From positions 9,672,001 to 9,736,000 of the forward strand of contig JAHQIY010000002.1 in the NCBI GenBank assembly GCA_019054805.1: a DNA stretch of 64,000 bases, written 5' to 3'. Numbering within the stretch: the stretch's first letter is position 1; each line of letters opens with the position of its first letter. The notes under the pieces are model-generated. The model saw only the letters and a list, made by a program, of their open reading frames with translations. It searched no databases and was not told the origin of the DNA. Source of the stretch: Brachionus manjavacas. Taxonomy: Eukaryota > Rotifera > Eurotatoria > Ploima > Brachionidae. Shown in pieces: positions 1 through 64,000 of the stretch. A program made the position numbers and the translations under genes.

Positions 1-87
1 AGAATTTTTAAGTTATTTGATTCAGATATATTTGATCTAAATATTTTGGGTAAAATTTAAAAATTTTGTTCAATTTTGAAAAAATGT
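1..87. other. AT-rich left flank outside the large inverted repeat
   Basis: Low-complexity AT-rich sequence with no recognisable coding potential. It is the only part of the first 15.7 kb not mirrored further right: the reverse complement near 34.5 kb stops matching at the GGATC at position 88. It is therefore probably the true flank of the palindrome's left arm. Confidence 0.5.
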
Positions 88-189
88 GGATCAGTTGCGT
101 CTTTTTATAACCATTTGACAAGAATTAGAGAGAAATTATCAAAACTTCAAAGAGAAAATAACCAAGAAATTCATTACCTAGTTGTAGTA

Positions 190-404
190 GTAGTAGGAGT
201 GAATGCTGTCGGGTTTTTATCCCGAGTAGTAGCGACAGTAGACGCTCTCCTTTAACAGTCTTACACCATTTTTAGCAATTTTAAATATATAACTAGTTTA
301 ATGTTAATTACAATATAACTTTAGAATAGCAATGTTTCTCCTTAAAATATTTTCTCTAAAATTAGAATTTGTTTAAATAAATAAATAATATTTCACAGAA
401 AATG
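190..404 (-). other. LINE copy A, 3' UTR and tail
   Basis: Sequence downstream of the ORF2 stop codon (405-407) of the minus-strand LINE. It is AT-rich, with a conserved distal part containing a short self-complementary CGGG/CCCG stretch. It ends in a short trinucleotide-like tail (CTA repeats on the minus strand, about 181-200). CR1-type LINEs commonly end in a short simple repeat rather than poly(A). The same region is seen at 34186-34400 and 34521-34731, with differences in the tail repeats. Confidence 0.6.
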
Positions 405-1463
405 TTAAAGCATATCAATTCGGTTTTTGAATAAGTTCGTGTTAGTGATGCTTCTTGTACCCGAATCGAGTGTGTTCCAGTAACCAGCTGTTCGATTGGT
501 AAAAGTGATGCCTAACCCCATAAAGCTCTATGGGGTTCGGCATCACTGATGATGATGAATCTTATGTAACTGGATTAGGTCACCACGTCTCCGTCTTTCT
601 TCGAGTGTCGTTCACCCAAGAGCTTCTCTTCTTTCTACATACCGCTTTGAATTTAACTCAGGAACCAGTTTTGAGAATTTCCTCTGAACACGTTCAAGAA
701 TATCGATATCTCCTCGTCGATACGGATTCCAAGCGTTACATGCAAATTCTAGATGTGGCCTAATGAAAGACTTAAATAACCGATTAATAAGATTTTTTGA
801 GAAGTAGGTAAATGTATTTTTAATTCTGCTTGCTACCATCGTTGCCCTTGCGGCTGCTCTTCTAGATTGCTCCCCTGACTTGTGATCACTAGTGATAATG
901 ATTCCCAAATCTCTCTCTTTGGTTGATTTAGCATGAGATTTACCCTCCATTTTATAATCATGGTGATGATTGTTTGCTCCAAAATGCATAACTACACACT
1001 TGTATAAGTTGAAGTCCATTTTCCAAAATCAAATTATCAAGGTCCTTTTGAATCACTGCATGCCCTTCAGCAGATAGAACGGTGTTCATGAGCTTTGTGT
1101 CATCTGCATAAAGCTTACAGAATGATTTACAGAGATCTAGTAAATTATAGACATAGATAATAAAAAGAAGAGGACCTAGAACGGAACCTTGAGGTACACC
1201 ACTTGTTACCGTTCTCCATTCGGATACAGCATTACCAATTACAACACGCTGTTTTCGACCTATCAAGAAAAAATGAATCCAGTTAATAAAAACGATCGGG
1301 ATTCCGTAGGCCATCAACTTGATGAGCAGGAGTTCATGTGAAACCTTATCAAAAGCCTTTGAGAAGTCAAGGTATATGACATCGGCAGGTAGTCCGATTC
1401 AAGCAGTGTAAGCAAATCTATTAACATGAATTTTGCTTAATAGGTAATCCATTTTTTTTTAGA
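405..1463 (-). pseudogene. CR1-like LINE ORF2, 3' half (copy A): reverse transcriptase C-terminal part
   Basis: The minus strand encodes, in order, an RT block with YLDFSKAFDKV, then SGVPQGSVLGPLLF, then the catalytic YADD box (about 1095-1110). The downstream LINE-typical region follows, with DLGIIIT and RPHLEFACNAWNPY, and then the C-terminal motif FTNR...YWNTL...FKNRIDML with a stop at 405-407. These are hallmarks of CR1/Jockey-type LINE ORF2. The frame is interrupted: a short loss after the LDNLILEN segment shifts frame into MDFNLYKC, another break follows ALG, and a 42-nt hairpin lies near the end. The RT begins only at its third conserved block; ORF1, endonuclease and early RT lie inverted at 3013-4587. 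A fossil, not functional. Confidence 0.85.
505..546. repeat. 42-nt hairpin in LINE ORF2 C-terminal region (copy A)
   Basis: Two 17-bp arms around an 8-nt loop; the outer bases read GTGATGCC and GGCATCAC. This copy has one mismatch (CCTAACC against CCGAACC in the other copies). It sits between the RRRRGDLIQLHK region and the FTNR region of ORF2, where CR1 proteins usually have several tens of residues, so it probably replaced or shortened that part. Confidence 0.8.
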
Positions 1464-1482
1464 ACAGTGCTTCGAACACTGT
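1464..1482. repeat. 19-nt imperfect palindrome at LINE 3'-half/spacer boundary
   Basis: Six-base perfect arms (ACAGTG, CACTGT) around CTTCGAA, itself containing TTCGAA. It lies at the point where recognisable RT sequence gives way to the AT-rich spacer. It recurs at 18901-18919 and 33110-33128. Confidence 0.6.
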
Positions 1483-3012
1483 AGCTTACGTAATTGAGCT
1501 GGGATGAAAATCATTTGGATCTTTTGAAAAATCTTTTTTTGGATCGGAGTGAGCGTGGAAACAATGAAATTCTCCGGTTAATTACCAAAACACAACGAAG
1601 CATAAATTACCTATATTTCGTTACAAGGATTTTTTAAAAAATGTATGTTTGGAATTCGGTAACTATGACAAATGAAACACCAGAAAAAAAAATATAAATC
1701 TTTAAAATTCATAGATTCCGAAACTTAAAATATTTGAAAAAATTTTTTTTACTTAAAGTGATGTATTCTAAAAAATTGGAATCCTTAAATTTAAAATCAA
1801 AAACATTTTTAGGATTCATAGAAAATAATTTTAAATTTAAGTTTTTAATTTTTATACTAAATTATAGAAAAATAAAAAATCTTTTTAAACTGTTCCCAGT
1901 GAATTATTTTGTAAAAAAATGATTTCTAATTTTTCAGAATAGGGTTGTAGAAAATTTTTAAAAATATGCTCCAAAGCACGGACAACAATTTGATAATTTT
2001 GTTATCGACACAAAAGAAGCATTTTTAATTCCAATCATCCTTTCATTGTTCATTTTAGATCTTATTTTTTCAAAATGGTCTCAACAGGAATCAATATCCT
2101 GATGTTTATCGGTAATGAAAATTTTTTGAACATTTTAAAATTCAAAATTTAATATTTTTTGTTTAAATAAATTGTAATCCTGCAATTAAACAAATTTTTA
2201 TTTAAAAAAAGCAATTATCTCAAATGTTGGTACTTGTATGCCCAATTTCATCAACAACTGTAATTTCAGTAACGATTTTTATAAATTTTTTTAAAATTTT
2301 ATTTTTTACCCAACTAGCCGTTACACGATACAAATAAACTTATAAAAAAAAATTTTTTTTCTTCTTTTTATTTTTTAAAATTTTACACAACAAAATAAAT
2401 TTAATCAAGTTTTTTTCTAAAAAATTTTAATTCCAAACAAAAATTTCATTTGAAAAAAAAAAACATTTTTACATAATGAAACATTTTATGAAAACTCCTT
2501 TTTTGATTTCAAATAATTATCAACAAGACGCTCATGAGTTTATGAAATTGGTAAATTATTGTTTTATTAATTTTCCTAAGAATTTAAAAGAAAAATTAAT
2601 AGAAAAAATAATATTTAAGAATTCGTTTTTGCTCTTATTTAAAATTTTATAACTTATTTTAAAACAGGTTTTAAAAGTTAAGAAAAAAAGTTCGAAAAAA
2701 TCTACATCAGGCAAGACCTCGGAATTTTTGATTTTTATAAAATTGACATGACGACTTTTCAGAGTTTTTTCTTGACTTAAGTGTTTAAAAATAGAGCAAC
2801 TTAGTTTTTGGTACAGGTAACGATTTTTAAAATTTTTTAAAAAAAGTGAAAATCTTGACTTGTACTATAATGACTTGTATTCAAAGTGTTTTTTCCAAAA
2901 ATTCAGCTGATGATCTATTTGAAAAAAATCTTTTAAAGTTGGTTAAAAAAATAAAAAAAAAATTTTTGAATAAATTTTCATAAATTATAAATTATCAAAA
3001 ATACTTGTCCGA
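1483..3012. other. AT-rich spacer, possibly LINE 5' UTR (copy A)
   Basis: About 1.5 kb with no protein homology; short ORFs such as 1734-1922 are low complexity. It contains GTAACGATTTTTA-type motifs twice (about 2269 and 2818). It directly precedes the ORF1 start at 3013 and occurs in all three LINE blocks (also 17377-18900 and 31580-33109), so it may be the LINE's 5' UTR. It could instead be unrelated DNA caught between inverted LINE halves. Confidence 0.4.
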
Positions 3013-3689
3013 ATGACAGCAGTCCATCAAGAGATTGATTTAAGCTTCTTACAAGAGGCTAACTGGCCAAAGCTTCCCTCAGCTACATCCGAAGTCAGAA
3101 AGAATCATCATAGCTGGTTGTCCAAAATCAGTAATAGCGTGAATTGACTTTATCAACGTATTGAGACTTTATAAAAAGAAAACAATACACAGAAAGTTAC
3201 TATCAAGACTCTTAGCACACTTGTTGATTCGCTCAATAATCCACGGGATCAACCTTCTCAAACTTCTTCTTCTTCTTCTTTGCTACCTCCAATCAACTGG
3301 TCTAAGATAGTTAATGGGATGGCCCACAAAGATGAGAATGCTGTGGCAATTATGGCAACTATTGGCACAGAAAGGAAAAAAAATGAAGAAAGAGCCAATA
3401 ATGTAGTTGCTTCGATTCCGGCTACGATTTTTGATTGCGAGGAAGGTTGTGAAGTTGAATTCATCCAAAAACTTGCTAACAAGCTAGGAGTTCCTGAAAG
3501 TAAGGCAAAGAAGGCCAAAAAATTAGTCGCGCAAAAGACAAGACAGTAAATAATCGAGTCCTTCTCGTAGTGGAGATGGAATCGCCAAGCGCAAGAGCCG
3601 ATATGATTCGCAGCTCGAGGAAGTTTCGTGATGATGAGAGGCACAAAAGCATTTACATAAACGATCAATTGAGTCTGCAGCTCGTCTAA
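3013..3689 (+). pseudogene. LINE ORF1-like protein (copy A)
   Basis: From the ATG at 3013 the frame reads a short N-terminal part with two in-frame stops. A Ser-rich run and PPINWSKIVNG follow, then a helical charged segment, then a block (VEFIQKLANKLGV...KAKK) leading to LLVVEMESPSARADMIRSSRKFRD...SIYIND. The last part resembles the RRM-like C-terminal region of LINE ORF1 proteins, nucleic-acid-binding chaperones. Complete, it would be about 225 residues. Copy A also has a one-base frame difference near 3525, after KKAKK, that copies B and C lack. ORF1 identity rests on motif pattern and on lying upstream of the endonuclease. Confidence 0.6.
3341..3370. repeat. Quasi-palindrome inside LINE ORF1 (copy A allele)
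   Basis: CTGTGGCAA and TTGGCACAG flank TTATGGCAACTA, a 9-bp hairpin with one mismatch. Copy C has the same outer hairpin perfect. Copy B has a different, inner hairpin perfect. Confidence 0.75.
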
Positions 3690-4587
3690 CTCCCAGCAAG
3701 ACTTTCTCCAGTGCTATCGTGATGGGAGACTTTAACATGCCAGATATTGAATGGAATGAAAGCGGAAGCCCAGTCCTGATAAATTCGTCATCACCAAGTG
3801 GAATGGTCAGTGATGCAATCAGCGGTTCTGGGTTGGTGCAGCTGGTAAACAGTAAACAGTCTTCAATTTAAGATAAATGTAAAATATGAGAGACCAAATT
3901 ACTTTGACAGTAGAGTCTATAATTGGAGAAAAGGTGATTATTTATCAATGGCATTGTATATGACTGATTTAGATTGGAAAAAATGCTCTCGAATCAAAAT
4001 GCTGCAGCAGAAATATTTAACAGTTCTCAAATCCTTTGAACTAGCATCTGATCTGTTTGACAAGAGACGAGTGCCTAGGAAAGGCTTTGCAAACCCACTT
4101 TGGTGGAATGTTAAAATAGCCTCGCTTGTCCGTCGTAAAAAGCGCCTTTTATAGCTAGCCGAATTAATAAGAATAAATTTTTACTGAACCAGAAGTACAA
4201 AATGGCTTGCAAACAGGTAAAGCTGGGAGTCAAAAAACGAGTAATTGATTTTGAATACAAACTGGCTGCTGAATCAAAAGAAAATCCGAAAGAATTATAC
4301 TCTTATATTAATAGCAGATTTAGAAAGAGTGAGAACATTGCAGCTATTATGAACTCAGAAGAACGTTTATTACCGAAAAGGAAAAAATTTGCAATACTCT
4401 AAATGAATATTTCCACTCAGCTTTAGATAAACCGACATCACCTGAAATAATTGAAAACGCAAGACAAATCTTTTTGCCCAGGTCACAACCCGATCCAGAA
4501 TTCAAAATTGAGGACATCGTTTCTTCAGAGAAGGTACTAAAAAGCTTAAAAATCTTCGAAGTGATAAGACAGCTGGTATTAGTATTG
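3690..4587 (+). pseudogene. CR1-like LINE ORF2, 5' half (copy A): endonuclease remnant to RT start
   Basis: From 3722 the frame reads MGDFNMPDIEWNE, the conserved aspartate/asparagine motif of the exonuclease-endonuclease-phosphatase nuclease of CR1-type LINEs, then a segment ending GLVQLVNS. The rest of the nuclease, including its C-terminal SDH motif, is missing. The linker follows (VYNWRKGDYLSM, ALYMTDLDWKK, NPLWWNVK), then the KENPKELYSYINSRFRKS block and NEYFHSALDK. It ends at the RT entry motif KNLRSDKTAGIS just before hAT at 4588. Roughly 100-150 RT residues between this end and the start of the 3' half are absent. Several frame breaks; non-functional. Confidence 0.8.
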
Positions 4588-6755
4588 CAGCGATTTCGAT
4601 TAATCGCGATTAATCGCGCGCGATTTTTCAAATCGAAATCGATCGATCATGATGTTCAAAAATCGCGATCAATTAATATCAATTCTAAATTTTCTTATCA
4701 TGAATTATGGCGCTTCTTTTTCTATTATTAAAAATTCACATAAAATTCGTTCAATTAGTTTTTCAATTTTGTTTTTGTTTATTAAATTATTCTTTAAAAA
4801 TAAATATGAGTTCACCTTTTTCTTTTCTTGTTTGGAGACATTTTTAATTGAATCCTGACAATCCTACAATCGGTATCTGTCAAATATGCCTAAAAACTAA
4901 AACAGAGAAAGATTCATCACTTTTGAGAAAAAACAATACTACAAATTTATGGAACCATTTAGAAGCTGATCACTATCAAGAGTTTATGTCAATTAAATCT
5001 TCTCAAGATAAATCAAAACAAGCTACTTTAAATGTTTCAAGTAAGAATAAATTAACATTTAATGTTGGCTTACAATCAAAATATTCAATCGATAGGTATA
5101 TAGCTGAAATGATAGTATCAGGATGTAATCCGTATAGAATAGTTGAAGAAGAAGGATTTAAAAACTTAATTAGCTATCAATGCCCAAATTATCAGCTTCC
5201 TTGAAGAGAGTTTTTTTTAAAACACTAATTAATAAAATATATGATGAAAATGTTGAAAAAATTAAAAAAGAACTAATACAAGCTGAATTCGTTACATTTC
5301 TTTCTGATTTATGGACTGAATCAATCAAGAATCATACTCTACAATTACAGCATATTATATAATTAATCAAGAGTTGAAAAGTTATGTTTTAGATACAAAA
5401 CCGTTTGGGTCTATTAGACATACAGCGGAAAATATTTCTATTGTCTTTAAAGCAGCAATCTTTAAATGGGATTTAGAAAAAAAAATTGCTGCGATTGTGA
5501 CGGACAACGCGGCGAATATTGTCAATACAGTAAATTAAACTGATAATCTCTCAATACGATGTTCAGCTCATAAAATTCAAATAGCAATTAACGATGCTTT
5601 TAAGAATAATAATCCAATAGATGATATTTTATCTAAGTGTAAGACAGTTGTTTCACATTTTAAACATTCAAGTCTAGCGGCCGCTAAGCTTCAAGTTAGT
5701 CAAACTTCATCTAAAAGAAAACAAGCTTATTCAAGAGGTCAGTACAAGATGGAACTCAAAATATTATATGATCGAGCGTTTATTTGAACAGAAGTCGAGT
5801 TTAAATCTGTACATCAGCGAAAATCCAGAAACGGATTTACCTCAATTAACGAATCAAGAATGGCGTATAATTGATGGCTTGATTAACATTTTAGAGCCAA
5901 TGGAAGCTTCAACAAGAATTCTAAGCGGTGACAAATATTCAACTATTTCCCTCGTTATACCACTTATAACAGGTCTTATTGTGAGTTTAAAGTCTCGAAA
6001 AAGCTCTGTAATAGTTTTTAATAAATTTTGAGATCATTTAGTCGATTCAATAAAGCGACGTTTCGCAGATTTAGTAAAAAATTGTTTGATTTCTACTGCA
6101 ACACTTTTAGATCCGAGAGTAAAAAATACGTGTTTTATTGAAGATGAAAAAAAAAGAAAAGCAGTAAAAAGGCTACAAGATTTGTTAAAGGCTAATTTTC
6201 AATCAAGCAAAAAGGGTACAACCAATAAAATTGAACGACTTTCGTCAGATGAACACCCATCGGCAAAAAGACCCTGTTTTGATTTAAGAGAATTTTTCAT
6301 AGAACAGCAATGCAAAGAAGATCAAAGTGAAAATAATGAGTTCGTTATTGAATTAGAGAATTATCTTAAACAACCTATCATTTTGAAAAAAAACGATACA
6401 GATTTATGTGATATATTGGATTGGTGGGAAAATAACAAATATTCATTTCCTTACTTATATAATTTAACTAAAAAATATCTTTCTATTCCGGCAACAAGTG
6501 CACCATGCGAAAGAAATTTTTCAAAAGCCGGAGAGATACTTTCCAAAAAAGGATCAAGGGTTAATCCAAAGAACTTTAACTCTCTTATTTTTCTCATGCA
6601 TAATATTAACAAATTGAGAAATGTAATATAAAAAATACCTTTTTTCTTTATAATATTTTTTTTTCTAATTTGTTTAAATAAAGTTTTCATTCAACAAAAA
6701 AATTTTTTTTGTATGCATTTTCGGGCGATTAAATCGACGATTAATCAATTTAAAT
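4588..6755 (+). mobile_element. hAT DNA transposon, copy 1
   Basis: Starts with CAGCGATTTCGATTAATCG, a CAG start typical of hAT termini, followed by a cluster of ATTAATCG/GCGCGCGAT and ATCGATCGATC motifs. The 3' region carries a related inverted motif (GATTAATCGTCGATTTAATCG on the minus strand, 6729-6749). The 5' end lies in the LINE at the RT entry motif, but the 3' side is fused to the 47-bp satellite rather than LINE, so no 8-bp target duplication can be recognised. The true 3' terminus may be missing. It encloses a broken transposase at 4806-6631. Confidence 0.8.
4806..6631 (+). pseudogene. hAT transposase pseudogene (copy 1)
   Basis: About 608 codons from the ATG at 4806, near the usual 600-700 of hAT transposases. 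Parts in order: a BED-type zinc finger (VWRHF, CQIC, then H and H in NLWNHLEADH); the RNase H-like core with SDLWTES, AIVTDNAAN (catalytic Asp) and CSAHKIQIAI; HFKHSSLAAAKL; the LEPMEASTRILS region; STATLLDPRVK; and the C-terminal dimerisation motif WWENNK..FPYL...YLSIPATSAPCERNFSKAG. An in-frame TAA at codon 14, a second in the TDNAAN region and at least two frame changes break it. The early stops occur in all four copies. Copy 1 alone has GFKNLI where the others have EFKNLI. Confidence 0.85.
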
Positions 6756-6765
6756 GTTAAAAGTC

Positions 6766-7058
6766 CTCCAATTACTTTATTCTTTCCCTATGGACTAATT
6801 GATTTACGAGGCGGTAATTAAGTTATTTCCTTACTTATTGACAACTTGAGTGACAAAGCGTCCATTTTTTACCTAATTTTCAAAAGGACAACATGAATGA
6901 CGAGAACTCCATTTACTTTTTTCTTTCCATATGAATTAATTGATTAACAAGGCGGGAATTTACTTTCTGCTCTACTTATTGAGAACTTGAGTAACAAAGA
7001 GTCAATTTTTTACCTTATTTTCTAATGGACAACATGATTGATATGAACTCCATTTATT
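6766..7058 (+). repeat. 47-bp tandem repeat, short array (TR1)
   Basis: About six ~47-bp monomers of three types. Type a has GACAACTTGAGTGACAAAGC, type b has CTCCATTTACTTTTTTC, and type c has GATTAACGAGGCGGGAATTT. They cycle to form a ~141-bp trimer. The array directly follows hAT and ends where the AT-rich ~20-bp satellite starts. Confidence 0.85.
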
Positions 7059-7541
7059 AAATGATTTTTTTTAAGCAAAAATCATCTTTTTTTGAGCAAA
7101 AATCATCTTTTATTTAGCAAAATTATTTCTTTTTTAAGAAAAATTAATCTTTTTTTTTGCTAAAATTATATTTTTTGAGAAAAAATGATCTTTTTTTTAA
7201 CAGAATTATTTCTTTTTAAAGCAAATATTAATATTTTCAAGCAAAAATGATCTTTTTTCAAACAAAAATGATCTTTTTTTTTGCTAAAATTATTATTTTT
7301 GAGAAATAATTATCTTTTATTTTGCAAAAATTATTATTTTTCGAGCTTAAATCATCTTTTATTTTGCAAAAATGATCTTTTATTTAGCAAAATTATTTCT
7401 TTTTCAGAAGAAAAGATTTTTTTTTTGCAAAAATTATTATTTTTGAGAAGAAATCATCTTTTATGTTCCAAAAATCATCTTTTTTAGCAAAATTATTTCT
7501 TTTTGAGAAATAATGATCTTTTTTAAGCAAAAATCATCTTT
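7059..7541 (-). repeat. AT-rich ~20-bp satellite, left-arm seed
   Basis: Tandem degenerate ~20-bp monomers of the form AAAAAAGATGATTTTTGCT (minus strand), with variants such as the perfect 14-bp palindrome AAATATTAATATTT. It is the same family as the >28 kb array from 35489. Its mirror copy at 26851-27540 carries one extra 208-bp unit. Confidence 0.85.
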
Positions 7542-7649
7542 CAGTCAAAGAAAAAATTATTTTTGATGCAATTTAATTAATATTTATTTCGAATACTACT
7601 AAAAAAACAACATTTTTCAATTTTGGATTAGAATGTGCTTTTGAAATAA

Positions 7650-8690
7650 CTACTTATTTTATCTCAAAATGTTATTTTTAGAGAAATAAGTTATTTTCAA
7701 AATAATTTCTTATCAAGAAGAAAAATTATTTATTTGAATAATAATTATTTTTTTGAATAAAAATTAATTTTTAGTACAAAAATTGCTTAAAAAAACACAT
7801 GTTTCGATTTTAGTTTAGACTGTTTTTTTGGAAAAATATTTCTTATCTTGAGGAAAAATTATTTTTTTTTTTTAAATTATTTTTTTTTTTTAAATTATTT
7901 TTTTTGTATTAAAAAATAATGTTTTAGGATTAAAATGACTTTTTTTTGAAATAAGCTAAAAGAATAACGATATGTTGAAATAAATAGAGGTAAGGCATTT
8001 TTAAATTTTTTAAGTGCAGGAAAAAATGAAGAAACTACTTGTTAGCAATTACTCAATGGAGTATGATATTCGATATATCTTGATTCGAATATAACTTCTT
8101 ATTTTGAGCAAAAAATTATTTTTTCTTCCATAGTTTCATCTTTGCATTTTGGTTTTTCAAAAGCCTGCTTTTTATATAAAGATTTTATAATTAATTTAAT
8201 TTGTATAATTTATAAAATATAATAAAGCTTTTTTCAATTAAGATTCATCAAATATTATTTTAAAATAAAAAAAAAATGTAAAAAAATCAAATATTCCAGA
8301 AAAAAAATTAGTGACTTAACTAAAAAATAGGTGACAAAATTCTGGTCACTTATTCCATCTCTAAAAATTAGGGGTCCAGTCTTGATGTGATATAGGTAAG
8401 ATTCACTGGACAAAAATATGTAATCAACTGGTCAACTATGACTAAAGACACGATATTGGTTAAGATTGTATTATTAAAAAAATCTTCTTTTATTAGCAAA
8501 AATGAACTTTTTTTGAGCATCTAGCAATATTTTGAATTAAAACCAGAGTTTTTTGTACTAAAAATAAATTTTTATTCAAGAAAGATAATTTTTATTCAAA
8601 AAATTAATTTTTCTACTAGATAAGAAATTATTTTGGAAAATAATTTTTTTCTCTAAAAATAACAATTTTAGATAAAATAAGTATTTATTT
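7650..8690. mobile_element. Inverted-repeat element, ~1.04 kb (left arm)
   Basis: The segment 7650-7782 (TACTTATTTTATCTCAAAAT to TTAGTAC) reappears as an imperfect reverse complement at 8550-8690. They share the order TTATTTTTAGAGAAA, AAAATAATTTCTTAT, GAATAAAAATTA, TTTTTAGTACAAAAA. About 770 bp lies between the arms. It could be a non-autonomous DNA transposon with long terminal inverted repeats or an old local inversion; no target duplication was identified. Confidence 0.45.
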
Positions 8691-9230
8691 CCTTTTATTT
8701 ATTGCTTTTTATGAAATATTTGAAATGAAAATCATTATTATTGTATAAAAACTAATTTTTGTTCTAAAAAGTTAAAATTCATTTTTTATCACGCATCAGA
8801 ATGGGATCAATATTAAAAACAATACTTTTGTAAGAAAAATACATTTTTGCTAAAAAAAAATTATTTAGCAAGAATAAAAGTCTAAAATAATTTTATAGCT
8901 TAAATATAAACTTATAAAATTAATCTTCAATTAATGATTAAAAATAATTAATTCTAGTCGTAAAAATCGAAAAAAGGGTATATATTTATCAATTTATTAG
9001 GTTTTTAAAATTCAAATATAAATTGATCTTAATTACTTTCTTTTCAAAAAAAAATCTTTATTTTTCTATTTTATTTAGTTAATAAAATTAAACCAAAAAT
9101 CATTTAAAATTCTAATGAAATTTTATCTTGTTGTCTTTTTTTATATGAGAAAATTAAAAAAGATAAAAAAAAATATTTTGCATTTTGTTGCAATATTTTT
9201 TTATGTTTATTTTATTAAGTCTAGTAGACT

Positions 9231-9859
9231 AGGTGACCATATTTCACTTATTATGTGAACAATTTTTGTTCTCGGGTTTTGTGAACTTTTAGTTTACTTA
9301 ATTTTTGTCTTTACGGAAAGGTGATCCAAAATTGGAATATGTGAACAATTTATTAATTAGGTGAACAAAAGATTTTTATGGTTTCAGAGGAACACTTCTT
9401 TAGCAATATTAATGATATTTTATGAGATTTACTCATCGATATTAGTTAAGAAACCTTAACTTTTGGTTTGAAGAGCTAAGTAGATTCGAAAGCTTAACTA
9501 AATGTTATACTAAATATGTGCTTCAACTGCATTAAGATCATCCACTGTAATAAATTGTCAACATCTCTTTGAGATATTAAAAAAAATTTTCAAAAGAATG
9601 TACACTATTTGGCGAATAATCAAAAGTAAAAACAAAAATAAATTATTATTAAATCTGTTTTTAATACAAAAAATGTGTGGACATTTTTTATAAAATGAAT
9701 TACTCAGTTTATACTCAATTTCTTCCATCTCTCAAATTATGTCATTTTATTTATATTTTTCAATATTACCTATATTATTAATTTAGGAACAGTGAACAAA
9801 TAGTTCACTAAACCCGAGAAAAAGAATTGTTCTCATAATAAGAGAACTATGGTTCACCT
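9231..9859. mobile_element. MITE-like element, 629 bp, with ~70-bp imperfect TIRs (left arm)
   Basis: The left end AGGTGACCATAT...CTCGGGTTTTGTGAAC matches, as reverse complement, the right end (AGGTGAACCATAG...CTCGGGTTTAGTGAAC). Shared blocks include TTATTATG, GAACAAT and CTCGGGTTT. An internal AGGTGATCC/AGGTGAACAA pair (9319-9366) repeats the terminal motif. There is no coding capacity. A 13-bp palindrome AGTCTAGTAGACT abuts the left end (9218-9230). No clear target site duplication. Confidence 0.6.
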
Positions 9860-10334
9860 TCCCGACCTGACCAATTTTATTTAATTTAATTTTAACTTAT
9901 CAAAAGGGAAATATTTTTATATATTTTTTCGATGTATATTTGAATTTCACAGCACCAATTGATTAGATATTTGGACTAGCAAAATTAAAATCAATAAGTC
10001 AAATCTGAATACATATTTAAAATGTAGTTGTGGTTAGAAATTAAAAAAAAATACTGTATAATGAACAGTTTTTGAAAGGAAAAATGCATTTATATTTTTT
10101 AGCTAAAAAATAATCGTTGCAAATTCTTTTGTTAAGTTTATTTTGTAAAAAAAGACATTTTCTTTTTGCCAAAATTGACATTTTTATTTGGAAATCAAAA
10201 AAATTAAATAATTTTGCCGAAAGATGAGTCCAAGACCTTTCATTTAATATATAATTCTATATGAACTCGTTTTTCCTTATTTAAAAGTAAAAGGTCCAAA
10301 TTTCAATGCAAATAGAGTATTGTTCTTTGCTTAT

Positions 10335-12940
10335 TTCTTTACTAAGGGACAACTTGAGTGACAAAGCGTCTATTTTTTACCAAATTTTCTAATAGACAAC
10401 TTGATTGACGAGACCGCCATTTACTTTTTTCTTTCTCTATGAACAATTTGATAAACGAGGCGGGAATTTATTTATTTTCTTACTTATTGACAACTTGATG
10501 GACAAAGCGTTAATTTTTTCCACATTTTCTAATGGACAAATTGATTTACGAGGCGTTAATTTACTAATTTTTTTACTTTGGGACAACTTGGGTGACAAAG
10601 CGTCTTTTTTTTAACTAATTTTCTAACGTACAACATGTTTGAACAGACCTCAATTTACATTTTTTTTTCCTTATGAACTAATTGATTAACGAGGCGGGAA
10701 TTTATTTATATCCTTTTTATTGACAACTTGAGTCACAAATCGTCCATTTTTACCACATTTTCTAATGGAAAGCTTGATTTACGGGGCGGAAATTTGCTTA
10801 TTTCTTTACTTAGGGACAACTTGAGTGACAAAGCGTCCTTTTTTACCTTTTTTTCTATTGGACAGCTTGATTTACGAGGCGGTAATTTACTAATTACTTT
10901 TCTGATGGACAATTTGATTAACGAGGCGTCAATTTACTTATTTGTTTACTAAGTGACAACTTGAGTGAAAAAGAGTCAATTTTTTACCTTATTTTCTAAT
11001 TGACAGCGTGACTTACGATGCGGTAATTTTCTTATATCTTTACTTAGGGATAACTCGAGTGAAAAAGAGTCAATTTTTTACCTTATTTTCTAATGGACAA
11101 ATTGATTTACGAGGCGTCAATTTACTTTTTTCTTTCCTTATTAACTTATTTATTAACGAGACGGAAATTTACTTATTTCCTTACTTTTTACAACTTGAGT
11201 GACAAATCGTCCATTTTTTACCTTATTGTCTAATGGAAGGCTTGATTTACGAGGCGGAAATTTGCTTTTTTCTCTCCTTATGAACTAATAGATTAACGAG
11301 GTGGGAATTTACTTATTTCCTTTTTTTTTGACAACTTGAGTCACAAAGAGTTAATTTTTACCTTATTTTCTAAATAACAGCCTGATTTACGAGGCGTTAA
11401 TTTACTAATTTTTTTACTTTGGGACAACTTGGGTGACAAAGCGTCTTTTTTTTAACTAATTTTCTAACGTACAACATGTTTGAACAGACCTCAATTTACA
11501 TTTTTTTTTCCTTATGAACTAATTGATTAACGAGGCGGGAATTTATTTATATCCTTTTTATTGACAACTTGAGTCACAAATCGTCCATTTTTACCACATT
11601 TTCTAATGGAAAGCTTGATTTACGGGGCGGAAATTTGCTTATTTCTTTACTTAGGGACAAATTGAGTGACAAAGCGTCCATTTTTTACCTTTTTTTCTAT
11701 TGGACAGCTTGATTTACGAGGCGGTAATTTACTAATTACTTTTCTGATGGACAATTTGATTAACGAGGCGTCAATTTACTTATTTGTTTACTAAGTGACA
11801 ACTTGAGTGAAAAAGAGTCAATTTTTTCCCTTATTTTCTAATGGACAACATGATTGACGAGAGCTACATTTAGTTTTTTCTTTCCTTATGAACTAATTTA
11901 TTAACGAGACGGAAATTTACTTATTTCCTTACTTTTTACAACTTGAGTGACAAATCGTCCATTTTTTACCTTATTGTCTAATGGAAGGCTTGATTTACGA
12001 GGCGGAAATTTGCTTTTTCTCTCCTTATGAACTAATAGATTAACGAGGTGGGAATTTACTTATTTCCTTTTTTTTTGACAACTTGAGTCACAAAGAGTTA
12101 ATTTTTACCTTATTTTCTAAATAACAGCCTGATTAACGAGGCGTCAATTTACTTATTTGTTTACTAAGTGACAACTTGAGTGAAAAAGAGTCAATTTTTT
12201 ACCTTATTTTCTAATTGACAGCGTGACTTACGATGCGGTAATTTTCTTATATCTTTACTTAGGGATAACTCGAGTGAAAAAGAGTCAATTTTTTACCTTA
12301 TTTTCTAATGGACAAATTGATTTACGAGGCGTCAATTTACTTTTTTCTTTCCTTATTAACTTATTTATTAACGAGACGGAAATTTACTTATTTCCTTACT
12401 TTTTACAACTTGAGTGACAAATCGTCCATTTTTTACCTTATTGTCTAATGGAAGGCTTGATTTACGAGGCGGAAATTTGCTTTTTCCTCTCCTTATGAAC
12501 TAATAGATTAACGAGGTGGGAATTTACTTATTTCCTTTTTTTTTGACAACTTGAGTCACAAAGAGTTAATTTTTACCTTATTTTCTAAATAACAGCCTGA
12601 TTAACGAGGCGTCAATTTACTTATTTGTTTACTAAGTGACAACTTGAGTGAAAAAGAGTCAATTTTTTCCCTTATTTTCTAATGGACAACATGATTGACG
12701 AGAGCTACATTTAGTTTTTTCTTTCCTTATGAACTAATTGATTAAAAAGGCGGGAATTTACTTATTTCCTTACTTATTGACAACTGGAGTGACACATCAT
12801 TCATTTTTACCACATTTTCTAATGGATAACTTTATTTACGAGACGTCCATTTTTTAACCTAATTTTCTTATGGACAATTTGATTTACGAGGTGTCAATTT
12901 ACTTATCTGTTTACTTAGTGACAACTTAAGTGACAAAGCG
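10335..12940 (+). repeat. 47-bp/141-bp tandem array (TR2, forward part)
   Basis: Long run of ~47-bp monomers in a/b/c types giving a ~141-bp higher-order unit. Because 141 is divisible by three, it yields many spurious ORFs with repeated DLRGGNLL- or NGQIDLRG-type peptides. A duplication with 841-bp spacing is visible (10721 and 11562). A second repeat with 1215-bp spacing (11008 and 12223) is absent from the mirror array. Confidence 0.9.
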
Positions 12941-13642
12941 TAAATCAAGCTGTCCAATGGTAAATAAGGTGAAAAATTGACTCTTTTTACTCAAAATGTC
13001 AATTAGTAAACAAATAAGGAAATTGACGCCTCGTAAATCAAATTGTCCCTAAGTAAAGAAATAAGTAAATTCCCGCCTCGTTAATCAAGTAGTTCCTGAG
13101 GAAAGAAAAAGTTAATAGAGGTCTCCTCATTCACGCTGTCCATTAGAAAATAAGGGAAAAAATTGACTCTTTTTCACTCAAGTTGTCAATTAGTAAACAA
13201 ATAACTAAATTTCCGCCTGGTAAATCAAATTGTCCATGAGAAATAAGGTAAAAATTACTCTTTGTTACTCATGTTGCCAATGAGTAGAGCATAAAATAAA
13301 TTCCCGCCTCGTTAATCAATTAGTTCATAAGGAAAAAAAAAGTAAATGGAGTTCATATCAATCATGTTGTCCATTAGAAAATAAGGTAAAAAATTGACTC
13401 TTTGTTACTCAAGTTCTCAATAAGTAGAGCAGAAAGTAAATTCCCGCCTTGTTAATCAATTAATTCATATGGAAAGAAAAAGTAAATGGAGTTCTCGTCA
13501 TTCATGTTGTCCTTTTGAAAATTAGGTAAAAATGGACGCTTTGTCACTCAAGTTGTCAATAAGTAAGGAAATAACTTAATTACCGCCTCGTAAATCAATT
13601 AGTCCATAGGGAAAGAATAAAGTAATTGGAGGACTTTTAACA
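12941..13642 (-). repeat. 47-bp tandem array (TR2, inverted part)
   Basis: The same monomers, but reversed: from 12941 the sequence reads CGTAAATCAAGCTGTCC and so on. The switch is abrupt and uses a shared CGT. The array abuts the 3' end of hAT copy 2, mirroring TR1 next to hAT copy 1. Confidence 0.9.
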
Positions 13643-15809
13643 TATAAATTGATTAATCGTCGATTTAATCGCCCGAAAATGCATACAAAAAAATTTTTTT
13701 TGTTGAATGAAAACTTTATTTAAACAAATTAGAAAAAAAAAAATATTATAAAGAAAAAAGGTATTTTTTATATTACATTTCTCAATTTGTTAATATTATG
13801 CATGAGAAAAATAAGAGAGTTAAAGTTCTTTGGATTAACCCTTGATCCTTTTTTGGAAAGTATCTCTCCGGCTTTTGAAAAATTTCTTTCGCATGGTGCA
13901 CTTGTTGCCGGAATAGAAAGATATTTTTTAGTTAAATTATATAAGTAAGGAAATGAATATTTGTTATTTTCCCACCAATCCAATATATCACATAAATCTG
14001 TATCGTTTTTTCAAAATGATAGGTTGTTTAAGATAATTCTCTAATTCAATAACGAACTCATTATTTTCACTTTGATCTTCTTTGCATTGCTGTTCTATGA
14101 AAAATTCTCTTAAATCAAAACAGGGTCTTTTTGCCGATGGGTGTTCATCTGACGAAAGTCGTTCAATTTTATTGGTTGTACCCTTTTTGCTTGATTGAAA
14201 ATTAGCCTTTAACAAATCTTGTAGCCTTTTTACTGCTTTTCTTTTTTTTTCATCTTCAATAAAACACGTATTTTTACTCTCGGATCTAAAAGTGTTGCAG
14301 TAGAAATCAAACAATTTTTTACTAAATCTGCGAAACGTCGCTTTATTGAATCGACTAAATGATCTCAAAATTTATTAAAAACTATTACAGAGCTTTTTCG
14401 AGACTTTAAACTGACAATAAGACGTGTTATAAGTGGTATAACGAGGGAAATAGTTGAATATTTGTCACCGCTTAGAATTCTTGTTGAAGCTTCCATTGGC
14501 TCTAAAATGTTAATCAAGCCATCAATTATACGCCATTCTTGATTCGTTAATTGAGGTAAATCCGTTTCTGGATTTTCGCTGATGTACAGATTTAAACTCG
14601 ACTTCTGTTCAAATAAACGCTCGATCATATAATATTTTGAGTTCCATCTTGTACTGACCTCTTGAATAAGCTTGTTTTCTTTTAGATGAAGTTTGACTAA
14701 CTTGAAGCTTAGCGGCCGCTAGACTTGAATGTTTAAAATGTGAAACAACTGTCTTACACTTAGATAAAATATCATCTATTGGATTATTATTCTTAAAAGC
14801 ATCGTTAATTGCTATTTGAATTTTATGAGCTGAACATCGTATTGAGAGATTATCAGTTTAATTTACTGTATTGACAATATTCGCCGCGTTGTCCGTCACA
14901 ATCGCAGCAATTTTTTTTTCTAAATCCCATTTAAAGATTGCTGCTTTAAAGACAATAGAAATATTTTCCGCTGTATGTCTAATAGACCCAAACGGTTTTG
15001 TATCTAAAACATAACTTTTCAACTCTTGATTAATTATATAATATGCTGTAATTGTAGAGTATGATTCTTGATTGATTCAGTCCATAAATCAGAAAGAAAT
15101 GTAACGAATTCAGCTTGTATTAGTTCTTTTTTAATTTTTTCAACATTTTCATCATATATTTTAATAATTAGTGTTTTAAAAAAAACTCTCTTCAAGGAAG
15201 CTGATAATTTGGGCATTGATAGCTAATTAAGTTTTTAAATTCTTCTTCTTCAACTATTCTATACGGATTACATCCTGATACTATCATTTCAGCTATATAC
15301 CTATCGATTGAATATTTTGATTGTAAGCCAACATTAAATGTTAATTTATTCTTACTTGAAACATTTAAAGTAGCTTGTTTTGATTTATCTTGAGAAGATT
15401 TAATTGACATAAACTCTTGATAGTGATCAGCTTCTAAATGGTTCCATAAATTTGTAGTATTGTTTTTTCTCAAAAGTGATGAATCTTTCTCTGTTTTAGT
15501 TTTTAGGCATATTTGACAGATACCGATTGTAGGATTGTCAGGATTCAATTAAAAATGTCTCCAAACAAGAAAAGAAAAAGGTGAACTCATATTTATTTTT
15601 AAAGAATAATTTAATAAACAAAAACAAAATTGAAAAACTAATTGAACGAATTTTATGTGAATTTTTAATAATAGAAAAAAGAAGCGCCATAATTCATGAT
15701 AAGAAAATTTAGAATTGATATTAATTGATCGCGATTTTTGAACATCATGATCGATCGATTTCGATTTGAAAAATCGCGCGCGATTAATCGCGATTAATCG
15801 AAATCGCTG
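13643..15809 (-). mobile_element. hAT DNA transposon, copy 2
   Basis: Inverted copy of the element at 4588-6755 with the same termini: CAG start at 15809, GATTAATCGTCGATTTAATCG motif near 13651. It is embedded at its 5' side in LINE copy B and flanked at its 3' side by the 47-bp array. It shares with copy 3, against copies 1 and 4, ATATG rather than AAATG in the 3' end, LIIKIYD and ITRLIV in the protein, and a shorter A-run before RYRFM. Confidence 0.8.
13768..15591 (-). pseudogene. hAT transposase pseudogene (copy 2)
   Basis: Same domain order as copy 1: BED finger, RNase H-like core with TDNAAN, C-terminal hAT dimerisation motif (SIPATSAPCERNFSKAG). The same early stop codons are present. 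In addition a shortened A-run splits the C-terminal part after IILKK. Private differences include a C-to-G change next to ITRLIV. It cannot encode an active transposase. Confidence 0.8.
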
Positions 15810-16707
15810 CAATACTAATACCAGCTGTCTTATCACTTCGAAGATTTTTAAGCTTTTTTAGTACCTTCTCTGAAGAAACGATGTCCTCAATTTTGAATTC
15901 TGGATCGGGTTGTGACCTGGGCAAAAAGATTTGTCTTGCGTTTTCAATTATTTCAGGTGATGTCGGTTTATCTAAAGCTGAGTGGAAATATTCATTTAGA
16001 GTATTGCAAATTTTTTCCTTTTCGGTAATAAACGTTCTTCTGAGTTCATAATAGCTGCAATGTTCTCACTCTTTCTAAATCTGCTATTAATATAAGAGTA
16101 TAATTCTTTCGGATTTTCTTTTGATTCAGCAGCCAGTTTGTATTCAAAATCAATTACTCGTTTTTTGACTCCCAGCTTTACCTGTTTGCAAGCCATTTTG
16201 TACTTCTGGTTCAGTAAAAATTTATTCTTATTAATTCGGCTAGCTATAAAAGGCGCTTTTTACGACGGACAAGCGAGGCTATTTTAACATTCCACCAAAG
16301 TGGGTTTGCAAAGCCTTTCCTAGGCACTCGTCTCTTGTCAAACAGATCAGATGCTAGTTCAAAGGATTTGAGAACTGTTAAATATTTCTGCTGCAGCATT
16401 TTGATTCGAGAGCATTTTTCCAATCTAAATCAGTCATATACAATGCCATTGATAAATAATCACCTTTTCTCCAATTATAGACTCTACTGTCAAAGTAATT
16501 TGGTCTCTCATATTTTACATTTATCTTAAATTGAAGACTGTTTACTGTTTACCAGCTGCACCAACCCAGAACCGCTGATTGCATCACTGACCATTCCACT
16601 TGGTGATGACGAATTTATCAGGACTGGGCTTCCGCTTTCATTCCATTCAATATCTGGCATGTTAAAGTCTCCCATCACGATAGCACTGGAGAAAGTCTTG
16701 CTGGGAG
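15810..16707 (-). pseudogene. CR1-like LINE ORF2, 5' half (copy B)
   Basis: Inverted equivalent of 3690-4587: endonuclease remnant with GDFNMPDIEWNE, linker with NPLWWNVK, the KENPKELYSYINSRFRKS block, ending at the RT entry motif beside hAT copy 2. It shows the same internal loss of most of the nuclease and the same missing RT middle, so the deletions predate the duplication. Confidence 0.8.
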
Positions 16708-17376
16708 TTAGACGAGCTGCAGACTCAATTGATCGTTTATGTAAATGCTTTTGTGCCTCTCATCATCACGAAACTTCCTCGAGCTGCGAATCATATCGGC
16801 TCTTGCGCTTGGCGATTCCATCTCCACTACGAGAAGGACTCGATTATTTACTGTCTTGTCTTTTGCGCGACTAATTTTTTTGGCCTTCTTTGCCTTACTT
16901 TCAGGAACTCCTAGCTTGTTAGCAAGTTTTTGGATGAATTCAACTTCACAACCTTCCTCGCAATCAAAAATCGTAGCCGGAATCGAAGCAACTACATTAT
17001 TGGCTCTTTCTTCTTCAATTATGGCAATAGTTGCCATAATTGCCACAGCATTCTCATCTTTGTGGGCCATCCCATTAACTATCTTAGACCAGTTGATTGG
17101 AGGTAGCAAAGAAGAAGAAGAAGAAGTTTGAGAAGGTTGATCCCGTGGATTATTGAGCGAATCAACAAGTGTGCTAAGAGTCTTGATAGTAACTTTCTGT
17201 GTATTGTTTTCTTTTTATAAAGTCTCAATACGTTGATAAAGTCAATTCACGCTATTACTGATTTTGGACAACCAGCTATGATGATTCTTTCTGACTTCGG
17301 ATGTAGCTGAGGGAAGCTTTGGCCAGTTAGCCTCTTGTAAGAAGCTTAAATCAATCTCTTGATGGACTGCTGTCAT
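16708..17376 (-). pseudogene. LINE ORF1-like protein (copy B)
   Basis: Start codon at 17374-17376. The frame from PPINWSKIV to ESPSARADMIRSSRKFRD and a stop at 16708 is intact over 133 codons, unlike copy A. Upstream it keeps the two in-frame stops of the N-terminal part. It is three codons shorter than A and C in the charged segment because of the altered hairpin patch (17016-17042). An RRM-like C-terminal part is inferred from motif pattern. Confidence 0.6.
17016..17042. repeat. Perfect hairpin inside LINE ORF1 (copy B allele)
   Basis: CAATTATGGCAA and TTGCCATAATTG form 12-bp perfect arms around a 3-nt loop. In copies A and C only the inner six pairs are complementary; here the outer bases match the opposite arm. 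This is what a templated copy of one arm onto the other would give. Confidence 0.85.
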
Positions 17377-18900
17377 TCGGACAAGTATTTTTGATAATTT
17401 ATAATTTATTAAAATTTTTTAAAAATTTTTTTTTTTTATTTTTTTAACCAACTTTAATAGATTTTTTTCAAATAGATCATCAGCTGAATTTTTGGAAAAA
17501 ACACTTTGAATACAAGTCATTATAGTACAAGTCAAGATTTTCACTTTTTTAAAAAATTTTAAAAATCGTTACCTGTACCAAAAACTAAGTTGCTCTATTT
17601 TTAAACACTTAAGTCAAGAAAAAACTCTGAAAAGTCGTCATGTCAATTTTATAAAAATCAAAAATTCCGAGGTCTTGCCTGATGTAGATTTTTCGAACTT
17701 TTTTTCTTAACTTTTAAAACCTGTTTTAAAATAAGTTATAAAATTTTAAATAAGAGCAAAAACGAATTCTTAAATATTATTTTTTCTATTAATTTTTCTT
17801 TTAAATTCTTAGGAAAATTAATAAAACAATAATTTACCAATTTCATAAACTCATGAGCGTCTTGTTGATAATTATTTGAAATCAAAAAAGGAGTTTTCAT
17901 AAAATGTTTCATTATGTAAAAATGTTTTTTTTTTTCAAATGAAATTTTTGTTTGGAATTAAAATTTTTTAGAAAAAAACTTGATTAAATTTATTTTGTTG
18001 TGTAAAATTTTAAAAAATAAAAAGAAGAAAAAAAAATTTTTTATAAGTTTATTTGTATCGTGTAACGGCTAGTTGGGTAAAAAATAAAATTTTAAAAAAA
18101 TTTATAAAAATCGTTACTGAAATTACAGTTGTTGATGAAATTGGGCATACAAGTACCAACATTTGAGATAATTGCTTTTTTTAAATAAAAATTTGTTTAA
18201 TTGCAGGATTACAATTTATTTAAACAAAAATATTAAATTTTGAATTTTAAAATGTTCAAAAAATTTTCATTACCGATAAACATCAGGATATTGATTCCTG
18301 TTGAGACCATTTTGAAAAATAAGATCTAAAATGAACAATGAAAGGATGATTGGAATTAAAAATGCTTCTTTTGTGTCGATAACAAAATTATCAAATTGTT
18401 GTCCGTGCTTTGGAGCATATTTTTAAAAATTTTCTACAACCCTATTCTGAAAAATTAGAAATCATTTTTTTACAAAATAATTCACTGGGAACAGTTTAAA
18501 AAGATTTTTATTTTTCTATAATTTAGTATAAAAATTAAAAACTTAAATTTAAAATTATTTTCTATGAATCCTAAAAATGTTTTTGATTTTAAATTTAAGG
18601 ATTCCAATTTTTTAGAATACATCACTTTAAGTAAAAAAATTTTTTCAAATATTTTAAGTTTCGGAATCTATGAATTTTAAAGATTTATATTTTTTTTTTC
18701 TGGTGTTTCATTTGTCATAGTTACCGAATTCCAAACATACATTTTTTAAAAAATCCTTGTAACGAAATATAGGTAATTTATGCTTCGTTGTGTTTTGGTA
18801 ATTAACCGGAGAATTTCATTGTTTCCACGCTCACTCCGATCCAAAAAAAGATTTTTCAAAAGATCCAAATGATTTTCATCCCAGCTCAATTACGTAAGCT
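17377..18900. other. AT-rich spacer, possibly LINE 5' UTR (copy B)
   Basis: Inverted equivalent of 1483-3012. Near 17400 its sequence differs from A and C, which agree with each other (A reads GAATAAATTTTCATAAATT). That supports B as the earlier-separated copy. No genes seen. Confidence 0.45.
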
Positions 18901-18919
18901 ACAGTGTTCGAAGCACTGT

Positions 18920-19273
18920 TCTAAAAAATGGATTACCTATTAAGCAAAATTCATGTTAATAGATTTGCTTACACTGCTTGAATCGGACTACCTGCCGATG
19001 TCATATACCTTGACTTCTCAAAGGCTTTTGATAAGGTTTCACATGAACTCCTGCTCATCAAGTTGATGGCCTACGGAATCCCGATCGTTTTTATTAACTG
19101 GATTCATTTTTTCTTGATAGGTCGAAAACAGCGTGTTGTAATTGGTAATGCTGTATCCGAATGGAGAACGGTAACAAGTGGTGTACCTCAAGGTTCCGTT
19201 CTAGGTCCTCTTCTTTTTATTATCTATGTCTATAATTTACTAGATCTCTGTAAATCATTCTGTAAGCTTTATG
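18920..19273 (+). pseudogene. LINE ORF2 reverse transcriptase fragment (copy B), cut at YADD
   Basis: Encodes YLDFSKAFDKV, MAYGIPIVFINWIHFF, GRKQRVVIG and SGVPQGSVLGPLLF, then stops at KLY, just before the catalytic ADD. The sequence switches to hAT copy 3 within an ATG shared by both partners (19271-19273). A 19063-19467 reading frame crosses the join, but that is coincidence. Confidence 0.85.
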
Positions 19274-21366
19274 TTCAAAAATCGCGATCAATTAATATCA
19301 ATTCTAAATTTTCTTATCATGAATTATGGCGCTTCTTTTTTCTATTATTAAAAATTCACATAAAATTCGTTCAATTAGTTTTTCAATTTTGTTTTTGTTT
19401 ATTAAATTATTCTTTAAAAATAAATATGAGTTCACCTTTTTCTTTTCTTGTTTGGAGACATTTTTAATTGAATCCTGACAATCCTACAATCGGTATCTGT
19501 CAAATATGCCTAAAAAACTAAAACAGAGAAAGATTCATCACTTTTGAGAGAAAACAATACTACAAATTTATGGAACCATTTAGAAGCTGATCACTATCAA
19601 GAGTTTATGTCAATTAAATCTTCTCAAGATAAATCAAAACAAGCTACTTTAAATGTTTCAAGTAAGAATAAATTAACATTTAATGTTGGCTTACAATCAA
19701 AATATTCAATCGATAGGTATATAGCTGAAATGATAGTATCAGGATGTAATCCGTATAGAATAGTTGAAGAAGAAGAATTTAAAAACTTAATTAGCTATCA
19801 ATGCCCAAATTATCAGCTTCCTTGAAGAGAGTTTTTTTAAAACACTAATTATTAAAATATATGATGAAAATGTTGAAAAAATTAAAAAAGAACTAATACA
19901 AGCTGAATTCGTTACATTTCTTTCTGATTTATGGACTGAATCAATCAAGAATCATACTCTACAATTACAGCATATTATATAATTAATCAAGAGTTGAAAA
20001 GTTATGTTTTAGATACAAAACCGTTTGGGTCTATTAGACATACAGCGGAAAATATTTCTATTGTCTTTAAAGCAGCAATCTTTAAATGGGATTTAGAAAA
20101 AATTGCTGCGATTGTGACGGACAACGCGGCGAATATTGTCAATACAGTAAATTAAACTGATAATCTCTCAATACGATGTTCAGCTCATAAAATTCAAATA
20201 GCAATTAACGATGCTTTTAAGAATAATAATCCAATAGATGATATTTTATCTAAGTGTAAGACAGTTGTTTCACATTTTAAACATTCAAGTCTAGCGGCCG
20301 CTAAGCTTCAAGTTAGTCAAACTTCATCTAAAAGAAAACAAGCTTATTCAAGAGGTCAGTACAAGATGGAACTCAAAATATTATATGATCGAGCGTTTAT
20401 TTGAACAGAAGTCGAGTTTAAATCTGTACATCAGCGAAAATCCAGAAACGGATTTACCTCAATTAACGAATCAAGAATGGCGTATAATTGATGGCTTGAT
20501 TAACATTTTAGAGCCAATGGAAGCTTCAACAAGAATTCTAAGCGGTGACAAATATTCAACTATTTCCCTCGTTATACCACTTATAACACGTCTTATTGTG
20601 AGTTTAAAGTCTCGAAAAAGCTCTGTAATAGTTTTTAATAAATTTTGAGATCATTTAGTCGATTCAATAAAGCGACGTTTCGCAGATTTAGTAAAAAATT
20701 GTTTGATTTCTACTGCAACACTTTTAGATCCGAGAGTAAAAAATACGTGTTTTATTGAAGATGAAAAAAAAAAGGAAGTAAAAAGGCTACAAGATTTGTT
20801 AAAGGCTAATTTTCAATCAAGCAAAAAGGGTACAACCAATAAAATTGAACGACTTTCGTCAGATGAACACCCATCGGCAAAAAGACCCTGTTTTGATTTA
20901 AGAGAATTTTTCATAGAACAGCAATGCAAAGAAGATCAAAGTGAAAATAATGAGTTCGTTATTGAATTAGAGAATTATCTTAAACAACCTATCATTTTGA
21001 AAAAACGATACAGATTTATGTGATATATTGGATTGGTGGGAAAATAACAAATATTCATTTCCTTACTTATATAATTTAACTAAAAAATATCTTTCTATTC
21101 CGGCAACAAGTGCACCATGCGAAAGAAATTTTTCAAAAGCCGGAGAGATACTTTCCAAAAAAGGATCAAGGGTTAATCCAAAGAACTTTAACTCTCTTAT
21201 TTTTCTCATGCATAATATTAACAAATTGAGAAATGTAATATAAAAAATACCTTTTTTCTTTATAATATTTTTTTTTTTCTAATTTGTTTAAATAAAGTTT
21301 TCATTCAACAAAAAAAATTTTTTTTGTATGCATTTTCGGGCGATTAAATCGACGATTAATCAATTT
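19271..21366 (+). mobile_element. hAT DNA transposon, copy 3, 5'-truncated
   Basis: Begins at the position equivalent to 4652 of copy 1, so it lacks the first ~64 bp including the terminal inverted repeat and ATCGATCGATC cluster. It runs to the same 3' end as the others and is followed by the 47-bp array. Without its 5' end it could not have moved as a transposon, so it arose by segmental duplication. Confidence 0.85.
19425..21243 (+). pseudogene. hAT transposase pseudogene (copy 3)
   Basis: Contains the BED finger, TDNAAN core and C-terminal CERNFSKAG motif as in copy 1, with the shared early stops. Copy-specific changes: an extra A after AAATATGCC breaks the BED frame, and the EDEKK Lys run is shorter. 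It shares LIIKIYD, ITRLIV and the RYRFM frame break with copy 2, its partner in the large inverted repeat. Confidence 0.8.
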
Positions 21367-22075
21367 ATATGTTAAAAGTCCTCCAATTACTTTATTCTTT
21401 CCCTATGGACTAATTGATTTACGAGGCGGTAATTAAGTTATTTCCTTACTTATTGACAACTTGAGTGACAAAGCGTCAATTTTTACCTAATTTTCAAAAG
21501 GACAACATGAATGACGAGAACTCCATTTACTTTTTCTTTCCATATGAATTAATTGATTAACAAGGCGGGAATTTACTTTCTGCTCTACTTATTGAGAACT
21601 TGAGTAACAAAGAGTCAATTTTTTACCTTATTTTCTAATGGACAACATGATTGATATGAACTCCATTTACTTTTTTTTTCCTTATGAACTAATTGATTAA
21701 CGAGGCGGGAATTTATTTTCTGCTCTACTCATTGGCAACTTGAGTAACAAAGAGTAATTTTTTTACCTTATTTCTCATGGACAATTTGATTTACCAGGCG
21801 GAAATTTAGTTATTTGTTTACTAATTGACAACTTGAGTGAAAAAGAGTCAATTTTTTCCCTTATTTTCTAATGGACAGCGTGAATGAGGAGACCTCTATT
21901 AACTTTTTTCTTTCCTCAGGAACTACTTGATTAACGAGGCGGGAATTTACTTATTTCTTTACTAAGGGACAATTTGATTTACGAGGCGTCAATTTCCTTA
22001 TTTGTTTACTAATTGACATTTTGAGTAAAAAAGAGTCAATTTTTCACCTTATTTACCATTGGACAGCTTGATTTA
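21367..22075 (+). repeat. 47-bp tandem array (TR3, forward part)
   Basis: Mirror of 12941-13642: ~47-bp monomers following the 3' end of hAT copy 3, with GATTTACGAGGCG and GACAACTTGAGTGAC blocks. It ends at the orientation switch near 22075, the counterpart of 12940. Confidence 0.9.
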
Positions 22076-24211
22076 CGCTTTGTCACTTAAGTTGTCACTA
22101 AGTAAACAGATAAGTAAATTGACACCTCGTAAATCAAATTGTCCATAAGAAAATTAGGTTAAAAAATGGACGCCTCGTAAATAAAGTTATCCATTAGAAA
22201 ATGTGGTAAAAATGAATGATGTGTCACTCCAGTTGTCAATAAGTAAGGAAATAAGTAAATTCCCGCCTTTTTAATCAATTAGTTCATAAGGAAAGAAAAA
22301 ACTAAATGTAGCTCTCGTCAATCATGTTGTCCATTAGAAAATAAGGGAAAAAATTGACTCTTTTTCACTCAAGTTGTCACTTAGTAAACAAATAAGTAAA
22401 TTGACGCCTCGTTAATCAGGCTGTTATTTAGAAAATAAGGTAAAAATTAACTCTTTGTGACTCAAGTTGTCAAAAAAAAAGGAAATAAGTAAATTCCCAC
22501 CTCGTTAATCTATTAGTTCATAAGGAGAGAAAAAAGCAAATTTCCGCCTCGTAAATCAAGCCTTCCATTAGACAATAAGGTAAAAAATGGACGATTTGTC
22601 ACTCAAGTTGTAAAAAGTAAGGAAATAAGTAAATTTCCGTCTCGTTAATAAATTAGTTCATAAGGAAAGAAAAAACTAAATGTAGCTCTCGTCAATCATG
22701 TTGTCCATTAGAAAATAAGGGAAAAAATTGACTCTTTTTCACTCAAGTTGTCACTTAGTAAACAAATAAGTAAATTGACGCCTCGTTAATCAAATTGTCC
22801 ATCAGAAAAGTAATTAGTAAATTACCGCCTCGTAAATCAAGCTGTCCAATAGAAAAAAGGTAAAAAATGGACGCTTTGTCACTCAATTTGTCCCTAAGTA
22901 AAGAAATAAGCAAATTTCCGCCCCGTAAATCAAGCTTTCCATTAGAAAATGTGGTAAAAATGGACGATTTGTGACTCAAGTTGTCAATAAAAAGGATATA
23001 AATAAATTCCCGCCTCGTTAATCAATTAGTTCATAAGGAAAAAAAATGTAAATTGAGGTCTGTTCAAACATGTTGTACGTTAGAAAATTAGTTAAAAAAA
23101 AGACGCTTTGTCACCCAAGTTGTCCCAAAGTAAAAAAATTAGTAAATTAACGCCTCGTAAATCAGGCTGTTATTTAGAAAATAAGGTAAAAATTAACTCT
23201 TTGTGACTCAAGTTGTCAAAAAAAAAGGAAATAAGTAAATTCCCACCTCGTTAATCTATTAGTTCATAAGGAGAGAAAAAAGCAAATTTCCGCCTCGTAA
23301 ATCAAGCCTTCCATTAGACAATAAGGTAAAAAATGGACGATTTGTCACTCAAGTTGTAAAAAGTAAGGAAATAAGTAAATTTCCGTCTCGTTAATAAATA
23401 AGTTAATAAGGAAAGAAAAAAGTAAATTGACGCCTCGTAAATCAATTTGTCCATTAGAAAATAAGGTAAAAAATTGACTCTTTTTCACTCGAGTTATCCC
23501 TAAGTAAAGATATAAGAAAATTACCGCATCGTAAGTCACGCTGTCAATTAGAAAATAAGGTAAAAAATTGACTCTTTTTCACTCAAGTTGTCACTTAGTA
23601 AACAAATAAGTAAATTGACGCCTCGTTAATCAAATTGTCCATCAGAAAAGTAATTAGTAAATTACCGCCTCGTAAATCAAGCTGTCCAATAGAAAAAAAG
23701 GTAAAAAATGGACGCTTTGTCACTCAAGTTGTCCCTAAGTAAAGAAATAAGCAAATTTCCGCCCCGTAAATCAAGCTTTCCATTAGAAAATGTGGTAAAA
23801 ATGGACGATTTGTGACTCAAGTTGTCAATAAAAAGGATATAAATAAATTCCCGCCTCGTTAATCAATTAGTTCATAAGGAAAAAAATGTAAATTGAGGTC
23901 TGTTCAAACATGTTGTACGTTAGAAAATTAGTTAAAAAAGACGCTTTGTCACCCAAGTTGTCCCAAAGTAAAAAAATTAGTAAATTAACGCCTCGAAAAT
24001 CAATTTGTCCATTAGAAAATGTGGAAAAAATTAACGCTTTGTCCATCAAGTTGTCAATAAGTAAGAAAATAAATAAATTCCCGCCTCGTTAATCAAATTG
24101 TTCATAGAGAAAGAAAAAAGTAAATGGCGGTCTCGTCAATCAAGTTGTCTATTAGAAAATTTGGTAAAAAATAGACGCTTTGTCACTCAAGTTGTCCCTT
24201 AGTAAAGAAAT
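22076..24211 (-). repeat. 47-bp/141-bp tandem array (TR3, inverted part)
   Basis: Mirror of 10335-12940 but about 500 bp shorter. It retains the 841-bp-spaced duplication (22921 and 23762), which must therefore predate the large inversion. It has only one copy of the segment that recurs with 1215-bp spacing in the left arm. Confidence 0.9.
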
Positions 24212-24687
24212 AAGCAAAGAACAATACTCTATTTGCATTGAAATTTGGACCTTTTACTTTTAAATAAGGAAAAACGAGTTCATATAGAATTATATATTAA
24301 ATGAAAGGTCTTGGACTCATCTTTCGGCAAAATTATTTAATTTTTTTGATTTCCAAATAAAAATGTCAATTTTGGCAAAAAGAAAATGTCTTTTTTTACA
24401 AAATAAACTTAACAAAAGAATTTGCAACGATTATTTTTTAGCTAAAAAATATAAATGCATTTTTTTCCTTTCAAAAACTGTTCATTATACAGTATTTTTT
24501 TTTAATTTCTAACCACAAATACATTTTAAATATGTATTCAGATTTGACTTATTGATTTTAATTTTGCTAGTCCAAATATCTAATCAATTGGTGCTGTGAA
24601 ATTCAAATATACATCGAAAAAATATATAAAAATATTTCCTTTTTTGATAAGTTAAAATTAAATTAAATAAAATTGGTCAGGTCGGGA

Positions 24688-25315
24688 AGGTGAACCATAG
24701 TTCTCTTATTATGAGAACAATTCTTTTTCTCGGGTTTAGTGAACTATTTGTTCACTGTTCCTAAATTAATAATATAGGTAATATTGAAAAATATAAATAA
24801 AATGACATAATTTGAGAGATGGAAGAAATTGAGTATAAACTGAGTAATTCATTTTATAAAAAATGTCCACACATTTTTTGTATTAAGAACAGATTTAATA
24901 ATAATTTATTTTTGTTTTTACTTTTGATTATTCGCCAAATAGTGTACATTCTTTTGAAAATTTTTTTAATATCTCAAAGAGATGTTGACAATTTATTACA
25001 GTGGATGATCTTAATGCAGTTGAAGCACATATTTAGTATAACATTTAGTTAAGCTTTCGAATCTACTTAGCTCTTCAAACCAAAAGTTAAGGTTTCTTAA
25101 CTAATATCGATGAGTAAATCTCATAAAATATCATTAATATTGCTAAAGAAGTGTTCCTCTGAAACCATAAAAATCTTTTGTTCACCTAATTAATAAATTG
25201 TTCACATATTCCAATTTTGGATCACCTTTCCGTAAAGACAAAAATTAAGTAAACTAAAAGTTCACAAAACCCGAGAACAAAAATTGTTCACATAATAAGT
25301 GAAATATGGTCACCT
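24688..25315. mobile_element. MITE-like element with imperfect TIRs (right arm)
   Basis: Mirror copy of 9231-9859, 628 bp, with AGGTGAACCATAG and GGTCACCT ends. The two copies are near-identical and have corresponding flanks, so they are one insertion duplicated by the palindrome and not two insertions. Confidence 0.6.
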
Positions 25316-25710
25316 AGTCTACTAGACTTAATAAAATAAACATAAAAAAATATTGCAAAATATTGCAATATTGCAAAATTTATATTTGAATTTTAAAAAC
25401 CTAATAAATTGATAAATATATACCCTTTTTTCGATTTTTACGACTAGAATTAATTATTTTTAATCATTAATTGAAGATTAATTTTATAAGTTTATATTTA
25501 AGCTATACAATTATTTTAGACTTTTATTCTTGCTAAATAATTTTTTTTAGCAAAAATGTATTTTTCTTACAAAAGTATTGTTTTTAATATTGATCCCATT
25601 CTGATGCGTGATAAAAAATGAATTTTAACTTTTTAGAACAAAAATTAGTTTTTATACAATAATAATGATTTTCATTTCAAATATTTCATAAAAAGCAATA
25701 AATAAAAGGA

Positions 25711-26745
25711 AATAAATACTTATTTTATCTAAAATTGTTATTTTTAGAGAAAAAAATTATTTTCCAAAATAATTTCTTATCTAGTAGAAAAATTAATTTT
25801 TTGAATAAAAATTATCTTTCTTGAATAAAAATTTATTTTTAGTACAAAAAACTCTGGTTTTAATTCAAAATATTGCTAGATGCTCAAAAAAGTTCATTTT
25901 TGCTAATAAAAGAAGATTTTTTTAATAATACAATCTTAACCAATATCGTGTCTTTAGTCATAGTTGACCAGTTGATTACATATTTTTGTCCAGTGAATCT
26001 TACCTATATCACATCAAGACTGGACCCCTAATTTTTAGAGATGGAATAAGTGACCAGAATTTTGTCACCTATTTTTTAGTTAAGTCACTAATTTTTTTTC
26101 TGGAATATTTGATTTTTTTACATTTTTTTTTTATTTTAAAATAATATTTGATGAATCTTAATTGAAAAAAGCTTTATTATATTTTATAAATTATACAAAT
26201 TAAATTAATTATAAAATTTTTATATAAAAAGCAGGCTTTTGAAAAACCAAAATGCAAAGATGAAACTATGGAAGAAAAAATAATTTTTGCTCAAAATAAG
26301 AAGTTATATTCGAATCAAGATATATCGAATATCATACTCCATTGAGTAATTGCTAACAAGTAGTTTCTTCATTTTTTCCTGCACTTAAAAAATTTAAAAA
26401 TGCCTTACCTCTATTTATTTCAACATATCGTTATTCTTTTAGCTTATTTCAAAAAAAAGTCATTTTAATCCTAAAACATTATTTTTTAATACAAAAAAAT
26501 AATTTAAAAAAAAAATAATTTAAAAAAAAAATAATTTTTCCTCAAGATAAGAAATATTTTTCCAAAAAACAGTCTAAACTAAAATCGAAACATGTGTTTT
26601 TTTAAGCAATTTTTGTACTAAAAATTAATTTTTATTCAAAAAAATAATTATTATTCAAATAAATAATTTTTCTTCTTGATAAGAAATTATTTTGAAAATA
26701 ACTTATTTCTCTAAAAATAACATTTTGAGATAAAATAAGTAGTTA
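25711..26745. mobile_element. Inverted-repeat element (right arm)
   Basis: Mirror of 7650-8690. It begins near AAATACTTATTTTATCT and ends near AGATAAAATAAGTAG, with ~135-bp imperfect inverted arms. No coding capacity. Confidence 0.45.
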
Positions 26746-26850
26746 TTTCAAAAGCACATTCTAATCCAAAATTGAAAAATGTTGTTTTTTTAGTAGTATT
26801 CGAAATAAATATTAATTAAATTGCATCAAAAATAATTTTTTCTTTGACTG

Positions 26851-27540
26851 AAAGATGATTTTTGCTTAAAAAAGATCATTATTTCTCAAAAAGAAATAAT
26901 TTTGCTAAAAAAGATGATTTTTGGAACATAAAAGATGATTTCTTCTCAAAAATAATAATTTTTGCAAAAAAAAAAATCTTTTCTTCTGAAAAAGAAATAA
27001 TTTTGCTAAATAAAAGATCATTTTTGCAAAATAAAAGATGATTTAAGCTCGAAAAATAATAATTTTTGCAAAATAAAAGATAATTATTTCTCAAAAATAA
27101 TAATTTTAGCAAAAAAAAAGATCATTTTTGTTTGAAAAAAGATCATTTTTTCTCAAAAATAATTATTTTTGCAAAATAAAAGATAATTATTTCTAAAAAA
27201 TAATGATTTTTGCAAAATAAAAGATCATTTTTGCAAAATAAAAGATGATTTAAGCTCGAAAAATAATAATTTTTGCAAAATAAAAGATAATTATTTCTCA
27301 AAAATAATAATTTTAGCAAAAAAAAAGATCATTTTTGTTTGAAAAAGATCATTTTTGCTTGAAAATATTAATATTTGCTTTAAAAAGAAATAATTCTGTT
27401 AAAAAAAAGATCATTTTTTCTCAAAAAATATAATTTTAGCAAAAAAAAAGATTAATTTTTCTTAAAAAAGAAATAATTTTGCTAAATAAAAGATGATTTT
27501 TGCTCAAAAAAGATGATTTTTGCTTAAAAAAAATCATTTA
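26851..27540 (+). repeat. AT-rich ~20-bp satellite, right-arm seed
   Basis: Mirror of 7059-7541 but about 200 bp longer: the landmark ATTTAAGCTC occurs at 27041 and again at 27249, a 208-bp tandem gain. Monomer orientation is the same as the main array from 35489 (AAAAGATGATTTTTGC). Confidence 0.85.
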
Positions 27541-27834
27541 ATAAATGGAGTTCATATCAATCATGTTGTCCATTAGAAAATAAGGTAAAAAATTGACTCT
27601 TTGTTACTCAAGTTCTCAATAAGTAGAGCAGAAAGTAAATTCCCGCCTTGTTAATCAATTAATTCATATGGAAAGAAAAAAGTAAATGGAGTTCTCGTCA
27701 TTCATGTTGTCCTTTTGAAAATTAGGTAAAAAATGGACGCTTTGTCACTCAAGTTGTCAATAAGTAAGGAAATAACTTAATTACCGCCTCGTAAATCAAT
27801 TAGTCCATAGGGAAAGAATAAAGTAATTGGAGTG
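27541..27834 (-). repeat. 47-bp tandem repeat, short array (TR4)
   Basis: Mirror of TR1 (6766-7058): about six inverted ~47-bp monomers between the AT satellite and the 3' end of hAT copy 4. Confidence 0.85.
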
Positions 27835-27845
27835 ACTTTTAACAT

Positions 27846-30005
27846 TTAAATTGATTAATCGTCGATTTAATCGCCCGAAAATGCATACAAAAAAAATTTT
27901 TTTTGTTGAATGAAAACTTTATTTAAACAAATTAGAAAAAAAAATATTATAAAGAAAAAAGGTTTTTTTATATTACATTTCTCAATTTGTTAATATTATG
28001 CATGAGAAAAATAAGAGAGTTAAAGTTCTTTGGATTAACCCTTGATCCTTTTTTGGAAAGTATCTCTCCGGCTTTTGAAAAATTTCTTTCGCATGGTGCA
28101 CTTGTTGCCGGAATAGAAAGATATTTTTTAGTTAAATTATATAAGTAAGGAAATGAATATTTGTTATTTTCCCACCAATCCAATATATCACATAAATCTG
28201 TATCGTTTTTTTTCAAAATGATAGGTTGTTTAAGATAATTCTCTAATTCAATAACGAACTCATTATTTTCACTTTGATCTTCTTTGCATTGCTGTTCTAT
28301 GAAAAATTCTCTTAAATCAAAACAGGGTCTTTTTGCCGATGGGTGTTCATCTGACGAAAGTCGTTCAATTTTATTGGTTGTACCCTTTTTGCTTGATTGA
28401 AAATTAGCCTTTAACAAATCTTGTAGCCTTTTTACTGCTTTTCTTTTTTTCATCTTCAATAAAACACGTATTTTTTACTCTCGGATCTAAAAGTGTTGCA
28501 GTAGAAATCAAACAATTTTTTACTAAATCTGCGAAACGTCGCTTTATTGAATCGACTAAATGATCTCAAAATTTATTAAAAACTATTACAGAGCTTTTTC
28601 GAGACTTTAAACTCACAATAAGACCTGTTATAAGTGGTATAACGAGGGAAATAGTTGAATATTTGTCACCGCTTAGAATTCTTGTTGAAGCTTCCATTGG
28701 CTCTAAAATGTTAATCAAGCCATCAATTATACGCCATTCTTGATTCGTTAATTGAGGTAAATCCGTTTCTGGATTTTCGCTGATGTACAGATTTAAACTC
28801 GACTTCTGTTCAAATAAACGCTCGATCATATAATATTTTGAGTTCCATCTTGTACTGACCTCTTGAATAAGCTTGTTTTCTTTTAGATGAAGTTTGACTA
28901 ACTTGAAGCTTAGCGGCCGCTAGACTTGAATGTTTAAAATGTGAAACAACTGTCTTACACTTAGATAAAATATCATCTATTGGATTATTATTCTTAAAAG
29001 CATCGTTAATTGCTATTTGAATTTTATGAGCTGAACATCGTATTGAGAGATTATCAGTTTAATTTACTGTATTGACAATATTCGCCGCGTTGTCCGTCAC
29101 AATCGCAGCAATTTTTTCTAAATCCCATTTAAAGATTGCTGCTTTAAAGACAATAGAAATATTTTCCGCTGTATGTCTAATAGACCCAAACGGTTTTGTA
29201 TCTAAAACATAACTTTTCAACTCTTGATTAATTATATAATATGCTGTAATTGTAGAGTATGATTCTTGATTGATTCAGTCCATAAATCAGAAAGAAATGT
29301 AACGAATTCAGCTTGTATTAGTTCTTTTTTAATTTTTTCAACATTTTCATCATATATTTTATTAATTAGTGTTTTAAAAAAACTCTCTTCAAGGAAGCTG
29401 ATAATTTGGGCATTGATAGCTAATTAAGTTTTTAAATTCTTCTTCTTCAACTATTCTATACGGATTACATCCTGATACTATCATTTCAGCTATATACCTA
29501 TCGATTGAATATTTTGATTGTAAGCCAACATTAAATGTTAATTTATTCTTACTTGAAACATTTAAAGTAGCTTGTTTTGATTTATCTTGAGAAGATTTAA
29601 TTGACATAAACTCTTGATAGTGATCAGCTTCTAAATGGTTCCATAAATTTGTAGTATTGTTTTTTCTCAAAAGTGATGAATCTTTCTCTGTTTTAGTTTT
29701 TAGGCATATTTGACAGATACCGATTGTAGGATTGTCAGGATTCAATTAAAAATGTCTCCAAACAAGAAAAGAAAAAGGTGAACTCATATTTATTTTTAAA
29801 GAATAATTTAATAAACAAAAACAAAATTGAAAAACTAATTGAACGAATTTTATGTGAATTTTTAATAATAGAAAAAGAAGCGCCATAATTCATGATAAGA
29901 AAATTTAGAATTGATATTAATTGATCGCGATTTTTGAACATCATGATCGATCGATTTCGATTTGAAAAATCGCGCGCGATTAATCGCGATTAATCGAAAT
30001 CGCTG
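27846..30005 (-). mobile_element. hAT DNA transposon, copy 4
   Basis: Mirror of copy 1 with the same termini (CAGCGATTTCG start at 30005, GATTAATCGTCG motif near 27853) and the same LINE neighbour. It shares with copy 1 the AAATG 3' variant, LINKIYD, ITGLIV and the uninterrupted NDTDLCDILDWW segment. Confidence 0.8.
27968..29787 (-). pseudogene. hAT transposase pseudogene (copy 4)
   Basis: BED finger, RNase H-like core and C-terminal hAT motif in the usual order. The C-terminal 163 codons are open. The early stop after VWRHF and the stop after the TDNAAN region are present as in all copies, and a shorter homopolymer changes frame near EDEKK. It is the least interrupted copy in the C-terminal half. 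Confidence 0.8.
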
Positions 30006-30901
30006 CAATACTAATACCAGCTGTCTTATCACTTCGAAGATTTTTAAGCTTTTTTAGTACCTTCTCTGAAGAAACGATGTCCTCAATTTTGAATTCTGGA
30101 TCGGGTTGTGACCTGGGCAAAAGATTTGTCTTGCGTTTTCAATTATTTCAGGTGATGTCGGTTTATCTAAAGCTGAGTGGAAATATTCATTTAGAGTATT
30201 GCAAATTTTTTCCTTTTCGGTAATAAACGTTCTTCTGAGTTCATAATAGCTGCAATGTTCTCACTCTTTCTAAATCTGCTATTAATATAAGAGTATAATT
30301 CTTTCGGATTTTCTTTTGATTCAGCAGCCAGTTTGTATTCAAAATCAATTACTCGTTTTTTGACTCCCAGCTTTACCTGTTTGCAAGCCATTTTGTACTT
30401 CTGGTTCAGTAAAAATTTATTCTTATTAATTCGGCTAGCTATAAAAGGCGCTTTTACGACGGACAAGCGAGGCTATTTTAACATTCCACCAAAGTGGGTT
30501 TGCAAAGCCTTTCCTAGGCACTCGTCTCTTGTCAAACAGATCAGATGCTAGTTCAAAGGATTTGAGAACTGTTAAATATTTCTGCTGCAGCATTTTGATT
30601 CGAGAGCATTTTTCCAATCTAAATCAGTCATATACAATGCCATTGATAAATAATCACCTTTTCTCCAATTATAGACTCTACTGTCAAAGTAATTTGGTCT
30701 CTCATATTTTACATTTATCTTAAATTGAAGACTGTTTACTGTTTACCAGCTGCACCAACCCAGAACCGCTGATTGCATCACTGACCATTCCACTTGGTGA
30801 TGACGAATTTATCAGGACTGGGCTTCCGCTTTCATTCCATTCAATATCTGGCATGTTAAAGTCTCCCATCACGATAGCACTGGAGAAAGTCTTGCTGGGA
30901 G
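30006..30901 (-). pseudogene. CR1-like LINE ORF2, 5' half (copy C)
   Basis: Mirror of 3690-4587: endonuclease remnant GDFNMPDIEWNE, linker and NPLWWNVK, KENPKELYSYINSRFRKS, ending at the RT entry motif against hAT copy 4. One base fewer in the run after VRRK changes frame, fusing an otherwise separate reading frame (30191-30466). Confidence 0.8.
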
Positions 30902-31579
30902 TTAGACGAGCTGCAGACTCAATTGATCGTTTATGTAAATGCTTTTGTGCCTCTCATCATCACGAAACTTCCTCGAGCTGCGAATCATATCGGCTCTTGC
31001 GCTTGGCGATTCCATCTCCACTACGAGAAGGACTCGATTATTTACTGTCTTGTCTTTTGCGCGACTAATTTTTTTGGCCTTCTTTGCCTTACTTTCAGGA
31101 ACTCCTAGCTTGTTAGCAAGTTTTTGGATGAATTCAACTTCACAACCTTCCTCGCAATCAAAAATCGTAGCCGGAATCGAAGCAACTACATTATTGGCTC
31201 TTTCTTCTTTTTTTTTCATTTCTGTGGCAATAGTTGCCATAATTGCCACAGCATTCTCATCTTTGTGGGCCATCCCATTAACTATCTTAGACCAGTTGAT
31301 TGGAGGTAGCAAAGAAGAAGAAGAAGAAGTTTGAGAAGGTTGATCCCGTGGATTATTGAGCGAATCAACAAGTGTGCTAAGAGTCTTGATAGTAACTTTC
31401 TGTGTATTGTTTTCTTTTTATAAAGTCTCAATACGTTGATAAAGTCAATTCACGCTATTACTGATTTTGGACAACCAGCTATGATGATTCTTTCTGACTT
31501 CGGATGTAGCTGAGGGAAGCTTTGGCCAGTTAGCCTCTTGTAAGAAGCTTAAATCAATCTCTTGATGGACTGCTGTCAT
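30902..31579 (-). pseudogene. LINE ORF1-like protein (copy C)
   Basis: Start codon at 31577-31579. The frame from PPINWSKIV to the RRM-like end and stop at 30902 is open for 136 codons. The charged patch reads ATEMKKKEER, close to copy A's GTERKKNEER and unlike copy B's AIIEEER. The two N-terminal in-frame stops remain. Of the three it is probably nearest the ancestral sequence. Confidence 0.6.
31222..31251. repeat. Perfect outer hairpin inside LINE ORF1 (copy C allele)
   Basis: CTGTGGCAA and TTGCCACAG are perfect 9-bp arms around a 12-nt loop. Copy A has one mismatch here; copy B has lost this pairing in favour of the inner hairpin. Confidence 0.8.
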
Positions 31580-33109
31580 TCGGACAAGTATTTTTGATAA
31601 TTTATAATTTATGAAAATTTATTCAAAAATTTTTTTTTTTATTTTTTTAACCAACTTTAATAGATTTTTTTCAAATAGATCATCAGCTGAATTTTTGGAA
31701 AAAACACTTTGAATACAAGTCATTATAGTACAAGTCAAGATTTTCACTTTTTTAAAAAATTTTTAAAAATCGTTACCTGTACCAAAAACTAAGTTGCTCT
31801 ATTTTTAAACACTTAAGTCAAGAAAAAACTCTGAAAAGTCGTCATGTCAATTTTATAAAAATCAAAAATTCCGAGGTCTTGCCTGATGTAGATTTTTTCG
31901 AACTTTTTTTCTTAACTTTTAAAACCTGTTTTAAAATAAGTTATAAAATTTTAAATAAGAGCAAAAACGAATTCTTAAATATTATTTTTTCTATTAATTT
32001 TTCTTTTAAATTCTTAGGAAAATTAATAAAACAATAATTTACCAATTTCATAAACTCATGAGCGTCTTGTTGATAATTATTTGAAATCAAAAAAGGAGTT
32101 TTCATAAAATGTTTCATTATGTAAAAATGTTTTTTTTTTCAAATGAAATTTTTGTTTGGAATTAAAATTTTTTAGAAAAAAACTTGATTAAATTTATTTT
32201 GTTGTGTAAAATTTTAAAAAATAAAAAGAAGAAAAAAAATTTTTTTTTATAAGTTTATTTGTATCGTGTAACGGCTAGTTGGGTAAAAAATAAAATTTTA
32301 AAAAATTTATAAAAATCGTTACTGAAATTACAGTTGTTGATGAAATTGGGCATACAAGTACCAACATTTGAGATAATTGCTTTTTTTAAATAAAAATTTG
32401 TTTAATTGCAGGATTACAATTTATTTAAACAAAAATATTAAATTTTGAATTTTAAAATGTTCAAAAAATTTTCATTACCGATAAACATCAGGATATTGAT
32501 TCCTGTTGAGACCATTTTGAAAAAATAAGATCTAAAATGAACAATGAAAGGATGATTGGAATTAAAAATGCTTCTTTTGTGTCGATAACAAAATTATCAA
32601 ATTGTTGTCCGTGCTTTGGAGCATATTTTTAAAAATTTTCTACAACCCTATTCTGAAAAATTAGAAATCATTTTTTTACAAAATAATTCACTGGGAACAG
32701 TTTAAAAAGATTTTTATTTTTCTATAATTTAGTATAAAAATTAAAAACTTAAATTTAAAATTATTTTCTATGAATCCTAAAAATGTTTTTGATTTTAAAT
32801 TTAAGGATTCCAATTTTTTAGAATACATCACTTTAAGTAAAAAAAATTTTTTCAAATATTTTAAGTTTCGGAATCTATGAATTTTAAAGATTTATATTTT
32901 TTTTTTTTCTGGTGTTTCATTTGTCATAGTTACCGAATTCCAAACATACATTTTTTAAAAAATCCTTGTAACGAAATATAGGTAATTTATGCTTCGTTGT
33001 GTTTTGGTAATTAACCGGAGAATTTCATTGTTTCCACGCTCACTCCGATCCAAAAAAAGATTTTTCAAAAGATCCAAATGATTTTCATCCCAGCTCAATT
33101 ACGTAAGCT
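31580..33109. other. AT-rich spacer, possibly LINE 5' UTR (copy C)
   Basis: Mirror of 1483-3012, nearly identical apart from homopolymer lengths. No genes seen. It lies between the inverted 5' half and the 3' half of the LINE. Confidence 0.45.
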
Positions 33110-33128
33110 ACAGTGTTCGAAGCACTGT

Positions 33129-34185
33129 TCTAAAAAAATGGATTACCTATTAAGCAAAATTCATGTTAATAGATTTGCTTACACTGCTTGAATCGGACTA
33201 CCTGCCGATGTCATATACCTTGACTTCTCAAAGGCTTTTGATAAGGTTTCACATGAACTCCTGCTCATCAAGTTGATGGCCTACGGAATCCCGATCGTTT
33301 TTATTAACTGGATTCATTTTTTCTTGATAGGTCGAAAACAGCGTGTTGTAATTGGTAATGCTGTATCCGAATGGAGAACGGTAACAAGTGGTGTACCTCA
33401 AGGTTCCGTTCTAGGTCCTCTTCTTTTATTATCTATGTCTATAATTTACTAGATCTCTGTAAATCATTCTGTAAGCTTTATGCAGATGACACAAAGCTCA
33501 TGAACACCGTTCTATCTGCTGAAGGGCATGCAGTGATTCAAAAGGACCTTGATAATTTGATTTTGGAAAATGGACTTCAACTTATACAAGTGTGTAGTTA
33601 TGCATTTTGGAGCAAACAATCATCACCATGATTATAAAATGGAGGGTAAATCTCATGCTAAATCAACCAAAGAGAGAGATTTGGGAATCATTATCACTAG
33701 TGATCACAAGTCAGGGGAGCAATCTAGAAGAGCAGCCGCAAGGGCAACGATGGTAGCAAGCAGAATTAAAAATACATTTACCTACTTCTCAAAAAATCTT
33801 ATTAATCGGTTATTTAAGTCTTTCATTAGGCCACATCTAGAATTTGCATGTAACGCTTGGAATCCGTATCGACGAGGAGATATCGATATTCTTGAACGTG
33901 TTCAGAGGAAATTCTCAAAACTGGTTCCTGAGTTAAATTCAAAGCGGTATGTAGAAAGAAGAGAAGCTCTTGGGTGAACGACACTCGAAGAAAGACGGAG
34001 ACGTGGTGACCTAATCCAGTTACATAAGATTCATCATCATCAGTGATGCCGAACCCCATAGAGCTTTATGGGGTTCGGCATCACTTTTTACCAATCGAAC
34101 AGCTGGTTACTGGAACACACTCGATTCGGGTACAAGAAGCATCACTAACACGAACTTATTCAAAAACCGAATTGATATGCTTTAA
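33129..34185 (+). pseudogene. CR1-like LINE ORF2, 3' half (copy C)
   Basis: Same content as copy A: YLDFSKAFDKV, SGVPQGSVLGPLL, YADDTKL (about 33477-33500), DLGIIIT, RPHLEFACNAWNPY, VQRKFSKLVPEL, then TLEERRRRGDLIQLHK. After the hairpin it reads FTNRTAGYWNTLDSG to FKNRIDML and a stop at 34183-34185. A T-run one base shorter at about 33425 breaks the frame before the YADD box, unlike A and B. The break after LDNLILEN and the hairpin are shared with A. Confidence 0.85.
34043..34084. repeat. 42-nt perfect-stem hairpin in LINE ORF2 (copy C)
   Basis: Two perfectly complementary 17-bp arms (outer GTGATGCC, inner ACCCCAT) around an 8-nt loop AGAGCTTT. The downstream C-terminal frame reads through it, while the upstream frame is one base off and stops at its left edge. 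Confidence 0.85.
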
Positions 34186-34400
34186 CATTTTCTGTGAAAT
34201 ATTATTTATTTATTTAAACAAATTCTAATTTTAGAGAAAATATTTTAAGGAGAAACATTGCTATTCTAAAGTTATATTGTAATTAACATTAAACTAGTTA
34301 TATATTTAAAATTGCTAAAAATGGTGTAAGACTGTTAAAGGAGAGCGTCTACTGTCGCTACTACTCGGGATAAAAACCCGACAGCATTCACTCCTACTAC
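34186..34400 (+). other. LINE copy C, 3' UTR and tail
   Basis: Follows the ORF2 stop. It contains GTAAGACTGTTAAAGGAGAG and a CGGGATAAAAACCCG hairpin, and ends in ACTCCTACTACTCCTAC-type simple repeats, the likely LINE 3' tail. Copy A has one more uniform trinucleotide tract here. Confidence 0.6.
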
Positions 34401-34501
34401 TCCTACAACTAGGTAATGAATTTCTTGGTTATTTTCTCTTTGAAGTTTTGATAATTTCTCTCTAATTCTTGTCAAATGGTTATAAAAAGACGCAACTGAT
34501 C

Positions 34502-34520
34502 CTCATCATTTGATGATGAG
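34502..34520. repeat. Fold-back centre: short palindrome joining LINE copies C and D
   Basis: CTCATCAT and ATGATGAG, 8-bp perfect arms around TTG. To its left is LINE C with its flank (ending GATC), to its right LINE D in opposite orientation starting at the LINE tail. The match to the left flank at position 88 ends here. Confidence 0.8.
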
Positions 34521-34731
34521 TAGGAGTGAATGCTGTCGGGTTTTTATCCCGAGTAGTAGCGACAGTAGACGCTCTCCTTTAACAGTCTTACACCATTTTT
34601 AGCAATTTTAAATATATAACTAGTTTAATGTTAATTACAATATAACTTTAGAATAGCAATGTTTCTCCTTAAAATATTTTCTCTAAAATTAGAATTTGTT
34701 TAAATAAATAAATAATATTTCACAGAAAATG
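34521..34731 (-). other. LINE copy D, 3' UTR
   Basis: Third copy of the LINE 3' UTR, starting at TAGGAGTGAATGCTG directly after the fold-back palindrome. It matches 195-404 and the complement of 34186-34396. Confidence 0.6.
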
Positions 34732-35488
34732 TTAAAGCATATCAATTCGGTTTTTGAATAAGTTCGTGTTAGTGATGCTTCTTGTACCCGAATCGAGTGT
34801 GTTCCAGTAACCAGCTGTTCGATTGGTAAAAAAGTGATGCCGAACCCCATAAAGCTCTATGGGGTTCGGCATCACTGATGATGATGAATCTTATGTAACT
34901 GGATTAGGTCACCACGTCTCCGTCTTTCTTCGAGTGTCGTTCACCCAAGAGCTTCTCTTCTTTCTACATACCGCTTTGAATTTAACTCAGGAACCAGTTT
35001 TGAGAATTTCCTCTGAACACGTTCAAGAATATCGATATCTCCTCGTCGATACGGATTCCAAGCGTTACATGCAAATTCTAGATGTGGCCTAATGAAAGAC
35101 TTAAATAACCGATTAATAAGATTTTTTGAGAAGTAGGTAAATGTATTTTTAATTCTGCTTGCTACCATCGTTGCCCTTGCGGCTGCTCTTCTAGATTGCT
35201 CCCCTGACTTGTGATCACTAGTGATAATGATTCCCAAATCTCTCTCTTTGGTTGATTTAGCATGAGATTTACCCTCCATTTTATAATCATGGTGATGATT
35301 GTTTGCTCCAAAATGCATAACTACACACTTGTATAAGTTGAAGTCCATTTTCCAAAATCAAATTATCAAGGTCCTTTTGAATCACTGCATGCCCTTCAGC
35401 AGATAGAACGGTGTTCATGAGCTTTGTGTCATCTGCATAAAGCTTACAGAATGATTTACAGAGATCTAGTAAATTATAGACATAGATA
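34732..35488 (-). pseudogene. CR1-like LINE ORF2 C-terminal fragment (copy D)
   Basis: Stop at 34732-34734. It carries the FKNRIDML end, the hairpin, the RPHLEFACNAWNPY and DLGIIIT regions and the YADDTKL box. It is cut at 35488 just upstream of YADD, where AGACATAGAT joins the AT-rich satellite. It shares the frame break after LDNLILEN with the other copies. Confidence 0.85.
34834..34875. repeat. 42-nt hairpin in LINE ORF2 (copy D)
   Basis: Same 17-bp perfect arms as copy C, with loop AAAGCTCT. Confidence 0.85.
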
Positions 35489-38400
35489 TCATAAAAAGAA
35501 ATAATTTTGCTAAATAAAAGATGATTTTTGCTCAAAAAAAGATGATTTTTGCTTGAAAAAAAATCATTTTTGCTTGAAAATAATAATATTTCCTTTAAAA
35601 AAGATCATTTTTTCTCAAAAATAATAATTTTTGCAAAATAAAAAGTCATTTTTGCTTGAAAATATTAATATTTGCTTTAAAAAAGATCATTTTTTCTCAA
35701 AAAAAATAATTTTAGCAAAAAAAAAGATTAATTTTTCTTAAAAAGAAATAATTTTGCTAAATAAAAGAAAAAATTTTGCTAAATAAAAGATCATTTCTTC
35801 TCAAAAAAAGATGATTTTTGCAAAAAAAAAGATCTTTTCTTCTGAAAAAGAAATAATTTTGCTAAAAAAAAGATGATTTTTGCAAAATAAAAGATGATTT
35901 CTTCTCAAAAATAATAATTTTTGCTTGAAAAAAAATCATTTTTGCTTGAAAATAATAATATTTGCTTTAAAAAAGATCATTTTTTATCAAAATAAAATAA
36001 TTTTAGCAAAAAAAAAGATTAATTTATCATAAAAAGAAATAATTTTGCTAAAAAAAGATTAATTTTTCTTAAAAAGAAATAATTTTGCTAAATAAAAAAA
36101 AAAATTTTGCTTTAAAAAAAATCATTTTTGCTTGAAAATAATAATATTTGCTTTAAAAAAGATCATTTTTTATCAAAATAAAATAATTTTAGCAAAAAAA
36201 AAGATTAATTTATCATAAAAAGAAATAATTTTGCTAAATAAAAGAAAAAATTTTGCTAAATAAAAGATGATTTTTGCTCAAAAAAAGATGATTTTTGCTT
36301 GAAAAAAAATCATTTTTGCTTGAAAATATTAATATTTGCTTTAAAAAAGATCATTTTTTCTCAAAAAAAATAATTTTAGCCAAAAAAAAGATTAAATTCT
36401 CTTAAAAAGAAATAATTTTGCTCAAAAAAAGATGATTTTTGCTTGAAAAAAAATCATTTTTGCTTGAAAATAATAATATTTGCTTTAAAAAAGATCATTT
36501 TTTCTCAAAAAAAATAATTTTAGCCAAAAAAAAGATTAATTTCTCTTAAAAAGAAATAATTTTGCTAAAAAAAAGATGATTTTTGCAAAATAAAAGATGA
36601 TTTCTTCTCAAAAATAATAATTTTTGCTTGAAAAAAAATCATTTTTGCTTGAAAATAATAATATTTGCTTTAAAAAAGATCATTTTTTATCAAAAATAAT
36701 AATTTTTGCAAAATAAAAAGTCATTTTTGCTTGAAAATATTAATATTTGCTTTAAAAAAGATCATTTTTTCTCAAAAAAAATAATTTTAGCCAAAAAAAA
36801 GATTAATTTCTCTTAAAAAGAAATAATTTTGCTAAAAAAAAGATGATTTTTGCAAAATAAAAGATGATTTCTTCTCAAAAATAATAATTTTTGCTTGAAA
36901 ATAATAATATTTGCTTTAAAAAAGATCATTTTTTATCAAAATAAAATAATTTTAGCAAAAAAAAAGATAAATTTATCATAAAAAGAAATAATTTTGCTAA
37001 ATAAAAGAAAAAATTTTGCTAAATAAAAGATGATTTTTGCTCAAAAAAAGATGATTTTTGCTTGAAAAAAAATCATTTTTGCTTGAAAATATTAATATTT
37101 GCTTTAAAAAAGATCATTTTTTCTCAAAAATAATAATTTTTTGCAAAATAAAAAGTCATTTTTGCTTGAAAATATTAATATTTGCTTTAAAAAAGATCAT
37201 TTTTTCTCAAAAAAAATAATTTTAGCCAAAAAAAAGATTAATTTCTCTTAAAAAGAAATAATTTTGCAAAAAAAAAGATGATTTTTGCTAAATAAAAGAT
37301 GATTTCTTCTCAAAAATAATAATTTTTGCTTGAAAAAAAATCATTTTTGCTTGAAAATAATAATATTTGCTTTAAAAAAGATCATTTTTTATCAAAATAA
37401 AATAATTTTAGCAAAAAAAAAGATTAATTTTTCTTAAAAAGAAATAATTTTGCTAAATAAAAGAAAAAATTTTGCAAAATAAAAGATGATTTCTTCTCAA
37501 AAATAATAATTTTTGCTTGAAAAAAAATCATTTTTGCTTGAAAATAATAATATTTGCTTTAAAAAAGATCATTTTTTCTCAAAAATAATAATTTTTGCAA
37601 AATAAAAAGTCATTTTTGCTTAAAAATATTAATATTTGCTTTAAAAAAGATCATTTTTTCTCAAAAAAAATAATTTTAGCCAAAAAAGATTAATTTCTCT
37701 TACAAAGAAATAATTTTGCACAAAAAAAGATGATTTTTGCTAAATAAAAGATGATTTCTTCTCAAAAATAATAATTTTTGCTTGAAAAAAATCATTTTTG
37801 CTTGTAAGTAATAATATTTACCTTAAAAAAGATCATTGTTTTCAAAAAAAATAATTTTAGCAAATAAAAGATTAATTTTTTTAAAAAGAAATATTTTTGC
37901 TAAATTAAAAAAAAAATTTTGCTCAAAAAATGATGATTTTTGCTTGAAAATAATAATATTTGCTTTAAAAAAGATCATTTTTTATCAAAAATAATAATTT
38001 TTGCAAAATAAAAAGTCATTTTTGCTTGAAAATATTAATATTTACTTTAAAAAAGATCATTTTTCTTAAAAAGAAATAATTTTGCTAAATAAAAGAAAAA
38101 ATTTTGCTAAATAAAAGATGATTTCTTCTCAAAAATGATAATTTAAAAAGAATAATAATTTTGCAAAAAAAAAGATCTTTTCTTCTGAAAAAGAAATAAT
38201 TTTGCAAAAAAAGATGATTTTTGCTAAAAAAAAGATGATTTTTGCTAAAAAAAAGATGATTTCTTCTCAAAAATAATAATTTTTGCAAAATAAAAAGTCA
38301 TTTTTGCTTGAAAATATTAATATTTGCTTTAAAAAAGATCATTTTTGCTTGTAAATAATAATTTTTACTTTAAAAAAGATCATTTTTTATCAAAATAAAA

Positions 38401-41400
38401 TAATTTTAGCAAAAAAAATTAATTTATCATAAAAAGAAATAATTTTGCTAAATAAAAGATGATTTTTGCTCAAAAAAGATGATTTTTGCTTGAAAAAATC
38501 ATTTTTGCTTGTAAAAACTAATATTTGCTTATAAAAAGATCATTTTTTATCAAAATAAAATAATTTTAGCAAAAAAAAAGATTAATTTTTCTTAAAAAGA
38601 AATAATTTTCCTAAATAAAAGATGATTTTTGCTTGAAAATATTAATATTTGCTTTAAAAGAAATAATTCTGTTAAAAAAGATCATTTTTTCTCAAAAAAA
38701 ATAATTTTAGCCAAAAAAAAGATTAATTACTCTTAAAAAGAAATAATTTTGCTATAAAAAAGATGATTTTTGCAAAATAAAAGATGATTTCTTCTCAAAA
38801 ATAATAATTTTTGCTTGAAAAAATCATTTTTGCTTGTAAGTAATAATATTTACCTTAAAAAAGATCATTGTTTTCAAAAAAAATAATTTTAGCAAATAAA
38901 AGATTAATTTTTTTTAAAAAGAAATATTTTTGCTAAATAAAAAAAAAAATTTTGCACAAAAAAAGATGATTTTTGCTTGAAAAAAATAATTTTAGCAAAA
39001 AAAAAGATTAATTTTTCTTAAAAAGAAATAATTTTGCTAAAAAAAAGATGATTTTTGCAAAATAAAAGATGATTTCTTCTCAAAAATAATAATTTTTGCT
39101 TGAAAAAAAATCATTTTTGCTTGAAAATAATAATATTTGCTTTAAAAAAGATCATTTTTTCTCAAAAATAATAATTTTTGCAAAATAAAAAGTCATTTTT
39201 GCTTAAAAATATTAATATTTGCTTTAAAAAAGATCATTTTTTCTCAAAAAAAATAATTTTTGCTTGAAAAAAAATCATTTTTGCTTGAAAATAATAATAT
39301 TTGCTTTAAAAAAGATCATTTTTTCTCAAAAATAATAATTTTTGCAAAATAAAAAGTCATTTTTGCTTAAAAATATTAATATTTGCTTTAAAAAAGATCA
39401 TTTTTTCTCAAAAAAAATAATTTTAGCCAAAAAAAAGATTAATTTCTCTTAAAAAGAAATAATTTTGCAAAAAAAAAGATGATTTTTGCTAAATAAAAGA
39501 TGATTTCTTCTCAAAAATAATAATTTTTGCTTGAAAAAAAATCATTTTTGCTTGTAAGTAATAATATTTACCTTAAAAAAGATCATTGTTTTCAAAAAAT
39601 AATTTTAGCAAATAAAAGATTAATTTTTCTTAAAAAGAAATATTTTTGCTAAATTAAAAAAAAAATTTTGCTCAAAAAATGATGATTTTTGCTTGAAAAT
39701 AATAATATTTGCTTTAAAAAAGATCATTTTTTATCAAAAATAATAATTTTTGCAAAATAAAAAGTCATTTTTGCTTGAAAATATTAATATTTACTTTAAA
39801 AAAGATCATTTTTCTTAAAAAGAAATAATTTTGCTAAATAAAAGAAAAAATTTTGCTAAATAAAAGATGATTTCTTCTCAAAAATGATAATTTAAAAAGA
39901 ATAATAATTTTGCAAAAAAAGATCTTTTCTTCTGAAAAGAAATAATTTTGCAAAAAAAGATGATTTTTGCTAAAAAAAAGATGATTTTTGCTAAAAAAAA
40001 GATGATTTCTTCTCAAAAATAATAATTTTTGCAAAATAAAAAGTCATTTTTGCTTGAAAATATTAATATTTGCTTTAAAAAAGATCATTTTTGCTTGTAA
40101 ATAATAATATTTACTTTAAAAAAGATCATTTTTTATCAAAATAAAATAATTTTAGCAAAAAAAAAATTAATTTATCATAAAAAGAAATAATTTTGCTAAA
40201 TAAAAGATGATTTTTGCTCAAAAAAAGATGATTTTTGCTTGAAAAAAAATCATTTTTGCTTGTAAAAACTAATATTTGCTTATAAAAAGATCATTTTTTA
40301 TCAAAATAAAATAATTTTAGCAAAAAAAAAGATTAATTTTTCTTAAAAAGAAATAATTTTGCTAAATAAAAGATGATTTTTTGCTTGAAAATATTAATAT
40401 TTGCTTTAAAAGAAATAATTCTGTTAAAAAGATCATTTTTTCTCAAAAAAAATAATTTTAGCCAAAAAAAAGATTAATTTCTCTTAAAAAGAAATAATTT
40501 TGCTATAAAAAAGATGATTTTTGCAAAATAAAAGATGATTTCTTCTCAAAAATAATAATTTTTGCTTGAAAAAAAATCATTTTTGCTTGTAAGTAATAAT
40601 ATTTACCTTAAAAAAGATCATTGTTTTCAAAAAAAATAATTTTAGCAAATAAAAGATTAATTTTTTTTAAAAAGAAATATTTTTGCTAAATAAAAAAAAA
40701 AATTTTGCACAAAAAAAGATGATTTTTGCTTGAAAAAAATAATTTTAGCAAATAAAAGATAATTTCTTCTTAAAAAGAAATAATTTTGCTAAAAAAAAGA
40801 TGATTTTTGCAAAATAAAAGATGATTTCTTCTCAAAAATAATAATTTTTGCTTGAAAAAAAATCATTTTTGCTTGTAAATAATAATATTTACTTTAAAAA
40901 AGATCATTTTTTTTAAAAAAAATAATTTTAGCAAAAAAAAAGATTAATTTTTCTTAAAAAGAAATAATTTTGCTAAAAAAAGATTAATTTTTCTTAAAAA
41001 GAAATAATTTTGCTAAATAAAAAAAAAATTTTGCTAAATAAAAGATGATTTCTTCTCAAAAAAGATGATTTTTGCAAAAAAAGATCTTTTCTTCTGAAAA
41101 AGAAATTATTTTGCTAAAAAAAAGATGATTTTTGCAAAATAAAAGATGATTTCTTCTCAAAAATAATAATTTTTGCTTGAAAAAAGATCATTTTTGCTTG
41201 TAAGTAATAATATTTACCTTAAAAAAGATCATTGTTTTCAAAAAAAATAATTTTAGCAAATAAAAGATTAATTTTTCTTAAAAAGAAATAATTTTGCTAA
41301 ATAAAAAAAAAAATTTTGCTAAATAAAAGATGATTTCTTCTCAAAAAAAGATGATTTTTGCAAAAAAAAAGATCTTTTCTTCTGAAAAAGAAATTATTTT

Positions 41401-44400
41401 GCTAAAAAAAAGATGATTTTTGCAAAATAAAAGATGATTTCTTCTCAAAAATAATAATTTTTGCTTGAAAAAAGATCATTTTTGCTTTAAAATAATAATA
41501 TTTGCTTTAAAAAAGATCATTTTTTATCAAAAAAAATAATTTTAGCAAATTAAAGATTAATTTTTCTTAAAAAGAAATAATTTTGCTAAATAAAAAAAAA
41601 AATTTTGCTAAATAAAAGATGATTTCTTCTCAAAAAAAGATGATTTTTGCAAAAAAAAAGATTAATTTTTCTTAAAAAGAAATAATTTTGCTAAAAAAAA
41701 GATGATTTTTGCAAAATAAAAGATGATTTCTTCTCAAAAATAATAATTTTTGCTTGAAAAAAAATCATTTTTGCTTGTAAATAATAATATTTACTTTAAA
41801 AAAGATCATTTTTTTTAAAAAAAATAATTTTAGCAAAAAAAAAGATTAATTTTTCTTAAAAAGAAATAATTTTGCTAAAAAAAGATTAATTTTTCTTAAA
41901 AAGAAATAATTTTGCTAAATAAAAAAAAAAATTTTGCTAAATAAAAGATGATTTCTTCTCAAAAAAAGATGATTTTTGCAAAAAAAAAGATCTTTTCTTC
42001 TGAAAAAGAAATTATTTTGCTAAAAAAAAGATGATTTTTGCAAAATAAAAGATGATTTCTTCTCAAAAATAATAATTTTTGCTTGAAAAAAGATCATTTT
42101 TGCTTTAAAATAATAATATTTGCTTTAAAAAAGATCATTTTTTATCAAAATAAAATAATTTTAGCAAAAAAAAAGATAAATTTATCATAAAAAGAAATAA
42201 TTTTGCTAAATAAAAGAAAAAATTTTGCTAAATAAAAGATGATTTTTGCTCAAAAAAAGATGATTTTTGCTTTAAAAAAAAGTCATTTTTGCTTGAAAAT
42301 ATTAATATTTGCTTTAAAAAAGATCATTTTTTATCAAAATAAAATAATTTTAGCAAAAAAAAAGATTAATTTATCATAAAAAGAAATAATTTTAGCCAAA
42401 AAAAAGATTAATTTCTCTTAAAAAAAAATAATTTTGCTAAAAAAAAGATGATTTTTGCAAAATAAAAGATGATTTCATCTCAAAAATAATAATTTTTGCT
42501 TGAAAAAAAATCATTTTTGCTTGAAAATAATAATATTTGCTTTAAAAAAGATCATTTTTTATCAAAATAAAATAATTTTAGCAAAAAAAAAGATAAATTT
42601 ATCATAAAAAGAAATAATTTTGCTAAATAAAAGAAAAAATTTTGCTAAATAAAAGATGATTTTTGCTCAAAAAAAGATGATTTTTGCTTGAAAAATAATA
42701 ATTTTTGCAAAATAAAAAGTCATTTTTGCTTGAAAATATTAATATTTGCTTTAAAAAAGATCATTTTTTCTCAAAAAAAATAATTTTAGCCAAAAAAAAG
42801 ATTAATTTCTCTTAAAAAGAAATAATTTTGAAAAAAAAAAGATGATTTTTGCTAAATAAAAGATGATTTCTTCTCAAAAATAATAATTTTTGCTTGAAAA
42901 AAAATCATTTTTGCTTGTAAGTAATAATATTTACCTTAAAAAAGATCATTGTTTTCAAAAAAAATAATTTTAGCAAATAAAAGATTAATTTTTTTTAAAA
43001 AGAAATATTTTTGCTAAATTAAAAAAAAAATTTTGCTCAAAAAATGATGATTTTTGCTTGAAAATAATAATATTTGCTTTAAAAAAGATCATTTTTTATC
43101 AAAAATAATAATTTTTGCAAAATAAAAAGTCATTTTTGCTTGTAAATAATAATATTTACTCTAAAAAAGATCATTTTTTTTAAAAAAAATAATTTTAGCA
43201 AAAAAAAGATTAATTTATCATAAAAAGAAATAATTTTGCTAAATAAAAGATGATTTTTGCTCAAAAAAAGATGATTTTTGCTTGAAAAAAAATCATTTTT
43301 GCTTGTAAAAACTAATATTTGCTTTTAAAAAGATCATTTTTTATCAAAAAAAATAATTTTAGCAAAAAAAAAGATTAATTTTTCCTAAAAAGAAATAATT
43401 TTGCTAAATAAAAGAAAAAATTTTGCTAAATTAAAGATGATTTCTTCTCAAAAATGATAATTTAAAAAGAATAATAATTTTGCAAAAAAAAAGATCTTTT
43501 CTTCTGAAAAAGAAATAATTTTGCAAAAAAAAGATGATTTTTGCTAAAAAAAGATGATTTTTGCTAAAAAAGATGATTTCTTCTCAAAAATAATAATTTT
43601 TGCAAAATAAAAAGTCATTTTTGCTTGAAAATATTAATATTTGCTTTAAAAAAGATCATTTTTGCTTGTAAATAATAATTTTTACTTTAAAAAAGATCAT
43701 TTTTTTTAAAAAAAATAATTTTAGCAAAAAAAATTAATTTATCATAAAAAGAAATAATTTTGCTAAATAAAAGATGATTTTTGCTCAAAAAAGATGATTT
43801 TTGCTTGAAAAAAAATCATTTTTGCTTGTAAAAACTAATATTTGCTTATAAAAAGATCATTTTTTATCAAAATAAAATAATTTTAGCAAAAAAAAAGATT
43901 AATTTTTCTTAAAAAGAAATAATTTTGCTAAATAAAAGAAAAAATTTTGCTAAATAAAAGATGATTTCTTCTCAAAAATGATAATTTAAAAAGAATAATA
44001 ATTTTGCAAAAAAAAAGATCTTTTCTTCTGAAAAAGAAATAATTTTGCAAAAAAAAAGATGATTTTTGCTAAAAAAAAGATGATTTTTGCTAAAAAAAAG
44101 ATGATTTTTGCTAAAAAAAAGATGATTTCTTCTCAAAAATAATAATTTTTGCAAAATAAAAAGTCATTTTTGCTTGAAAATATTAATATTTGCTTTAAAA
44201 AAGATCATTTTTGCTTGTAAATAATAATATTTACTTTAAAAAAGATCATTTTTTTTAAAAAAAATAATTTTAGCAAAAAAAAAATTAATTTATCATAAAA
44301 AGAAATAATTTTGCTAAATAAAAGATGATTTTTGCTCAAAAAAAGATGATTTTTGCTTGAAAAAAAAATCATTTTTGCTTGTAAAAACTAATATTTGCTT

Positions 44401-47400
44401 ATAAAAAGATCATTTTTTATCAAAATAAAATAATTTTAGCAAAAAAAAAGATTAATTTTTCTTAAAAAGAAATAATTTTCCTAAATAAAAGATGATTTTT
44501 GCTTGAAAATATTAATATTTGCTTTAAAAGAAATAATTCTGTTAAAAAAAAGATCATTTTTTCTCAAAAAAAATAATTTTAGCCAAAAAAAAGATTAATT
44601 TCTCTTAAAAAGAAATAATTTTGCTATAAAAAAGATGATTTTTGCAAAATAAAAGATGATTTCTTCTCAAAAATAATAATTTTTGCTTGAAAAAAAATCA
44701 TTTTTGCTTGTAAATAATAATATTTACTTTAAAAAAGATCATTGTTTTCAAAAAAAATAATTTTAGCAAATAAAAGATTAATTTTTTTTAAAAAGAAATA
44801 TTTTTGCTAAATAAAAAAAAAAATTTTGCACAAAAAAAGATGATTTTTGCTTGAAAAAAATAATTTTAGCAAAAAAAAAGATTAATTTTTCTTAAAAAGA
44901 AATAATTTTGCTAAAAAAAAGATGATTTTTGCCAAAAAAAAGATGATTTTTGCAAAATAAAAGATGATTTCTTCTCAAAAATAATAATTTTTGCTTGAAA
45001 AAAATCATTTTTGCTTGTAAATAATAATATTTACTTTAAAAAAGATCATTTTTTTTAAAAAAAATAATTTTAGCAAAAAAAAAGATTAATTTTTCTTAAA
45101 AAGAAATAATTTTGCTAAAAAAAGATTAATTTTTCTTAAAAAGAAATAATTTTGCTAAATAAAAAAAAAAATTTTGCTAAATAAAAGATGATTTCTTCTC
45201 AAAAAAAGATGATTTTTGCAAAAAAAAAGATCTTTTCTTCTGAAAAAGAAATAATTTTGCAAAAAAAAAGATGATTTTTGATAAATAAAAGATGATTTCT
45301 TCTCAAAAATAATAATTTTTGCTTGAAAAAAGATCATTTTTGCTTTAAAATAATAATATTTGCTTTAAAAAAGATCATTTTTTATCAAAATAAAATAATT
45401 TTAGCAAAAAAAAAAATTAATTTTTCTTAAAAAGAAATAATTTTGCTAAATAAAAGAAAAAATTTTGCTAAATAAAAGATGATTTTTGCTCAAAAAAAGA
45501 TGATTTTTGCTTTAAAAACAATCATTTTTGCTTGAAAATAATAATATTTGCTTTAAAAAAGATCATTTTTTATCAAAATAAAATAATTTTAGCAAAAAAA
45601 AAGATTAATTTTTCTTAAAAAGAAATAATTTTGCTAAATAAAAGAAAAAATTTTGCTAAATAAAAGATGATTTTTGCTAAAAAAAGATTATTTTTGCTTG
45701 AAAAAAAATCATTTTTGCTTGAAAATAATAATATTTCCTATAAAAAAGATCATTTTTTCTCAAAAATAATAATTTTTGCAAAATAAAAAGTCATTTTTGC
45801 TTGAAAATATTAATATTTGCTTTAAAAAAGATCATTTTTTCTCAAAAAAAATAATTTTAGCCAAAAAAAAGATTTATTTCTCTTAAAAAGAAATAATTTT
45901 GCAAAAAAAAAGATGATTTTTGCTAAATAAAAGATGATTTCTTCTCAAAAATAATAATTTTTGCTTGAAAAAAAATCATTTTTGCTTGTAAGTAATAATA
46001 TTTACCTTAAAAAAGATCATTGTTTTCAAAAAAAATAATTTTAGCAAATAAAAGATTAATTTATCATAAAAAGAAATAATTTTGCTAAATTAAAAAAAAA
46101 ATTTTGCTCAAAAAATGATGATTTTTGCTTGAAAATAATAATATTTGCTTTAAAAAAGATCATTTTTTTTAAAAAAAATAATTTTAGCAAAAAAAAGATT
46201 AATTTATCATAAAAAGAAATAATTTTGCTAAATAAAAGATGATTTCTTCTCAAAAATGATAATTTAAAAAGAATAATAATTTTGCAAAAAAAAAGATCTT
46301 TTCTTCTGAAAAAGAAATAATTTTGCAAAAAAAAAGATGATTTTTGCTAAAAAAAGATGATTTTTGCTAAAAAAAGATGATTTCTTCTCAAAAATAATAA
46401 TTTTTTGCAAAATAAAAAGTCATTTTTGCTTGAAAATATTAATATTTGCTTTAAAAAAGATCATTTTTGCTTGTAAATAATAATATTTACTTTAAAAAAG
46501 ATCATTTTTTAAAAAAAATAATTTTAGCAAAAAAAAAATTAATTTATCATAAAAAGAAATAATTTTGCTAAATAAAAGATGATTTTTGCTCAAAAAAAGA
46601 TGATTTTTGCTTGAAAAAAAATCATTTTTGCTTGTAAAAACTAATATTTGCTTATAAAAAGATCATTTTTTATCAAAATAAAATAATTTTAGCAAATAAA
46701 AGATTAATTTTTCTTAAAAAGAAATAATTTTCCTAAATAAAAGAAAAAATTTTGCTAAAAAAAAGATGATTTCTTCTCAAAAATAATAATTTTTGCAAAA
46801 AAAAAGATCTTTTCTTTTGAAAAAGAAATAATTTTGCAAAAAAAAAGATGATTTTTGCTAAAAAAAATAATAATTTTTGCAAAATAAAAAGTCATTTTTG
46901 CTTGAAAATATTAATATATGCTTTAAAAAAGATCATTTTTTCTCAAAAAAAATAATTTTGGCAAATAAAAAGATAAATTTTTCTTAAAAAGAAATAATTT
47001 TGCTAAAAAAAAGATGATTTTTGCTTGAAAATATTAATATTTGCTTTAAAAGAAATAATTATGTTAAAAAAAAGATCATTTTTTCTCAAAAAAAATAATT
47101 TTAGCCAAAAAAAAGTTAATTTCTCTTAAAAAGAAATAATTTTGCTAAAAAAAAGATGATTTTTGCAAAATAAAAGATGATTTCTTCTCAAAAATAATAA
47201 TTTTTGCTTGAAAAAAAATCATTTTTGCTTGTAAGTAATAATATTTGCCTTAAAAAAGATCATTGTTTTCAAAAAAAATAATTTTAGCAAATAAAAGATT
47301 AATTTTTTTTAAAAAGAAATATTTTTGCTAAATAAAAAAAAAAATTTTGCTCAAAAAAAGATGATTTTTGCTTGAAAATATTAATATTTTCTTTAAAAAA

Positions 47401-50400
47401 GATCATTTTTTCTCAAAAAAAATAATTTTAGCAAAAAAAAAGATAAATTTATCATAAAAAGAAATAATTTTGCTAAATAAAAGATGATTTTTGCTCAAAA
47501 AAAGATGATTTTTGCAAAATAAAAGATGATTTCTTCTCAAAAATAATAATTTTTGCTTGAAAAAAAATCATTTTTGCTTGTAAATAATAATATTTACTTT
47601 AAAAAAGATCATTTTTTTAAAAAAAATAATTTTAGCAAAAAAAAAGATTAATTTATCATAAAAAGAAATAATTTTGCTAAATAAAAGAAAAAATTTTGCT
47701 AAATAAAAGATGATTTTTGCTTGAAAATATTAATATTTGCTTTAAAAGAAATAATTCTGTTAAAAAAAAGATCATTTTAGCCAAAAAAAAGTTAATTTCT
47801 CTTAAAAAGAAATAATTTTGCTATAAAAAAGATGATTTTTGCAAAATAAAAGATGATTTCTTCTCAAAAATAATAATTTTTGCTTGAAAAAAAATCATTT
47901 TTGCTTGTAAGTAATAATATTTACCTTAAAAAAGATCATTGTTTTCAAAAAAAATAATTTTAGCAAAAAAAAAGATTAATTTTTCTTAAAAAGAAATAAT
48001 TTTGCTAAAAAAAAGATGATTTTTGCCAAAAAAAAGATGATTTTTGCAAAATAAAAGATGATTTCTTCTCAAAAATAATAATTTTTGCTTGAAAAAAAAT
48101 CATTTTTGCTTGTAAATAATAATATTTACTTTAAAAAAGATCATTTTTTTTAAAAAAAATAATTTTAGCAAAAAAAAAGATTAATTTATCATAAAAAGAA
48201 ATAATTTTGCTAAATAAAAGATGATTTTTGCTTGAAAAAAAATCATTTTTGCTTGAAAAAACTAATATTTGCTTTTAAAAAGATCATTTTTTATCAAAAA
48301 AAATAATTTTAGCAAAAAAAAAGATTAATTTTTCTTAAAAAGAAATAATTTTGCTAAAAAAAAGATGATTTTTGCCAAAAAAAAGATGATTTTTGCAAAA
48401 TAAAAGATGATTTTTGCTCAAAAAAAGATGATTTTTGCTTGAAAAAAAATCATTTTTGCTTGTAAATAATAATATTTGCTTTTAAAAAGATCATTTTTTA
48501 TCAAAAAAAATAATTTTAGCAAAAAAAAAGATTAATTTTTCTTAAAAAGAAATAATTTTGCTAAAAAAAAGATGATTTTTGCCAAAAAAAAGATGATTTT
48601 TGCAAAATAAAAGATGATTTTTGCTCAAAAAAAGATGATTTTTGCTTGAAAAAAAATCATTTTTGCTTGTAAATAATAATATTTGCTTTTAAAAAAATCA
48701 TTTTTTCTCAAAAAAAATAATTTTAGCAAAAAAAAAGATTAATTTTTCTTAAAAAGAAATAATTTTGCTAAAAAAAAGAAAAAATTTTGCTAAATAAAAG
48801 ATGATTTTTGCTCAAAAAAAGATGATTTTTGCTTGAAAAAAAATCATTTCTTCTCAAAAAAAATAATTTTTGCTTTAAAAAAGATCATTTTTTTTCAAAA
48901 AAAATAATTTTTGCAAAAAAAAAGATCTTTTCTTCTGAAAAAGAAATAATTTTGCAAAAAAAAAGATGATTTTTGCTAAAAAAAAGATTATTTCTTCTCA
49001 AAAATAATAATTTTTGCTTGAAAAAAAATCATTTTTGCTTGTAAAAAAGATGATTTTTGCTTGAAAATAATAATATTTGCTTTAAAAAAGATCATTTTTT
49101 ATCAAAATAAAATAATTTTAGCAAATAAAAGATTAATTTTTCTTAAAAAGAAATATTTTTGCTAAAAAAAAGATGATTTTTGCTTGTAAGTAATAATATT
49201 TACCTTAAAAAAGATCATTGTTTTCAAAAAAAATAATTTTAGCAAAAAAAAAGATTAATTTTTCTTAAAAAGAAATAATTTTGCTAAAAAAAAGATGATT
49301 TTTGCCAAAAAAAAGATGATTTTTGCAAAATAAAAGATGATTTCTTCTCAAAAATAATAATTTTTGCTTGAAAAAAAATCATTTTTGCTTGTAAATAATA
49401 ATATTTACTTTAAAAAAGATCATTTTTTTTAAAAAAAATAATTTTAGCAAAAAAAAAGATTAATTTATCATAAAAAGAAATAATTTTGCTAAATAAAAGA
49501 AAAAATTTTGCTAAATAAAAGATGATTTTTGCTTGAAAAAAAATCATTTTTGCTTGAAAAAACTAATATTTGCTTTTAAAAAGATCATTTTTTATCAAAA
49601 AAAATAATTTTAGCAAAAAAAAAGATTAATTTTTCTTAAAAAGAAATAATTTTGCTAAAAAAAAGATGATTTTTGCAAAATAAAAGATGATTTCTTCTCA
49701 AAAATAATAATTTTTGCTTTAAAAAAGATCATTTTTTATCAAAATAAAATAATTTTAGCAAAAAAAAGATTAATTTATCATAAAAAGAAATAATTTTGCT
49801 AAATAAAAGAAAAAATTTTGCTTAATAAAAGATGATTTTTGCTCAAAAAAGATGATTTTTGCTTGAAAAATCATTTTTGCTTGAAAATAATAATATTTCC
49901 TTTAAAAAAGATCATTTTTTCTCAAAAATAATAATTTTTGCAAAATAAAAAGTCATTTTTGCTTGAAAATATTAATATTTGCTTTAAAAAAGATCATTTT
50001 TTCTCAAAAAAAATAATTTTGGAAAATAAAAAGATTAATTTATCATAAAAAGAAATAATTTTGCTAAATAAAAGAAAAAATTTTGCTAAATAAAAGATGA
50101 TTTTTGCTTGTAAAAAATAATATTTACTTTAAAAAAGATCATTATTTTTCAAAAAAAATAATTTTAGCAAAAAAAAGATTAATTTTTCTTAAAAAGAAAT
50201 AATTTTGCAAAATAAAAGATGATTTCTTCTCAAAAATAATAATTTTTGCAAAAAAAAAGATCTTTTCATCTGAAAAAGAAATAATTTTGCTAAAAAAAAG
50301 ATGATTTTTGCAAAATAAAAGATGATTTCTTCTCAAAAATAATAATTTTTGCTTGAAAAAAAATCATTTTTGCTTGTAAAAAATAATATTTACTTTAAAA

Positions 50401-53400
50401 AGATCATTATTTTTCAAAAAAAATAATTTTAGCCAAAAAAAGATTAATTTCTCTGAAAAAGAAATAATTTTGCTAAAAAAAAGATGATTTTTGCAAAATA
50501 AAAGATGATTTCTTCTCAAAAATAATAATTTTTGCAAAAAAAAAGATCTTTTCATCTGAAAAAGAAATAATTTTGCTAAAAAAAAGATGATTTTTGCAAA
50601 ATAAAAGATGATTTCTTCTCAAAAATAATAATTTTTGCAAAAAAAAAGATCTTTTCATCTGAAAAAGAAATAATTTTGCTAAATAAAAGATGATTTTTGC
50701 AAAATAAAAGATGATTTCTTCTGAAAAAGAAATAATTTTGCAAAAAAAGATGATTTTTGCTAAAAAAAAGATGATTTTTGCAAAATAAAAGATGATTTCT
50801 TCTCAAAAATAATAATTTTTGCAAAAAAAAAGATCTTTTCTTCTGAAAAAGAAATAATTTTGCAAAAAAAAAGATGATTTTTGCTAAAAAAAGATTATTT
50901 CTTCTCAAAAATAATAATTTTTGCTTGAAAAAAAATCATTTTTGCTTGTAAAAAAGATGATTTTGCTTGAAAATAATAATTTTTGCTTTAAAAAAGATCA
51001 TTTTTTATCAAAATAAAATAATTTTAGCAAATAAAAGATTAATTTTTCTTAAAAAGAAATAATTTTGCAAAATAAAAGATGATTTCTTCTCAAAAAAAAT
51101 AATTTTTGCAAAAAAAAAGATCTTTTCATCTTAAAAAGAAATAATTTTGCTAAAAAAAAGATGATTTTTGCAAAATAAAAGATGATTTCTTCTCAAAAAT
51201 AATAATTTTTGCTTTAAAAAAGATCATTTTTTATCAAAATAAAATAATTTTAGCAAAAAAAAGATTAATTTATCATAAAAAGAAATAATTTTGCTAAATA
51301 AAAGAAAAAATTTTGCTAAATAAAAGATGATTTTTGCTCAAAAAAGATGATTTTTGCTTGAAAAAAAATCATTTTTGCTTGAAAATAATAATATTTCCTT
51401 TAAAAAAGATCATTTTTTCTCAAAAATAATAATTTTTGCAAAATAAAAAGTCATTTTTGCTTGAAAATATTAATATTTGCTTTAAAAAAGATCATTTTTT
51501 CTCAAAAAAAATAATTTTGGAAAATAAAAAGATTAATTTATCATAAAAAGAAATAATTTTGCTAAATAAAAGAAAAAATTTTGCTAAATAAAAGATGATT
51601 TTTGCTTGTAAAAAATAATATTTACTTTAAAAAAGATCATTATTTTTCAAAAAAAATAATTTTAGCAAAAAAAAGATTAATTTTTCTTAAAAAGAAATAA
51701 TTTTGCAAAATAAAAGATGATTTCTTCTCAAAAATAATAATTTTTGCTAAAAAAAAGATCTTTTCATCTGAAAAAGAAATAATTTTGCTAAAAAAAAGAT
51801 GATTTTTGCAAAATAAAAGATGATTTCTTCTCAAAAATAATAATTTTTGCTTGAAAAAAAATCATTTTTGCTTGTAAAAAATAATATTTACTTTAAAAAA
51901 GATCATTATTTTTCAAAAAAAATAATTTTAGCCAAAAAAAAGATTAATTTCTCTTAAAAAGAAATAATTTTGCTAAAAAAAAGATGATTTTTGCAAAATA
52001 AAAGATGATTTCTTCTCAAAAATAATAATTTTTGCAAAAAAAAAGATCTTTTCATCTGAAAAAGAAATAATTTTGCTAAATAAAAGATGATTTTTGCAAA
52101 ATAAAAGATGATTTCTTCTGAAAAAGAAATAATTTTGCAAAAAAAAAGATGATTTTTGCTAAAAAAAGATGATTTTTGCAAAATAAAAGATGATTTCTTC
52201 TCAAAAATAATAATTTTTGCAAAAAAAAGATCTTTTCTTCTGAAAAAGAAATAATCTTGCAAAAAAAAGATGATTTTTGCTAAAAAAAAGATTATTTCTT
52301 CTCAAAAATAATAATTTTTGCTTGAAAAAAATCATTTTTGCTTGTAAAAAAGATGATTTTTGCTTGAAAATAATAATTTTTGCTTTAAAAAGATCATTTT
52401 TTATCAAAATAAAATAATTTTAGCAAATAAAAGATTAATTTTTCTTAAAAAGAAATAATTTTGCAAAATAAAAGATGATTTCTTCTCAAAAAAAATAATT
52501 TTTGCAAAAAAAAAGATCTTTTCATCTTAAAAAGAAATAATTTTGCTAAAAAAAAGATGATTTTTGCAAAATAAAAGATGATTTCTTCTCAAAAATAATA
52601 ATTTTTGCTTTAAAAAAGATCATTTTTTATCAAAATAAAATAATTTTAGCAAAAAAAAAGATTAATTTATCATAAAAAGAAATAATTTTGCTAAATAAAA
52701 GAAAAAATTTTGCTAAATAAAAGATGATTTTTGCTCAAAAAAAGATGATTTTTGCTTGAAAAAATCATTTTTGCTTGAAAATAATAATATTTCCTTTAAA
52801 AAAGATCATTTTTTCTCAAAAATAATAATTTTTGCAAAATAAAAAGTCATTTTTGCTTGAAAATATTAATATTTGCTTTAAAAAAGATCATTTTTTCTCA
52901 AAAAAAATAATTTTGGAAAATAAAAAGATTAATTTATCATAAAAAGAAATAATTTTGCTAAATAAAAGAAAAAATTTTGCTAAATAAAAGATGATTTTTG
53001 CTTGTAAAAAATAATATTTACTTTAAAAAAGATCATTATTTTTCAAAAAAATAATTTTAGCAAAAAAAGATTAATTTTTCTTAAAAAGAAATAATTTTGC
53101 AAAATAAAAGATGATTTCTTCTCAAAAATAATAATTTTTGCTAAAAAAAAGATCTTTTCATCTCAAAATGAAATAATTTTGCTAAAAAAAAGATGATTTT
53201 TGCAAAATAAAAGATGATTTCTTCTCAAAAATAATAATTTTTGCTTTAAAAAAAGATCTTTTCATCTGAAAAAGAAATAATTTTGCTAAATAAAAGATGA
53301 TTTTTGCAAAATAAAAGATGATTTCTTCTGAAAAAGAAATAATTTTGCAAAAAAAAAGATGATTTTTGCTAAAAAAAAGATGATTTTTGCAAAATAAAAG

Positions 53401-55577
53401 ATGATTTCTTCTCAAAAATAATAATTTTTGCAAAAAAAAAGATCTTTTCTTCTGAAAAAGAAATAATCTTGCAAAAAAAAAGATGATTTTTGCTAAAAAA
53501 AGATTATTTCTTCTCAAAAATAATAATTTTTGCTTGAAAAAAAATCATTTTTGCTTGTAAAAAAGATGATTTTTGCTTGAAAATAATAATTTTTGCTTTA
53601 AAAAAGATCATTTTTTATCAAAATAAAATAATTTTGGAAAATAAAAAGATTAATTTATCATAAAAAGAAATAATTTTGCTAAATAAAAGAAAAAATTTTG
53701 CTAAATAAAAGATGATTTTTGCTTGTAAAAAATAATATTTACTTTAAAAAAGATCATTATTTTTCAAAAAAAATAATTTTAGCAAAAAAAAGATTAATTT
53801 TTCTTAAAAAGAAATAATTTTGCAAAATAAAAGATGATTTCTTCTCATAAAATAATAATTTTTGCAAAAAAAAAGATCTTTTCATCTGAAAAAGAAATAA
53901 TTTTGCTAAAAAAAAGATGATTTTTGCAAAATAAAAGATGATTTCTTCTCAAAAATAATAATTTTTGCAAAATAAAAGATCATTTTTGCTTGTAAAAAAT
54001 AATATTTACTTTAAAAAAGATCATTATTTTTCAAAAAAAATAATTTTAGCCAAAAAAAAGATTAATTTCTCTTTAAAAGAAATAATTTTGCTAAATAAAA
54101 GATGATTTTTGCAAAATAAAAGATGATTTCTTCTCAAAAATAATAATTTTTGCAAAATAAAAGATCATTTTTGCTTGAAAATATTAATATTTGCTTTAAA
54201 AAAGATCATTTTTTCTCAAAAAAAATAATTTTAGCCAAAAAAAAGATTAATTTCTCTTAAAAAGAAATAATTTTGCTAAAAAAAAGATGATTTTTGCAAA
54301 ATAAAAGATGATTTCTTCTCAAAAATAATAATTTTTGCAAAAAAAAAGATCTTTTCTTCTGAAAAAGAAATAATCTTGCAAAAAAAAAGATGATTTTTGC
54401 TAAAAAAAAGATTATTTCTTCTCAAAAATAATAATTTTTGCTTGAAAAAAAATCATTTTTGCTTGTAAAAAAGATGATTTTTGCTTGAAAATAATAATTT
54501 TTGCTTTAAAAAAGATCATTTTTTATCAAAATAAAATAATTTTAGCAAATAAAAGATTAATTTTTCTTAAAAAGAAATATTTTTGCTAAATAAAAAAAAA
54601 ATTTTGCTAAAAAAAAGATGATTTTTGCAAAAAAAAAGATGATTTCTTCTCAAAAATAATAATTTTTGCAAAATTAAAAGTCATTTTTGCTTGAAAATAT
54701 TAATATTTGCTTTAAAAAAGATTATTTTTTCTCAAAAAAAATAATTTTAGCCAAAAAAAAGATTAATTTCTCTTAAAAAGAAATAATTTTGCTAAAAAAA
54801 AGATGATTTTTGCAAAATAAAAGATGATTTCTTCTCAAAAATAATAATTTTTGCTTTAAAAAAGATCATTTTTTATCAAAATAAAATAATTTTAGCAAAA
54901 AAAAAAGATTAATTTATCATAAAAAGAAATAATTTTGCTAAATAAAAGAAAAAATTTTGCTAAATAAAAGATGATTTTTGCTCAAAAAAAGATGATTTTT
55001 GCTTGAAAAAAAATCATTTTTGCTTGAAAATAATAATATTTCCTTTAAAAAAGATCATTTTTTCTCAAAAATAATAATTTTTGCAAAATAAAAAGTCATT
55101 TTTGCTTGAAAATATTAATATTTGATTTAAAAAAGATCATTTTTTCTCAAAAAAAATAATTTTGGAAAATAAAAAGATAAATTTTTCTTAAAAAGAAATA
55201 ATTTTGCTAAAAAAAAGATGATTTTTGCTTGAAAATATTAATATTTGCTTTAAAAGAAATAATTCTGTTAAAAAAAAGATCATTTTTTCTAAAAAAAATA
55301 ATTTTAGCCAAAAAAAAGATTAATTTCTCTTAAAAAGAAATAATTTTGCTATAAAAAAGATGATTTTTGCAAAATAAAAGATGATTTCTTCTCAAAAATA
55401 ATAATTTTTGCTTGAAAAAAAATCATTTTTGCTTGTAAAAAATAATATTTACTTTAAAAAAGATCATTATTTTTCAAAAAAAATAATTTTAGCAAAAAAA
55501 AAGATCTTTTCATCTGAAAAAGAAATAATTTTGCTAAAAAAAAGATGATTTTTGCAAAATAAAAGATGATTTCTTCT
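35489..55577 (+). repeat. AT-rich ~20-bp satellite, main array, first block
   Basis: About 20 kb of degenerate ~19-22-bp monomers: an A-run, a GATGAT/GATCAT/AATAAT core, a T-run and usually GC. Monomer variants recur in fixed order, forming higher-order units of about 200 bp and longer blocks. Landmark CAAAAATGATAATTTAAAAA occurs near 38130, 39878, 43449, 43971 and 46251. Landmark TTTTGGAAAATAAAAAGATT occurs at 50021, 51519 and 52914, giving ~1.4-1.5 kb units. No gene lies inside; lysine/phenylalanine-rich frames are by-products. Confidence 0.9.
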
Positions 55578-58500
55578 AAGCAAATATTAATATTTTCAAG
55601 CAAAAATCATCTTTTTTTTAGCAAAATTATTTCTTTTTAAGAAAAATTTATCTTTTTTTTTGCTAAAATTATTTTTTTTGATAAAAAATGATCTTTTTAT
55701 TTTCCAAAATTATTTTTTTTGAGAAAAAATGATCTTTTTTAAATCAAATATTAATATTTTCAAGCAAAAATGACTTTTTATTTTGCAAAAATTATTATTT
55801 TTGAGAAAAAATGATCTTTTTTAAGGGAAATATTATTATTTTCAAGCAAAAATGATTTTTTTCAAGCAAAAATCATCTTTTTTGAGCAAAAATCATCTTT
55901 TATTTAGCAAAATTTTTTCTTTTATTTAGCAAAATTATTTCTTTTTATGATAAATTAATCTTTTTTTTTGCTAAAATTATTTTATTTTGATAAAAAATGA
56001 TCTTTTTTAAAGCAAAAATTATTATTTTTGAGAAGAAATCATCTTTTATTTTGCAAAAATCATCTTTTTTTTAGCAAAATTATTTCTTTTTAAGAGAAAT
56101 TAATCTTTTTTTTGGCTAAAATTATTTTTTTGAGAAAAAATAATCTTTTTTAAAGCAAATATTAATATTTTCAAGCAAAAATGACTTTTTATTTTGCAAA
56201 AATTATTATTTTTGAGAAGAAATCATCTTTTTTTTTGCAAAAATCATCTTTTTTTTAGCAAAATTTTTTTTTTATTTAGCAAAAATATTTCTTTTTAAGA
56301 AAAATTAATCTTTTATTTGCTAAAATTATTTTATTTTGATAAAAAATGATCTTTTTTAAAGCAAAAATTATTATTTTCAAGCAAAAATCATCTTTTTTAC
56401 AAGCAAAAATGATTTTTTTTCAAGCAAAAATTATTATTTTTGAGAAGAAATAATCTTTTTTTTAGCAAAAATCATCTTTTTTTTTGCAAGATTATTTCTT
56501 TTTCAGAAGAAAAGATCTTTTTTTTTGCAAAAATTATTATTTTTGAGAAGAAATCATCTTTTATTTTAGCAAAAATCATCTTTTTTTTTGCAAGATTATT
56601 TCTTTTTCAGAAGAAAAGATCTTTTTTTTTTCAAAAATTATTATTTTTGTGTAGAAATCATCTTTTATTTTGCAAAAATCATCTTTTTTAGCAAAATTAT
56701 TTCTTTTTAAGAGAAATTAATCTTTTTTAGGCTAAAATTATTTTTTTTGAGAAAAAATGATCTTTTTTAAAGCAAATATTAATATTTTCAAGCAAAAATG
56801 ATCTTTTATTTTGCAAAAATTATTATTTTTGAGAAGAAATCATCTTTTATTTTGCAAAAATCATCTTTTTTTTAGCAAAATTATTTCTTTTTAAGAGAAA
56901 TTAATCTTTTATTTGCTAAAATTATTTTTTTTGAAAAATAATGATCTTTTTTAAAGTAAATATTATTTTTTACAAGCAAAAATGATTTTTTTTCAAGCAA
57001 AAATTATTATTTTTGAGAAGAAATCATCTTTTATTTTGCAAAAATCATCTTTTTTAGCAAAATTATTTCTTTTTCAGATGAAAAGATCTTTTTTTTTGCA
57101 AAAATTATTATTTTTGAGAAGAAATCATCTTTTATTTTGCAAAATTATTTCTTTTTAAGAAAAATTAATCTTTTATTTGCTAAAATTATTTTATTTTGAT
57201 AAAAAATGATCTTTTTTAAAGCAAAAATTATTATTTTCAAGCAAAAATCATCTTTTTTACAAGCAAAAATGATTTTTTTTCAAGCAAAAATTATTATTTT
57301 TGAGAAGAAATCATCTTTTATTTTGCAAAAATCATCTTTTATTTAGCAAAATTATTTCTTTTAAAGAGAAATTAATCTTTTTTTTGGCTAAAATTATTTT
57401 TTTTGAGAAAAAATGATCTTTTTATTTTCCAAAATTATTTTTTTGAGAAAAAATGATCTTTTTTAAAGCAAATATTAATATTTTCAAGCAAAAATGACTT
57501 TTTATTTTGCAAAAATTATTATTTTTGAGAAAAATGATCTTTTTTAAAGGAAATATTATTATTTTCAAGCAAAAATGATTTTTTTTCAAGCAAAAATCAT
57601 CTTTTTGAGCAAAAATCATCTTTTATTTAGCAAAAATTTTCTTTTATTTAGCAAAATTATTTCTTTTTATGATAAATTAATCTTTTTTTTGCTAAAATTA
57701 TTTTATTTTGATAAAAAATGATCTTTTTTAAAGCAAAAATTATTATTTTTGAGAAGAAATCATCTTTTATTTTGCAAAAATCATCTTTTTTTTAGCAAAA
57801 TTATTTCTTTTTAAGAGAAATTAATCTTTTTTTTGGCTAAAATTATTTTTTTTGAGAAAAAATGATCTTTTTTAAAGCAAATATTAATATTTTCAAGCAA
57901 AAATGATCTTTTATTTGTCAAAAATTATTATTTTTGAGAAGAAATCATCTTTTATTTTGCAAAAATCATCTTTTATTTAGCAAAATTATTTCTTTTAAAG
58001 AGAAATTAATCTTTTTTTTGGCTAAAATTATTTTTTTTGAAAAAAAATGATCTTTTTTAAAGTAAATATTATTTTTTACAAGCAAAAATGATTTTTTCAA
58101 GCAAAAATTATTATTTTTGAGAAGAAATCATCTTTTATTTTGCAAAAATCATCTATTTTTTAGCAAAATTATTTCTTTTTCAGATGAAAAGATCTTTTTT
58201 TTTGCAAAAATTATTATTTTTGAGAAGAAATCATCTTTTATTTTGCAAAATTATTTCTTTTTAAGAAAAATTAATCTTTTATTTGCTAAAATTATTTTAT
58301 TTTGATAAAAAATGATCTTTTTAAAGCAAAAATTATTATTTTCAAGCAAAAATCATCTTTTTTACAAGCAAAAATGATTTTTTCAAGCAAAAATTATTAT
58401 TTTTGAGAAGAAATAATCTTTTTTTTAGCAAAAATCATCTTTTTTTTTGCAAGATTATTTCTTTTTCAGAAGAAAAGATCTTTTTTTTTGCAAAAATTAT

Positions 58501-59340
58501 TATTTTTGAGAAGAAATCATCTTTTATTTTGCAAAAATCATCTTTTTTTTAGCAAAATTATTTCTTTTTCAGAAGAAATCATCTTTTATTTTGCAAAAAT
58601 CATCTTTTTTTTAGCAAAATTATTTCTTTTTAAGAGAAATTAATCTTTTTTTTGGCTAAAATTATTTTTTTTGAGAAAAAATGATCTTTTTTAAAGCAAA
58701 TATTAATATTTTCAAGCAAAAATGATCTTTTATTTTGCAAAAATTATTATTTTTGAGAAGAAATCATCTTTTATTTTGCAAAAATCATCTTTTATTTAGC
58801 AAAATTATTTCTTTTAAAGAGAAATTAATCTTTTTTTTGGCTAAAATTATTTTTTTTGAAAAATAATGATCTTTTTTAAAGTAAATATTATTTTTTACAA
58901 GCAAAAATGATTTTTTTTCAAGCAAAAATTATTATTTTTGAGAAGAAATCATCTTTTATTTTGCAAAAATCATCTTTTTTTTAGCAAAATTATTTCTTTT
59001 TCAGATGAAAAGATCTTTTTTTTTGCAAAAATTATTATTTTTGAGAAGAAATCATCTTTTTTACAAGCAAAAATGATTTTTTTTCAAGCAAAAATTATTA
59101 TTTTTGAGAAGAAATAATCTTTTTTTTAGCAAAAATCATCTTTTTTTTAGCAAAATTATTTCTTTTTCAGATGAAAAGATCTTTTATTTTGCAAAATCAT
59201 TTCTTTTTAAGAAAAATTAATCTTTTTTTTGCTAAAATTATTTTTTTTGAAAAATAATGATCTTTTTTAAAGTAAATATTATTTTTTCAAGCAAAAATGA
59301 TCTTTTATTTTGCAAAAATTATTATTTTTGAGAAGAAATC
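55578..59340 (-). repeat. Inverted block within the AT-rich satellite
   Basis: Monomer orientation flips at about 55577 (ATTTCTTCT joined to AAGCAAATATT) and flips back at 59340 (AGAAGAAATC joined to AAAAAGAAATAATTT). The inner part is the collinear reverse complement of sequence ending at 55250, including rare variants: ATATTTGATTT near 55130 with its complement at 55741, AGATTATTTTTTCTC near 54720, AATAATCTTGC near 54370. About 330 bp (55251-55577) forms the loop. Confidence 0.85.
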
Positions 59341-62300
59341 AAAAAGAAATAATTTTGCTAAATAAAAGAAAAAATTTTGCTAAATAAAAGATGATTTCTT
59401 CTCAAAAATGATAATTTAAAAAGAATAATAATTTTGCAAAAAAAAAGATCTTTTCTTCTGAAAAAGAAATAATTTTGCAAAAAAAAAGATGATTTTTGCT
59501 AAAAAAAAGATGATTTTTGCTAAAAAAAAGATGATTTCTTCTCAAAAATAATAATTTTTGCAAAATAAAAAGTCATTTTTGCTTGAAAATATTAATATTT
59601 GCTTTAAAAAAGATCATTTTTGCTTGTAAATAATAATATTTACTTTAAAAAAGATCATTTTTTTTAAAAAAAATAATTTTAGCAAAAAAAAAATTAATTT
59701 ATCATAAAAAGAAATAATTTTGCTAAATAAAAGATGATTTTTGCTCAAAAAAAGATGATTTTTGCTTGAAAAAAATCATTTTTGCTTGTAAAAACTAATA
59801 TTTGCTTATAAAAAGATCATTTTTTATCAAAATAAAATAATTTTAGCAAAAAAAAAGATTAATTTTTCTTAAAAAGAAATAATTTTGCTAAATAAAAGAA
59901 AAAATTTTGCTAAATAAAAGATGATTTCTTCTCAAAAATGATAATTTAAAAAGAATAATAATTTTGCAAAAAAAAGATCTTTTCTTCTGAAAAAGAAATA
60001 ATTTTGCAAAAAAAGATGATTTTTGCTAAAAAAAAGATGATTTTTGCTAAAAAAAAGATGATTTCTTCTCAAAAATAATAATTTTTGCAAAATAAAAAGT
60101 CATTTTTGCTTGAAAATATTAATATTTGCTTTAAAAAAGATCATTTTTGCTTGTAAATAATAATATTTACTTTAAAAAAGATCATTTTTTAAAAAAAATA
60201 ATTTTAGCAAAAAAAAAATTAATTTATCATAAAAAGAAATAATTTTGCTAAATAAAAGATGATTTTTGCTCAAAAAAAGATGATTTTTGCTTGAAAAAAA
60301 TCATTTTTGCTTGTAAAAACTAATATTTGCTTATAAAAAGATCATTTTTTATCAAAATAAAATAATTTTAGCAAAAAAAAAGATTAATTTTTCTTAAAAA
60401 GAAATAATTTTCCTAAATAAAAGATGATTTTTGCTTGAAAATATTAATATTTGCTTTAAAAGAAATAATTCTGTTAAAAAAGATCATTTTTTCTCAAAAA
60501 AAATAATTTTAGCCAAAAAAAAGATTAATTTCTCTTAAAAAGAAATAATTTTGCTATAAAAAAGATGATTTTTGCAAAATAAAAGATGATTTCTTCTCAA
60601 AAATAATAATTTTTGCTTGAAAAAAAATCATTTTTGCTTGTAAAAAATAATATTTACTTTAAAAAAGATCATTATTTTTCAAAAAAAATAATTTTAGCCA
60701 AAAAAAAGATTAATTTCTCTTTAAAAGAAATAATTTTGCAAAAAAAAAGATGATTTTTGCTAAAAAAAAGATGATTTTTGCAAAATAAAAGATGATTTCT
60801 TCTCAAAAATAATAATTTTTGCTTGAAAAAAAATCATTTTTGCTTGTAAAAAAGATGATTTTTGCTTGAAAATAATAATATTTGCTTTAAAAAAGATCAT
60901 TTTTTATCAAAATAAAATAATTTTAGCTAAAAAAAGATTAATTTATCATAAAAAGAAATAATTTTGCTAAATAAAAGAAAAAATTTTGCTAAATAAAAGA
61001 TGATTTTTGCTCAAAAAAAGATGATTTTTGCTTGAAAAAAAATCATTTTTGCTTGAAAATAATAATATTTCCTTTAAAAAAGATCATTTTTTCTCAAAAA
61101 TAATAATTTTTGCAAAATAAAAAGTCATTTTTGCTTGAAAATATTAATATTTGCTTTAAAAAAGATCATTTTTTCTCAAAAATAATAATTTTTGCAAAAT
61201 AAAAAGTCATTTTTGCTTGAAAATATTAATATTTGCTTTAAAAAAGATCATTTTTTCTCAAAAAAAATAATTTTGGAAAATAAAAAGATCTTTTCATCTG
61301 AAAAAGAAATAATTTTGCTAAAAAAAAGATGATTTTTGCAAAATAAAAGATGATTTCTTCTCAAAAATAATAATTTTTGCTTGAAAAAAAATCATTTTTG
61401 CTTGTAAAAAATAATATTTGCTTTAAAAAAGATCATTATTTTTCAAAAAAAATAATTTTAGCCAAAAAAAAGATTAATTTCTCTTTAAAAGAAATAATTT
61501 TGCTAAATAAAAGATGATTTTTGCAAAATAAAAGATGATTTCTTCTCAAAAAAAATAATTTTAGCCAAAAAAAAGATTAATTTCTCTTTAAAAGAAATAA
61601 TTTTGCTAAATAAAAGATGATTTTTGCAAAATAAAAGATGATTTCTTCTCAAAAATAATAATTTTTGCAAAATAAAAGATCATTTTTGCTTGAAAATATT
61701 AATATTTGCTTTAAAAAAGATCATTTTTTCTCAAAAAAAATAATTTTAGCCAAAAAAAAGATTAATTTCTCTTAAAAAGAAATAATTTTGCCAAAAAAAA
61801 GATGATTTTTGCAAAATAAAAGATGATTTCTTCTCAAAAATAATAATTTTTGCTTTAAAAAAGATCATTTTTTATCAAAATAAAATAATTTTAGCAAAAA
61901 AAGATTAATTTATCATAAAAAGAAATAATTTTGCTAAATAAAAGAAAAAATTTTGCTAAATAAAAGATGATTTTTGCTCAAAAAAAGATGATTTTTGCTT
62001 GAAAAAAAATCATTTTTGCTTGAAAATAATAATATTTCCTTTAAAAAAGATCATTTTTTCTCAAAAATAATAATTTTTGCAAAATAAAAAGTCATTTTTG
62101 CTTGAAAATATTAATATTTGCTTTAAAAAAGATCATTTTTTCTCAAAAAAAATAATTTTGGAAAATAAAAAGATCATTTTTTCTCAAAAAAAATAATTTT
62201 AGCCAAAAAAAAGATTAATTTCTCTTTAAAAGAAATAATTTTGCTAAATAAAAGATGATTTTTGCAAAATAAAAGATGATTTCTTCTGAAAAAGAAATAA

Positions 62301-64000
62301 TTTTGCAAAAAAAAAGATGATTTTTGCTAAAAAAAGATGATTTTTGCAAAATAAAAGATGATTTTTGCTTGAAAAAATCATTTTTGCTTGAAAATAATAA
62401 TATTTCCTTTAAAAAAGATCATTTTTTCTCAAAAATAATAATTTTTGCAAAATAAAAAGTCATTTTTGCTTGAAAATATTAATATTTGCTTTAAAAAAGT
62501 TCATTTTTTCTCAAAAAAAATAATTTTGGAAAATAAAAAGATCATTTTTTCTCAAAAAAAATAATTTTAGCCAAAAAAAAGATTAATTTCTCTTTAAAAG
62601 AAATAATTTTGCTAAATAAAAGATGATTTTTGCAAAATAAAAGATGATTTCTTCTGAAAAAGAAATAATTTTGCAAAAAAAAGATGATTTTTGCTAAAAA
62701 AAGATGATTTTTGCAAAATAAAAGATGATTTCTTCTCAAAAATAATAATTTTTGCTGGAAAAAAAATCATTTTTGCTTGTAAAAAAGATGATTTTTGCTT
62801 GAAAATAATAATATTTGCTTTAAAAAAGATCATTTTTTATCAAAATAAAATAATTTTAGCAAAAAAAAAGATTAATTTATCATAAAAAGAAATAATTTTG
62901 CTAAATAAAAGAAAAAATTTTGCTAAATAAAAGATGATTTTTTGCTCAAAAAAGATGATTTTTGCTTGAAAAAAAATCATTTTTGCTTGAAAATATTAAT
63001 ATTTGCTTTAAAAAAGATCATTTTTTCTCAAAAAAAATAATTTTGGAAAATAAAAAGATCATTTTTTCTCAAAAAAAATAATTTTAGCCAAAAAAAAGAT
63101 TAATTTCTCTTTAAAAGAAATAATTTTGCTAAATAAAAGATGATTTTTGCAAAATAAAAGATGATTTCTTCTGAAAAAGAAATAATTTTGCAAAAAAAAG
63201 ATGATTTTTGCTAAAAAAAAGATGATTTTTGCAAAATAAAAGATGATTTTTGCTTGAAAAAAAATCATTTTTGCTTGAAAATAATAATATTTCCTTTAAA
63301 AAAGATCATTTTTTCTCAAAAATAATAATTTTTGCAAAATAAAAAGTCATTTTTGCTTGAAAATATTAATATTTGCTTTAAAAAAGTTCATTTTTTCTCA
63401 AAAAAATAATTTTGGAAAATAAAAAGATCATTTTTTCTCAAAAAAAATAATTTTAGCCAAAAAAAGATTAATTTCTCTTTAAAAGAAATAATTTTGCTAA
63501 ATAAAAGATGATTTTTGCAAAATAAAAGATGATTTCTTCTGAAAAAGAAATAATTTTGCAAAAAAAAGATGATTTTTGCTAAAAAAGATGATTTTTGCAA
63601 AATAAAAGATGATTTCTTCTCAAAAATAATAATTTTTGCTTGAAAAAAATCATTTTTGCTTGTAAAAAAGATGATTTTGCTTGAAAATAATAATATTTGC
63701 TTTAAAAAAGATCATTTTTTATCAAAATAAAATAATTTTAGCAAAAAAAGATTAATTTATCATAAAAAGAAATAATTTTGCTAAATAAAAGAAAAAATTT
63801 TGCTAAATAAAAGATGATTTTTGCTCAAAAAAAGATGATTTTTGCTTGAAAAAATCATTTTTGCTTGAAAATAATAATATTTCCTTTAAAAAAGATCATT
63901 TTTTCTCAAAAATAATAATTTTTGCAAAATAATAAGTCATTTTTGCTTGAAAATATTAATATTTGCTTTAAAAAGATCATTTTTTCTCAAAAAAAATAAT
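59341..64000 (+). repeat. AT-rich ~20-bp satellite, main array, final block (runs off window)
   Basis: Starts with the same succession of variants as the stretch from about 43915, including paired CAAAAATGATAATT landmarks 530 bp apart (59401, 59931; 522 bp apart in the earlier block). Near the end a higher-order unit of about 885 bp repeats. GGAAAATAAAAAGATCATT occurs at 62160, 62528, 63045 and 63414, and the rare AAAAAGTTCATT at about 62495 and 63383. No genes seen. Confidence 0.9.

Follow-up and report, generated by a model that had tools for sequence, protein, structure and literature searches.

How one inverted duplication came to lie inside another was the question raised by a window of Brachionus manjavacas DNA (the whole stretch analyzed, 64,000 nucleotides of contig JAHQIY010000002.1, here C2). 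Self-BLAST of positions 1-35600 recovered both reverse-complement pairs of the preliminary description, the outer (84-15745 vs 34506-19271) and the inner (1107-7056 vs 19273-13343, 99.2% identity), and the coordinates given there were correct to within about 5 bp. The spacer between the outer arms, described as 3.5 kb, measured 3,525 bp, and the reported succession, with LINE-hAT present three times, hAT four times, and the order +,-,+,-, matched the block copies X1, X2, X3, and X4 (Table 1). Length and identity exclude a chance origin of the inverted pairs. Close to the end of C2, in an assembly of 114 Mb, satellites and TE-rich duplications form a mosaic at this locus. Judged from its sequence, the locus is probably a real and very recent inverted-duplication chain amid satellite-rich DNA, and successive fold-back events are its most likely origin. 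We favor duplication within repeat-rich DNA, through fold-backs or template switches in succession, and regard the chain as a side product of the repair of breaks or forks in repeats. This kind of rearrangement is already known; the locus is a clear example of it, not a new kind of system.

Table 1. Features of the nested inverted duplications and of the surrounding window (positions in the window).
Feature	Position	Strand or orientation	Evidence or remark
Outer arm A1	84..15745	+	self-BLAST and arm alignment
Outer arm A2, reverse complement of A1	19271..34506	-	self-BLAST and arm alignment
Outer spacer, 3,525 bp	15746..19270	.	5' part of block X2
Outer pair, piece 1	84-7537/34506-27059	inverted	99.06% (self-BLAST)
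Outer pair, piece 2	7059-9024/27334-25377	inverted	97.0% (self-BLAST)
Outer pair, piece 3	9178-12261/25368-22287	inverted	98.9% (self-BLAST)
Outer pair, piece 4	12204-15745/22813-19271	inverted	98.5% (self-BLAST)
Block copy X1, LINE-hAT	1107..7056	+	3' end joined to 21-bp satellite
Block copy X2, LINE-hAT	13343..19273	-	3' end runs on into 47-bp satellite
Block copy X3, hAT portion alone (= X1 4652-7056)	19271..21669	+	3' end into 47-bp satellite, as X2
Block copy X4, LINE-hAT	27542..33482	-	21-bp satellite at 3' end, as X1
Outer junction, minus-strand LINE to plus-strand hAT	19271..19273	+	3-bp microhomology ATG
Third inverted copy, left arm (C4), LINE 3' part	33430..34398	-	self-BLAST and alignment
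Third inverted copy, right arm (C5)	34519..35488	+	alignment to C4
Third-copy loop, 120 bp	34399..34518	.	about 107 bp = 84-192 inverted, then short insert
LINE remnants	612..1398	-	RVT_1 match in 958-1398
hAT transposase remnant, several open frames	4848..6631	+	Dimer_Tnp_hAT clear
Short 21-bp satellite segment at X1 end	7059..7541	-	mirror within 26851-27539
47-bp satellite array	10326..12945	+	mirrored at 22071-24218
21-bp satellite array adjoining third inverted copy	35492..64000	+	runs to about 78 kb, beyond the window
Inverted block inside 21-bp satellite	55580..59329	-	mixed evidence

The outer arms, 15.7 kb (A1) and 15.2 kb (A2) in length, were returned by self-BLAST as four pieces. 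Alignment of A1 with A2 gave 34 substitutions and 50 indel events over 15,009 aligned columns and was not gapless, with arm-specific indels of 206, 116, 29, and 467 bp. The substitutions were few in total and spread unevenly along the arm (0-8 per kb), and within block X the arms differed by 7 substitutions in 5,933. Because the outer spacer is the 5' part of X2, it is not unique DNA. A foldback-type transposon, bounded by long terminal inverted repeats, was considered and rejected, as position 84 was no element boundary in another copy. The sequence at -73817..-69289 (negative positions precede the window) was homologous to -4009..519 straight across 84, and therefore no element ends there. 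Nothing visible accounted for the end point of the outer copy at 84.

The LINE-hAT block, 5.95 kb in length, recorded the order of the duplications. The junction of the block with the 21-bp satellite was common to X1 and X4, and the run into the 47-bp satellite was common to X2 and X3. In the 2.4 kb found in all four copies, the pairwise site differences were 1 (X1-X4), 5 (X1-X2), 6 (X2-X3), and 9 (X1-X3). All three two-against-two substitutions in this segment put X1 and X4 against X2 and X3, as did five of the seven two-against-two homopolymer indels; the remaining two put X1 and X2 against X3 and X4. The common junctions and substitutions, linking X1 with X4 and X2 with X3, ruled out that the outer pair is older than the inner. 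Since X1 is already contained in each outer arm, together with the 3' part of X2, the inner pair came first, as the preliminary description had proposed. The inner pair (substitution divergence 0.32%) was unlike a simple fold-back, since the 47-bp satellite flank on X2 was missing from X1. At its centre, 47-bp satellites of opposite orientation met near 12.94 kb, and the two sides were only about 76% alike.

In the proposed chain, a first step, its mechanism left aside, would have left the LINE-hAT block on both sides of a 6.3-kb centre, as the oppositely oriented copies X1 and X2; a dispersed repeat is present in this centre together with 21-bp and 47-bp satellite. The order of this step is shown by the structure. 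In a second step, the 3' end at 19270 would have folded onto its own strand at 15745 and paired through a 3-bp inverted microhomology, and synthesis would have copied back to 84; this would account for the arm lengths of 15.2-15.7 kb and for the 3.5-kb loop as the spacer. At the junction at 19271, 33 bases matched the LINE donor and 40 matched the hAT donor, with the overlap ATG, and a full-length match to this junction was found at one place among the 40 scored of 75 candidates in the assembly. When joins were simulated in this sequence, 8.3% had an overlap of at least 3 bp by chance; with a chance probability of 0.083, the 3-bp overlap is weak evidence alone.

A third and youngest inverted copy, absent from the preliminary description, was found at 34398-33430 -> 34519-35488. 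Its arms, C4 and C5, differed by one homopolymer indel and by no substitution (0 in 969). The single substitution that separated C4 and C5 from C1 was common to both, and thus C5 was copied from C4 after the second step. In a third step, the new end at 34506 would have folded again with a short hairpin-forming insert and copied 970 bp, and the copied end would then have been joined to the 21-bp satellite array. The sequence at 34502-34520, CTCATCAT TTG ATGATGAG, formed a perfect small hairpin, and the inverted chain ended in 21-bp satellite at 35488. The junctions of the second and third steps are directly visible, and fold-back is the mechanism that we infer for both. Successive fold-back events, as suggested in the preliminary description, fit the data, less clearly for the inner pair.

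The scars appear to resemble those of fold-back inverted duplications in human chromosomes. In a study of such duplications (PMC3907307, PLoS Genet 2014), a spacer was present in 21 of 21 sequenced junctions (766-70,466 bp, median 3,428 bp), and 13 of the 21 had 2-8 bp of inverted microhomology. The outer pair at our locus likewise had a spacer in the kilobase range (3,525 bp vs a median of 3,428 bp) and, weakly, a microhomology within that range (3 bp vs 2-8 bp), and inserts occurred at some junctions, as in some cases of that study (PMC3907307). Unlike the cases described there (PMC3907307), the arms here are 1-16 kb rather than megabases in length, the duplications are nested in satellite/TE-rich DNA, the chain ends in satellite rather than at a telomere or translocation, the source is a reference assembly rather than patients, and the 120-bp loop of the third copy is below every spacer in that set.

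Breakage-fusion-bridge, in which unevenly resected broken sister chromatids are end-joined into a palindrome with a spacer, further cycles nest the product, and satellite stabilizes it, is an unlikely source of the chain. Nesting of palindromes and a last join to other sequence are the traces to be expected from repeated cycles, and the distance from the palindromes to the C2 end is about 0.19-0.23 Mb. Tumour palindromes of this origin show the same placement of one inverted duplication inside another; they differ in scale and in the dicentric stage, for which this locus holds no evidence. Dicentric cycles usually copy pieces of chromosome-arm scale, whereas the arms here are only 1-16 kb; the contig also continues 0.19 Mb past 35.5 kb, and among the 48 places listed for an exact four-unit TTAGGG array, none was on C2. 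The human fold-back model itself includes a dicentric chromosome and such cycles (PMC3907307).

An artefact, either inverted chimeras from whole-genome amplification or an erroneous path through a palindromic graph during assembly, in which two haplotypes may have been joined, appears distinctly unlikely from the sequence, and may be possible above all for the third copy. The rate of homopolymer indels between copies varied rather little with their substitution divergence, and therefore consensus noise is present. C4 and C5 were identical save for such noise, as an artefact would give. The outer arms were not, since they carried 34 substitutions and the four indels given above; copies made in a tube from a single molecule should not differ so, though two haplotypes could. 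Furthermore, the common junctions and substitutions yielded one coherent order, and other sequence was also inverted-duplicated at other places. In a report on MDA of single tardigrades, about a third of mitochondrial reads were palindromic, many with multiple inversions (PMC13265396). The multi-inversion palindromes here are like the chimeras described in that report, but the substitutions and large indels between the outer arms are unlike them (PMC13265396).

Non-allelic recombination between inverted LINE-hAT/satellite copies on sister or homologous chromosomes, followed by gene conversion that would maintain the likeness of the arms, is very unlikely: opposite-orientation copies and satellites are abundant here, opposite satellites meet at the centre of the inner pair, and two of the seven two-against-two homopolymer indels depart from the structure, but the outer junction joins unrelated LINE and hAT sequences sharing only 3 bp, and the two-against-two substitutions track the structure in three of three cases. 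Sex-chromosome palindromes, whose arms are kept alike by gene conversion, resemble the locus in having a kilobase spacer and arms about 99% identical in most pieces; unlike them, the arms here held only TE remnants, and the three two-against-two substitutions follow the order of duplication.

The satellites suggest a heterochromatic setting. Domain searches found no intact gene in the outer arms, only TE remnants, and zf-BED in the hAT remnant scored exactly at its cut-off. In the window, ARAGORN found no tRNA, and no Rfam family reached its gathering score. A TTAGGG-capped telomere at the C2 end was considered and dropped, as the last 10 kb of C2 is a 262-bp satellite; a search of the assembly gave no exact five-unit array of TTAGGC or of TTAGG. 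The inverted block inside the 21-bp satellite is possibly an older fold-back onto 51422-55308 with a 271-bp spacer, on mixed evidence.

Other near-identical inverted duplications were present within the 264 kb examined and on contig C29, where the alignment of one pair, 2,337 in length, contained 6 mismatches. A second palindrome (C2:9750446-9780615) had 78 substitutions in 14,670; the first kb of one arm accounted for 63 of these, and the other 15 were spread over about 13.7 kb. The inverted arms at -81117..-78969/-76299..-74157 differed by 2 substitutions in 2,141, and those at -85984..-82840/-74157..-70993 by 23 in 3,141. That several C2 fold-backs are of one age and reflect one recent germline burst, a local and chromoanasynthesis-like fold-back catastrophe, in satellite heterochromatin, rather than independent accidents, seems quite improbable. 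Candidates for one age are the outer arms in block X, the second palindrome outside its satellite end, the arms at -81/-75 kb, and C4/C5. Not all inverted pairs are of one age, because the pair at -85984..-82840/-74157..-70993 diverged by 0.73% and the inner pair by 0.32%. Base-resolved fold-backs in germline satellites are scarce because satellite-rich regions were long unassembled. Here, the order of three inverted copies is readable from the sequence and the region holds more pairs of similar identity; therefore, the locus could be used to test if fold-back synthesis arises readily in satellite-rich DNA, and if fold-back events occur singly or in bursts. Among pairs of at least 900 bp and at least 97% identity, which are not independent, 21 were direct and 27 inverted. 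Since direct duplications of similar identity are frequent here, inversion is not the sole duplication process.

Self-BLAST placed both inverted pairs of the preliminary description within a few bases of the coordinates proposed there. The outer arms, 84-15745 and 34506-19271, differed by 34 substitutions (0.23%) and 50 indel events over 15,009 columns, and four of the indels were 5 bp or longer. The 5.95-kb block consisted of a hAT transposase remnant and LINE remnants, and its orientation alternated as had been claimed: X1 (1107-7056, +), X2 (13343-19273, -), X3 (19271-21669, +) and X4 (27542-33482, -), with X3 comprising the hAT part only. A Pfam scan gave matches in three of eight open frames (RVT_1, Dimer_Tnp_hAT and zf-BED, the last only just at the Pfam cut-off), and domain searches of the open frames gave no sign of function at the locus. 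Within 192-4731, a LINE reverse transcriptase part (-) was opposed to a putative LINE 5' part (+); the (+) segment had no Pfam match, and we take it to be a LINE 5' part by its appearance. Because 547-2290 was also present, about 95% alike, at -83060..-81302 (negative positions lie upstream of the window and those above 64,000 downstream, in the same numbering), this LINE-internal inversion is older. Head-to-tail LINE-hAT units, more than 99% alike with offsets of about 5.5 and 6.7 kb, occupied -51259 to -32289.

The earlier proposal of successive events with the inner pair (X1/X2) older was supported, since each outer arm contained X1 (or X4) plus part of X2 (or X3). X1 and X4 had a common end junction with a 21-bp satellite, and X2 and X3 both continued into a 47-bp satellite. 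The 2.4 kb common to X1-X4 had ten variable gap-free sites; all three two-against-two substitutions set X2 and X3 against X1 and X4, with no other grouping, and private substitutions numbered five in X3 (three forming one cluster adjoining a 3-bp gap), one in X2 and one in X1. Over 5.9 kb, the differing sites were 7 for X1-X4 (0.118%), 14 for X2-X4 (0.24%) and 19 for X1-X2 (0.32%). Five of seven two-against-two homopolymer indels in the 2.4 kb agreed with this order, and two grouped X1 with X2 against X3 with X4. Homopolymer indels among the block copies (17-22 per 5.9 kb) were nearly independent of substitution divergence, and in other inverted pairs they numbered 51 (14.7 kb), 7 (2.1 kb) and 8 (3.1 kb); such indels probably reflect noise in the consensus or rapid mutation and were left out of any dating. 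The inner pair was asymmetric, with a 47-bp satellite flank on X2 that was absent from X1, and the two satellite sides at its centre were about 76% alike; therefore, it is not a clean fold-back.

A third inverted copy extended the chain. The sequence at 33430-34398 was repeated in reverse at 34519-35488, directly beyond the outer arm, with a single homopolymer indel and not one substitution over 969 positions, and the 21-bp satellite started right after it. The same single substitution separated the left-hand original (approximately 192-1160) from both arms of this copy, indicating that it was derived from the right outer arm after the outer duplication. A palindromic amplification product would mimic such an inverted chain, and amplification of small-animal DNA yields palindromic reads with several inversions, according to PMC13265396. 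The arm-specific substitutions and indels argue against this artefact for the outer pair; the same argument has less force for the third copy.

Features of the inverted duplications and further inverted pairs (window numbering unless a contig is named)
Feature	Position	Size or divergence	Spacer or remark
Outer-arm indel		206 bp	in 21-bp satellite
Outer-arm indels	near 9.0-9.15 kb	116 and 29 bp	
Outer-arm indel		467 bp	in 47-bp satellite
Third-copy interval	between arms	120 bp	~107 bp loop + small insert
Perfect hairpin	34502-34520		CTCATCAT-TTG-ATGATGAG
Palindrome 2	C2:9750446-9780615; arms 78446-93370 / 93777-108615	arms ~15 kb; 78 substitutions in 14,670	406 bp
Inverted pair	-81117..-78969 / -76299..-74157	2 substitutions in 2,141	2,669 bp
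Adjoining inverted pair	-85984..-82840 / -74157..-70993	23 substitutions in 3,141	more diverged
1.15-kb palindrome	-10897..-9748	18 substitutions in 574	
C29 pair	665-2998 / 10000-7669 of C29:44001-54000	99.4% over 2,337 columns	4.7 kb

Of a 70-base stretch at the outer junction, 19271, the leftmost 33 bases matched the LINE donor and the rightmost 40 the hAT donor, so that the two matches overlapped by 3 bases, ATG. Simulated random joins in this sequence reached an overlap of at least 3 in 8.3% (n = 20,000), so the overlap alone is weak proof. Among the 40 scored of 75 candidates for a 301-base query across 19271, one matched at full length and the remaining 39 covered a single side of the junction. 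For 21 sequenced human inverted duplications, PMC3907307 gives spacers of 766-70,466 bp (median 3,428), inverted microhomology of 2-8 bp at 13 of 21 junctions and inserts in five. The outer duplication (spacer 3,525 bp, overlap 3 bp) was alike in kind. The third copy, with its insert, had a spacer below every one in the human set. Judged from its sequence, the locus appears to be a good, young, base-resolved example of an already known kind of rearrangement.

The window spans 9,672,001-9,736,000 of contig C2 (9,902,226 bp, in an assembly of 114.17 Mb and 61 contigs). Its surroundings were examined over 100 kb on either side, together with the final 10 kb of C2. Inverted and direct pairs were counted in the C2 region at a length of at least 900 bp and an identity of at least 97%, with a simple filter removing satellites; palindromes below 97% over their full length, including that of the third copy, were excluded by these limits. 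Twenty-seven inverted and 21 direct pairs passed, overlapping and hence non-independent. In palindrome 2, 63 of the 78 substitutions lay within one arm's first kb, and its open frames matched a gene-like open frame of 2,350 aa on C16 (83% over 132 residues), with two further matches on C26. By divergence, the 1.15-kb palindrome would be older still than the adjoining inverted pair. The alignment of the C29 pair was cut off by the end of the examined piece; judging by the spacing of matches, the same arrangement may occur again roughly 85 kb further on.

The C2 region was repetitive and AT-rich. The 21-bp satellite occupied two stretches, one between 35,492 and about 78 kb and the other between about 108 and 118 kb. 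Blocks of the 47-bp satellite lay within the window; upstream it made up an array some 20 kb long (about -32 to -12 kb), and it reappeared downstream, starting at about 116 kb. A 262-bp satellite filled the final 10 kb of C2 (38.3 copies, 97% match). This content suggests heterochromatin-like surroundings. The orientation of the 21-bp satellite reversed at 55.58 kb and was restored at about 59.33 kb, leaving 55580-59329 inverted. Its best overall fit was the adjacent 51422-55308 (83.3%, versus at most 81.4% at 24 other listed places), with 90.5% over 1,274 columns near the flip boundary (next best about 79.8%). The best inverted match of 300-bp pieces fell inside 51422-55308 for 6 of 13, two of these six at roughly the mirrored place. 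On this mixed evidence, 55580-59329 may be an older fold-back blurred by satellite turnover.

Elsewhere in the assembly, TTAGGG arrays lay tens of kb inside contig starts (C6, 32 kb; C8, 48-50 kb; C14, 41 kb; C15, 66 kb; C19, 13.5 and 38 kb), indicating that DNA extends outward beyond these telomere-like repeats. A COX1-family match was found within a 667-aa open frame at C21:120555-121901; the neighboring open frames resemble a bacterial oxidase cluster (33.6% GC), and C21 looks like a symbiont or contaminant contig.
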